Of a stretch of DNA of 64,000 nucleotides, positions 1 to 64,000 are shown piece by piece (position 1 is the stretch's first letter; each line of letters starts with the position of its first letter). The notes beneath the pieces were generated by a model that worked only from the letters and a program-made list of their open reading frames with translations, searched no databases and was not told the DNA's origin. This DNA comes from Rhodamnia argentea (taxonomy: Eukaryota > Streptophyta > Magnoliopsida > Myrtales > Myrtaceae): assembly GCF_020921035.1 (NCBI RefSeq), contig NC_063154.1, positions 3,472,001-3,536,000 of the forward strand. Reading direction: 5' to 3'. A program made the translations under genes and the position numbers.

Positions 1-512
1 ACTCGGACAATGATCGACAAAAGTTAAGTTCAAACCAGCTCAGCAGAAGGTCCAGCCGAATATCTGGTTTGCCACTTTTGAATCATATGAGATGTCAGCT
101 TGCAGGTGTTCCTTGAGGCACTGGTCCAACATACTAAAATGCGGAAGTAAGGCTGAGAATCCTTTTGCTGTTTTTTTCAACTGATACATGTGTAGTTGCA
201 GTGGGCATTTGCAGTACCCGGTTTCCTCAGTTTGAATGATCACTGTCTCTGATCACAGAGACATTCGGTAAAGAGGATAGAGAGAAGGAATGGAAGACAT
301 CCAGCTTAAAAGAGACAACTTTGATGGTTGATGAACTCGTAGACTCGAATGTAGCTCGCGAAACAACAGCCTGCCATCCTAAGATTTGAATAAGAAATAT
401 CTCCTGCAAGGTCCAACCCTAATGGATTACAGGGGTGCATGTAAAGATTGTGCTTCCAGATGAAGAGGATGGAATTTGGATGCATGCATATGTATGTGTT
501 AACGATGTTTCA
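1..512. other. Stretch downstream of the dirigent gene, no gene recognised
   Basis: Only short open frames occur on either strand and none resembles a family I know. Part of it is likely the 3' untranslated and downstream region of the minus-strand dirigent gene, whose stop codon lies at 513-515. Confidence 0.5.
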
Positions 513-1244
513 CTAGCTAAGGTAAACTGTGAACAGAAGGTACATGCTTTCTCTTGTATCTTCCCCACTAAGGTTATATCCACCATCAATGAACTTGATA
601 CTAGCATAGCCATTTGCACCATCATACAATCCTGTACCGCCAATGACTGCGATATGAGACTCTGAGACATCTGTCCGATGAACCCCGAAGAACCTCAGTC
701 CATCTTTCAGCTCGTTGCCTGCGAAATGTGCGGTCATTGCCATCATGTGGCTGGTTCCATCCTCGGAGCTGGCAACATACACTCCTTGTGCTTTTCCAAT
801 CACCCGGGAACTGAAAACCAAGCCTTCAAATAAGTACTCACTAATCTCTGTTATGCTGCTGAGTTGCAATTCTTGAAGGGTGGCGATGGCCGGAAATGAA
901 AAGCCTGTGCCAGCCAGGTCAAGTGTTCCAGTGGACGAACCGGCGACCACCGGGCCCAGAGGGTTGTTAGGCTGGGTTAATGGAATGCCCTTGCTGGGAG
1001 GGAAAAGGCCTAGCGGCTTTGGGAAGGGGAGTTGATTGTTGGGGAATTTACCTGTGGCCGGTCTCGAGTAAGAAATGTTGCTCAGGACATTTCTCATTAG
1101 GAATGTGACAGTGTGATGGCTTTGGTGGGGATTTGGGGCGGGATTGCCCAGGGTTCGGGCCAACGATGACTGGTCTATGAAGGTAAAGATGATGATGACC
1201 AGCAGTGTCGATGCTAGGTTGCCGGTGTTCTTAGCATTGCCCAT
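513..1244 (-). CDS. DIR9: Dirigent protein, ESB1/DIR9-like, secreted
   Basis: An uninterrupted 243-residue frame reads from an ATG at 1244 to a TAG at 513-515. Residues 9-29 form a hydrophobic signal peptide (LASTLLVIIIF...), so the protein should enter the secretory pathway. A Pro-rich linker at about 61-95 is followed by the dirigent domain (about 105-243). That domain carries the family block FFGVHRTDVSESHIAVIGGTG (about 185-205) and ends in the usual FTVYLS. The long N-terminal linker places it with the ESB1/DIR9/DIR16/DIR18 clade rather than with short lignan-forming dirigents. Dirigent proteins steer radical coupling of phenylpropanoids; ESB1-clade members help place lignin in the Casparian strip. 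Length is normal and no intron is needed. Its place at the end of the collinear block supports orthology to the Arabidopsis dirigent gene At2g39430. The paralogue name rests on memory and gene order. Confidence 0.9.
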   Translation of the reverse strand: MGNAKNTGNLASTLLVIIIFTFIDQSSLARTLGNPAPNPHQSHHTVTFLMRNVLSNISYSRPATGKFPNNQLPFPKPLGLFPPSKGIPLTQPNNPLGPVVAGSSTGTLDLAGTGFSFPAIATLQELQLSSITEISEYLFEGLVFSSRVIGKAQGVYVASSEDGTSHMMAMTAHFAGNELKDGLRFFGVHRTDVSESHIAVIGGTGLYDGANGYASIKFIDGGYNLSGEDTRESMYLLFTVYLS

Positions 1245-2120
1245 TGAGGAAGAATAAACAGGATTTTAATCGTGTCTGCTACTTATGAGATTCTTATAAG
1301 GGGGGAAGCAGATGTTGGGTTTTGGTTTGGTTGTGTTGGAGTTGTTTTGTCATTGAGATGGCAGTAGGTGGTCATCTTTTGTCCTCTTTGAACCGTGAAG
1401 AAGAAGCAAATTTTCAAGGAATTTTAACAACTCAGAGAAATCTCGCCGGTCGGTTCTAGTTGCAAATTGTCGAACTCGGGCATGTTGCTGATATAGATCA
1501 AGCCACTGTCAGGGCGCTATCCTGCTTTCTTATGAAAACCCTTTTTGGCCATTGATTTGCTTGGAACTTAAGGCATGGTTATTGCGTCTTTCATGTTTTG
1601 AATTCCTCATGGTCACCTAGGTTGTATTATGGGTATTTCTTCTCCCAAAGCATCGGAGATCAATGCAGAATCGCCAACGCAAGTACAGGAAAATCGTTCG
1701 GATGCTAAGTTTCGATGCTTAGGAACAGGCTAATGATTACAGAAAAGATGATATTGTTCTGGAGAAAACGGAAACTCTTAGTTTAGGCATGACTTGTGGG
1801 CAATCACAAAGAATGATCTCTTTGACATAGAATCTACCATGGCAGGCGGTGCACTAGTTAAGAAACTCGCGCATTAGTTTGCTCTTGATGGTATGAATAA
1901 GCTGCAGCTGCAGCAGCACTATTACGAGCTTTCTAGCTCGCTTCTTCGGCGACATGTCCTCTTCCCTGACAAAGCACACCAGTCCTAAGTTGATTGCCCC
2001 TAACAAGGCAAGCGAAACTTAATCACTCACCCGATGAGAACCCTCTTAAAGTCGCATTTCACAATGAAATTATCACACGGAGAGCTATCTAATCTCTGTA
2101 CCGCTCGGCCTCTCTGAGTT
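1245..2120. other. Intergenic spacer between the dirigent and MAGL genes
   Basis: This holds the dirigent promoter on the left and the downstream region of the hydrolase gene on the right. I see no convincing frame, RNA gene or repeat. Confidence 0.5.
1293..1300 (-). promoter_or_regulatory. Possible TATA box of the dirigent gene
   Basis: On the minus strand the motif CTTATAAG lies about 50 bases upstream of the ATG. Spacing allows only a short leader, so this is a weak call from sequence alone. Confidence 0.3.
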
Positions 2121-4756
2121 CTACATATCTTTTGGTTGCAGGTCATTCTGTTCTTTCAGTTCTCTCTCCAGCCTTGAATTCCCTAGTGAAGTTTTCTTAT
2201 CCAACCATCCCAAGATGTCGTTGAAGACGATTTCGATATTCTCCAGTGGCTCTCCGTACAGCAAACCGTGCCACATGCCTGGATACAATTTGAATGTCTT
2301 GTCCGAGCTCAAAGCGGAGTCATAGAGTTGCTTGCTCTCGGATTTATCCGTCACTTTGTCTTCTTCCCCATGGAGAACTATGAATGGCAAGGAGACCTAT
2401 TAAGTGAAAATGAGATGTTTTCAGGGAGCAGGGGAACAAACATTGTGTAGCATTGGAATCAAGAGATTGTTTAACCAAGTATTTTGTGGTTGACAGCCAA
2501 AAGGAGCCGATCGATTTCTTGAGAGAATAGAATGATAGACAGGAGGGAACGATGCTGCAGAACCTCGTTAAGCCTCTTCTCTAATTCCAAGCTGATCCTC
2601 AGACATTCGTAGCCCGTTTTCAGCCGAGGCCGTCCTTTGTAACAATATTTGTTTGCTCTTACCTGTTGCAAAAAAGTTGCAGAGTCAGTCACCATCTATA
2701 AAGATCTGTCATCCGACTCATGTTCGGTAGCCCACCACCGACCTTCACTTCTCACAGAACTTGCACAATTATAAAACGAGAGCTTGCTGATCATGATAAC
2801 TAGTTCAATGTCGAAAGCATACAGAATCAACATTGACAAATTGATCATCGATGATTACTTCACAGTGAGTGGGCACTCAATGCCTGCTTGTGATAGGAAT
2901 GTACCTGCTCTCTTACTTCAGGAACTTTGAAAGCGAGATCGATGATGCTCGGAGTCGGGACAATCTTCCAGGTCGGGATGACATTGATCAGTTTAGTGAG
3001 TATGTTGATCACCAAGGTCGGCGGCTTCGCATCGTCGGCGATCTGAAACAGCAATTGCAGCTCAAAAACAGCATACATTTTTTAAAAAGAACTTGAATGC
3101 ACACATCTGTGCAAGCACTTTAATTTCTTTTTTATAAAAAAAAACTCTCTCAAAGTCTAGAATTGTAAGACCTTCAAAAACAGAAAACTACCCGCTGTTA
3201 TTAAAATTCAAAACCTACTCACTGCCTAAAAAAAACTAGTCAAATTTTCATTTATGAACTGCACTTGTCAAATCCATTTACCAAAAGTTATAGTTGCAGT
3301 AACACATCATTCAGAGTTGACTTTAGCTGGTTGGTGCTGGTGCAGGCATACCTAACAGCACTATGATCACTTTGTGGACTTCCAATCATATGAAAAGTCT
3401 TTCAGGATCTTTCCTATCTCTCTGAAGTTGCAATAATAGAATAAAACATTTCATCTAAAGCTAGAGGAATCCATAATTTTATGTTTATTAAACCGACCTG
3501 TTGAGGGCGACACAAGCGGAATTTTGAGCTGGCCAAATGCCAAACAAAAAATTTTCTTTCGTCTCGAAAGAAAAAAGGAAAAGTGGGAAAAAAAATTATG
3601 TGGAGGTCAATAATTTTGATCTTCAAGAGAGTGGGAAAGATAGGAAAAGATATATGAGGGTTGAAAAGAGAGTCGAATAGTGATGATTTCTTATCGAGAA
3701 TCCGTACATCTCTTATTGTTTTAATAAGTTTTTGGAAATAAGGGACGCGAGATCGGTTTAGATGTCAAATTCAACGTGCGTGTAAGCGAGTAAGGCGAAG
3801 ACACGTGTGCAAGCTCACCTTACACATGGGAGCGACCAGGACAGCTCCATCCCAGAATTCTGGCTTCTTTCTGTGTAAAAGAAGGGCAACTGCTCCTCCC
3901 ATGGACTCTCCCATCAAGTACCTCATCATCTTCTTGTTCTCTCTTCTTTCTGTACATCAGCACAAACAAAATGGAAATTAAATAACCAAATAAAAAAAGG
4001 GAAGGAAGGAAGGAAAAAAAAAAAAACATAAGCAGGAACAAAAGTTGGGAGTCTGGAAGTTGTAATGTAAATTGGCCATTAATGTGTGTTATATCAGCAA
4101 GAGAGGGAAACAAGATTGAGGCTTTGATTACCAGAGATGCTGGTAAAATAAGTTGAGCAGTCATCCACAAGATCATCAAAGTTGTTGATGAAGGCCATCA
4201 ATCCGTCCGATTTCCCGTGCCCTTCGTAGTCGATCCCGTAAACAGCGTAACCCGCGTTCACCAACCGGACGGCGGTGCCTGATCAAACGAATTGAAAATA
4301 GGACCCAAGGTTGAGATCAAGGGTCTTTGAAGAGAATTGCAAAGGATGGTCAGAAAGAAAGCAAAGGGGACTAACTCCTCATGGTGATGCTGCACTCCAT
4401 GCCATATCCATGGCACATAAAGATCAGAGCTTTCGGCTCTCGGCCCCGAGGAAGCCAACTGCATGTGAAGAGCTTCAGCCCTCTGGAATTCGTTATGTAA
4501 TCCTGCAACATCAACAACGGAAAAAAAAAAAAAGCAGCTAAATAATAAAGGGAAAATACCAGATGTTCATCGTAAAGAAAACCAGAAGAACCAACGAAAG
4601 TTTTCTTTGAGAGAGAGAGAGAGAGAGAAACCTCCTCATAGTTGATGTTTTCAGCTTCAGGCTCCTGCAGAAAGACATCAAACAAGTCAAAAACCCCCTC
4701 AAAAAAAAAAAAATTCAGAGAAAAGAGAAGAGGATGTTCAGACAAGAACACACCAT
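2121..4756 (-). CDS. MAGL6: Monoacylglycerol lipase-like serine hydrolase (MAGL6/7/8 group), 8 coding exons
   Basis: Coding exons, in transcript order: 4756-4754, 4664-4632, 4502-4376, 4278-4132, 3949-3819, 3042-2905, 2662-2564, 2396-2121. They join in frame to 317 residues. All introns are GT-AG. The first coding exon holds only the ATG, followed at once by GTGTGT. The alpha/beta hydrolase fold is clear: the HGYG oxyanion motif at 43-46, nucleophile elbow GESMGG with Ser119, acid Asp239 (HGEED) and His269 (GMWHG). Family members hydrolyse monoacylglycerols or lysophospholipids, and a related plant enzyme is caffeoyl shikimate esterase. The segments CSITMRSTAVRL and LLLHRKKPEFWDGAVLVAP fit the MAGL6/7/8 cluster at Arabidopsis At2g39400-39420 better than the esterase. 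No signal peptide or membrane segment is seen, so it should be cytosolic or peripheral. Which of the three paralogues it matches is open, and the ATG-only exon is the least certain part. Confidence 0.9.
4609..4628. repeat. (GA)n microsatellite in MAGL intron 2
   Basis: About ten GA dinucleotides. On the coding strand this is a CT run starting a few bases after the 5' splice site of coding exon 2. Confidence 0.9.
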
Positions 4757-5192
4757 GCGACCAAAATCTGAAGATGATGTCTCGGTGAACACAGAAAAGG
4801 GAAGAGGGAAACTGTGGAAGGGAAGGAGATAAGGCTGCTGCTTTTTTGCATGGACTTTCTGCAATATAAGGAGAAGAATAAGGCTAAGAATACGAATTGA
4901 TATATTGCATTTGTGTATCTGTCTCCTTCATTTTGTTTGTAGCTGGAAACTTCGCCACTGCCTTTCTGCTAATTAAGAATAATTAATTACCTGCCTTTTG
5001 GGTTAAGGGTTTTGTGATATGACCTTCCTTTTATTTTGGTCCAATTTTTTTCTGTACATAGTGAGGCTCTGGATTCACCCTATTCTTCAAGCAGCAACCA
5101 CCTCCACATGATTATTCTGGCCCTTATTCATTCCTTCCACTATGATTATCCAAGGAAAAAATGTCCATTAATGTTCAGAATCAGATTTCAAA
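4757..5192. other. Promoter side of the MAGL gene
   Basis: This is the upstream region of the minus-strand hydrolase gene. It is AT-rich and contains no frame I can support. Confidence 0.4.
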
Positions 5193-6348
5193 AATTACCC
5201 TAATAGAGATTGATTCATCCGTTGGGGGATATCTATCTTTTGAAAGTCGTAATTATCCCACACCAATACCCTATTTGATGACGAAGGGAGATGAGAATGG
5301 GCGTAGTTTCTTATCTTTCGGCTATTTATTTTGTTGAAACCAGTGCGAGAGAAATTATATGTTCATTAAATTGGAAAGAATCTAAATCGATACGACTTGC
5401 CCTTTATCCCTTTCGTAGACGCTGAGAAAACGATGAGATGAGGCCAAAATTGATATTTAAGTTTGTGAAGAAACATTTCAAAGGGGCAGTTCTACCATAA
5501 GGTTAAGAATCATTAAAGTCTCCGGATCCTTTTTGAGTAATCTGCAATATTTGAATGATGGCCGATCTTACCCAAAGAATTACCCCGATAGAGATGATTG
5601 GTTCATTGGAAGTGTCTATCTTTTTAAACTCGTAATTATCACATGCCGATACCCACTGTTCGATGACGAAGGGTGATGAAAATGAGCGTAGCTTCTTATT
5701 TTTCAGCTATTTATTTTGTTGAAACAATGCCAAAAAAACACTTATATGTTCATTGAATTGCAAAGAATCTAAATTGTTCCAACTTGCCCTTTGTCCCTTT
5801 TCATAGACACCCAGAACATGCTGAGATGAGGCCAAAATGGATATTTAATTTCGTGAATGAACAGTTCAACGGGGCAGCTTAAGCATAAGGTTAAGAATCA
5901 TTAAAGTCTCCAAATACTTTTTGAGTAATCTGCTGCGCTTGAATGATGGTTGATCCTATCCAAAGAATTACCCTAATAGAGATGATTAGCTCATTGGGGA
6001 TATCTATCTCTTTAAAGTTGCACTTATCGCATGCCGATACCCCTGTCCGATTGGCTAAGGGACATGAAAATGAGCATAGCTTCTTCTTTTTCAGCTATTT
6101 ATTTTGTTGAAGCAGTGCCAAAAAAAACTTATAAGTTCATTAAATAGCAAAGAGTCTAAATCGTTCCAACTTGCCCTTTGTCCCTTTCAAAGACACCCAG
6201 AAAACGATGAGATGAGGCCAAAATCAATATTTAATTTCGGGAAGAAACAATTCAAAAGAGGCAGTTCTAGCACAAGGTTAAGAATCCTTAAATTCTCCGA
6301 ATCCTTTTTCGAGTAATCTGCGGTGCTTGAACGATGGCTGATCCTATT
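5193..6348. repeat. Three tandem copies of a ~385-bp unit
   Basis: Unit starts at 5193, 5578 and 5966 share 'aattaccc..gatagagat', giving periods of 385 and 388 bases, and the last copy ends near 6348. Landmarks recur in each unit in the same order: 'gctatttattttgttgaa', 'gatgagatgaggccaaaat', 'aggttaagaatc' and 'gagtaatctgc'. The copies differ by scattered substitutions, so the array is not recent. No long frame spans a unit. It lies between the divergently transcribed MAGL and RPL35 genes. Confidence 0.9.
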
Positions 6349-6595
6349 TGCTTCATTTGCTATCGCATCTTTCCTTGAAGCTTCTTTTTTTTTTTCAGTT
6401 TGAAGCTTCGTTTGCTTGCTGATAAGTATTATGTCATTTTCTAGGGTTTCTCAGTTCAAATGCGTCGATTGTCAGTATATATGACGTGAGCAGAATAATT
6501 AATTCTTGGGTATCTTCTTTTAATAAGTATTCTTTTGAATTTATATTGCGCATTAGGACCTCTACATAACGAATGAGTGAGTCAATTGTCAAATG

Positions 6596-7354
6596 TAGGG
6601 GTAAACAAACCGGATAGGACCGGCCTTGACTAGACCGAGACCGGCCCAAACCGGCCGGGTTAGTCCAATCCTTGAGGGGGGCCGCTCGGTCCCCGGTCCC
6701 AATAAATGGGACCGCGACCGGGCGCTCCGGTCCTCTGTTCCATGTGGATGGGATTAGACCGGACGGCTCGGATCGGACCGCCCAAAATATATAAAACACA
6801 CACACACACACACACACGGTATTGTCATACTTATATAACATCCCTTTTGGAAATTTAGTTCCTGTGTCATTCGTATTTGTATCCAAATTCATTTGCACAT
6901 GTCAAGATTTTGTAATGGAACTATCATGTGGTTATCTTTGACTACGTTGCATCATCTTCCTTTGGGGTTTCTAATTGAAGATGAACGGAGGGGGTATTTG
7001 CACAACTATGAACTTTGCAATAATTTTTGTTTCTTGCGTGAATTAATGTTGTGTTCATATATCATATAATTTACGAGCATGAGTTTTCGGGTTTTGCTAC
7101 GTAAACAATAACCTATTAGGCTTTTTCCATTTTATCCATCCTAAACAATTTCAAACTACTAACATTACATGTACAAGGTGTGCCTCGGAGCAATGTCCTT
7201 TATGGTTATCACATGGATGGTCCATTGGGACCGGACCGGACCGCCGGTCTTGGGCCGATTCGGTCCTAGTCCCCAAAATTTGGGAGTCGGGACTACTGAT
7301 CCGGTCTCCGGTTTCATATCGAGACTGGATCGGCCCGGACCATGCACACCCCTA
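6596..7354. mobile_element. Non-autonomous DNA transposon with GC-rich inverted ends and 9-bp target duplication
   Basis: The ends are TAGGGGT and ACCCCTA, flanked on both sides by the direct repeat tgtcaaatg (6587-6595 and 7355-7363). Sub-terminal regions are rich in 'ggaccgg' motifs in inverted orientation, over about 150-190 bases each side. The middle is AT-rich and carries no transposase. A 9-bp duplication favours Mutator-like mobilisation, though hAT-like ends are also possible. A second element with the same layout lies at 41645-42670. Confidence 0.75.
6796..6818. repeat. (AC)n microsatellite inside the DNA element
   Basis: About eleven AC dinucleotides just inside the GC-rich left arm of the 6596-7354 element. 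Confidence 0.85.
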
Positions 7355-7624
7355 TGTCAAATGTATTCAATTATTTAGATCGCTTTCAAGACGTCGTCGC
7401 TTACAAGCTTACAACTCCTCATTCTGGACGGCCCAAAAAGAAAATAAAGAGAGAGAGAGATATTATTAATTAGTGATCGGTCAACGGTTTGAAAACTCTT
7501 CTCATTGGGCAGTCAACAAGTTGAATGATTAGAAAGTGACATGCTCAGCAAAATATAGATAAAGAAACTTAGATTCACCGATATTACTTTACATGCTTAA
7601 CAACTACAAAGAATTTGCAAAATT

Positions 7625-7800
7625 TATACGCGGAGCGTTGGAAGTTCTAAAACTTATAGCGAGAATGGAATCGAGTCTTAAAATTTTCATAAAAAGCGCT
7701 ATCAAATCATAAAACTTATCCAATTAGTACAATCGAGTACTTCCGTTTACTTTACCCAGTTTAATCAATAATGCTGATGCTGACATAGCTTTTTCTTACA
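7625..7800. mobile_element. Partial inverted-repeat element (left end only)
   Basis: The stretch 'gcgttggaagttctaaaac' followed by 'tggaatcgagtcttaaa' matches the left end of the elements at 8497 and 26188. I cannot find a matching right end, so it looks truncated near 7800. Confidence 0.45.
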
Positions 7801-7899
7801 ACAATGAATATGCGCTTTCACGCATATGGACAGGTTATGTATGCCCATTTATGGTACTTTATTAACCTACCCCGCTGGAAAAAAAAATTGGAAGAAGAA

Positions 7900-8200
7900 A
7901 AACTTTTATAATTCGAGATCATGCTTTTTGGGACACGATGAAAGGATTCGCAATCGATTTGCTAATCACGAATAGGTTATAGTAGGCTCTAATTGATTAT
8001 AATTTTCTAATTTAGGCTCCGATTATTTCGCGAATAGTAAATGGTTTGCAAAATATATATATTTTTTAAATAATCATTTGTATCGCTTATAAAAATTGAT
8101 TAAACGAAAAATATTCTTATCGTCTACAAAAATATTTAGAAATGAACTGCTATCGAAAATATTTTCCCTTCTAAGCGATCCCAATCCCGAAAGAGAAGTG
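7900..8200. mobile_element. Possible fragment of a 'taggctccg..ttcgcgaa' type MITE
   Basis: The words 'taggctccgattatttcgcg' and 'tcatttgtatcgctta', together with AT-rich flanks, resemble the outer element at 26087-26869. I could not set its ends, so this is a family resemblance only. Confidence 0.35.
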
Positions 8201-8496
8201 TTCTTTTTTTTTCTTTCTTTTCTTTCTTGAAATTAATAGTTGTTATTAGTTCTTTTTGCGTAACATAAAAAGAAAAAACGCTAATTAAGAAAAATGGTCG
8301 CTTTCTTTACCAAATTCTTCTCTGAGGCATCATTTTCAGTACAACTGACTTTTCAGCTGCCAAGAGTCGGTTAGTCGATGAGATTGCGACTTCTCGACGC
8401 GTACAAAGCAACGGGTGAGTGAGAGAGCTCACGGGGAGGCAAACCAAACACAGTTGGTAGCTAAGTGCTTTTTTTTTTTTTTTTATTATTACCTAT

Positions 8497-8784
8497 AGAC
8501 AAGTGCGTTGGAAGTCCTAAACTTGCCACGAAAGTGCGATCGAGTCCTAAGGCTTTGAAAAAAGTGCAATCTAGTCCTAAAACTTATTACGAAAGTGCAA
8601 TCGAATCCTAAAACTCTTAAAATGTTCAATCAAATCCAAGTCCTGAAACTTTCAAAAATGCAATCAACGGAAGGGTTTGATTTTATCAATTTGACAAGTT
8701 TGAGGGCTTGATTGCATTTTTTAAATATTTTAGGACTCAATTGCATTTTCATGATGAGTTGCGAGACTCCTAACGCACTTGTTC
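8497..8784. mobile_element. MITE with ~40-bp inverted ends ('acaagtgcgttggaagt')
   Basis: The left end 'acaagtgcgttggaagtcc' is matched in inverse by 'ctcctaacgcacttgt' at about 8767-8782. Similarity runs inward through 'gcgatcgagtcctaa' and 'ttaggactcaattgc'. It is about 285 bases long and non-coding. The exact target duplication is not clear. Confidence 0.7.
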
Positions 8785-9331
8785 TTATTATCCATTGGCC
8801 CAGTTTGTTATTGTTATTATTAATATCGTTATTATTCAATGGTGGACATGCTTTAAATTTTAATTAAAGGTAGGCTCATGATGAATTTAGAATTGGCTCA
8901 TGATCAACGTGACAATTCAACCAATTAGAACGAGCGAATCCCATGGACCATGTCCCCTTCTTGTTGGATCTATGGTGTGATGCGCATCACTTCTTAATTT
9001 GTATGATCGAATCCGCTTCTTTTGTCTAAGGATATATGCTGATAAATTACTTTATTTGGAAATTTTGTGCTAATCAATAATTACTAATGAAACTATATAT
9101 ACTTTAGTGCCAACATTGCAAGCGCTTCATTAAATGCCCCTCGTTTGTATGAACAATAATTCTAATCTACCCACCTTATCTCTAATTAGATTAATCTTCT
9201 CGTAAATTTAATACTCGTAAGACCATTATTATAATTAATATTTTTTTAAATCACAATCTTTTTCTAACAGTGGCAAAAACAATAATAATAAAAAGAAACG
9301 GGTCTTAAGCCCAATGAGATATAATTTATCA

Positions 9332-9454
9332 GGCCCAATCTTCGTTTTTTTGGTTTGGAGGCCCAATGAGCTTTACTTAGCCCAAAATGCCATGACGACT
9401 TCGATTGCGTTCCTGAGGCCCAATACAGCTCATCGTATATATTGGCAAACCCTA
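9332..9454 (+). promoter_or_regulatory. Site II elements and telo-box upstream of RPL35
   Basis: Three GGCCCA (inverse TGGGCC) site II motifs lie at 9332-9337, 9360-9365 and 9417-9422. They are followed by a telo-box AAACCCTA at 9447-9454, 86 bases before the ATG. Site II plus telo-box is the usual arrangement in plant ribosomal-protein promoters, bound by TCP and telo-box factors and active in dividing cells. Confidence 0.75.
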
Positions 9455-9539
9455 GCGATTGCAAGACCCTCCCACTCAATTTCACCCACCGTCGCAGAGA
9501 GGCGGCCATTGAAGCTCAGACGAAGCAAAAGCAATAGCA

Positions 9540-11140
9540 ATGGGTAACGATTTCCTCTCATCCTCGCTTTCGTCGTTTGGAGATAGACCCTCTGATTTCT
9601 TGCTTTTTTTCTGACTGTTCTTTATTTCAATGTGAAGCGAGGATTAAGGTTCACGAGCTGCGACAGAAGCCGAAGGCGGATCTGCTGAGCCATCAGAAGG
9701 ACCTCAAGGCCGAGCTCGCTCTCCTTCGCGTCGCCAAGGTCACCGGAGGTGCGCCGAACAAGCTCTCCAAGATGTAAGTCTGCAGTCCTTCGTCACGTGC
9801 TTATGTGCGATCGTGTGCTGTATTGCTTTGTTCGAGAATGTGATTGTACCGGTGAAACGATCGGTAGTTTGAGTTATTCGCAGGTCTGCAACGGGTAGGC
9901 GGTTCTAGGACATTGTGTCCATAGATGGTATAAATTTGCTTTCGGGATTTGATTTGTGAGATGAGGGTTACTTGATTGAATTTGAGTACGACGCTGGAGA
10001 TGAATCAGCGCTCTCCGCAACATTTTCATTGTGAATGTTTTAGTGAACATTGTTTCTTTCTGAGTTCAACGTGGTTGACCGGGTACCCTAGGATATGTGC
10101 TATTTGCATCCTTTGGATGTGTCTCTTGGTTGGATGGTGTTATTAGGAGGTGGGATGAATCTGATATCAATGCCAGGAAATGGGTGTCTCTCCTTTTGAT
10201 TGTGTTTCTGTAGAGGGGGTAATTCTCTCATTTAGTTAAATGATGCGGGCCTTGAGCGTCTTTAAAGCTTTTGTTTGATCTGACGGTTACCTAGGGTTCT
10301 TGCTCTGTCCTTGTGGCTTGATATGAGTTTTGGGTTTCATGGTGCAGAAAGGTGGCAAGGTTGTCGATTGCGCAGGTATTGACTGTGATCTCACAGAAGC
10401 AGAAGGCTGCATTGAGGGAGGCCTACAAGAAGAAGAAGTACTTGCCGCTTGATCTGCGTCCAAAAAAGACTAGAGCCATCCGAAGAAGGCTTACCAAGCA
10501 CCAGGTGATGCACTGTTTCTACTTTCTACCTTCATATGAAAAACACTTTGGAATTGGTTTTGCAAAATGCCAAGTGAGCGAATTTGTCCTGATGGGACTG
10601 ACAAGATCTTCATTGTGTTTGGATTAAGGAAGTGGAAGGAGTTGACGTGAGTTGCGAAATAGTGACACTCAAATATGTTGGGTATCGAAAGTTGGGAGGA
10701 ATGCGATAAAAGATAAGAAGAGAAAGGGAGTGGAAGGAAAAGGAAAAAAAATAGAAGTTGCAATCACTTCATACCATTGGCTAAACTTAGTTGTGAATAG
10801 CATATAGTCTACATAGTTCAATGAATTTATTACCATCCAGATGATTTCCCTTCTATTCACACTCATATAGGAGAAGTAAATTACTGTTTCCATTCACCAT
10901 TGCTTTGTTGTTTTCCGCTGTCCTCTAACTTAGATTACCCAGAGTAAATAAGTTCATCATGTTCGCCTTCCACGAGGACTACGTAGCTTCTCTTTCTTTT
11001 GTGATGTTTCTATATTTTATTTAGAGCCTATCTTCGTCTTTTGATTTATTTTTACGGACCAACAGGCGTCTTTGAAGACAGAACGGGAGAAGAAGAGAGA
11101 AATGTACTTCCCCGTGAGGAAATATGCTATCAAGGCCTAG
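9540..11140 (+). CDS. RPL35: 60S ribosomal protein L35 (uL29)
   Basis: Coding exons 9540-9543, 9638-9773, 10348-10504 and 11066-11140 join in frame to 123 residues, the standard length of plant L35. The first coding exon holds only ATGG before GTAACG, and the Ala2 codon is completed across the intron. The product begins [10 protein letters not shown] and contains [17 protein letters not shown] and [18 protein letters not shown], then a Lys/Glu-rich tail ending YAIKA. L35 (bacterial L29 family) sits near the exit tunnel of the large subunit. The last residue is Ala where Arabidopsis has Val, as I recall. The promoter carries site II and telo-box motifs. All introns are GT-AG. Identity is certain; the UTR ends are unknown. 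Confidence 0.97.
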
Positions 11141-12618
11141 GCGGCACTCACCATGCAATTTTTCCATTCTATATCCTCCAATAGAGTAATTTTCAGCTTC
11201 TGTCTCACTCTTAGTTTCTTCTTATTTGACCGATATCCAGCTAGCAGAGTGATTTTGTTTGCCTTTGGACTCGTTACTGCCTCACCTAAAACTAGAATAC
11301 TAGGTAGTGTTATTAAGTCTAAAGCCATGCCTTACTAGGTGGTCAAGTGTAGGGCAGTGGTGGCGAGGGACGACAGGTTGCTGTGATAGAAAGAGAAGTT
11401 ATTGAATTTCAGTTTTCATCGCCTTATCGTCTCATAGGGATGATCGCGTAAGGGTAAGGGTCTCGACATCGGCATCGAAGGTAAGTGCCTAGGCAACGCT
11501 GCAGCCAAATTGAAACTTTGCTAAAAACCTTGCGGTCTTGTGGAAGGAGGGAGGAGACCATGAGATGCTTTATTTGATACGACTGCTGGTTAATTTGTCT
11601 TGCAACTCGTGGTCATTAGGTTTGCGAGTCTTGACCTCATTCCGCTCGAACCGAAATAGCTCTAGCACGAGGTTAGACCGGAATAGCTCCTAGCAAGAGG
11701 TTAGACCGACTGACTTGGGGGACTTGTGCCAACAATCACTCAAATCCCACTTCAACAACTAGATCAGAGTAATTCGAGTGCAAATCAAGGCGCGATCTAA
11801 GCTTTCCTTTTCCTTATGTTGCGTTTGCAAGCCTGGCTTAGGACTCTGTAGTTTTGAACCATCTGTAATTATGCATGTCCACGTGTGTATATTTCCAAAA
11901 GCTTCAACCTTCCTCCGGATTATAAGCGTGATTTTCTTTTTCGTTTTTAAAATGTTGGAAATTTTCAGTTGAGGACCCAAGTTGTTAATTTTTCCTCAAA
12001 TACTAAAAGTGGATTTTATTTTAAATAAGGGCTTGAATTGGCTTTTGTTTCAAATAAGGGTTTGGAGTATTATTATTTTTTTTAAATAAGGACCTTAAGT
12101 GATCATGATTGTTTCGAATAAGAATCTGACTTCATCGGTCAGCTATATATTTTGGTTGCTCAAGGACATTTTTGTCCAAAGATGGTTTGAGCTACAAATA
12201 GAAAAACTAAAAGTTTTCCAAAAAAAAAAAAAAAATACATGTGGGAGGATTGCTTGTGGTCCTTGCCTCATTGCTGGTGGGGTTGCCGGCGCCTTCCCTT
12301 GTCGTAATCGGGAGAGAGGGTCATGGCAAGATATGGGAGACCCTCTCCCCTTTTTTGGAGGGCTTGCTGGCTCTCACCTCTGGTCATGGCCGATACGAGT
12401 CTGGGGTCATGGCCGACCCCCCACAAGCAGAGGGGTTGCCCTCCTGCCTATATTTTTTTGTTTCTTTTTTCCCGTAAGTTATAGGTTTTTCTTTTAAAGT
12501 AAAACCATATGGTTTTCTCAATGACGCACGCAAAGTATATTGTCTCGCAATAAGACCGACAGGACTAATTAATGATGTAATATCTCCTGTAATGGCCAAT
12601 TCAAAGGGGAAGACCTGA
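11141..12618. other. Repeat-rich intergenic DNA downstream of RPL35
   Basis: No supported gene. A short duplication of 'gaggttagaccg' occurs around 11670-11710. A run of 'aataagg(g)' words at 12025-12090 and an A-tract followed by GC-rich DNA near 12220-12420 look like decayed transposon pieces. Small frames here have no recognisable family. Confidence 0.4.
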
Positions 12619-12704
12619 AAGCCAGATCATCTGCGCATGTTCCAAAGTCGTGACGCATTAAAGACCAGATCATGTGCACATGCTCCAAAGTCCTGGCGCA
12701 TTAA
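12619..12704. repeat. Two tandem 43-bp units
   Basis: 'ccagatcat(c/g)tgc(g/a)catg' recurs at 12622 and 12665, and both units end in 'gcgcattaa' or 'acgcattaa'. The copies differ by a few substitutions. Confidence 0.75.
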
Positions 12705-13741
12705 GCACGTTCTTCCTAGAAAACAAGAAATGGCCTCATTTTCCCTCAACCATGGCATCTGGATCAAGTAACGGTGGGATGTGATTCAGGAAGCAACCTG
12801 TTCGTGGACTGCTTCCTAGCGAATTTCCAAAGACGCTCAAAGTTATGCCTGAAAGACACTTGCGTTTCTCCAACACAGCATTTGCTCCTCATATTTCATC
12901 GGAAAATCTAAAGTAACCGACCCCAACTAGAACAAAGTCGTGCGATACGATGTCAAGATTTTGATCGGCATGTCTATTAGTGTTGAGTTTAGATATCGTA
13001 GTCAATCTAAAACTGATTTTACTGCGTGATTGGGGTGGAAACATTGAACATCGCATCATTTCACGTCGTATATTGACTTTGTGGCGATGTTAACGGAAGT
13101 AAATTCGCTTGTACACGAAGTCAAAGTCATTTTATCTCCTCGTCGTTCGGAACATTCGGGCGGCTTTCTCCAGAGTCAAGACAAAGCCGTTTTCTTGAAA
13201 ATCTCTGTCTAGCCTTAGTTCATACGATATGTATAGAGGTGGATCACAATCTCTTAAGATCTCCACATTCTTGTCTTTCTTTCCACGTACCAAATTATGT
13301 TCTTTTTATTTTAATAGCGCTTAGATGGGTTGATTCCGTCTTCGAATTCAACAAGAGAATCGCTATTATCATTCGATTTGAAAATCCACGGTCTATCGTA
13401 TGCATAATTGCATATAGATCACTTTGGAAAAAAGTGGTGAGGAGGTGCGACCGGTGTTGCCACTTCCTATGGGTATTACCATGAGAATATCACGCCCGTA
13501 ATGACATGCGAAACTCTCTACGCCGAGTCATTAACCTACATGTCATATTTCAGGAGCACTTTGAAATCTCTCTCGCCTTTGCTCGACAGAGAAAGCAAAG
13601 CTTTTAGTATAATCCTTGAGCTTGTCGATTTCGTACGCCTGCAGGTGAGGCATGTGCACGAAAAGATTGAGCGTCCGATAAGGAAAGAGCACAACACGTG
13701 CCGGGAAGTCATGAGATCTAGTTAATTATCGATCAAAACGA
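12705..13741. other. Intergenic DNA, nothing recognised
   Basis: AT-rich sequence with short frames at 13239-13484 and 13501-13725 that resemble no family I know. I see no RNA gene. Confidence 0.4.
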
Positions 13742-14052
13742 GGGTAAATTACCAAAAAAGCCATAAAAATATTGTTATTGTGTCAATTCAATCATTCCGA
13801 CAAGTACTCACGTGGTGATGTCGACGTCCAGCGGCTGACTAGTGGAAGAAGGAGAAGAAAACAAAAAGAAAAAATAACCATTCAAAAAAATACCAAAAAT
13901 TCTTAGAAATTTTCACGTCAATGCCGGCACAGTCAAAATTGGCTGAAAGTACCAAGTGCAAAAGGTTTAGGACTGAATTGATAAAAAAAAAAGAGTGTAG
14001 AATTGAATTGTCATAATTACAATAAATTTAGAACTTTTTTAGTAATTGTTCC
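13742..14052. mobile_element. MITE with 'ggtaaattaccaaaaaag' type inverted ends
   Basis: The left end 'aattaccaaaaaagcc' is mirrored by 'aacttttttagtaattgtt' on the right, with further inverse matches ('tgtcaattcaat' against 'aattgaattgtcat'). It is about 310 bases and non-coding. It is the same family as 55516-56066. Confidence 0.65.
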
Positions 14053-14605
14053 GTTGAAGCAATGGCAATTGAAGAGAAAAATCAACTCGCCAGCAAAAAG
14101 AAGAGGAAGAAGAAAAAGCCTATAAAATTTTTAAAAAGTCAAATAAGGAGCTGTTTCGTTAAACTCATTTGATTATCAATTTTTACAATCCAGAGGCATG
14201 AAGAAGGACGTGCTGCGCCTTTTTGGTTAACGTAATTGACCCATTAAAATTAAACCTCCTCTGTGAAACTTTTCTCAGCTTGGGATTTTGACTACATGTC
14301 GCTTAAAACATGTCGCTTAATCCATCGGCATCATCATTGACCGAAAAATTCTTCATGTTATGATTTGACAATGTCAACGTTAACGTTAGTCTCAAATGAG
14401 AGAATATTAAATAAACGGATCAATACTGACGCAGTCCATATTTTATGGTCTAGACGACTAAATTATATGAACCGGTAATCGCAATAATTGTTATCGAGCG
14501 CAGACCATGGAGGCGATGACCGGTTCAGATCAATCTTTTAATTATCTTAATATTATTTATCCACATTTTTTCTTATCCAGAAGAGCGATAGCCCCACTGT
14601 TCGAG

Positions 14606-14663
14606 CTTTCTTGTTATGACAAATATTAAAAGTCCTTTCTTGTTATGACAAGTATTAAAAGTC
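14606..14663. repeat. Two tandem 29-bp units
   Basis: 'ctttcttgttatgacaa' is repeated with a period of 29 bases. The two units are nearly identical, which suggests a fairly recent duplication. Confidence 0.8.
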
Positions 14664-15373
14664 CATCTAGGTTTCAAAAACTCTTCGGACCGTGTTTAAG
14701 TGGAGGTCGTGGTGGTGGGTTCCTGCGCTAGCCCCTCCCGAGGACTAGTCGTGCCAAAATATTTTTGAGCGAGCTCGCCCGGCCGGGAACCTCGTCATAA
14801 AAAAAATCCTCTTTTCACGAAAATGGAACCATTTGAAAAATATTTTTTCCCAAAAATCGCTAATATCGTTCGAAATAATTAACTAATTAAAATTATTTTA
14901 ATTATCGATAACTAATAATGTCTACTGTCATTTCGTCGTAATCTTGTGTAGTTAGAAGTGTGGTTAAACGATTGGTTTGCACCGGAAAACTCCCGCCCTT
15001 GTCGTGTGGAGAATGCAGCGGCAAGATTGCGTGCGGTCCGTGTACGCAATCGGGGCGAGATCGGTCCCATGACGGGGGGGTGTTGACCGACCGATTATTC
15101 AAATGGCCCGGGCGAGCTTTGAATGTCTTTTAGTGGGTGTTGACTGTTGACCAGCCCGCCGTTCGTGGAGAGAAGAACGGGGAAGGGATGAACGATGATA
15201 ACGATATCAGGAAGACCAAGCACAAAACCCAGATGGATTAGGTCAGCGAAACTTGGCATCTTCCAATGAACAGGACTCTCTCTCTCTCTCTCTCTTCCTG
15301 AAATGGAAATCCGAAAAGATGAGGCCGGAGTTTGGCTTCGGAGGCACTTAGCCGTTTGTTCAAAGCAAGGGCG
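14664..15373. other. Intergenic DNA between two repeats
   Basis: No supported gene. A (CT)n run lies at about 15274-15293. The minus-strand frame at 15095-15424 resembles no known family. Confidence 0.4.
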
Positions 15374-15993
15374 AGGGCACGTTTGGTGACCATTTCGATT
15401 CTCCGATTCTGTTCCTCCGAGCAAAAAAGACGAGAAATAGTTTGGTAATGTAAATGATTTCGATTCTAATTCTATTCTCGAGAATAGTTTTGAAGCAAAA
15501 ATAAGAATAAAAAATTATTCTAAAAAAAAATCACTTTTGAGAATAAAAAAAAATCTCAGTTCTTTTTAAAATATTAAGTCCACACGGGCTTTCATGTAGA
15601 CTTCTAAATGTAAAAATAATTAAAATTAGAATTGAAAATTTACTAACAACTGATTTTTTAAATACATTTTTTAAAATTAAATTTAAAAATAAACTTTAAA
15701 ATTTAACCAAAAAAAACTTAAAATTTTAATAGGGAGGAATTTTAAAAAATTAAAATAAAATAAAAATTTTAAAATTGGGGGAAATTTAAAATATTCAAAA
15801 CACTATGAAAATTTTTAAAAAATTTAAAAAATTAAAACAAATTAAAAAGCATTTTTTAAAAAAAATTAAAAAAAAGATGAAGATTTAAAAAAAAAAATTC
15901 ACCATCCGATTGTCTCGAGAATAGAAATTTTGAGCAATTACCAAACGTGTTTCTGTTTCGAAAATAAAAATTTTGTACAATTACCAAACGTGT
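15374..15993. mobile_element. MITE with 'gcacgtttggt' ends and an AT-rich core
   Basis: The left end 'gggcacgtttggtgacc' is mirrored by 'ttaccaaacgtgttt' at the right, and the right end occurs twice (15938-15952 and 15980-15995). The core is almost pure A/T with long A and T runs. It is non-coding. 'CACGTTTGGT' ends are common in plant hAT-type MITEs. Confidence 0.65.
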
Positions 15994-17930
15994 TTCGATT
16001 ATCTAAAAATCATCTAGGGAATAAAATTAGAAAATATGATTTTAATCGGAATCGTTGACAAATAGGCCGACGAACAATCGAGAAAGATAATACACTTCCA
16101 TTGGCATTGACACGTAAGTCATAACCCATCGATGAACGAGACCCGATCGGGCATTGTGAAGAGAATTGCGCCGCAAAGGGGATAGGTCTCCTGTTTGATC
16201 CCTTAGCACAAGTTCATTTCAAATGGCCACATATCAATAATCACCTAGCAAGACCAAACGTGGGGATTATCACACTTGATAAAAGTCTAATCGATTGCCG
16301 AATGAGGTGGAACACCTAAAAAAAGGGTAAAAAAATAGAGAAAAGTGAACATTAAGTCGTGGAAAAAATGATATGGAAGATATCTTCATTAAAATGATAT
16401 TTTGTATCATTTACAAAAGATGAATGAATGAAAAATATTTTCATGATCCACAAAAATGATTAAAACATATATTTTTATAAATAATGAAAGCATTTTTATT
16501 GATTAACCGTCTCAAGCGATCATATTTAGCAAAATATTATCCAAATTATTAATTTGCCACCGCCAACCACCACTGTGACCACCGCCGCCAAGTCGCCGTC
16601 TCCGGCCTCCGGAGTAAAATCTAAATAATAATGTTTTATTTTTAAGAATTATTTTTTAAGAAATTTAAAAAGTTTTAAATTGAAGTTTTAGAAATTTTTC
16701 TGTAGCCGACAATAATTTTTCATGGATGATCTCAAAAGTAGAAATTTTCAATCAAACGAGTTTCTCTAATTAGAAATCAACTTAGAAAAACCAACTTCTT
16801 GTTAGAAGTTGATTTTAACGATAGAAATTATTTGCCATGTTTCCATGCGACCTTAGCCATCCTCTCTCTTTCCCTTTCTCTCTTTGCCAATTCGGTTTCT
16901 GCAGCCACCTCCACAATACGTTCAACACGCATATGGCCGTATGCGTAATTGAATTTGAGCACATTTTGCCCAAGGGAAAGACCCCGGGGGACAAGATTTC
17001 TCAATCCGAAAAAGAAGACCAGAGGCGTAGAAAATAGTTGTTGCCTAGGAAACCAAAGTCTTTTCCAGACCAGATCAACTATTGCTGCTGGGAACGCTGA
17101 GGTTTTGTCCAGCAAAAGCTCTCCGGCAACGTTGCAACCCATCTAGAAGCCCTCACGCATGACCTAGGCACAAAAGTGCACATTCATGCTGGTGGTTTCA
17201 GACAAGCTAATAACCCTTAATGCCCCCTCCAATCTAAAGACTTGCCTTCACATCATACCTGTCAAACGTGAAGGGGTTTATCAGAAATGAAAATCACACA
17301 GAAGAAAAAAAAAAAAGAGATTACCAGTTCATCCCAAGATTAGGTACGCACTATATGCCCCCAATTCAACACTTACAATGATAAAACCGAGCAAAATATA
17401 TATTGCCAAAAAACGAGCTAAAAAATCTAAAACTTCTTAATTTCAACCATACGGGCCAGCTTAACTCGGTTAAAAAATATACATGCCCCGAAACGGTCTA
17501 AGTCGGCCTGGGCGCCTCGACCCTGGTCAAATGTTGGATAACACTTTAGTTTCCTCTCACTGATCCCGGTGTGAGAAACAAGGGTCTCCGAAGCATTCGC
17601 CAACTCCAACAAAACAGTCTGAGTTGGGTCGTAAATGGTCCGACTTAAATAACCGGTTTTATGATCCGTGCACAATCCACATTCCTAAAATACTTTCATA
17701 TTTAATTCAGTCTATGAAAAACTCATGCCCAAACTAAGGTGAGAGTGCGAGATGAGAAAGCTTGAGATCGAGGGCAAGCGAGTGAGAATGGAAAGAGAGT
17801 CGGAGAGATTGATTGGGTTTAAAAGTTATAAATCCATCTATGACCCATTCATTGAGTATAATCGATCCATATAACAGCTTAACTCGGTTAAGAAATGTGT
17901 TTGTGATCCTGTCTCGAAAAGTCTGCTTGA
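15994..17930. other. Intergenic DNA upstream of EXO70H
   Basis: No supported gene. A direct repeat 'cagcttaactcggttaa' occurs at about 17457 and 17876, some 418 bases apart, of unknown origin. AT-rich 'aaaatgat' stretches at 16370-16500 resemble MITE pieces. Confidence 0.4.
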
Positions 17931-18101
17931 CATGGCAAATGTCTTAGCACAAGCAAGGGAATTTCTCGGTTCCTTCCGGTTTGACCGGGGACCCTTCAAA
18001 ACTCGGTCAGTCAATGCTTCTTGGTTTGAAATGACAAATCCAAGTAAACCGCCAACATCCCCAGAGCGGACGACCCCGAGGAATCCATGGCTTCTTCTTC
18101 C

Positions 18102-18109
18102 TCTATATT
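18102..18109 (+). promoter_or_regulatory. Possible TATA box of EXO70H, with a CT-rich leader
   Basis: 'tctatatta' lies about 115 bases before the ATG and is followed by a pyrimidine-rich (CT) tract at about 18150-18180, typical of plant core promoters and leaders. A TTGACC W-box-like motif is present at about 17981. Confidence 0.45.
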
Positions 18110-18220
18110 ACCCCCCTTCGAACCAGAAGCCATCAACCCAACCCTCCTGCTCTCTCTCTCTCTCTTCTCTTCTCTCTCTACCCCTCCCCGTAAGACACAT
18201 TCAACACGGACAATCCAGAG

Positions 18221-20131
18221 ATGGGGTTGATGAGAATGCCGGAGATTTCAGAAGATAATGCCTTCACGCCGAGACAAGCCATGTCGACCTCCATCTCCTC
18301 TTCCAAAACGCTTTCGTCCTCTCTCTCATCTCGAGCTTCTGGCAACTGGAAGCTCGCCCCCATTTCCGACTTCTCCGGTCCGGCTGTGGAGGAAACTCTC
18401 CGGAATGCCGAATCCGTGATCAAGAAATGGGACTTGAACTCGAAAACCCCCTACACCCAGGTCGCCTCTCTCTTCGTCCACGACAGGGAAGAAGCCAAGA
18501 GCTTCCTCAAATCCGCCAATGACCTCCGCGAGGCCATGCATTTCCTCGTCACTAACCATTCGAGCTCCGACAAGCTAGTTCTCGCGCAGAGCCTCACGCA
18601 GATTGCCATGAAAAGGCTCGAGAAGGAGCTCTACCACATCCTCTCCACGAACAGAGAACACCTCGATCCCGAGTCCGTATCCCGGAAATCTTCCCGCCAT
18701 TCTGACAATTCCGAAAACGAGAACGGGATCGTTTCCGATGACGAGATGGTGAAAGTCTCCGAGTCCACCATGGAGGACGTGAAATCCGTGGTCGATTGCA
18801 TGATCAGCGCAGGGTATGGCACAGAGTGCATAAAGATCTACAAGCTCATGAGGAAGTCGGCGGTCGACGAAGGCATATACCGGCTCGGGATCGAACGGAT
18901 CAAGTCTTCTCAAATCCAGAAGCTAACCTGGAGTTCGCGCGAGCATCTGATCAAGAACTGGCTGAACGCAGTGAAAGTCGCGGTGCAGACGCTCTTCAAG
19001 GGAGAGAGGATCCTCTGTGACCACGTTTTCTCTGCATCCAGCAAAATCAGGGAATCCTGCTTTGCCGAGATTACCAAAGAGGCAGCGATCAACCTGTTCC
19101 GACTGCCGGAAATCATGGCAAGAATCAAAGGATCGCCGCATAGAATTTTTAAATTGATCGAGCTCTACGAAGCAACTTACGAACTTTGGCCCGATATCGA
19201 GTCCATATTCAAGTTCGATTCGATGTTGGCTGTCAAATTACAAGCCCTCTCTACGCTGGTGAAGCTTGGAAACATGGTCCAAGTGATCCTATCGAACTAC
19301 GAAGCCACAATTCAGAAGGACTCCTCCAAAATTCTCCCCGAAGGCGGCGGAATCCACACGCTCACTCAGTCGGTGATGGAATTCACGACTTCCCTCACCA
19401 ATTACAGCGCGACTCTCTCCGACATCTTGACGGACCATCCACGAGCTGGAAATCTGAATCTGCCTGCGTCGTACTTCGATGGCCCCAGCTCCGGCGATCT
19501 CCCGACGTCGCCGGTCTTGGTCCGATTAGCGTTGCTAATCCTTGTCCTGCAATGCAAGCTCGACGCCAAGGCCGAGCTCTACAAGGACGTCTCACTCTCC
19601 TACCTATTCCTCGCCAATAATCTGAACTACATAGTGGAAAAGGTGAGATCGACCAATCTCAAGTACCTGCTTGGGGACGAGTGGGTGGCGACGCACGCGG
19701 AGAAGGTGACGCAGTACGCGGCGAGCTACGAGGCGGCAGCGTGGAGCAAGGTCCTCTCGTCACTGCCAGAGGCAGCGGCCAAGGAAGGATCCCCGGCGAT
19801 GTCGCCGGATGCGGTGAGGGCGTGTCTCCAGAGGTTCGGCGCCGCGTTCGAGGAGGAGTACCGGAAGCAGACGTCATGGACCGTGCCGGACGGGAAGCTG
19901 AGGGACGAGATCAAGGTGTCCATCTCGAGGAAGCTCGTGCCGGCATACGGGCAGTTCTGCGAGGCCTGCCTAGGGATTGCGAGCGGCGACGGAGAGGCGG
20001 AGAGGAAGCTCGCGAGTTTCGGGGCGGATGATCTGGGGAACTACTTGTCGGACTTGTTCCACGGGAAGGCGGTTTCGAGGGGTTCGTCGCAGTCGCTGTC
20101 GTGGCGGTCTCGAGGGTGTTTGCTACGTTGA
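18221..20131 (+). CDS. EXO70H2: Exocyst subunit EXO70, H subfamily
   Basis: A single open frame of 636 residues with no intron, as usual for the H clade. A Ser-rich start (STSISSSKTLSSSLSS) is followed by the EXO70 rod. Recognisable blocks are VEETLRNAESVIKKWD (55-70), DLREAMHFLV, VLAQSLTQIAMKRLEKEL, GYGTECIKIYKLMRKSAVDEG, GERILCDHVFSASSKIRESCF and KDVSLSYLFLANNLNYI. Near the C-terminus are RDEIKVSISRKLVPAYGQF and DDLGNYLSDLFHGK. EXO70 binds phosphoinositides and targets the exocyst to the plasma membrane for secretion; H members are often tied to immunity and trichomes. In Arabidopsis the gene next to RPL35 (At2g39390) is EXO70H2 (At2g39380), which supports the name. The coding region is GC-rich compared with its surroundings. 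Confidence is high for EXO70H and lower for the exact paralogue. Confidence 0.93.
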   Translation: MGLMRMPEISEDNAFTPRQAMSTSISSSKTLSSSLSSRASGNWKLAPISDFSGPAVEETLRNAESVIKKWDLNSKTPYTQVASLFVHDREEAKSFLKSANDLREAMHFLVTNHSSSDKLVLAQSLTQIAMKRLEKELYHILSTNREHLDPESVSRKSSRHSDNSENENGIVSDDEMVKVSESTMEDVKSVVDCMISAGYGTECIKIYKLMRKSAVDEGIYRLGIERIKSSQIQKLTWSSREHLIKNWLNAVKVAVQTLFKGERILCDHVFSASSKIRESCFAEITKEAAINLFRLPEIMARIKGSPHRIFKLIELYEATYELWPDIESIFKFDSMLAVKLQALSTLVKLGNMVQVILSNYEATIQKDSSKILPEGGGIHTLTQSVMEFTTSLTNYSATLSDILTDHPRAGNLNLPASYFDGPSSGDLPTSPVLVRLALLILVLQCKLDAKAELYKDVSLSYLFLANNLNYIVEKVRSTNLKYLLGDEWVATHAEKVTQYAASYEAAAWSKVLSSLPEAAAKEGSPAMSPDAVRACLQRFGAAFEEEYRKQTSWTVPDGKLRDEIKVSISRKLVPAYGQFCEACLGIASGDGEAERKLASFGADDLGNYLSDLFHGKAVSRGSSQSLSWRSRGCLLR

Positions 20132-20591
20132 TTTGAAATGGATCGACTTGTTTCTTCCTTCCTCTTGTGCGACGGTGGAGGATGTGAATAGAATAAACTT
20201 TGCCGACGATGGGTCGTCGTCGGCTGCTTTCTTTCTGTTTCGGTTGGTTCCTGAAAATTTTCCCGGGAAAATAAGCGTCTGTCTCAAATGGGCAATGAAT
20301 TTCTTTTACGACATTCACGTAAAAATCAAATCTTTAACGACAATGGAAATTCGTTACGGCAAAGGATCCTAAAATCATTATTAACTACATTTGACATGCT
20401 TCTTCAAAACTGTTTTAACTAAAGAGAATTACGCAATTCAAGAGCTTTGCAACGAGTGAAATTGCGATTGGCAACAAAGAAACTCTATTTAATTCAAACC
20501 ATATGGCTCGAGACCCAATATTTCTAGAATTAGTATTGTTTCATCGCGATGTAAGGATACTCATTAACAAAAACTTTCAATATGTAAAATG
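20132..20591. other. EXO70H downstream region
   Basis: Probable 3' untranslated region and spacer. No supported gene. Confidence 0.4.
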
Positions 20592-21342
20592 GGGCAAAAG
20601 GACAATTTTAGTGCCAAAAGTTGTGTACGAAGATACACTTCGGTGCCAAAAGTTTCAAAAGGATCACTTTAGTGCCAAATCGGAGACAAAAAAATCACTT
20701 TGGTGCCTCCGACGAGAATTTCTGATGAAAAAAATACGTGGCATTTTTAATTAGTTTTTAAATTTTAATTGGTATTTTAGAAAACTAATGAAGTCCACGT
20801 GAACTTCAAGATTCAGAAAAAAAAAAAATAATAGAAAAAATTTAAAATAAAAAAATTATTTAAAATAAATTGAAATAAGCTAAAAAATTAAGAAAAAACT
20901 AAAAAAAGAAGCAAATTAGGTGGCGAGGGTTATAGCAACCCTCGCCGCCCGGCCCTCGCCTAGGGCCAGCAGGGTTGCCAAGCCCCGGCCATGGCTAGCC
21001 ATTGCCGACGATGGTGGGGCGGCGGTGGCAAGGCTATAGCCCTCGCCAACCGATGGTTCCCTTTTTTTTAATTTTTTTTTTATTTAGCTTATTTTTCAAA
21101 TTATTTTAAATAAAAAATTTAAATTTAAAAAGAAAATGCCACGATGTAGCTGCGGTGAACCACGACATTGTCATATATTAATAAAAAAAAGTGCCACGTT
21201 AGATTTCCAGCGAAAAATATCGGAGTTGGCACTTAAGTAATCCTTTTTCAAAAAATTGAGTACTAAAGTGATCCGTTTGAAACTTTTGGCACCAAAGTAA
21301 TCTCCGAACACAACTTTTGGCATCAAAAGTTTCCTTTTGCCC
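20592..21342. mobile_element. Inverted-repeat DNA element with ~100-bp arms and GC-rich core
   Basis: The left arm 'gggcaaaaggacaatttta' plus several 'tggtgccaaaagtt' words is mirrored by 'ttggcaccaaagta' and 'ccttttgccc' on the right. Each arm contains two or three internal near-repeats of 'ggtgccaaaagttt'. The core has AT-rich tracts around a GC-rich block at 20930-21050 ('gaggg..caaccctcgcc'), itself partly inverted. It is non-coding. Confidence 0.7.
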
Positions 21343-21828
21343 GAAAAATGGCTATCTTAAACACAAAAAATGCTCACATGAACCTAATTGAAATTAGGAC
21401 CGATTGAGGTGGGTGCAATCAGATCTAAAGTGTAGGAGCATTAGGAAAAGTGGTGGGTTCAAATTAGAGGTGAGCAATTCCATATAGATTTCACATAGAA
21501 CATGAAACCTACCCATTTGAACGAGTCATTCATTTTTTAGAAGCTTGAAACTTACCCTATCATAAGTTCTAAGGTCGGTTCCAAGATCTATCAAAGTTTC
21601 ACATGTATTTTTAATTGAATGATTGGAGTGAATTATCACCTTTAATAACTACAACTTACTATTATAATCCACTAACTTCAAATTATGTTTAGACACAAAA
21701 CATGAAATATTAATAAAATAAAAGATTCGGTCATAAATATCACCGAAAATGAAAATCTAGACTAATAGTTCCTCATTACACATTCATCAACGAATGCTAA
21801 GGATCATGCGAAGACATATACCAAGAAA
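21343..21828. other. Spacer between two inverted-repeat elements
   Basis: AT-rich, with no supported gene. Confidence 0.4.
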
Positions 21829-22645
21829 AATGGCTCAATATCCAAAAAAAATCTCAACTTAGCATTTGTCCTAATTATATCCAAAACTTTTTTTATCTCA
21901 TAAAAACCCCCAACTTTTACTTTTGTCCCAATTCTACCGGCTTGATACCCAAAAAATCCTCAACTTTAACGTTTGTCTCAATTATATCCAAAACTTTTCT
22001 TGTCTCATAAAAAATCTCCAACTTTTATTTTTGTCTCAATTCTACCACCGTTAGCCTTCCATCCATAATCACCATTAGTTAATCTATGTGGCATTTTCAT
22101 GTCGTTAATGAACTACACCTTAGAAAAGTTGACACAAAAAAATCCCTCAGCTTGTTTTCTGCTGTCTACTTCCCCTACACATTGCCGAAAGATACAGAAC
22201 CACTCAAGGCGGCACGTTTCGGATTATCTCGGCACTTAATAACCCAAAGAACAACTAGACGTGGAGATATGATTAGTTGAACGAATGATCTCAAATCTCG
22301 TCATCCCTAAAACATATTGTTTCCGAATTTCAAAGATTCATTGGTAAGTTTGGTAAGAAAATTCGAATCACGTAAGATTAATTAAAGGTAATTATGGACG
22401 GAAAGCTTATGGTGGTAAATTGAAACAAAAGTAAAAGTTGAGGGTTTTTTATGAAGAGAAAAAGTTTTGAATATAATTGGGACATATGTTAAGTTTAGGC
22501 TTTTTTGGCTATTAGGCTGGTAGAGTTTTTTTTTTTTTTTTTTTTTTGGCTATGAGACAAAGTAAAAGTTGATGATTTTTTTATAAAAATTTTTGGATAT
22601 AATTGGAACCGATGCTAAAATTGGAAAAAAAAAATGATATTAGGC
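21829..22645. mobile_element. Foldback element with ~250-bp inverted arms
   Basis: The left arm (about 21829-22080) has two tandem copies of an 'aatctcaac..aattatatccaaaact' unit. The right arm (about 22385-22645) carries the inverse ('ggatataattgg', 'aaaagttgaggg') in matching order. The loop of about 300 bases is non-coding. Arms longer than the loop half suggest a foldback or self-complementary hairpin element. Confidence 0.7.
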
Positions 22646-23641
22646 TCAAGAAAAACACAAAAACTTAAAAGCTGAAACATACCCTTTAAATCTTGGAACC
22701 TGAAATCAGGCAAGTTTTCACTAATCTGATTTGATGTTTTTGATTATACCCTGAAACCATGTTGAGTCGTAGTTCAAATTAAGAGGAACGGGGCTTCTTC
22801 ATTTTCTCTGTGAAAAACCAGTTTCCAGCAGCAGAGGCTCTTGCCAGGAGAAATTTGGCAGCCTTGCCATCCCAAAAAAAAAAATTACTTTGGCAGCCTT
22901 GAGAGTTCTTTTCTTGTTGGGTGAAGCAGAGTCGCACACCCGTTTGAATACCGTGAGAAAATCTGGCACGAGAATGAAATTCGAGAGTAAACAAATGTAC
23001 AGCATCGCCCGCAGTCCGTACAAGTCTGAATACGTGAGGTCCCTCTCTCTCTCTCTCTCTCTCTACTGTGAAGTGAAACCTGCTTTTTAGGATGCTCAGT
23101 GCTCTTTTAGGATGCTCAGTGCTCAAAACATAATCATACATTCGGCTGACATGTTGCCTCAATTTATGATTCTCGGACACCCATTCAGAAGATGAGCAAA
23201 CGAAAGAGGAAAACGACTCCTCCCCTTCCCCCTTAATTCACCCAACCCTCACGGCCATCTTGGAGCACTCGACTCGTCTTCCTACTCCAACTATGCACAC
23301 TCCCTCCCTCTCATCTTGACCCAAACTTCGTCGCTCTTCTTATCCAGGACCGTCTTTCTACCCGGAAAACCTCGACTCGGCCCGGCTCAAGCTACATAGA
23401 CCAACTGAAGTGCAGCGCCGAACCCAAATGTCCTACATGGTTTAGCAGTTGGATCAGCTGAATTCGCAGAAGCCGATGGCTGCGTCTCCAAGTGATCTAA
23501 TGCCGAATTAAAAGCTGATCTAACTAGGCCTTGCTGTAAGGGAACCATTTTACGTACCTGGAAGCCGAGTGTCTAACCTACGTTCGATAACCATGTAGGA
23601 TTTGCAAATATATAGGTCTTCGACATGATCGTGTCTTCGGT

Positions 23642-23673
<32 letters not shown>

Positions 23674-24500
23674 TCTAAATGATAGCAGTTTACAGTTCGA
23701 GTATCTAATGGCAAGAAAAGGCCACGCACAGTTTACAGCAACCATTACATTGCCTTGACATATATAACATAGGATGATGGTAATGCAGATTCTTTACGCC
23801 ACTTCAGAACTTTTCTGCGAGTTAAACTTCCGGCGGCAAAGATTGCTGTCTATCTATCTGATAGGATGTCGTTGACAGACAAATCCATCTGACTCGGTGA
23901 AAGGATGCTTCTGACGGCGCCATTTTGTTCGGAACTCTTCACAGTAAAACGGGGGAAATAAGATGCTCAGGAGCAGGGATCAAATTTGCTGTCTTTGTCA
24001 TCAGTCGATGAATGAGGACAACGCTGCCGCATGCGCATTCTGTCTTATACTACACAGTTTCGAATTGAACTTCATTCGATACATGAACGCGCTTCGGGAA
24101 TTTGTATCTCTCTCCTCATTTGAAGGGAAAGAAAAGAAGATTTGAGAAAAAAAGTTAAAAGTAAATGAGTAACTTTGGGGGTGTTTCTTGAACACTGAGG
24201 ATCCATGGCATGCTGACTGGCACTTTTATTGACTATGAGGAAGTACAATTTGATACAAATTTTTTTTTTTTTTGGGTCCAAAGTGCAATTTGATACATCC
24301 AAAAGAGCCTCTGGTCTAACCTAAATAGGACAGGAACGTCAGACCGTACCATCGGAATTTTCTTCCTAGTCATTTTCAAAACCGTTAGTTAATGGATGGA
24401 AGAGAAGTACAAGAAGTTGCACTGACAGTCCTTTTTGTGGCCCGTTTAACTTACTCCCACTATGATGCAAAAAAAAAAAAAAAAACTTACTCCCACTAAA
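22646..24500. other. Intergenic DNA with two CT microsatellites
   Basis: (CT)n runs lie at about 23041-23063 and 23642-23669. A short duplication 'ttttaggatgctcagtgctc' occurs at about 23085-23124. No frame resembles a known family. Confidence 0.5.
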
Positions 24501-25472
24501 TTACAACATGTTTTGACACTGCTTGCAATAGGCAATTGCTCCCTGAATTGGGGACTCTACTTGCATATACCCTTTGCTGCTTCTGCTCAGAAGCTGAAAT
24601 TTGCCGAACCTGTTGGCGTCGTTTGAACATGAAGACGAGGAAGAGTTGGAAGACGACGATGACAAGGAGGAGGACGTCGAGATCTTGATCGATGAATGCC
24701 GCTTGTTTGATACGGTAGACGTCCTCATGTGCTGAGATCCGCCACCATTCTCAAAGGCCTTTTCTTCATTAAAGCTTCTAACTGCGCTGGGAACTCTGCC
24801 GAACTTATTTTTCCTCGTCGAATCGTCACTCCGTTCGCGGGACTCGCTCGTTTTCAAAGCATGGTTTCGGGCTGCTTCTGTGCAGGACTCGTTTGAGCAG
24901 CTGGATTTGCCAAACAAGGCATTGACGTAGGCCCGGGAAGCCTTGAGCTTAGACAAAGACTGCTTGATCATCTTGATTCTCCCTGTCCATGACTTGATCT
25001 TCGCGCTTTCCTTCTCAAAGTTGCTCGTTGCCGCCGCCGACATGCCAGCGAGATACTCATCCAAGTTGAGCTCTCTGCTGATCCTGAAGGACTCGGAGGG
25101 CGACACGTTGCACGAGTCGAACAGCGTGCTCATCGCCGTCGGAGTAGGGGCGGTCGACACTAGAGGAGTGCTGTAGAACTCGTCGTAGTATTTGTCGTCG
25201 CCATCGAGCTCGAGGAGCTTTTCGACCATCTCTAGGCGAGGAGGGAGGTGGAGAGGGAGGAGCTTGCCTTTGTAGAACAGCTCATCAGCTGGTGAGGTTG
25301 AGGCTTCTTTGCGATCTAACGAGGTTGAGGACATCTGGAACTCGAATTCTCTGTGGGTTTGAGCAGGACTAGGAATGATGGAGTGGCCATGGAAGATGGA
25401 GTATGAACTCACTTCCATGTCTATGTACTCTTCCTCTAGATGCTCGTCATGTGGCGGAAGACTTCTGGCCAT
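24501..25472 (-). CDS. MAKR4: Membrane-associated kinase regulator (MAKR4-like, BKI1 family)
   Basis: A single frame of 323 residues from an ATG at 25472 to a TAA at 24501-24503. An acidic N-terminus (HLEEEYIDMEVSSY) precedes the conserved PLHLPPRLEMVEKLLEL segment (72-89). A basic region at 158-180 (KIKSWTGRIKMIKQSLSKLKASR) matches the positively charged membrane anchor of the family. A Ser tract at 264-282 leads to the C-terminal block GYMQVESPIQGAIAYCKQ (301-318), the kinase-binding motif by analogy to BKI1. MAKRs are plasma-membrane regulators of receptor kinases: BKI1 restrains BRI1, MAKR5 amplifies CLE45 signalling, and MAKR4 acts in lateral root formation. The position beside EXO70H matches At2g39370 next to At2g39380. 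The length fits. MAKR3 is the main alternative. Confidence 0.9.
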   Translation of the reverse strand: MARSLPPHDEHLEEEYIDMEVSSYSIFHGHSIIPSPAQTHREFEFQMSSTSLDRKEASTSPADELFYKGKLLPLHLPPRLEMVEKLLELDGDDKYYDEFYSTPLVSTAPTPTAMSTLFDSCNVSPSESFRISRELNLDEYLAGMSAAATSNFEKESAKIKSWTGRIKMIKQSLSKLKASRAYVNALFGKSSCSNESCTEAARNHALKTSESRERSDDSTRKNKFGRVPSAVRSFNEEKAFENGGGSQHMRTSTVSNKRHSSIKISTSSSLSSSSSNSSSSSCSNDANRFGKFQLLSRSSKGYMQVESPIQGAIAYCKQCQNML

Positions 25473-25483
25473 AGTATGTAGAG

Positions 25484-25485
<2 letters not shown>

Positions 25486-25518
<33 letters not shown>
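25486..25518. repeat. (CT)n microsatellite in the MAKR4 5' leader
   Basis: About sixteen CT dinucleotides, i.e. (GA)n on the coding strand, ending about 14 bases upstream of the ATG. GA repeats in plant leaders are potential BPC/GAGA-factor binding sites. Confidence 0.9.
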
Positions 25519-25519
<1 letters not shown>

Positions 25520-25568
25520 GGGTTGCTACTGAGGTTGTTCAAGTGGAGAATTCGTGCACAGGCATCCT

Positions 25569-25574
25569 TTTATA
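25569..25574 (-). promoter_or_regulatory. TATA box of the MAKR4-like gene
   Basis: On the minus strand TCTATAAAAGG gives a near-consensus TATA box about 97 bases upstream of the ATG. The GA microsatellite lies between them in the predicted leader. Confidence 0.65.
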
Positions 25575-26086
25575 GAGATGCCTGATGAAACACAAGGCCA
25601 ATCTGGGAATCGTTTATTACCATAAATTCATGGAACACTTCCATGGTACTTCGAATTACTGTATCATCTTATGAACGTTTTGCCATAACTAAATTAGAAA
25701 AGAATTGTAACATATCGTAAAATTGTCTTGCGACATTATGAAAGTTCGTCTTAATCAACTTTCATTGTTTAAAAAGGATGATATGACAAATTAGCATATC
25801 TTAGAAATTTCCTAAGTTCAGGGTGGCTGGAGCAAAGCAGTCTCAGGTCATAGGTGACTTCATCAAGAGCATATTTGTCGTTGGGACCGCAAGACCTATG
25901 AAGTGATTAGAAGTAATGTAATCACTAATCACAAAAGATAAGGGGATGTGAAAAGGTGGGCACTTCTCATAATCAGCATTGCTTGATTTAACTAAGTCGA
26001 GTAGCTGGGAAAAAGAGAAATGATTTTGTATTAGGGTACGATATTGGAGGAGGGACCCCCACTTTGCTTTGCCCACAAGCTTAATT

Positions 26087-26869
26087 TAGGCTCCGTCTGT
26101 TTCGAGAGAAAACAAATCATTTGGAAAGAATTTTCCCAAAAATAATTGCTTATATTGTTTAAAATAATTAATCAATTAAAAATATTTGGCATATGCGCGC
26201 TGGAAGTCTTAAAACTTGTCACAAATATGTAATTAAGTCAAAAAACTTGCAAAAATTATAATCAAGTCCTAAAACTTGTCAAATTGGTGCAATGGAATCC
26301 TTCTATTAGATCGGAAATGGTTGACGGGGGTTTTAATGCGGGGAGGGCTGCGAAACTCTCCTAGATCTTGGCGGGGGTGTGCAGGCCCTCTCCGCCTGCT
26401 TTCCAACCTTTTTTTTGGTTCTTTTTTCTTAATGTATCCTATTTTAATTTAATTTAAATATAATTTGTGCAAAAAAACATATTTGGATCAAAATTAGGTC
26501 GTTTTAGCCATGTCATCGTCACGTAGGATAGAAAAAATAATTATAAAAGTCATGTCAGCATGTTTCATCAACCAAGTCAGAATGAATTAATGGAAGAACT
26601 TGGTGGAACCAATTCAACAAATTTTAGGATTTAATTGCACTATTTGCAAGTTTTAAGAATCAATTGCTCTTCCCGACAAGTTTTAAAACTTCCAAGTACA
26701 CTTATCCCAAAATATTTTTATTGTCAACAATAACTTATGTCTAAATATTTTCATGAAGGATGAAAATATTTTTGTTCAATTTTTTTTTTTTGTAAGAGAT
26801 ACAAATGATCGTTTTTAGAAAAATATTTTCACGTTGTTCATTTTTATCGTGAAACAAACGAAGTCTTAT
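26087..26869. mobile_element. Outer MITE, interrupted by another element
   Basis: The left end 'taggctccgtctgtttcg' is mirrored by 'gaaacaaacgaagtctta' on the right. Inside, 'aaataattaatcaattaaa' and 'atttgtatc'-type AT-rich words are typical of the family. It is split by the insertion at 26188-26708; without it the element is about 260 bases. Confidence 0.7.
26188..26708. mobile_element. Inner DNA element nested in the outer MITE, 9-bp target duplication
   Basis: The direct repeat aaaatattt flanks it at 26179-26187 and 26709-26717. The inverted ends GGCATATGCGCGCTGGAAGT and (inverse of the right end) GGGATAAGTGTACTTGGAAG continue into 'ttaaaacttgtc' on both sides. It belongs to the same family as the 8497-8784 MITE but is longer, about 520 bases. 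It is non-coding. Confidence 0.8.
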
Positions 26870-27469
26870 AAAGTCTTGCCATTTTTCTTCTGTTTAAAAA
26901 CTCGCGTGCAATTCACTCCTTCCAAAGATTTGAAAATGCAGGAGGAAGACAAAGGCATGTTCTTGGGGATAGAAGGATTGCTAACAAAACGCCTTACTTC
27001 TTGAAAGCGAGTTCTTTTCAAGCTAGGAGGACGCACGAGATGTTGCCAGATATAATACACTATGAAAGCCGATGTTCGCATGCACCACCACTGAATAAAT
27101 AAAAACTGGGGTTAACCCTCTAGCCATTGCATGTGGCTTTTACTTCATCTAAAGAAACCCTTAACTGAGAAGGAAAAGAAACCCTAAGAGCCTGAAAATA
27201 ACTTTACCGCCACCTTTTTCTAGGTTTGATCGCATTCGCTGGATTCTCTGTGTATGGTTCTTGTTCCAGTCTTTTGAATTGTGTATTCTATAGGAGAGTC
27301 TCATGGGCATATCTACTGCTGAATACAAACCACGTACTTGGTAACATTCATACAAAACCTAACAAGGGCGAATTACAAACGGTTTTCTAACCCTTAAAAC
27401 CATGATTCAGTGGGGTCCCATAGTATCGAAATCTTTAGGGTTGTGTTCATTTGTTGATGGAGTCCCATG

Positions 27470-27502
<33 letters not shown>

Positions 27503-29093
27503 TATGTTGACCTGGTGAGGACAAAGACAAGCACAAAGAGGCGACATTGGATAGTGGAGCTAAGAAATTTATGGATGCACTGCCTGCTAAGCTCGAGACC
27601 GTCTTGGTCCCCGTCTACCCTTTTAATACAGTCCGCACGTTCGACCAAGAATTCTCTCTTCTGTTCCTTTCGTCGATCAATCCTTTCTTTTGCTTTTGTC
27701 GCCCCCCATTGAATTGATGATGTTCTTCAGTTCAAAGTTACAGGGTACTTGTTGCCTAAAAAAGAAAGTCAGGGCGGGTACGTACTTGCAACATCTGTCT
27801 TTTCACCCAATAATCGCAGAGGGACTACTCCTGTAAAAATAGCTTGGATTCACCATTCTGGGCAAGCGACTTTTGCTCCTTTATTTTTTTAACTTGAAAA
27901 TGTCCCGTTCCCAGACCGAGTTGCTTTCTGCACGAAACGGTCCAAAGGGCAAAAGTTGCTTCCTGTCCAGTGGAAGGAGCCTCGGTAAATAAATCTTGTG
28001 GTACTTCATTGTGCTCATGAATCTCCAGTCCAGTCTACAGTTTTCCTTCTACTTTTTCCTCTCTCTTTTTTTTTTTTGGCTTCTTTGGGAGGGCAGTTTT
28101 CTTCATTTGGAAAGAGAACCAAGAATTTACCAAATCTTTACTTTGGGGGCAAAACGCAAATGAGGAGACGGGTAAATGGAAGCCACAACTTGTTCCATTG
28201 GAATGACCCACCACCACCAGAATATCTGGACACCTACTATGGTTCGAGCAGACCCAAGGATTGACAAGGCGGACCCTCTCCATCTCGATTGAAGGGGGTC
28301 TCCATTGCCGGGTATCCCCCCAGCAGGAACAAAAAGCATGACAATTGCAGCATTGAATAGGGCTCAAGCAGCTCCAATCCAACCTTTTTCCCGGGGGGGT
28401 CAACTTTAGGGCTTTGGCTTTTTGTCAAAGAGATTTTCCAGTAAATCCACTTCCTTTTGTACCCTCATTTCCTGAGCAAGCAAGGCCCCTGCGCAATGAT
28501 GACGCTCCGCGAAAGATGATACAAGCTCCAACTTCCATATCGGGAGGACCTTTTGCCATAAAATATCAAAACAACAATCTCGGTGCCCCACGTTTCGTGA
28601 TTTTCTACTTCCCTCTTGTAAAGAGAGAGGGCGGCAGGCACGGGAGGTCCACACCGGGCAACTTCAGAGATAAAATCCAACCCCACTTTGGAGCAGCCAA
28701 GCAGTTTAGACCACAACTTTGACCAAAATCGAAAGCCATGAGCGGTGCAAGATGCAATGTGGTATCACGTCGACGTCTGTAGCTCGACCAGCACTAGATC
28801 GTTGCTTCATAGAAACAAGGAGGATCATCCAAGGATCTGGCAAAGGATTCGTGTTTCTTTAACCTAAACAATATAGTACTTCCATACGGGGATCTCCAAC
28901 GAGTACTAGGTTACATCTTACATTCCAGGAATTTACAGAAGAATGAATAAATTTAAAGTTTGTAAGGCTGCTCCTGCAGCTTTCGAGAGACGAGATCCAT
29001 AGTTGTACAGTATGAAGCATTTTCATTAGGATTTCCTTAGGAAAAACCACTTTTCACATAGATGATAGCTTTAGACTTGTAGTTACTGGTCGC
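26870..29093. other. Intergenic DNA between MAKR4 and the coiled-coil gene
   Basis: A (GA)n run lies at 27475-27502. Frames at 27998-28740 are moderately long on both strands but match no family I know. The right end is the downstream region of the coiled-coil gene, whose stop codon is at 29094-29096. In Arabidopsis a CrRLK-type receptor kinase gene follows MAKR4; I see no kinase motifs here. Confidence 0.45.
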
Positions 29094-32000
29094 TCAATCG
29101 CCAGATCTCAGCTCTCTTTCAAGCTCGTCAAACTCCCAGCCACCAATCTCCTCTGTTGAATAGTCCTTACTCACCTTCCCAAACTCGGACTCCAACTTGG
29201 CTAATTCTGCTTCAGTGTCTAGCACTGGCTCTGCATTTGACACAGGAGACTCACGATGCTTAATTACGTTGGTTTTTGGAGTCTCGTCACTCTGTGTCAC
29301 AGAATCTGGCAGTACTGCAGATTGCGTCTCTCGAGGAGTTTCTTCCTTGGGGGTTGGGGTCTCCATTTCCAGATTGGGTCTCTCAATAGATTCGAATTCT
29401 GCTCTCAACTTTTCAATGTCATCAAATAACTCCTTCACTTTCTGGTCGTCTTTCCTGAATCAGAAAGTTGCAGAAGTTCCTGTTTCTGTGAGATGAGGAA
29501 TTCAAACAACAGGACAGAAAGAATCCAGTTATGAAAGACAGCGGCAGAATTATTAACCTTGATATTTCACTTCGTTGAGTATAGAATTGCTCCTTCATAT
29601 TATCCACTACACTGAATGTCGTTACGATCTGAAATGACAGATGGAGATGTAATGATCTCTTTTAACGGATTTTTGGTTTAGAACAGGGTGTACACCGAAA
29701 ATATGAGTAGGATGACCATATTGGCTGATTCATAGAAGATTCAAAATAGCACCTTGAAGGCAATAAAATCGAGGAGAGACTATAAGACATAAAGGATAAA
29801 ACTGAATAAAGCTATTTCAAGAAAAAAGTATGCATGTTGCTCAAGGGGTCATTAACATACACATGACACCGAGTTAAGTCTAAATTTGATACAGACCTAT
29901 CAGCAAATATATCACTTCACGTAAATTAGATAAACAGACAATAGCACCAACCGGACAGGCAAAAAATGTAGATTATCATATTTGCAGCACGAATTGCTCA
30001 TTTAACTTAGGCAAGAATGGGCAAAAAAGAAAAGTTAGGGCAAGACCAAAGCTACAAGATGACAGCGCAAGTACCGACATTTGCACAGTTTCTACAGTAA
30101 AGCATGATCTACTACCCAACCAAGAAAGGTTAGAATGCCAAACAGAATTGTACCTTGGCTTCATAATCTAAATACTCCTCCTCAAGATGTTTCCTGGGGT
30201 GAACTGTTTTAGACTCCTCATTTCCCGCACTAGAAATGACATCAGAACTGTAAAGTATCCAAGGCAGATTACATACTTGACAAGTCAAAATGTATCATAA
30301 ACAACTTGTTATGTTAATTGAATTACCCTTCACTCAAGTTCTTTAAATTCTCCACAAATTTTTCAATACGAATTATAGCAGGTCCCAGCTCTTTCTGCAA
30401 ATCATAACAAATTTTTCAGAAAGGATGATTGCAAGGTTGTGGATGAGAAGAAGAGAATGTGCGGATAGATTAAGCTCCTTCAAGAAGAAAAGAAAACGAA
30501 AGCTCCTACAAGATTCTGCTTGGATAACGGCACTTAGAAAATCAGAACATATAAAGTACCTTGTAAGTGGAGAGGAGCTGAACAGCCAAGTTCACAAAAT
30601 AGTCCTCATGTCTCTCCAATTCATCGCTATGAGTACCAGTTGAAAACCAAAAATATCTCGTGTAAAGATGGATATAGGTGATAAGATAGCAATACTGCAC
30701 TTTTTAATTATGCCAAAAAACCCTCAAGTTGGAAACAAAAGCACAAAGAGAACCTAAATGACGAGAGAGAGAGAGAATCTGAAGTCCATACTTGACCAGC
30801 TTCTCCCTCACTTCTGCATATGAGCATTGGAGAACCCAAGTATCTTCCAGAAAATTAATCCATGTACTGAGAACCTCAGCTTCAACCTTACATGATGTGA
30901 TGGTTTTTGACAGCTCATCTTCCTAAAGTACAATCAACAGAAAGTCAAAAGGTAGTTCAATAATAATAAAGGAAACTCTAAAATCAAATCAAACAACATA
31001 GCCAAAACCTTAGTTTTCAAGTGCACAACAATTTGATTGTTTGCTTCATCAAATTGGTCTCTCTCTTCCATAATATTACGAAGGCGAGCTTGAGCAGCAG
31101 CCAAGGAGATATTAACCTACAAATGTGCCAGTCATCAAAGTTTCCATTAAATGAAAAAGGAAAGCACGGTAATTACAGATTTACAAGAGAACAAACACAT
31201 ACACAGACTGATTAGATGGAGTTGACCAGAATCTAAAGTAAGTCAATTTTCAGCCTTCCATTAATCAAGTTCGAAAACAACAGTTGCCATTTTCCACATC
31301 TTTTCTCTGAAAGTAGAATAAACCTAGGAACAAACCAAAGATCTACTTTTTAGTCACACAAAGGGATCATTTATCAAGCAAAGTCCATTTATCCCCCCTA
31401 GAGCTTATGCTGATTAGATTGTCAAAAAGTACTCACGCACCAAATCATAAGGGCATCTTTAGTAGAAATAGGTGTGCAATCATAAGTAGAAATTACATCC
31501 ACACAGCTCATTATGCAAGCAAAACCATTATCAACAGACATGGTTGTGTCTTGGACTGCATTGATGCGACTTTTTGTGAATAGGCACCATGAGATATCAT
31601 ATACCCATCAACCCTACTCATATTGCAAACCTACAATGAAGGCAAGTTCGTCCTTGTCCAGTCAAATTGAAGACATCAATATATTGTGCAAGATGATCAC
31701 AGATTACCCAAATAGAACTTCAAAATCCAAACTAATTTGATATGCAATAACCAGGGACAACTTTTGAATAGCCAGAGTGAAATATATAAGAAGGCCTCAT
31801 AAAGGACTATAAATGTATGGTATAATCGTTCAGGAAGACTCATCATATGGCACCACATCAATAGCAAGTCGATCAAAATTCAATGAGCAAAAAGAGGCGA
31901 TAATAGTCTATTCTCTGAAATCTTTGTCTAAATATACATTTGAGAGAGAGAGAGAGAGAGAGAGAGAACCTTTTTCAATTCAGCCTCAAGCTGATCTCTT

Positions 32001-35000
32001 TGTTTCTCAAGTCCAGAAATCTCAGATGCAATTTCCTGAGGGTAAAACATAGGAACTTTTCATAGCTGTATAAAAGAGACAAGACTCGGACAAAAGGATG
32101 GTCAACTCGGCAGATAGATTACTGGTACTTATAGAATAGAAGTCCAAAATTAGAAAAGGAAGCATATAAAGCTTACAGATCACTAACTCTATCTTGGTTC
32201 TGCCCCTCTAAGAGATACGAAGCATATAATTCAGTAAAACATTCAACTGAAGAGATTCTCTCGCATACTGATAATAAGAGCAAAAAGACTATAAACAGAT
32301 GCTACACAGATGCACCATTCAAAAACTCATTTTTCTAAAGCAACAACAAGCGGACACTAAACTGGTAAAATAAACATCAAGTAGGAAAAAGTTCACAAAC
32401 TAAATTTCACAACAAGAATACTACAATTGGAAATACTCATTATGGTCCCAGATAGAGACTAGGACACCAGCTTCTTGTTGTGTGTTTGTATTAGAAATTT
32501 AGACAATAGAAATGTGCTCTAGAACCAGATCACCTTCTCTTTCTCACCGACTTCACTAGCCTTAGCCGCACGAACTTGTAATGCTTCATCTTTCTGTGAT
32601 CTGATAAAAAGGCATATGATGTAATTAACATTCACTAACAACTAACCATAAATCAGCCCGCAATGACATTCCAGTATATATTTAAGTATCCTACACTCTT
32701 AGTGTCATCAACAACAAATTACAGGAAAGGCAGCAACTAGAACTTATAGTCTCTACATTCTAGCTTCTCATATCCTAAAGCTTTCCAGATAAACATCACA
32801 AGATAAAAATTCATACTATCCCTGATTACCGGAGATCTTTGATATGGTGGGAGTATGATACTTGATGGCCTATTGATAGAGCAAGAAATTTAGCTCCCTA
32901 TCCAACAAATCTACACACATGCCAGATTTTATATGGGTACTAAGGAAGACTATATATTTCTACATGCAATTGAAGAGAAAAGCTGTTTGACTTATTAAGC
33001 TCGCATACATGAGATGACAAAATGCTTATTTTAAATCAAAGCGGGTTTCTTGCATCTTTTGAACTGAGGCTGAAAAGAGGCTGAACAAAAATTAAAAAAC
33101 AAATTCCTTATAACACTGAAAATTTGAGGACATTATCAGGTTCGATAAACCAAAGAAAAATGAAAAACCTAACAGAGAATACCAATTCATACTCAAAAGC
33201 ACTAGAGCAGTTGCAGAGTACACCCGTTGTGTAGACTTTAATGCCTGCTTAAAGCTGGCCTGGCCAATTATAATAAAAACACGCCCAAGCCCAGTGCAGA
33301 AAGATAAAAGGGAGGACCAGGCCCAACCACATGCGTCCTTTAGAAATCTTGGGGGATAGTGGTAGAAAGGACTACTTTCTTCTTCTCCATCTAGAATATT
33401 AAGCAAAACAACAAACACACAAGACCATACTTTCCCAAAACATTACTCCAACTTAGAATAGGCCACAGAAAGACTAAAGGCAAAGGTTGTTTATGCGAAT
33501 TTATGAACAAGATTTCACTATTTAAAAATAGATAACGTATTGTGGTTGGCATGACCAAAGTATCAAATGAGAAATTGAAGAGAAATGTTGTCAAAGAATT
33601 GGTCTTTTAATTCTATAGGGATAAGAGCTAGGTTGCTTAAATAAAAAATTGCTCCCAACAGAACTCATGATTGATGGATGAATTTCAAAAAGGCAAAGAA
33701 ACTGCAAAGGGTAGAACAACAAACTAGCAAGATAACTAATCACAGGGGTTGGGCCTACCAAAAGATTGCCCCCACCCCCCCCCCAAAAAAAAAAAAAAAG
33801 AAATTGTGTGAGATCTAAATCACATAATATGCTCACAAATGAAATTTAAACCATTAGAAGGAGCTTCTGTCATGAGTGAGGAGAGCATGTCAGAACTGAC
33901 CAATTAAAAGTGTGGAACCCTTTACATAATCCAAAGTACTTCACAGTACGTCAATAATAAATTATATGCTCATGTTATACAGTTTCCTCTTGTTTATATT
34001 GACAAAGAAATCTACAAAAACGCCGTTTTCTTGATTTCCCTTACTTCATCAGCTGAGCACCTTGAAATAATGTTAGTCCCGTAAATTTTGCCTTTTGACT
34101 TCATTTTCAAGAATTATACTTAGCATGGACCCATGAGCAAACCACATCAAGCACTAACACAAATGATGTCAAACTACAAATTAGGAAAAGGCACGTGTAT
34201 GATAAGACTAAATCTCTTGCCTGTGGTCTGAAATGCGCTTTTCAGCTTTTGTCACTGAGCTGGCAAGAGACTCTGACAAGACCTTCAACTTATCAACCTG
34301 CTCATATGTTCCAGAAAATTGTGGCAAAATCAGAAAGCCCGGGCCAAAAAAAAACAGTGCACAGTACTTCGCTGTGTTTAAAGAAAAACGGAAAACTTAT
34401 AACCCAAAGTATGCATCAACACACAAGGAAGCATTGGAAAGGGGTAAACAGACAATGAAGAGGGTTGGTAATTGCTCTAAACCTTTCCTCGCCTGATGTC
34501 ACCCTTCAATTTAAAACTCTCTTATCATGAGGTGCCGCTAGCTGGAAGTGATGTCATGGTCAAATGGGTACTTGAAGCAATATGATATTGTAGGTAAACT
34601 CATATTGTCTATGGTTACTCCTTGATGGTTGGGGGGATAGTGATGAAAAAAGCCAGCAATGATCCTGTGGTTGGGGTGGAAACCGAAGGAGCAATAGTAA
34701 CATGGTGAAGTGGCGAAGGCATAGGCAGAAAAGGACATGGTATTACCAGAGCCAAAGAAGGTAGCTTAACAGTAATGCCATAATCCAAACAGCAGAAGAA
34801 TGAGCAAAAGGCTTCACTGGATGCTTGGGCAAAAACGAATGTTTAAACCTAAGTCTACCCCAGGAACACAATTGTGTTAATTGAAAATGATATAAGAAGG
34901 GAAGCCCATCTTAGGTAGTTTAGACAAGCAAAACAACCTTAAAAATTATCCAGGGTGAAGATGCAACTTCATTATTGAGGTGCAAATTAAATTACGTAGG

Positions 35001-38000
35001 AACAGCCCCAAATAGAAATAGACGAAAACTTTAAAGAAAGAACTCAAGTACTTGGATTTTTCCGAAGATTTGATGCTCAAGAAAGGACTGTTGAGCATGC
35101 GAGTGAAGTAAGAAAGAAGTCCCCCATTGGACCAAAAGAAGCAATTGATAATACCTAGTTGCCCATAACTTAATGGCTTAAGCTTTTGAATGCAAATGGG
35201 TCCACCTAGGTTGTAAATTGGCTGAACTTATGGGCTTCCTCTTAAATCTCCCCATCATGAAGGCATAAACTTCCTGCGGAGCTTCCCCAACAAGGACAAT
35301 GGTTAGGAAGTCGGTTAAAACCCCACTGCCAACTCCATCTATTGGGAAGAGACTGTATTCTTTGTTTGTTGCCATCACAATCATAGTTTTTGTTTAGTGA
35401 AAGGGCCAATAATTCACTCAGTTGCAACCTTATGTCACAAGGGATTGACTAGTTCATTTTTCATTTAGGCATACCAGAACATGAAACACCAACACCGTCG
35501 TGAAATTTTCATGACAACATACACTTCCTGTGTCTATGACAATAATCCTACATTGTGCATCAAATCATCAACACCACACAACTAGAAGGGGACTAATTTA
35601 GAAATTATATGAGCATCGGGCTTCGATTATAAGACTTTCATCGCACATAGTTGACAATGCACATTGATCCAGACCTTTTGGGCATGAATCTCCGAAGAAT
35701 CTCCATTATTTAAATTCTTTTTCTTTAGCAGAAGCCCTTCCATCCTTGAACAGACTCGGATTTTTGCAAGAGCTTCTTTCAACTCCTACAGGAAAATAAA
35801 CATAAGAGTTAGTAACTCATTTCTCTGTCTATCAGTAAGGTTTACAACATCATCAAAGACACCGTCTTATCCAAGATGTGCAAAGCAAATGTTATGGCAC
35901 AAAACAAGAACCAAATTTAAAACCAAACGAGTCCAATTAACCCCACAATAGTTTTGTGCAGATTGATTAAGAAAGCCTAGTCGTCAACAGGAGAAAGTTC
36001 CATAGGACAAAGCAACTTACCACTATGGTGGTTAAAGTTGCCTCTCCAGGTGCTCCATCACTGTCTGCACTGGAAGCCTTCTGGGAAACACTCAGTTCGT
36101 CAAGTTTTTTCTTTAGTCTAGAGGTTTCAGCATCTATTCTGTAACCAAAAACCAGGTGAAAGCACGGTAAAAACTCCTAAACACAGTCTCACAAGCTGAT
36201 AAATAACGCTAATATGTTATTAATCTTGAGGTAGAGTAAATGAATATCAGAAAGCAGAGAGGGGCATTTAGGGATATTTTTTCAGATGGAAAGTCAACTC
36301 AAACTTACGAGGAAGGTGCCCACGGCAGTAGACTCGCAATTTAGATGTGACTAACGAAACCACCATACAAGAATAAAAATTATCCCTAAGTCATCTAGAA
36401 GCCAGCCATCAGGTTTGGAAAACTTCATGACAATCAAATAAAGGCTTTCCAACACTAAAAATTGAGGCCTTGAACATCTCATAGTATCACATGGACGCCA
36501 AATTTAATGCCTTACTCAAGTAGGAGAGCAATGAGTATACTGATGAGACCTCAAAGCCCCCAAAGCCATGTTAAACTTTACAATTAGAGATTTCAATAAC
36601 ATCAATCTTGGCCCTAAAAAAAAGCCACAGAGACTAGTACTTCCATTCTGTCCATGTAACCAAGTTAGTAGGTCAGGGAAGAAACTTTAACTGGTTTGAG
36701 TTCCCAAAAGGAAGTATGGCTATATGGTTTTGGAAACCAAACAGTTAACAAAACTTTGTCTAAAGAGAGATGACCAGCTCAAATTGGGTGAACAAGTACA
36801 TTAAAGTTGGTCGCCATAGGAAGAAAGTACATGGGATGTGAGCAAAACCGCACGACCCCTAATAAGTTCTATAGTATTGATATACATAGACCAACCATTA
36901 GTTGACTAGACATCTCAATGTGAAGCCCCTCAAGAGTATATAAGAAGGTTGTCAGCCTCCTCATTAGCATACCTTCCAAGATCAGAATTTACTTTTAAGC
37001 CTGAAATGGCACTCTGTGCAAACTGAAGCAGTTCCTCTCGCTTCACCTGGACAAACAAATTATAACAAAAAGCAATCACACACCAAATATATAGGAGCAA
37101 ACAGGGATGACTCATGAACATCACAAGGACAAAGCAAGTCGGATGCTAATATTATAAACCAACCGTGTGGTATCAGTTTTGAATTTCAGCACACACCAGA
37201 AACTTAAGTTCGTACCACCCTAATAACTAATTATGTTGTGTTTGGTTTGCCCTGGTGCAATAGTATGGGCATTACACACGAAATGCCCACTCCACCACTT
37301 GAACAAAGAGAGGCTCCAAATCACCATTCCTTTCCTTTTTTAACCAAAAAAATGTATAACTGAAACTTATGTCATGCGAAATTATTTATTACTAATTGGT
37401 GTAGTCATATACAATGGGTAAAATGCTTCAATTACTTTTTCTATATTATATTATAAAGTACAATAAGGATAATTTGATTACTGAAACAATTAATGTTCTT
37501 AAGAAATTTCAATTGTTGTACCAATGCAAGTACAATATAACTTAAATTTATTCAAAAATTCTCATTCAATTAATTCTGACAAATTTTTTTTTCTTACAGC
37601 CAAACACAAGAATCCTCATCACACAAATTCCCACAATTAACAAAACAAAGATATTAAAATCATCATTCAATTCCATTCCATTCACTTCTCTGATCCCATT
37701 ACATTCTGCTGTACAAAATGCAACATCAGTCTCTCTTCGTTACATTTAACTAGAGATTGAAAACTCATTTACTTTAAGGTTGTCCCAACTTCGATTGCCA
37801 AAGTTATTTTCTTGTGAAACTCTGTTCAATTACAACCCTGCACACGGGTCAAAAGGCAGAAGGACAGAGAATGGAGGGACTAAGGAGGCTGTTTTAGGTT
37901 GGTAAAAAAAAAAATCTGATTGTCACAAAGATTAAATCAGTTAAATAGTCATCCTAAGAGCTAAAGCAAAGCAAGTATTTGTGGGATAGGGTTAACATAA

Positions 38001-40462
38001 TCACCCCAAAACAGATAAAATTGTGAAAGTTAAACCAGAGGACCAGAGCCATTGCACATCCCGTTGGCAGATAATTTCTAGAGGCTACAAGATTTGTTTA
38101 CAGGAAAAATTACCAACACTTCATCTCGATAACCCGAGAAAGCTTGTGCCAAATCCTGTATACTGCTCACAATAGCGTTATGAACTTCCTTTCCTCCAGT
38201 AAGACACAGCCTGCATCACAAAGAAAACCTTAAAGTACTTCGGAAATAAACCTATGCTAAAAGATCCAGAGTTACTCGTTTGTACATAACTTAAAAGGAG
38301 AATCATCGGCTCAAGTTACAGATAACTCAACAACACAAAAACCAGTATCTCAATGAGTTTTAAACAATAGCACATTATGATACCAAGAACCAGAAAGTTG
38401 AAGCTCCTATGATGGGGAAGTGCATAACTCAGAACAAGATATTGAGATATTGTGCCAGTTGGCATGGTGCATATACTCACCCAAACATGTCAAGGAGCAA
38501 AGCAACCTCTTCCTCATTTGGAGCTTCAAGAATCTGAACAAACACAACCGGTTGACAGTAAACTCTAGTAATAATTGGAAAAGCACTTGAAACCTCAAAA
38601 CAGTAAAGCCAACCCCAAATCAAATTTAAAACAAAAGTTTACTTAAACCAATGTCCCATTGTTGCTTCATTTGCTTTGATATTCTAATGACTTACCTAAA
38701 GCTTCATCAAAGTATTGTCTTTGCTTATTTACTAAATGATTGTAACATGGCATCTTATGTTCGAAAGACCATTCTTCACATCACGCCACTTATGCTACAC
38801 GAACAAATAGTATATAAATAGAAAACGTACCATGGATAAAATAATGCCCTCCAAAGCCTGACTCTGAAGAAAAACATCACGAAAATTCATCGGTTTGCCC
38901 CCAACATCAGGATCATAATAGAGAACCTATGATGGTAAGGAAAGGTCACAGGCAAGTAAATAAGACAAGATAAACTAAATACTATCAATAGTTCATCCAA
39001 TTAATGTCATCCATCTTTATTGAATTTCAGCTCAAAAGTACTAAAGACATATGTCCACTGGCAGTATCATCTCTATGATTTCATTTGGAGCAGAAGCATG
39101 TAAAAGAAGGATGTGGGAAACTCACTTGACTGAGAATAAATTAAAGGATTTAATCCAAACCTTTGAAACTTGTGCTTCCTTATAGAATAACATGGCAGAA
39201 AAAGATAAACCACTCCCCACTCCCTCCGTTGCAAGACATGGGACTTAATTAGTTTCAGCAATACTCTGTTCAGTCATGGAACCATCCCAGAATACGTAGT
39301 CACACCACACCATCAAAATCCTGCTTCCTTAACACTCATAGTCATATGAACTTAGAATATCAAGCTACAGAATGCTCGGTCCTTAGAAGCACCGTGAGCA
39401 CAGGAAGCATGTTTTTTTCCAGTGGAAGCAGAGTAGAAAACAACTAGCAACACACTCAGGCTAAAATTAAGAGAGACAGAAAGAGGAGGACATATGCTGT
39501 ATAACACACTGCTTGCTTACCATTGACAGACTTTTTGGACTATCCTGCGCTTCATCAGGAGCAAGATTCTGCTCGAGGTTCTTTTCTTTCTCTTCAGCAG
39601 TACCTCCATATGATTTTTCAACATCCTTGAGCACAGCCACCCATCTTTTAAGTAACTGAACTCTTTCAGGACCTCTGTATGAAACAGCAGCATCTTCCAA
39701 TCTTTTCACTGTATTCTTCACACTTTTAAAATTTCGAGGCCCCTAATTGTTCAATGCAACTTGAATAAGTTAAATTGCAAATAGGCCCCTCCTAATTTTC
39801 CCACAAAAGAGATACCAAACTAGTTCAGGATATCAATTACTGCTGAAATCTTAAAGTGAAACAATTGTTGTGCTACATAAACGACAGCAACAGTAATAAT
39901 ATCTACTTAACGAGATTGTCTTTCTAGGAGGTGTAGCAACTTCTAATGTACTTGCTTTAAGGGTCCCACGCTTGGATAAAGCAAAACTTGCAGCTAAACA
40001 ATCATACTGGCGGTAGCATCAATTACATATAGCATTGCTAAAATAGGAGAGCAGTAAAACCAGAACCTCTTCAAATTAAGCAAAAACCTGCTATAGACGT
40101 CGAGAAGACAAGCACAATGATATGCGCCAAAAGATTTCCTCGAACACAATAATCGCAAGACCGGAAACTTAAAGCGCGCACGCGACTGCGCGGTAGTAAC
40201 TAACTGAACGGAAGGAAACGGCAGCTAAAATTTAGCTTGTCCGACGAAATCTGATCAAATTGAATTTCCAAAACAAGCACGCTTACGCAATAGCTCGAGA
40301 ACAATACGATACCATGCGATCTTGCAGGATCTTGGCTCCTTCAGAGACGGCCTGACCGGCGTGGTGGACCACGGAGTCGGCGTAGTTCCTGACGGCGCGA
40401 GTGATGTTGTTCTTGTTGCCGACCTCCACCGCTTTGCTCACGGCTGACCTAAACCACGACAT
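29094..40462 (-). CDS. Long coiled-coil protein of unknown function, 18 coding exons
   Basis: Coding exons (high to low): 40462-40313, 39742-39521, 38926-38831, 38533-38481, 38210-38114, 37046-36973, 36138-36021, 35785-35675, 34297-34221, 32600-32534, 32035-31970, 31116-31009, 30922-30792, 30626-30560, 30394-30327, 30247-30154, 29628-29558, 29454-29094. They join in frame to 676 residues. The start [19 protein letters not shown] resembles an amphipathic membrane-binding helix. A mainly helical N-terminal region follows, then long heptad-like coiled coil (about 195-430), and an acidic tail ending [14 protein letters not shown]. There is no signal peptide, membrane span or enzyme motif. Plant genomes carry a conserved single-copy protein of this type, often labelled myosin-heavy-chain-like or golgin-like; I do not know its role. 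Intron 9 starts with GC rather than GT; all others are GT-AG. It is not part of the Arabidopsis gene order remembered for this block. Confidence 0.85.
31942..31967. repeat. (GA)n microsatellite at a 5' splice site
   Basis: About thirteen GA dinucleotides. On the coding strand the intron begins GTTCTCTCT directly after coding exon 11 of the coiled-coil gene, so the microsatellite starts within the splice-donor region. Confidence 0.9.
33768..33799. repeat. Poly-C/poly-A tract in intron 9 of the coiled-coil gene
   Basis: A run of about fourteen C bases (with one A) passes into about fifteen A bases. Such tracts are prone to sequencing and assembly error. Confidence 0.8.
37226..37731. mobile_element. 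Possible MITE in intron 5 of the coiled-coil gene
   Basis: AT-rich insert-like block bounded by 'tgttgtgtttggtttg' on the left and 'tacaaaatgcaaca' on the right, loosely inverse to each other, with 'attccattccattcac' near the right end as in common plant hAT MITEs. I could not find a target duplication. Confidence 0.35.
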
Positions 40463-41025
40463 CGTCGGCTTTTTTTTCACTTTTTTCCTCTTTTCTTCGA
40501 GGGCGGTGGATATTGGCGCGAGATGAGAGCGAATGCGAGGAGACTGAAGAGAGGTTTCGGCTCAAAGGAGTAGGTCGATCAGTGTGATACGATGAGATAT
40601 GAGAAAGGGGAAAATGTAGAGCAGGTCTTGGGGAAGACGAAGAAGAAGACGACGAAGCAGTCAAGCCAGGATCGAGACGGAGCTCGAGGAGAGAAACTAC
40701 GTCGTTTCGAAGGGAAAGCTTTCTTTCTTAATCTGCACCACCAACTAGTCTCTTCTCAGTCGTCACTCTCGTCACTGGACTCGCCACCGCGTTAAGGTAG
40801 CCATCATTTCTGATCAAATTGCATTCGCCCGCCCAGTTTTCGGTACTTATTGCGAAATACCCCTTGATTTCTCAAATTTATCGATCTTCACCGTGAACTC
40901 GCCCAATCGATTTCAATGTCCCCAGACGTTGACTTTTGCCAAGATGAGCACCGGGCACGTGACCCACGTGACCTTTCTTTAGGGGCGCAATTGTCCGCTC
41001 GAGCCCTCCGTGCCACATATTAGGG
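40463..41025. other. Promoter region of the coiled-coil gene
   Basis: Upstream region of the minus-strand coiled-coil gene. No clear TATA box or second gene. Confidence 0.4.
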
Positions 41026-41240
41026 GTGTTCGATTCTTGGATGTCTGACCAAAAAAATAGAAAAATCTTAGATGGGTCGGATCTCAGCTGGTGTTTGATT
41101 CTTAGATGGGCCAGTCCTCAGCTAGAAATGCGAACCGATCCTATGGCTTAGGGTTCCAAAATTTTGGAATTGAGAATCGGACCAATAAGGATCAATTTTA
41201 TTCAATTTTAGAACACATCGGTCCAATCTAATCTATGCAT
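41026..41240. mobile_element. Probable truncated end of a 'taggggtgttcg' DNA element
   Basis: It starts 'ttaggggtgttcgattctt' and contains 'gatcctatgg', 'gaaccgatcc' and 'aatcggacc' words like those in the arms of the 6596 and 41645 elements. No matching right end was found, so it appears truncated. Confidence 0.4.
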
Positions 41241-41544
41241 AAATTTTCAACTTTTAATCTTTAAACAGTCTTTAGACCAAAAAAAAAAAATCTCTAAACA
41301 GTTTGAAAGCGAAAAAGACAAGATATTTTTCATTGCAAATATATGTGGGATACCTTTTTAGGATGAGTGAGCGTCTCTTCAGTTACACGTCTTTTCATAT
41401 CGTGCCCTTTTAGTTTTCTGCGGCAGATTTATTTGTTTTTAATGGACATGTTCGTTCATGGCCTTTCATTCGTGGCTTTTCATTTTATAACACTGTAAAT
41501 TGAAATCGAGTATCTTCTTTGGAAAGAAGAAAGAGAGGAAGGAC

Positions 41545-42840
41545 AAACGGCGTTCTTTAGTTTACGGACTTGTTTCAATCTCCAAGTATCCCGGTTTCGA
41601 GAAGTGTTCAACTACATCTTGTTCGTATAGTGTTAATATAAACAAGGGGTGAGCAAAAAAAATCGTTCGGACCATATCGAGATCGATGGTCCGGTTCCCA
41701 ATTTTAGAGGGATCTAGTCCGGTCCCCGATTCCTAAAATTGGAACTAGTGATTAGGCGGTCCGGTTCTCGATTCCAAGATCTAGGACCGAATCGGACGGA
41801 ACCGGTCTTTTTTAAATTTTTTAAAAGTAAACTTAATGTTTACTTGTTAGGTTTAGGGTTTGCTTTGCTTCATTTCATGCGTAGACCTCTTTTCTTGCCC
41901 TCCAATCTCCACTTCTCTCGCGACTCACAAGTCCCAGTAGTTGATCATGCCTCTATGCCTCACCCTAGGAGCTCGATTGCTTAGCCTTCGCCTTTCACGC
42001 GTGCGTGCGCCTGCGCTCAACGCCTCCAACATCTTTGGGCTCGCTCAATCTCACTTGCCCCGCGTCGCATTCCTCTTGCTCGACATTTCTTGCTCAAGAT
42101 CTCGGCTCGAGTCTAGACCCTCGCCTCCCTCTTTCGCTCTGTTTTAGTCAATCGTGGCCACAATCGCGTCTTGTCAAGGTAAATGCTCAATGCTCTCTTT
42201 TCTTGGCCCTTACTAGTTTTGTATTGACTTACCGGTTCCATACTTCGTTGTTTCTGGAATTTAGTGCTTTGGGGCCAAAAACAAAGCTTTGTATGTCTCG
42301 ATGGCCTATTTTATTACATACGCAATGTAGTGTTCTTACCAGCTCCATACTTTGTTCGGTAATGCGTCCAGTACATTTTGAGCTTGGATTGTGGGTAGTG
42401 AGCCCACACTTTTGCTTTTTGAGCTTCCAATGTTATTGTCTAATGCATTAACCGTAATGCGTCTATCCCCATCGGATATCGTGAAATGTTATTAAATTGT
42501 TGTTGAGATTTTAACGTTATAGGTGCATAATTTTTTCACGAACATAGATTCCTTTAAATCACACGGGAACCCGATCGGACCATCGATTTCGAAAAATGGG
42601 AACCGAGACCATCGGTTTGGTTCTCCATTTTTTATGGAAATCGGACCGGATCGGGAACCGCTCATCCCTAATATAAACAGGCTCAGAGTGTTGTACTAGA
42701 ACAAAGAGAGGAGGAATAGACATCGTCTTTAGTTTACGGAAATTGTTTCAATATCCTAGTGTGCCGGTTTCGAGAAATGTTCGACCACGTCTTGTTCGTA
42801 TAGGGCTAATATAAATAGGTTCGCAGCGTTGCACTTTGGA
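41545..42840. repeat. Tandem duplication (~125 bp units), first unit split by a transposon
   Basis: Unit 1 runs from 'ttctttagtttacggac' (about 41552) to the insertion at 41645 and resumes at about 42671-42695. Unit 2 runs about 42726-42840. Shared words are 'tttagtttacgga', 'ccggtttcgagaa' and 'tcttgttcgtatag'. Each unit ends in 'aatataaa(c/t)aggttc'-like sequence, which resembles a TATA region. Confidence 0.75.
41645..42670. mobile_element. Non-autonomous DNA transposon, 9-bp target duplication
   Basis: The inverted ends AGGGGTGAGC and GCTCATCCCTA are flanked by the direct repeat atataaaca (41636-41644 and 42671-42679). Both arms carry 'ccggttccc', 'gaccatcg' and 'ggtccggt' words in opposite orientation. 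The core holds CT-rich sequence of unknown origin and no transposase. It shares layout and duplication length with the 6596-7354 element. It interrupts one unit of a tandem duplication. Confidence 0.8.
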
Positions 42841-44300
42841 GGGCAAATTCGCAAATCTGCAAAACACTGTAAGCGGAACTAATAGCCTTGAGGAGATTCA
42901 GTACCTCACATCCTATTTAATTGTGTTATAATTGTATTGATTTGTAATTGTGTCTTCAGTACTCAATAAGAAGAGATATTCAATATCGATATATCTACTT
43001 ATTGATTTGGTTATTATTAAAATTACTACATCTTTCTCGGAATTTTTTATGTCCGTTTATGTTTTCTCATTAAAATAAACAATAATGAGTTTATGTCCAG
43101 CATGATTCACGGTTCACCTTCATCTTCGTCTTCATCTTTGTGACTTGTTCGAGAACATTTTTTGTCTTCGTCGAGCAGACCCTTTTTTTTTTTTTTATCT
43201 CTAAATAATCTTATCGTCTTTGATTTTTTTTTACCCGAATTTCCTTGTCGAACTCATCCGGCTTGTTTTGAAAGATCCCAAGTGGTTTGTTTGTAAGAGT
43301 GCAAATTTTCGTCTCATTTGTCGATCTGGAAAAATCCCGAGCGTGTTTGGGGAATTAATCTCTGTTTACCGGGGACAACAGTAAGTTAATTCTTAATTGT
43401 GAGGCTAAGTATGAAAGAAAAGGAGAGTGTCAACTATGTAGTATCGACAAGCAATACAACACAACGCGTTGAGACATCATTTATAAAAAAAAAAATAGAG
43501 AATTTCAACACTTTGTGATACATTGTATATTAAACGTATATACGTGATAAATATATATAAAAAATGTTCAACCAAAACAAAATATATAGATAAAAATATT
43601 AGTAATGAGTTTCTTATTCTCTTTTGATGTTAGGGATTTACAATTAGATTTTTCTTTTTGCTGGCTAGTATATTAATTTTGGGATGGTTGGATATATGAC
43701 TTAAGTATATATATATATTTTTTGATAAATTGACCTTTTTATCCCTAACTTTTTGAAAATGTTTAAAAATGATCTCATGCATGTCAAAATAGTGTGTTGG
43801 GATGCTAGACTTATCGTGGGCATGTTTGGAGTGCTGACCATGTGTCGATTGTAAGTCGAAAAGTGTCGGATACGACATAAAGACTCTCGAAGAGTGTCGG
43901 TGCTACCTAGAATGTCAAACGTTAAACACGGAAACTAAACAGAAGATAGAAAGAGTACAATAACGAGTGCAAGTGAGGGAGTGAATGCAGATGACGAGTC
44001 AAATTAAGCAAATAGCACAAAATAGAGAAAGAGATTGGTTTGGACAGGAATAAGAAGAGGAGGAAGAAGCTGAGAAGTCAGGATGGAGCGTCCTGGGTAC
44101 AAAATTAAAAAAAGAATAAATTGACATTTTTACCCCTAACTTATGATTTGTTTTTTTTCCTAACTTGCACTCTTATTCGATATCTACTTATAATTAAGGA
44201 AAAATTGTATTTTTATCATAATGCATTCTCCTTTTCCCTAACTCGCACCCAAACGGCAATACAACTCCATCGCCTGTCCATTTTAAAACCCATTTCGAGA
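42841..44300. other. Intergenic DNA, possibly including an old LTR-like remnant
   Basis: AT-rich. The TATA-like 'aatataaatagg' just before this stretch and 'gtactcaataag' at about 42958-42970 resemble parts of a plant Copia-type LTR, but no partner LTR or internal domain is visible, so this is a weak guess. An 'aaattgac..ttttta..ccctaact' word recurs near 43725 and 44115. No gene is supported. Confidence 0.3.
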
Positions 44301-44304
44301 GCGC

Positions 44305-44444
44305 TGGGCCAATTTGTCCATGTAAGGGTCCATCCCCATCCGAGATCCCCTCCATATCCATCACAAATCCGAAGTGAACCCCGGTAGAGCACACGGGACT
44401 AGGGGAGGGTGCGAAGGGAGGAAAGCCACTCTCGCGAAACCCTA
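44305..44444 (+). promoter_or_regulatory. Site II and telo-box motifs before PRP3
   Basis: TGGGCC at 44305-44310 and a telo-box AAACCCTA at 44437-44444, two bases before the ATG. The pair resembles housekeeping promoters. The telo-box is probably in the leader. Confidence 0.5.
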
Positions 44445-44446
44445 GA

Positions 44447-47400
44447 ATGGAGAGATCGAGCCATCGCGCCAGGGAAGAGAGGGACCACAAGCACCGGAGC
44501 CGTGAATCCGATGAGAAGCGCTCCTCGCGCGACGACAAGCACCGCGACTCCGATCACCACCACCACCAGCACCTCCACCGCAAGTCCAAGCGCGGAGATC
44601 GGGAGAGCTCTCACGACCGCGAGAGGTCCCACGACTCCCGCGGCGGCGGCGGCGGCGACCACGATCGCGACGGCGACTTCCGTCGCGAGAGGTCGCGCGA
44701 CTTGGGGGACGAGAGGGAAGGCAGCAGGGACAGGGAGAGCAAGCGGGAGAGGGATTACGAGTCGAGGAGAGAGAGAGAAGGCAGCCGGGATAGGGCCAAG
44801 TACGGGGAAGCGAGGCGCGAGAGGCACGATGAGTATTCGCGCGCGAGGGAGGGGTCGGTGGAGAGGAGGCACAAGAGGAAAGAGCGAGAGAGGAGTGAGG
44901 ACGGCGGGATTGATGGAGAGGATACGGTAGATAGGGTTTCCGAGACGGAGAAAAAGCAGAGGAGACGGTTCGAGGATGCGAATGGTGATCGGAGGGAGGA
45001 GAGGAGAGAGCGGAGGAAGTTCGGGGATAAGGTGAATCAGGAGGGTTTAGAGGACGGAAACCGCCTGAATGTGAGTTCAAATGTTACTGTTAATGTGAAT
45101 GAGGTTAAGGTGAAGGAAGTCGGTAATGGTCGGGGTGACGGCACTGCCAATGGCGGTGTATTCACTGCAAATGTAAGTATCCTCTTGTTCTCTTAGGTCG
45201 CTGCTTTTACCATGCAGATTCAAATGAGGTGTTTTGTTGCTCTTTCATTTCGGATTTCATTTACTAGAATTCTCACTAATTAAGTGCTTTAGGCGTGATT
45301 CTGAGGATGAGATCTAGGTTTTCGATGTTATGGAGTGCATTCTTTAAAAAATTTAGAGACTGATAACTGTGTCTGCTATTAAATTGATTTGCTGGTTTGA
45401 GGGACTGGCACCAATGCCTACCAGCAATGATGCCGATGCAAGACTTCTTTGCAATTTGACTTTTACTTGTTATCCTAGTTGTTCCCTTTTTATCATAGCC
45501 ACAGACACGTGTTTGGCACGTCCTCGCACGAAGTCGGATGATTAGTAACTTGTATGGCTCGACTTATTTCAGTATACTATATTGTTTATGTCATTGAAGA
45601 TTCTGGTTATCCATGGTATATTTTCTTGTAAGACAGGCTTCTTACAGTGCTTGTATAGTAATCTTCTTTGCATGTTCCTTCTTTCTTTGCTGCATGTTCG
45701 TTTATTTTTCACCCTTTTGCAAGAGGAAACTGTGCTGGTCTTCTCTATTGACCTGACTTGTTTTCGAAATCAGGGTGCGGCTCCTGAATCACCCACCATG
45801 ACATCAAGGACTTTGCCTAGCTCCACTCTAACCTCTACTCATCCCTTCCCTACCAAGGTATCTTCAATTTCTACCACAACTGAAAATAAGGGAGTTAGTA
45901 TTACCGGATCTCATGAGGTTCCTGGAAAAACTAGTACAGATGGGACATCTTCAGCAGCTGGAAAAAGTGGAAGTTTATCCCTTGATGCTTTAGCAAAAGC
46001 TAAGAAAGCTTTACAAATGCAGAAGGAATTGTCAGAAAAGCTGAAGAAAATTCCTTTGGTAGGTTCTCCTGTAGAGATAGCTTTGAGTTTTCTTCTGGTT
46101 TTGTAGTTAAGCTCCTTTATTTATTCTATGGTTTTGTGCTTGTGAATTGTGAATGTCTTCTGCAGCTAAACAAAAGCGCAAATTCAGTATCAGATGGTAC
46201 CCAGGTGCCAAAGGAGGGGACGGATGCCTCTCCTTTGGCTTCTGCTAAGCCTTTATCAACTGGTTTCACGTCCAGTTCATCGTCCTTCCCTACTGCTGAT
46301 GCTGCATCCTCTGTGAACCCTCCTACCAGTGGTGTTCCAACTGCTTCTGGTTTGTTAAGTGTACCCAACTATGAAGCTGTAAAACGAGCGCAGGAGCTTG
46401 CAGCAAAGATGGGATTTCGCCAGGATCCACAGTTTGCTCCTCTCATCAATTTATTTCCAGGGCAAGTGGCAGCTGATCTATCTCTGCCCCAAAAGCCTAC
46501 CAAGGCCCCAGTCTTACGTCTGGATGCACTTGGCAGAGAGATAGATGAACATGGAAATCTAGTGAATATTTCAAAACCAAGCAACCTCAGCACACTGAAG
46601 GTAGACTGGTGCTTTTCGCTTATATCTCTAGCTATTACTATCTGGATTTCTATCTTTGGTGCTCTTATCTTCACTACCATGATTTTTCTCAGGTTAACAT
46701 CAACAAACAAAAGAAGGATGCCTTCCAAATTCTAAAACCAGATCTGGATATTGATCCTGAATCGAATCCTCATTTTGATGAAAGGATGGGTATCAATAAA
46801 ACCAAACTTCTCAGACCGAAGAGAATGAGTTTTCTATTTGTTGAAGAAGGCAAATGGTCAAAAGAAGCGGAGATCATGAAGTTAAAGGTGCTTATTTGTT
46901 TCATCTTTCTGATCCCTGTGCCACTTCTTAAAGATTTTAACATCATAGTTCTTCCTATGATTAGAGTCAATTTGGAGAAGCTCGGGCAAAGGAACAGAAA
47001 GCTAAGCAAGCCCAATTGGCAAAGGCAAAGTCAGCACCTGATATTAATCCTAATTTGATTGAGGTGTCAGAAAGAGTCGTTACCAAGGAAAAACCAAAAG
47101 ACATGATTCCTGAAATTGAGTGGTGGTAAGTGAGCATTCTATGTTGTGACAATTAATGTTTCTTAAGCAACCTGTTGTACCTCAATCACTCTTCTTGATG
47201 TGTGCAGAGTTATGGTATTAGTGCCATTTGTTTTATATGTGCCCATCGGGTCAGATTTTTATTACGTTTTTGCTGAATGTATTCATTCCAATCAAATATG
47301 ATGCCAAAAGAAATTGCTTTAACTCTCGATCTAATGCATATATTGCAGATCTAACTTTTTAGGACATTGCTTTTCTTGGGGGGAATTTTGTTGGAATGTT

Positions 47401-48752
47401 TTGCTAGTATCATAGTGCTCCCTTTTGTTGTGATGAGACTGTCGATGACTTAAGCACAAAACTTGATACCGAAATGAAAGTTACAAGTTTCTTGATTGTT
47501 AAGTTTTTATGAAAAAAGCTTTCATCAAATTACTGGTTAAGTTTGGCCTTCCATTTTAATAGAATAAAAATAGGTCAAAGATTTCAGAAAACTATTAGTC
47601 CCAAAAGGTCTAATCTAATAGTTAGAAAGATGGACCTGGATAATTTTATGTCACCAAAGCACTTGGGCTCCTGTAACGCAAATCACAAGAATAGATTTCA
47701 CTGTTTATGGTGGATCTATAGGCTAAAATAATGATTTGTTTGTTAAAGTCCTTTGTGCAACCTCTTTGTATGGAAGGCTGGTTCCGTTATAATCTCAAAC
47801 GAGCCTTTGGAAAATTATTGTCCTGGTTGATGTTATTTGAAGTTCCATTACAAGCTTTTTGTGTCTATGTAGGGATTTGCCTCTCCTGCAAGCTGGTAAC
47901 TATGGTGAAGTAATTGATGGCATCATTGCTGATGATAAACTGAAGATGGACAAGATCACTATATATGTGGAACACCCTCGTCCTATTGAGCCCCCAGCAG
48001 AGCCTGCCCCTCCACCACCTCAACCGTTAAAGTTGACCAAGAAGGAACAGAAAAAACTTCGTACACAACGTCGGTTAGCCAGGGAAAAGGATAGGCAAGA
48101 GATGATTAGACAGGGCCTGATAGAACCACCGAAACCGAAAGTCAAGATGAGCAATTTAATGAAAGTTCTTGGTTCTGAAGCCACTCAAGATCCCACTCGG
48201 CTTGAAAGGGAAATTCGTGCTGCAGCTGCTGAGCGTGAACAAGCTCATGTGGACAGGAACATTGCTCGTAAGCTAACTCCTGCTGAGCGGAGGGAGAAGA
48301 AAGAGAAAAAGCTCTTTGATGACCCCAGCACACTGGAAACTATTGTCTCTGTCTACAGGGTTAATGATCTCTCACACAAGCAGACCCGATTCAAAATCGA
48401 TGTCAATGCTCAAGAGAACCGGTTGACGGGATGTGCAGTGATATCCGATGGGATAAGTGTTGTCGTTGTTGAAGGTGGAAGCAAGTCTATCAAGAGATAT
48501 GGCAAACTAATGCTGCGGCGAATAAATTGGGCTGCTGCTGTGAATGAGGAGGATGAAGAGGAAGATGACAGTGAGGAGAAACCAGTGAATAAGTGTGTAT
48601 TAGTGTGGCAAGGAAGTGTTGCAAAAGCAAGCTTCAATAGGTTCACCGTTCACGAGTGCATCACTGAAGCTGCTGCCAGAAAGGTCTTCTCTGATGCCGG
48701 TGTGGGTCATTACTGGGATCTTGCTGTCAACTTTTCGGACGATCAGATGTAA
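44447..48752 (+). CDS. RDM16: U4/U6 snRNP protein PRP3 (RDM16)
   Basis: Coding exons 44447-45172, 45774-46058, 46166-46600, 46693-46887, 46965-47125 and 47873-48752 join in frame to 893 residues, all introns GT-AG. Residues 1-200 are extremely rich in Arg, Asp, Glu, Ser and His (RDRE/RS-type repeats). Low-complexity Ser/Thr segments follow. The PRP3 domain spans about 480-720 (DFxILKPDLDIDPESNPHFD-like start, RPKRMSFLFVEEGKW, MIPEIEWWDLPLL, KLTKKEQKKLRTQRR). The C-terminal DUF1115-type region at about 750-890 contains VYRVNDLSHKQTRFKIDVNAQ and ends VNFSDDQM. PRP3 stabilises the U4/U6.U5 tri-snRNP in the nucleus. The Arabidopsis orthologue RDM16 also affects RNA-directed DNA methylation. The length appears about 100 residues above the Arabidopsis protein, mostly in the N-terminal charged part. 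Confidence 0.94.
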
Positions 48753-49638
48753 ATTGAAGACATCAATCGTGCAGGTATTTCCATTGGGGGATGTGCTTCA
48801 TGATGAGCTGGTTTGCTAGTCTTCGTCTGAGCAGGTCATAACTGATTTGATTTTGTACTCTTCATTATGAGATGGATCTCCTTTCTATGATGCTTATCTT
48901 TTTCATGTCCATGAATAAGAACCTTCTACTCAAAGGGCTTCTGGTATAAACTTGCGTAATTCAGGATGAGCTCAGCTAGATACTCTTCATGGATATTTGT
49001 GTTCTGCCTTGTGGTTCTTTCTTCTGGAGTATATTTGACTGTTGTCAATCTATGTGATATATTTTTGCTCTATTTCCCCTCCTGAATTCCTTTTACCTTT
49101 CACATCCTCTTTCTTTTGTCCTTTTCTTTTTGTTCTTTTTTGACTTTTTCATCAACGGTTTACAGAAATATTAGGCCTCCTTTATCGATGAAGTGGCTGA
49201 GGAACTAACTTTTATGACATCCTGATAGTTTTTAGTCGAGAGAGCTTGATCTATGAATATCGGATTCCAATGGTAAACACCCTTTGCCTGTGTCAATCTT
49301 ATTCTTTCTTGAAACAATGATTCTACATTGATGGGCAATCCTCGGTTCAAGTGTGGATCATGTCCCTGGTGCCGGCTTTAGCTTGTTCTGGGGAAACATT
49401 ATGTACCTGATAAAACTCAGGTGGTGGGAGGGTACGATCTTGCCATTGTCTTGAGGAGAAATGGGTGGAAACATTATGCTTACCCCGACAATCATCTGGA
49501 GAGGAGAGTTTTCAAGGGAAGTAGAATAATTTACTCCTGTTTGTGGATGATGTTTGAGAGTCACTCAGAGCTAGTTCATGGCATGTGCTGAAGAACCTCG
49601 GTGAGGTCATTAGAATGCATGCTTACCTCCATAATCAT

Positions 49639-49671
<33 letters not shown>

Positions 49672-51540
49672 GCGTAACAATGACACTGATGGGTAACATC
49701 GTCTTCCCAAAAATATCTGTGCATGTGAATAAGCAAAAGCAGAGGTGGTTTTCTGGAAGGAGTGATATCAAGGCTAGGCTTGACTGAAAAGGGCCTAGAG
49801 ACGAAAAGAAGGTGGTGCATCATGCGCGCACATGTAGGATCCTATGAGTTAGTTTTGACTTTGGATTCTGTATTTATAGAGGTGACAAAGTTAGCTTGCG
49901 GTTGGGTAAGGAGTGGCCCATCTGCATCAACTAACAAATGCACACGCCCATGACTTTCCATTTCCATCTTCTCAGTTCCACTCTTCTCTTTGTTCCACTC
50001 TTGACTTCCCCTTATCAGACGGCAAGCCAAACCTATTTGAGATCGATTTGCCGTCTTTATCTCAAAAGAAACGACCTAATCCCCGAGTAAGGGCGGTTAG
50101 CATTCCTTTGGATCTTTGAGTTACCTCGATCCCATGCAACACTTAGAATTATATCAACCACTCACTCCCTTTTAGTTTTTAGGTTACAAAGGTCTATATC
50201 ATGGATTAAAAAGTTGGTCTCATTATGATATGATTGAATCGTGCCTCTGTTTTCCGTGACTTTTCTGTTTTTTAAGCCAGCCCCTTTTGCATTCGTTTGC
50301 ATACATCAAGGATTAACTACATAGATAAGTGAACGACTTTAGTTGAGAGAGAGGGAACGGACGGGACGAGACAAAATGTTCGGAGTTATATCATCGAAAG
50401 TAGAGACTTGTCGCCAAAGGAAAAGAGAAATAGATGGCCAATGGGTCTTCCTAGCCGTTAAACTAGTTCAACTAAGGGCGACAAAAAGAACATGTTCAAC
50501 TAAGGAAAAGGTGTAAGGGGGTATCGAAAGAAGTTACCCTGCCAATGTGACACGATTCTTACCCAATTTTTATCCAAAGAAAGCTTCGTCTATCAACGAC
50601 ATCGATGTACTCACCAAAAGCACAACCCTCACATTCATTAGGATTCGATCATCGCCGGCCGAGCCATTCTTTCACATCGCCTTGTATCAAATAAAAAAGC
50701 CAAACACAAAGAAAAAGGCTTCACTTGCACTTCGCATTTACAATTAGCGCTTTCTGTATATGTTGTATCTTTAGTCGTGGTGTCGTGTGCTCTGATCCGT
50801 CATTAAATATGCCCTCATATCCCATGAACAAATCATCATGCTTCTTTGGCCACCCCCAACAGAGGAAAAAGGGCCGAAAACAAGGAAGGAGAGAAAGCGC
50901 TCCGCCTCCGCTTATCTTAGTGAGATGTCTATCTTTTTTTTGGATTATGTTGTCTGACTTTAGCTAATCTCTACCGAGCTGTAATTTTCAGAAGCAGGCA
51001 ATGCTTGTAATAATCAATATGCGAAAAACTACGTGAGGCCACACATCATGTCGTATGTCGACTCTTTGTTACGAAAGAAAAACACCATAATTGCAGAAAA
51101 TTATTAGAACCACAACAAAATGATGTTGAACCGCAAGAAGAAACTTTCGGCAACCTGTGATTGCGATTGCGATTGCATGGCTTGCCTCCTTCCCATTACT
51201 AGAGGTTTATTTAGATTGCGAGTTACGACCCCCCCACAGTTGATCTACACCCTACCAACTTTTTTCCACACACACCAAAAGACCAAAAAAGACAAAGGGC
51301 AAAAAAAAAAAAAAAAAAGAGAGAGAGAGAGAGCTGTAAGTAATCGACCCGAGAGTCTTCCCAACACCCATTACGCCACGTGTCGCGGGGTCAGGGTTGG
51401 CCAATGGGAAGAGGCCAGGTGGCGTATGGGAGAAAAGAAAGACGTATGGACATGAGATTAGGAGGATGTAGGTGACCTTTCTCTCACCTCCCCCCACCCC
51501 CAGAAACACTGTGCAATCACACCCCCATGCACTTCCCCCC
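48753..51540. other. Intergenic DNA between PRP3 and ABCG
   Basis: The first few hundred bases are likely PRP3 3' untranslated region. A word 'atgcttacc..aatcatctg' is duplicated at about 49477 and 49619, the second copy running into a (GA)n microsatellite at 49641-49669. No frame is convincing. A poly-A plus (GA)n tract lies at about 51301-51333. Confidence 0.5.
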
Positions 51541-51557
51541 ATGTGAATGTCTTGTTG

Positions 51558-51632
51558 TATATATATGCTCTCTCTCCTATTTTCACCCCCAAAAAAAGCG
51601 CGCCCACACACAGTCTCTCTCTCTCTCTCTCT
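51558..51632 (+). promoter_or_regulatory. TATA box and CT-rich leader of the ABCG gene
   Basis: 'gtatatatatgc' at 51557-51568 is a good TATA candidate about 240 bases before the ATG. A (CT)n run at 51613-51632 would lie in the leader. A second TATAAAAA at 51770-51777 is only 25 bases from the ATG and is less likely to be used with this start. Confidence 0.5.
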
Positions 51633-51801
51633 AACGCCGTCACTCCATGAGCCCTCGCCCATCACGCCGTTAACCCCGCAGCCGTCCCTCTCGCTCTCGC
51701 GGCGACGGTCGGTGTTCTTCTTCATCACACTCCTTCCCTCTCCATCGCCCTTCTGGATGCGTGCTTGGATATAAAAACGAGGGGTCCGTCCATCCCGTTC
51801 C

Positions 51802-54060
51802 ATGTCTCGCATTGTCGTTCCGAGTCTCCCGCCCGCCAGACCCTCCCGCCTCTTCTTCTCCAACGCCATGGAGCTCCACGACCTCCCCCGCGCCGCCCCC
51901 GCCCCCTCGCCGACCCTCGCTCAGCTCCTCAAGCGCGTCGGCGACGCCCGCAAGGAGGCCACTGGCGACGGCGGCGAGACGCCCGTCCACCACAGCGCCC
52001 TCGACGTCGACCCCAGCGATGCCAGCCTCGAGCCGCGCTCCCTCCCCTTCGTCCTCCAGTTCAACAACCTCACCTACAGCGTGAAGGTTCGCCGCAAGGT
52101 CACCCTCTCCTCCCTCCTCCCCCGGAGCCGTAGCCGCCTCGGCTCCGCCGCCGTCGAGGACCCTGTCGCCGGGGAGAGCCTCTTCACCCGGAGCAAGGTC
52201 CTGCTCAACGACATCTCAGGCGAGGCCCGCGACGGCGAGATCCTCGCCGTCCTTGGGGCCAGCGGCTCCGGGAAGTCGACGCTTGTTGACGCGCTCGCGA
52301 ACCGGATCGCGAAGGGAAGCCTGAAGGGGAGCGTGACCCTGAATGGGGAGGCGCTCGAGTCGAGGCTGTTGAAAGTGATATCGGCGTACGTGATGCAGGA
52401 TGACCTCCTCTTCCCGATGCTCACGGTGGAGGAGACGCTGATGTTCGCAGCCGAGTTCCGCCTCCCCCGGACGCTGTCCAAGTCGAAGAAGCGGATGCGG
52501 GTCCAGGCCCTGATCGACCAACTGGGCCTGCGGAACGCGGCGAAGACGGTGATCGGCGACGAGGGCCACCGAGGAGTCTCCGGCGGGGAGCGGCGGCGTG
52601 TCTCCATTGGGACTGACATCATCCATGACCCGATCATCCTCTTCCTCGACGAGCCGACCTCGGGACTCGACTCGACTAGCGCCTACATGGTGGTAAAGGT
52701 GCTGCAGCGGATCGCCCAGAGCGGGAGCATCGTGGTCATGACGGTGCACCAGCCCAGCTACCGCATCCTTGGCCTCCTTGACCGCCTGCTCTTTCTCTCC
52801 CGCGGCCAGACCGTGTACAGCGGCTCCCCCTCAAGCCTTCCACTCTTCTTTTCGGAGTTCGGCCACCCAATCCCAGAAAACGAGAACCGGACTGAGTTCG
52901 CGCTCGACCTGATCCGGGAGCTCGAGGGGTCCCCTGGCGGCACCAAGAGCCTCGTCGAGTTCAACAAGTCATGGCAGAGCATGAAGCAAGCTACCGGAAA
53001 CTCGGAGCCCGACCGCAACGGGCTGTCCCTGAAGGAGGCGATCAGCGCCAGCATCTCACGTGGGAAGCTGGTCTCCGGCGCAACGAACGACGTGAGCCCG
53101 ACCTCCATGGTCCCCACCTTCGCCAACCCTTTCTGGATCGAGATGGCGGTCCTGTCCAAGCGGTCCGTGACCAACTCGCGGCGTATGCCGGAGCTTTTTG
53201 GTATCCGGCTTGGCGCCGTCCTCATCACGGGGTTCATCCTCGCCACCATGTTCTGGCAGCTAGACAACTCCCCCAAGGGCGTCCAGGAGCGGCTCGGCTT
53301 CTTCGCCTTCGCCATGTCCACGACCTTCTACACCTGCGCCGACGCGCTCCCCGTGTTCCTCCAGGAGCGGTACATCTTCATGAGGGAGACGGCATACAAT
53401 GCGTACCGGCGGTCATCCTACGTGCTTTCGCACTCGCTCACCGCGCTGCCCTCGCTGGTGTTCCTCTCGCTCGCCTTCTCGGCCACGACCTTCTTCGCGG
53501 TAGGGCTCGACGGGGGGCTCTCGGGCTTCCTCTTCTACTTCTTCATCATCTTGGCCTCCTTCTGGGCAGGCAGCTCCTTCGTGACCTTCCTGTCGGGGGT
53601 GGTCCCGCACGTGATGCTCGGGTACACCATCGTCGTGGCGATCCTCGCCTACTTCCTCCTCTTCAGCGGCTTCTTCATCAACCGGGACCGCATCCCGCCC
53701 TACTGGATCTGGTTCCACTACCTGTCCCTGGTGAAGTACCCATACGAGGGGGTTTTGCAGAACGAGTTCCAGGACCCGGCCAAGTGCTTCGTGAAGGGGG
53801 TCCAGATCTTCGACAACACGCCGCTCGGGGCGGTGCCGGAGACGGTGAAGCTGAGGCTGCTGCAGTCGATCAGCAGCACGCTGGGGATGAACATCACGGC
53901 GTCGACGTGCCTGACGACGGGGACCGACATCCTGCAGCAGCAGGGGGTGACGGATCTGAGCAAGTGGAGCTGCCTGTGGGTGACGGTGGCGTGGGGCTTC
54001 TTGTTCCGCATCTTGTTCTACATCTCCCTGCTGCTGGGAAGCAAGAACAAGAGGAGGTAA
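51802..54060 (+). CDS. ABCG1: ABC transporter G family half-transporter (ABCG1/ABCG6/ABCG16 clade)
   Basis: A single intronless frame of 752 residues. The nucleotide-binding domain comes first: Walker [10 protein letters not shown] at 152-160, Q-loop region YVMQDD at 196-201, signature VSGGERRR at 259-266, Walker B ILFLDEP at 279-285 and H-loop His316. The transmembrane half follows, with about six helices from residue 470 to the end (for example [16 protein letters not shown]). ABCG half-transporters dimerise in the plasma membrane; this clade exports suberin and pollen-wall lipid precursors. The upstream start MSRIVV is preferred over Met23 because relatives also start MSR-V. The adjacent-family order matches ABCG1 (At2g39350) next to SAC3A. 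Codon third positions are strongly G/C, which produces long shadow frames on both strands. The clade is certain; the exact paralogue is inferred from gene order. Confidence 0.93.
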
Positions 54061-54454
54061 AAGGATCTGGGTGGACTTTTCTCCTCCTCCTCTTCTTCCT
54101 CTTCTTCTTCGATTGCCAAGATTCAAATTTGGCGGGAAGCACCCTCGTTTTTCTATTTTTGTTCTTTTTTTTTTTTTTTTGCGTTGGGTTTTTTGTTGTT
54201 ATAAAATGAAGTCGGGCTCGAATTTGTAGAGAGGGTATGGACGGTGGAAACTGTTGCATATATCCTAATGTCGTTCCATTACACAAAAAATCCCAACATC
54301 AGTCCGCCATGGATTACATATGTTATGTGGTCGGGCTATGCTGTCGTGCTTTGGAGTAAATAAGATTCAAATTAGAAAGTTGGCAGTTTCACGATTTGAG
54401 ATCGTAGAATAGACAGTCACACAAATTATATGAGCCAGTCGAAGAGTCGGCGTA
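54061..54454. other. ABCG downstream region
   Basis: Probable 3' untranslated region with CT- and T-rich tracts (54080-54180). No gene. Confidence 0.4.
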
Positions 54455-54558
54455 GGATTTGGTGTTCATGACCGAAAACCGAACCGAAACAATTAAAATT
54501 CACCAAGGGTTCGGCGTTCATGACCGAAAACCGAAACGAATCAAATAAAATATCCAAT
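54455..54558. repeat. Two tandem 52-bp units
   Basis: 'gttcatgaccgaaaaccgaa' recurs 52 bases apart (54463 and 54515), followed in both by an AT-rich tail. The copies differ by several substitutions. Confidence 0.75.
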
Positions 54559-55515
54559 TTATGACCATTTCTCTGAATAATATTGACACCCGATTCGAAA
54601 GCACGGAAATTTTCCCGGGTCGGGTGTTTTTGGCAGCCCTACCTGCTATACCCCATCCACGTGACCATACATGCACAACAGCTAATGATATGTTAATAAC
54701 TTGTGAATCTCAAATCTTGGAAATTCGACCGAGGACCACATGGTAGTCACCTACGACATGTCTACGATGTGAAGAAATCATCGTAAAATTCACACCTCGC
54801 AAAGAAAACTAAATGCACCTAAACCTATCGCTATCCTTCCTCCTAAAGCACATATGTTAAATGGATATAAGGGCATCACGTCTCCATGCAGACCAGCTAG
54901 GGTGACCCGTTTTGCATCCGATTTATGTCCCCCGTTTTTTTGACTTGTGCTAGGGTTTGCGTGTCTTAGTCATAGTGCTATATATATTCCCCGACTCATC
55001 ACAAGGCGAGAGTGAAGTATCCGGCGCCGCTTGTTCATACCCACACGTCGTCGTCCCGACTCGGTCCCGGCGCATGCCGCGGACTCCTCCGGTCAACACG
55101 AAGCCAAATTGATTGCGGGCTCCGGTGCGTTCATCCGTTTCTCATCCAACCTCACCAGCAAGCATTAAAACAAAAGGTTAATTGTGCGAGAACTTAATAG
55201 GGGAGGTTAGCACAGATCTTTTCACGGGCCATGTGTTCTTCTTTTTCTTATCCTTTTGAATAGTGGGTCACAGGTAATGAACCTCATTCACATAAAATAA
55301 AATAAAAACTAATTATAGAAATTTTCAAATAGAGCAGTTGAGCGAGATTGTTTTCTCAATAGTCCCCAGCGTGAAAATTGACCCAAAAAGAAGTTTTTGA
55401 AATAGACATCTTTGTCGTTCGGTGAGCACTTGCCTCTTTCTATGTCATGTCATGTCTGAAGCATATCATTTTTTTTCCTTTTTTATTATTATTATTTTTT
55501 CCCTTCTTGTTTCTT
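54559..55515. other. Intergenic DNA
   Basis: A GC-richer island at about 55010-55130 may be a decayed gene or promoter piece, but no family is recognisable. Otherwise AT-rich. Confidence 0.35.
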
Positions 55516-56066
55516 CAGAAAAATTATCCAAAAAGTCTCAAACCCATTACAATTGTGCCAATTTAGTCTTAATCTTCTTCTTTTTTACTGATTCAGTGAT
55601 AAAAATTTTGCAATTATGCCGATTTAGCCCACCGGCCAATTTTGGCCGGCCGGCGACATAAATTTTATTTTCTAATTTTTAAATTTTTTCTTTTCTTTTC
55701 CTTTTCATTCTTTCTCTTCCATCTTTTTTCTCTCGCCGATCGCCGGACCTCGACGATCGGCCAGGGGGATGGCCGGCGAGGCTTAACCTCGCACAATTTT
55801 GGCACTCACCTTGCCATCCCTCTAGCCAATCGCTAAGGTCCCTTGCCATCCCTCTGGTCAATCGGCTGGAGGAGAAAGAGGGGAGGAAGGAATAAAAAAG
55901 AAAAAGAAAAGGAAATTTAATGTTAAAATATTATATCGTCGGTTCAATGGACTGAATTGACATGATTGTAAAATATTTAAAACCGAATCAATAAATAAAA
56001 AAAGTTTAAGATTGAATTGATACAATTGATTATAATAGGTTTAGAATTTTTCTAGTGATTTTCCCT
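55516..56066. mobile_element. MITE-like element with GC-rich core, same family as 13742-14052
   Basis: The left arm 'gaaaaattatccaaaaag' with 'ttacaattgtgccaattta' is mirrored on the right by 'gaattgatacaattga' and 'gaatttttctagtgatttt'. The core includes a GC-rich self-complementary patch ('gccggccggcga', 'gatcgccgg', 'cgatcggcc'). It is non-coding. Confidence 0.6.
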
Positions 56067-56835
56067 TGTTTTCCTCCCTTGTTCCCGCTTACCAAGCCTG
56101 CGCCACCTCCCTTCTTCTTCGACATCTCACGGCCAAATCTTCAAGCTGAATCGACTGCTTAGACGGCTTTTTCCCTATTTTGAGGAGACGGACGGGCGAG
56201 GAGCAAACAGAGAGCACCGTTCGGGTCATCTGTTAAGCCTTCCATCTCTTTTCCTATGGGCTCGGAGCTCACAAACCTATGTCTATGGAAGTCGCGACCT
56301 TCGTCGATTCACTCTTTAACGGAGGTCGGTAGCCCCCGCACAACGATAGGTATGTGGTTGCGCGAGGTCTGCCACCTCCATGGCCGATGTGTTGGGGCTC
56401 GGCTCACGGCCTCGGGTGAGAGTGGGCGGCTAAAGGGGAACGAGTGAGGAGGAGCGGCCATAGCCAAGAGGTCGAAACTGGACGAACCGAAGCTTGGAGC
56501 TCGGAGATCTGGCAGTCAAGTCATGGTAGCGAGTGAGAAGAGAGAGGGCGGCCGCCGCCACGAACACGAACACGAAACCGGAGTGACGCTGACCGTGGCC
56601 GCCATGGTCAAAAGAGCTCAGACATGGGGCGACTATGGCCGTGGGAGCGCTCAAAACAAAAGGCGATCTCACCAAATTCCTTTAAATAACGTGGACGATT
56701 GCCAAGCCTCACAAGACTTTGTCGCAGCCAAAATACAAAATAAATAAATAAAAAGACAATTTTTTTATCCATTAGAAACGAAACGAGACACTCACAGAGA
56801 TAAGGGACAGAATCGGCAACCTCCAGCCACCAGCC
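56067..56835. other. Intergenic DNA upstream of the plastid-type gene
   Basis: A moderately GC-rich stretch (56090-56640) with short frames on both strands and no recognisable family. The last part should hold the promoter of the gene at 56836. Confidence 0.35.
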
Positions 56836-57417
56836 ATGGCTACCGCCATACCATCCTCCTCCCTCCAAATCTCCACGCCCTTCTCATCGACCTCCCCGCG
56901 TAAGCCCCACGCGCCCAAGCCCTACCTCCCCTTCCCCGCCCGAGCCACCGACTCCGACGAGCCCCCCTCCGAGGCGGCCTCCACCGCAACCGATTCCGGA
57001 TCCGAGCCCCAAGGCGACCCGTTCGAGAGCCGGCTCTCGCGGGTCCGGCTCCGGTACCGGAGCGGGACCGGGAAGAAGGCGGAGGTCCGCAAGGTGAAGA
57101 AGTCCAAGAGAGGATCGTCTCCGTCCGGCACCGGCGGAATGTACCTGCCCCCCGTGGCCCTGAAGGAGCCGGTGTCGGAGGGGCTGAAGGTGGAGTTCGG
57201 GTTCACCCCCTACAGCGAGAGGATGAACGGGAGGATAGCGATCCTGGGACTGACCGCGCTGCTGCTGGTGGAGCTGGCGACGGGGAAGAGCGTGATCCGC
57301 TACCACACGCCGGCGATCTTGCTGATCCAGGTGTACTTCGTGGCGGCGGTGGCGGCGCTGTACGCGAAGTACGAGAAGGAGAGAGGGAGCGTCTGGCCCC
57401 AATCTCCCGATAAATGA
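56836..57417 (+). CDS. Plastid-type two-helix protein with LHC/HLIP-like motif
   Basis: A single frame of 193 residues with no intron. The N-terminus (MATAIPSSSLQISTPFSSTS..) is rich in Ser, Thr and Pro and poor in acidic residues, like a chloroplast transit peptide. A basic Ser-rich linker (66-97) leads to FGFTPYSERMNGRIAILGL. This contains the LHC/HLIP-type chlorophyll-binding pattern ExxNGRxAxxG, with Glu128, Asn131, Arg133 and Gly138. Two hydrophobic helices follow, at about 134-150 and 158-177, and a charged tail. HLIP and SEP-type proteins bind pigment or help photosystem assembly and photoprotection in thylakoids. I know related plant proteins only as uncharacterised, so pigment binding here is inferred. 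It faces the SAC3A gene tail to tail across about 1 kb. Confidence 0.75.
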   Translation: MATAIPSSSLQISTPFSSTSPRKPHAPKPYLPFPARATDSDEPPSEAASTATDSGSEPQGDPFESRLSRVRLRYRSGTGKKAEVRKVKKSKRGSSPSGTGGMYLPPVALKEPVSEGLKVEFGFTPYSERMNGRIAILGLTALLLVELATGKSVIRYHTPAILLIQVYFVAAVAALYAKYEKERGSVWPQSPDK

Positions 57418-58427
57418 CAGGCGACTGCGAGGGGCGGCGAGGGGCGGCGATTGTTTTTTCGTTTCTCCTGTGTATAACAACTACACGTTTGCTTTTTACG
57501 CTCAGCAGCTTCTCTTTAGATTTGGAGTTTGGCTTATCGTTCTTTCGTGAGCTGCTGTTGCCACGTTCAGACAAAGGCGAAGGGCAATGACCAATAAAGA
57601 AGACGATTACGAATGATTATGAAAACCAACATTGAAGTTGATGCTTGTAAGAAATCATAGTTTTCCAAGAATTCAAAGGCGATCCCCTTGAGAAGACATC
57701 AAGAAAGCAAAGGCTGATTGTCGTGCATATAATGCTCACATTCAGAGAGTTCATACTTGACTACCATAGCCAAAGGAAGATATCAAGAGGACATCAAAAT
57801 CAATAACAGAAATAAGATCCTTTAGGTCTTTCTACCCAATGATAGACAATCAATCCTAAATCACATTCTTTTTCACGAATTCAGTTTGTTCGCCTTGCGA
57901 GATGGACCGAACAATGCCATCCACAGAACCGAATAAAGCTGGGAAAAAGGAAGTAAAATTCTCATCTTGAAAGCGAATGTACAACATGTATCCTTGCGAT
58001 AGATAATTCCTCCATCTTCTACCCCAATATCTGTTATGAAAAGAATGAATTCATATGTTACATCGCAGGAACTCCCCTCGGCTCGGATGCTAAAACCCCT
58101 AATAATGTCGAGTGCTTGTCCGTTCGATCCATGGCGGAGCACCTTTTATGAGGAATTTACATTTTTCTTTTCCACCAACGAAATCCCATTGCACAACAAG
58201 AATTGTAGCCCCCCTTCTTCAATTCTCTTCCCATCGCTCCATCTCTCCACAGATACAGGTGATGTCTCGCCAGCCCTGGCTCGTTACAATCTCTGAGCTG
58301 CTTCAAAAGAAGAAGAAAAAAAACATGCACTACCTGTTATACATAAAGGGGGTCAAGAATGGCACGGTTTTCCACGCCATTTCTTCCCATTGGCTGCAAC
58401 AGTTGCAATGCATTGCAGTCAACTTCT
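57418..58427. other. Tail-to-tail spacer between the plastid-type gene and SAC3A
   Basis: It should contain the 3' untranslated regions of both genes. The 89-residue minus-strand frame at 57873-58142 looks incidental. Confidence 0.5.
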
Positions 58428-61400
58428 CTATGAGGACGCCCGTGCCAGAAAATCATTGACGGCAAGACTAGAATCTCCATGAGCCACTGCATCCCCAGGT
58501 TCTGGAATGTAGAGACTGGAACAAGAAGCCTGCATTCAAAAAACAGTAAACTAAGCTAAGCAGATAGGCACGAGCCACGCGTGCTGAACTGAGATAGAAC
58601 TGGCTTTGGCTAGGAAAGGCTGGTTGATTAACACCGCGAAGGATCCTTTTTACAAAGCCAAACCAAAGGCCTCAGGTAGAACCTTTTTTTGGATCTCACT
58701 AGGGTTAGTCCAGATTCATTACAGAGAGTTGGTAACAGTTTCAGTACCTTTGTATCAAGCTGCATCTCTCCATTGTTATCTGCAACTAGGCATGCACCAT
58801 GAGCTTTTAACCAATCCACACACTCCTCTAATCCATCCGAATCCTTCTCGTCACTTCCTCCACTCACAGATGAAGCATACGCAAAGCCTAGAACCTTTGC
58901 AACATAAGAAACAGGAACTGTTGGTCGATATGACCGGCACATGCAATTTACAGCCTTATACCGCATCTTGTCAACAAATAAATCTGCAGGTACATTGTTG
59001 TTAAGCCCATAGCATTTCATATAGATAATTCATTAAAACAAACATACGTTTCACCTACCCATAAGGCACGAGTTCAAATTAGGCGCTGTTCTGTACAGTC
59101 CAAAGAACATGACGTAGTTCCCTGATGTCACAGCTCTGCGGACTGCAAGAGCATGCTTTACAGCTTCGTCATTCTTTGCATCATTCGACAATCTGATAAT
59201 ACAGGAAAACTATATCTTAGGTTTCAAGGCAATCAGAGGAGAGCACAAGCAATCCACGTCATAAAAACAAGCAACAACATTATGGACCTTCCTCCTGACA
59301 CACTTTATGGTTATCATAGATTACCGACCTTGACATCAAAGATGAGAGATCTCTGTAGTTGTTCGAATGCAAGATGACACAAAGCAAGCCGTAAGCAGAA
59401 AACTCCATATGACAACCTTCAATCCCTTCTGCATAAAGAGTCTTCAGCTGTGATTGGCACTGTAAATACAAAGGACATCAATAACATCCTAAAAGACTGA
59501 TAGATGACTTACAGATAGGGACTAGATAATACATCAGATATCTCTAACATCCTCTACATGATGACCGTATACAGAGTAGTATGCTTTCTTTGTCCATTCC
59601 CTGCTTCATACACCTCAAAGGTCGACCACTAAATTGTTACAGACATTGCGAATACATTTCTCAAACTATAAGGCATTTTGTAAATTAATCTTAGTCCCTT
59701 CGTAACCTCTTCTTATGAGTTAATGAAATAGCTCTATAGCATATATTAAGCTAATTTCATCGTATCAAACAATAACCTGGTTATACTCTGGCAGATCACC
59801 GACTTCAAGAGCTAAGCGAGCATGAGTTTCATAGACCTGCAAATTAACACGAATATTGGGTGACATTCACATCCAAGCGAGATTACCATGAGAATGCATT
59901 TTGTTTAGGAGGAATGGCCACAAAAAAGAAGGGTCGTCTAAATTTTCCACATGAAATTGTCTTTCAAGGTAGGGCAAATGACAAAATTTGAACATAATCA
60001 CAAATGATTATGCTCGTATGCAGCAAAACGAAGTATTAGTACCTTGACCGTAAGCTTATTGCGAATCCGTTGAACAGTTAAGTCTTGACGAATGGACTTC
60101 AACTGATCACATTTATAGAGGTAGTTCTTCTGTGAGTTCTGAACCATAGTGAGAGCCTTCTCCAGAACATCTTCTGGTCTTACCTGTATGAAATCAGGTA
60201 ATTCCGCAATTAATTGTACTCCCTAAAGATGGTCGTTCCTATACAAATTACACAGTGCTACAAATAAGATGCCAAACTCACAGTGGCGGGATCAGGTGCA
60301 GAGGTGAGACGCAAATAACGTTTTTCAATTTCCTGACAGGTCCCCCTGACAGTTAAGGCATCCCAGTCAATATCTTCAACAGCTTTGCTGCCACTTTCTT
60401 CAAAGGTTTTGCTTAGCACAATGGCAGTCGCCCTTCTAGTGTACAGATTTGCAGATCCTGCAGATTTTGGTTTAAAATGGCTGATTTCTACACGATTTCC
60501 GTGCCCTTTTTCAAAACGCTTAGAGCGGCTCTCACGTTTCTTCCTTTCCTCCGGTGTATTGGAAAAACCCATCACACCAGAATAAAAGGCTGTCAAGCTC
60601 GATTCCTTGTCACTATCACTTGATGCATCGCCATTATCAGCAGTTGTCAGGCTGTTGGACAGACGCTGTCTCTTGAATGGCTTTTGAAAACTAGCAGTTT
60701 TCTGCTCCACTGCCAAGAAGCTTGTGGTGTTCAACCCATCCTTGCTCTCCAAATTGCCAACAAATGGCTGCAATATATATACCAGGATGATCATACATAC
60801 ACTAAAACCTGCTTCGCACATCAAACGACCAATGAAATCCCTCCAGACTCGAGAATTGGGAAACATGCAACAACTTGTAGTCACAATTAACCAGCACAAA
60901 CAAGCGAGATTTGGAAATGTAGGAGAAAAATGAAAAAGATAACCCCTGAAGAAGCATCCAATAACTGAAAACAGATTACCCAAAGGCCAAATTGGCAAGC
61001 TAGATAAATAGTACCTTTCTGTTCCTATCGTTCATATATCCACCGTATTTTAGTGGTTCAGCCGTAAGCGGCGGCGTTTTATTGACTAACTTTTCCTCTG
61101 GTAAAGGCTCCCACCTACTTTTGGTTCTTCTACCTGGACTTCTTCGCAATGTTGGTAATGGCGAAGGAGATTGGAAGCTGCATTAGAAGAAAATTATCAT
61201 GACACACGACAACGAATAGGAATGTAAGGCCAACAAGTGCACCTTAACAGAAACAAAGGGAAAGCGCGAGAATTAAATGTGTTAATCCAATCTTATTTAC
61301 GAATAGGACAGAAGAAATGATGTAGCTTTATAATATGAATAGAAACTCATCCTATGCCTACTCGAGCAAAGTCAAGAAGCAATGTGCTGGGGAGAGTACA

Positions 61401-64000
61401 GCAATAATATCCTCGATCATAAAAAATTGTGCATAGTAGGAGCATGGCTTATATGCATATAAATCACACTTTAAGAGACTAATTATTACAATTTCCAAAA
61501 CTTTTATTTAGCATTTTCAAATGATATGACAGTACATTCTATGATGGTACTCTAAACGAAGTAGTAACCACAGAGAATATGACGGCATAATAATGCAACA
61601 CGTAATGACAATGCATAGATAAGCAGTGTGATCATACGTGTTACTGAGTCCATCCATGTCCGGTAGAGGGAAAAGAGGCTTAGCATCCCAATCTTGTGTA
61701 TAAAGAGTCCCATCGGCAGTTGCGCTAGTAATTAACTGACAAACAGAGTGCACATACAAAAGTTGCAGATTATTTAAAAACAAAAAAATAAATAAAAAAA
61801 GAGTATTTATGAAGCCAGAATGTGCAACAGAGCATATAAATTCACATCGTCTTTGCAACAACCACGTATCTCAATTTCCTAACACCAAGTTCTGAAGTGA
61901 AGCTTCTGCAGATTTTTCTACTTCTGCACAAGCTTCCTTTTCTCAATTATTGCCTTAAAAAGGGTTAAACCTATCTATTAACCAGGGTCCACAAAAGCAA
62001 AGCTGGTGTGCTCTACAGTGATGCAGGAAGACATTCGCCAACTTGGATGCGTTTGAGCTGGAGTTCATCTTATACCAATAAAGAGAGTAGCAGTTTGTGA
62101 GAAAGGCCCAGTTGATTTCAGCAAAAATGTCACTTGGTCTTGATTTATCGGCCGCTCAATTAATCAATAAGGGTATAAGAAAGTCAACTGGCGCAGAAGG
62201 CTTTAAAAACCCATTGAGTATGGAACAACAATGACCAAGCAAGAAAAACCCATTCAATGAGTTAAAAGAAATTTTCCCTTGGGTACAAGAGGGATGATCA
62301 ATGCAGAGACCCCATAACTGGTAAATCAGATGTGGAAGTAAAATAGTCATATGCATTTCTGGTGGTCTTGATTATTCCGACATCACATGAAATCGCATGG
62401 GATGGGAGGTAAGTTTCTCTGATCCAGTTCTAAGCAGATACTTTTAACCATCAACGATGAGTTTTAATTTCCAGTTTTCACGGAGTAAAATTCCATTAAG
62501 AACAAGCAATTACTTTTAAGAAGAGGGCATTTCTATCAGACTAACCTCCTTTAAGACTGCTTGAGAAGCAGCAATTTGTTCTTCATCTTTACAGCGAGCT
62601 AGAACCCTCTCCACATAACCACGTAACGACTTAGGGAAAGTGGCAGGCTGCAAAAGAGAAAATCAACTTCAGCATAAATCATCACAAAACTCCACAAGAA
62701 CAGTAAAAAGTCCAATATACAGAACCCTCAGATAATTTGACATATGCCGCTTTTGATTGCTCATTAAATGACCTGTACTAAGACGGAAAATTGCAAAATC
62801 TGTTTAAGAAGGAAAGCCTATTATTTCAGATAAAATGCCATTTCAAGATGTGATGAGTGAATCATAATAAGCCCAGTAACAACAACAGCATCAAAACTGA
62901 GGCATCACCAGCATCAAAATCAACCAGTGCCAGGAACAGACAAAAGTGACAGTGCAATCAGGCTGCAGCTCGAAAGACTTCACAACAAAAGGATATGCAC
63001 GAGGAGCAAAGGGTTCACCTTAAGTGCAGGATCAGAAGCATCACTAGACAATCCTTTGTCGTTTGGCTTTGTTAGTGAAACACCTATATATGCAGGCTTT
63101 GCCACTGCCGTGGTCCCTGAGCCAGCCTTATCGGTTTTCGTTAATCCCAAAGCCAAGTTTGAAACTATTCTAGGATTTGTCTGAATCTGCACTTTACTTC
63201 CTCTTCGAGGATCTAAAGTCGGGGAAATTTGTTGGGATGCTTGATGAATCTGAGGAACCTGATGAACAACAGGATATTGCAAGTTGGGCCCTTGATTAGA
63301 GGTACTGTTTTGTTCATCCGAATAGCTCCCATAGGCATTTTTTGAATCCAAAGGCTGATAAAATGCTGAATGTCCAGCAGCACTGTTGTAGTTTTGGAAT
63401 CCTGGAGCAGCATGTTGTTTCCAATAACTGTCGTGACCAGCACTGGCAACGACACTAGGCTGAACATCAAGCAAAGTCATAGAAGTATGTTAAAAATTTT
63501 GTGTACAGCATTCAAAGAACCAATTGCCAGAATCGATATGGACAACCAAGCTATAACCATCTTATCTCAATAATAGGGTAAGGAATGCATTCTGAAATCT
63601 TTCGCAGGGAAAATTTGAAAGAAAAACTTAGCACACAGTCATACATTTTGTGCTGCTCTACTCTGGTGAACAGCGACTTGAACATTAGCACACAACCATA
63701 AAGCACCCAATCAGAAGTAAAGTAAAAAGTTTCAGGGGAGTAAAATTTTCATCATTGTAACACAAGTGAATTACAAACCTGCTGGGAAGGCAATCCAGAA
63801 GATACCGGTTCTGGCCTCCAAGATGGGACTGCAGTTGGTGGTGGCTGGCTATTTGAAGCTTGAGTCCCATCTGGAACTCCAGGAGTTGGACATTGGGGAT
63901 TAGATGAACTAGCAACAGACAGATTTTCCATCCCAGGAGCACAGTTAACTTCTGATTGAGCATAATAATCTGTCCATTGCTTATATTGTGGCTGATACTG
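58428..64000 (-). CDS. SAC3A: SAC3 family protein A (SAC3/GANP domain, LENG8-like), 5' part outside the window
   Basis: Twelve coding exons, high to low: 64000-63779 (partial), 63459-63019, 62647-62546, 61735-61638, 61177-61015, 60767-60282, 60183-60043, 59836-59777, 59459-59329, 59192-59059, 58983-58748, 58529-58428. They join in frame to the last 771 residues with all introns GT-AG. The visible start is Gln/Pro/Tyr-rich, then basic low-complexity segments (PEERKKRESRSKRFEKGHGNR). The SAC3/GANP domain begins near [27 protein letters not shown] and runs through CDQLKSIRQDLTVQRI, TSGNYVMFFGLYRTAPNLNSCLMD and CRSYRPTVPVSYVAKVLGF. Tail: PEPGDAVAHGDSSLAVNDFLARASS. SAC3-type scaffolds act in mRNA export (TREX-2). 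Plant SAC3A resembles human LENG8 and yeast Thp3, tied to transcription and splicing. Gene order matches At2g39340 beside ABCG1. The donor AC|GTATGA of the 61735-61638 exon is the least certain boundary. Confidence 0.92.

Follow-up and report, generated by a model that had tools for sequence, protein, structure and literature searches.

The gene order along a short stretch of the Rhodamnia argentea genome raises the question of whether a set of seemingly unrelated genes has stayed together there since before the split from Arabidopsis. The stretch analysed here, hereafter the window, comprises 64,000 nucleotides (C5:3472001-3536000, where C5 denotes contig NC_063154.1) of a genome of 346.7 Mb in 74 contigs. 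A first-pass annotation, made from the sequence alone, had listed seven gene families in the order dirigent, MAGL, RPL35, EXO70H, MAKR4, ABCG and SAC3A, had equated them with Arabidopsis loci between At2g39430 and At2g39340, and had proposed an ancestral block with a partial paralogous copy at At3g55090-At3g55230.

Seven named families occur in a single order in the window

Ten proteins out of 69 long open frames, and later four spliced or joined models, were searched against Pfam. Each of the seven families was found, in the order dirigent, MAGL, RPL35, EXO70H, MAKR, ABCG, SAC3A, and six of them (Dirigent, Hydrolase_4, Ribosomal_L29, Exo70, ABC/ABC2 and SAC3_GANP) scored above the curated cut-off. 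The seventh is represented by an open frame that we provisionally name MAKR-like, and for which a Pfam search at E 0.01 gave no match (Table 1). The order that had been claimed was thus borne out. The earlier gene list holds for the seven families but omits three genes within the block, namely a coiled-coil-like gene, PRP3 and a light-harvesting-like gene. Its coordinates fit as well, except that the SAC3 gene appears to extend past position 64000: the open frame C5:3536001-3536621 apparently continues this gene and was taken as its N-terminus. This putative N-terminal frame and one unnamed long frame occupy the 10 kb to the right of the window; among the frames inspected in the 10 kb to the left, none could be named. 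DIR, EXO70H, MAKR, ABCG and part of PRP3 were among the training frames of the coding score, which was therefore not counted as evidence for those genes. Window positions 26000-44300 contained no paired repeats of at least 60 bases, and the window as a whole gave no Rfam match at the gathering score and no tRNA.

Table 1. Genes located in the window (positions counted from the first nucleotide of the window).
Feature	Position	Strand	Evidence
DIR, dirigent-domain protein, single exon, 243 aa	513..1244	-	Pfam Dirigent 60.8 bits
MAGL-like alpha/beta hydrolase (monoacylglycerol-lipase-like), 6 coding exons modelled	2124..4484	-	Pfam Hydrolase_4 218.7 bits
RPL35, 60S ribosomal protein L35 (uL29), 3 coding exons modelled	9637..11137	+	Ribosomal_L29 53.3 bits
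EXO70 exocyst subunit, 636 aa, single exon	18221..20131	+	Pfam Exo70_C 355.3 bits, Exo70_N 64.4 bits
MAKR-like protein, single exon	24501..25475	-	open frame; provisional name
Coiled-coil-like gene, exons found in part	29097..40462	-	open-frame/exon parts; counterpart in register on C10
PRP3 splicing factor, 6 exons modelled, 893 aa	44447..48749	+	Pfam PRP3 163 bits, Prp3_C 148.8 bits
Half-size ABCG transporter, fitting the ABCG1/ABCG16 kind, single exon	51862..54060	+	Pfam ABC/ABC2 (ABC2_membrane 161.5 bits)
Light-harvesting-like protein, single exon	56833..57417	+	PF00504 (chlorophyll a/b-binding) 19.4 bits, below cut-off 22.3
SAC3/GANP-domain protein (SAC3A)	58748..64000, appears to run past window end	-	Pfam SAC3_GANP 81.2 bits; exon parts

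Two gene models may begin further upstream than modelled here: the first exon of MAGL may have an earlier start, and RPL35 probably has its start codon in a further small exon, near position 9540. The RPL35 model found its best match in a solved 60S L35-like chain (208 bits). The EXO70 gene was assigned to the H subfamily from its position rather than from a tree, and among solved structures it matched only differently named members (7pp2, 4rl5 EXO70A1 and 2pft) that say nothing decisive about the subfamily. The window ABCG matched ABCG16 (8wtm, a chain that we take to be the Arabidopsis protein) from end to end at 1161 bits, with CDR1 (303 bits) and ABCG25 (247 bits) as the next solved molecules. 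Because an ABCG copy on C10 also scores 1083 bits against ABCG16, this match does not separate the ABCG1/ABCG16 kind from ABCG2/6/20. From its sequence the window gene fits the ABCG1/ABCG16 kind, and the near kinds ABCG2/6/20, which have no chain among the structures listed, would also be possible.

Locus numbers in Arabidopsis follow the window order

By convention, locus numbers rise along an Arabidopsis chromosome. In excerpts of published papers, At2g39430 is listed as a dirigent gene (PMC10548141), At2g39420 as MAGL8 (PMC9157110), At2g39390 as RPL35 (called RPL35B in PMC8787260 and RPL35A in PMC10090002), At2g39380 as EXO70H2 (PMC4871884), At2g39370 as MAKR4 (PMC3970009), At2g39350 as ABCG1 (PMC3970009, PMC9409143) and At2g39340 as SAC3A (PMC6283158). 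For each of the seven families, these excerpts thereby confirm a locus that the first-pass annotation had given. Neither At2g39400 nor At2g39410 was seen in the literature passages, and the passages of PMC6582705 carry no locus number. A literature search returned no paper for MAGL6 together with neighbouring loci, and none combining two or more of the outer At2g39 loci; two of the six inner loci co-occur in one paper.

We predicted in advance that UPF2 would be found on C5 within a few hundred kb beyond the right end of the window. The genome contains a single UPF2 match (PF04050), at C5:3683095-3683412, which is 147 kb past that end, and the chance for a uniformly placed gene to land in the predicted stretch is 0.00043. 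UPF2 is AT2G39260 according to an excerpt of PMC4417159; the passages of PMC3711448 do not contain this locus. With UPF2 included, the locus numbers given in the excerpts for all eight families decrease without exception along C5 (39430, 39420, 39390, 39380, 39370, 39350, 39340 and 39260), and the segment At2g39260-At2g39430 shares the window order by this measure, a correspondence drawn from family names and locus numbers in papers and not from sequence comparison.

The two segments also differ in content. MAGL is present once in the window, versus three times in Arabidopsis (At2g39400-20). A receptor kinase, At2g39360, presumably lies between the MAKR and ABCG positions in Arabidopsis, whereas the corresponding interval of the window showed none, and a simple pattern check of the window frames found no kinase-like motif. 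Conversely, the coiled-coil-like gene, PRP3 and the light-harvesting-like gene lie inside the block in the window and are not in the At2g39 list of the first-pass annotation.

A second Arabidopsis segment, At3g55090-At3g55230, likewise shares families with the window; to our knowledge, it holds no MAKR or SAC3A member. Excerpts identify At3g55090 as ABCG16 (PMC9409143), At3g55150 as EXO70H1 (PMC4871884) and At3g55170 as RPL35C (PMC10090002), list At3g55230 as a dirigent gene (PMC10548141), and place SAC3C at At3g54380, outside this interval (PMC6283158). As far as these excerpts reach, the paralogous copy that had been proposed here is supported for the four families ABCG16, EXO70H1, RPL35C and dirigent, and the lengthwise match of the window ABCG to ABCG16 is a further likeness. 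For RPL35, DIR, MAGL, EXO70H and ABCG, the window gene may correspond to the At2g39 member only or to the At2g39 and At3g55 members jointly.

Two segments of the same genome repeat parts of the block

Searches of the R. argentea genome with the window genes identified two paralogous segments. At C8:20.226-20.321 Mb, the genes DIR, MAGL, MAGL, RPL35, EXO70H and MAKR follow one another in descending direction from 20.321 to 20.226 Mb with all strands turned, such that this segment is inverted and collinear with the window. At C10:24.384-24.876 Mb, EXO70H, MAKR, the coiled-coil-like gene and ABCG are arranged in the same manner, descending from 24.876 to 24.384 Mb and again with all strands turned. 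C8 hence repeats five genes of the block and C10 repeats four, with order and orientation kept. In a uniform model of random co-location, which assumed 30 EXO70H and 13 ABCG loci, took the other numbers from the match tables and ignored gene clustering, co-location alone was reached in 0 of 200,000 draws for C8 and in 3 of 200,000 for C10. The C10 segment is spread over 490 kb, a small part of which was read as DNA.

The C8 copy of EXO70H looks disrupted, with seven stops in one matched stretch and one in another. MAGL is single in the window versus two copies in tandem on C8, and a search of C8:20.20-20.40 Mb for ABCG, SAC3 and the coiled-coil-like and light-harvesting-like genes found none of them. 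Ks between the C5 and C8 copies, in a set that left out the DIR pair owing to a coordinate filter, was 0.74 for RPL35, 1.42 and 1.65 for MAGL and 2.54 for MAKR, with EXO70H saturated; between C5 and C10 it was 1.03 for ABCG, 1.49 for EXO70H and 1.69 for MAKR. Because the values range from 0.74 to 2.54 or are saturated, we regard both duplications as old. The values differ widely; they mark old pairs rather than one clean age, and no duplication date results from them.

Relatives of individual genes were also found across the genome. The best paralog of DIR lies at C8:20321002 (95 bits), with a close second at C8:7758445 (92 bits), and MAKR-like relatives occur on C8 (56% identity) and C10 (45%). 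For EXO70H, the relatives with the highest scores map to C10 (546 bits, 47%) and C6 (545 bits, 52%), not to the C8 segment. Two longer, single-frame relatives of MAGL were found, at lower identity, on C9 (46%) and elsewhere on C5 (39%). For SAC3, the genome search found no place other than the window, and for the light-harvesting-like protein it found the window's own place only.

An ancestral segment is the favoured origin of the gene order

We consider the window to be an ancestral chromosome segment whose order has been kept since before the split from Arabidopsis, matching At2g39260-At2g39430, with At3g55 as its likely co-orthologous duplicate (probability roughly 0.94). The ancestral block that had been suggested from the window alone is supported by the paralogous C8 and C10 segments and by the UPF2 prediction. 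The neighbours would have been kept by inertia, small rearrangements and transpositions having yet to separate them; joint function would not be needed, because the genes are unrelated and lie on both strands. The C8 and C10 segments would stem from older duplication, probably a whole-genome event, and would then have lost different genes (fractionation). The data show the identities of the genes (MAKR provisionally), their order and orientation, the two paralogous segments and the place of UPF2, whereas we infer both the whole-genome nature of the duplications and the gene-by-gene orthology to Arabidopsis. Several of the block families are multi-copy in Arabidopsis, which is a counterpoint to single-gene orthology. 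The three additional genes inside the block, the lack of a kinase-like motif in the window frames, and the EXO70H and MAGL relatives outside the C8 segment also count against this reading.

Shared work or regulation, rather than inertia, could instead have held these genes together. A link of dirigent proteins to cell-wall barriers would favour such a cluster. Also in its favour, ABCG1 is listed under root suberin formation in an excerpt of PMC9409143. Nevertheless, the C8 and C10 copies retain different gene subsets, and the EXO70H gene on C8 is disrupted. Furthermore, RPL35, SAC3A, PRP3 and EXO70 are established to have unrelated cellular roles. With unrelated roles and differing subsets in the paralogous segments, a functional cluster is most improbable and was set aside.

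It could also be argued that a different Arabidopsis segment with some of the same families, for example At3g09, At2g28 or At1g07, is the counterpart of the window, and that the match to At2g39 reflects a choice among paralogs. A further RPL35 gene is presumably located at At3g09500. Excerpts place EXO70H genes also at At3g09520/30, At2g28640/50, At1g07725 and At5g59 (PMC4871884), and RPL35 also at At5g02610 (PMC10090002). However, SAC3A, MAKR4, MAGL8 and UPF2 are all numbered in At2g39 in the excerpted sources, and other neighbouring EXO70H and dirigent genes, at C8:7.74-7.76 Mb, could themselves match those alternative segments. On the strength of these four locus numbers, we set this possibility aside as very unlikely.

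The ancestral segment, kept in order since before the split, agrees with a pattern that is expected between flowering plants. The first-pass interpretation is right in outline, and what it describes is conserved microsynteny, an ordinary pattern and no new system. The correspondence supports the naming of the window genes and provides an anchor for aligning C5 with Arabidopsis, and the C8 and C10 segments reveal which genes were kept by each copy.

Additional genes within the block

The exons of the coiled-coil-like gene were recovered in part, with 9.1 kb separating two of its parts, and its one weak Pfam match scored 17.6 bits against a cut-off of 23.9. A counterpart lies in register at C10:24698581-24712830, with 39-66% identity. 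Because this gene is also in register on C10, it predates the C10 duplication. We lean towards the view that the pre-duplication order is better preserved in the window than in Arabidopsis. The coiled-coil-like gene would then be an old member that left the block in the Arabidopsis line, as PRP3 and the light-harvesting-like gene perhaps would be too. The in-register evidence of age from C10 concerns the coiled-coil-like gene, not PRP3 or the light-harvesting-like gene.

Lastly, C8:20.2-20.4 Mb was compared with the window as DNA and in translation. The larger clusters of matches corresponded to known genes, a PRP3 fragment and a foldback-like repeat. We noted that this repeat lies at window positions 21831-22518, where it is matched by the C8 DNA, and that many single weak C8 matches occur besides.

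Repeats and gene copies in the C8 paralogous segment

Contig C8 of the same genome carries an inverted paralogous segment of the gene block in the window. Its piece of PRP3 shares 97–99% DNA identity with the window gene and keeps the introns, and the last exon is absent (DNA comparison, window against C8). Roughly 43 kb separates this piece from the C8 segment's dirigent gene, and its position is not equivalent to that of PRP3 in the window block. It appears to be a fragment that transposed recently.

Features compared between the window and C8
Feature	Window	C8	Remark
PRP3 gene piece	46733-47669 and 48792-49069	20364194-20365485	DNA match
Repeat-like stretch	21831-22518	20279031-20279812	between EXO70H and MAKR in both segments
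EXO70H copy		20286263-20288087	interrupted by stops; own-genome match
Tandem MAGL copies		20297392-20299336 and 20308067-20309939	own-genome match

The two copies of the repeat-like stretch are 76% identical over 686 bases. Since the window copy matches both itself and its C8 counterpart in both orientations, it looks like a foldback element. Within the coiled-coil-like gene, 9.1 kb (window 30416-39520) separates parts of the gene, and no paired repeats of at least 60 bases were found in this gap. The gap may be one long intron, contain exons that were overlooked, or result from an ancient insertion.

Elsewhere on C8 (7743601-7761579), two dirigent matches adjoin two EXO70H matches. This resembles Arabidopsis, where EXO70H genes at At2g28 and At1g07 likewise have dirigent genes close by.

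Ks between the two tandem copies of MAGL, a monoacylglycerol-lipase-like hydrolase gene, is 0.16. Their duplication is a separate event from the set of three MAGL genes in the corresponding Arabidopsis segment. Immediately upstream of the window MAGL gene, a 388-base unit is repeated three times in tandem (window 5189-6347).
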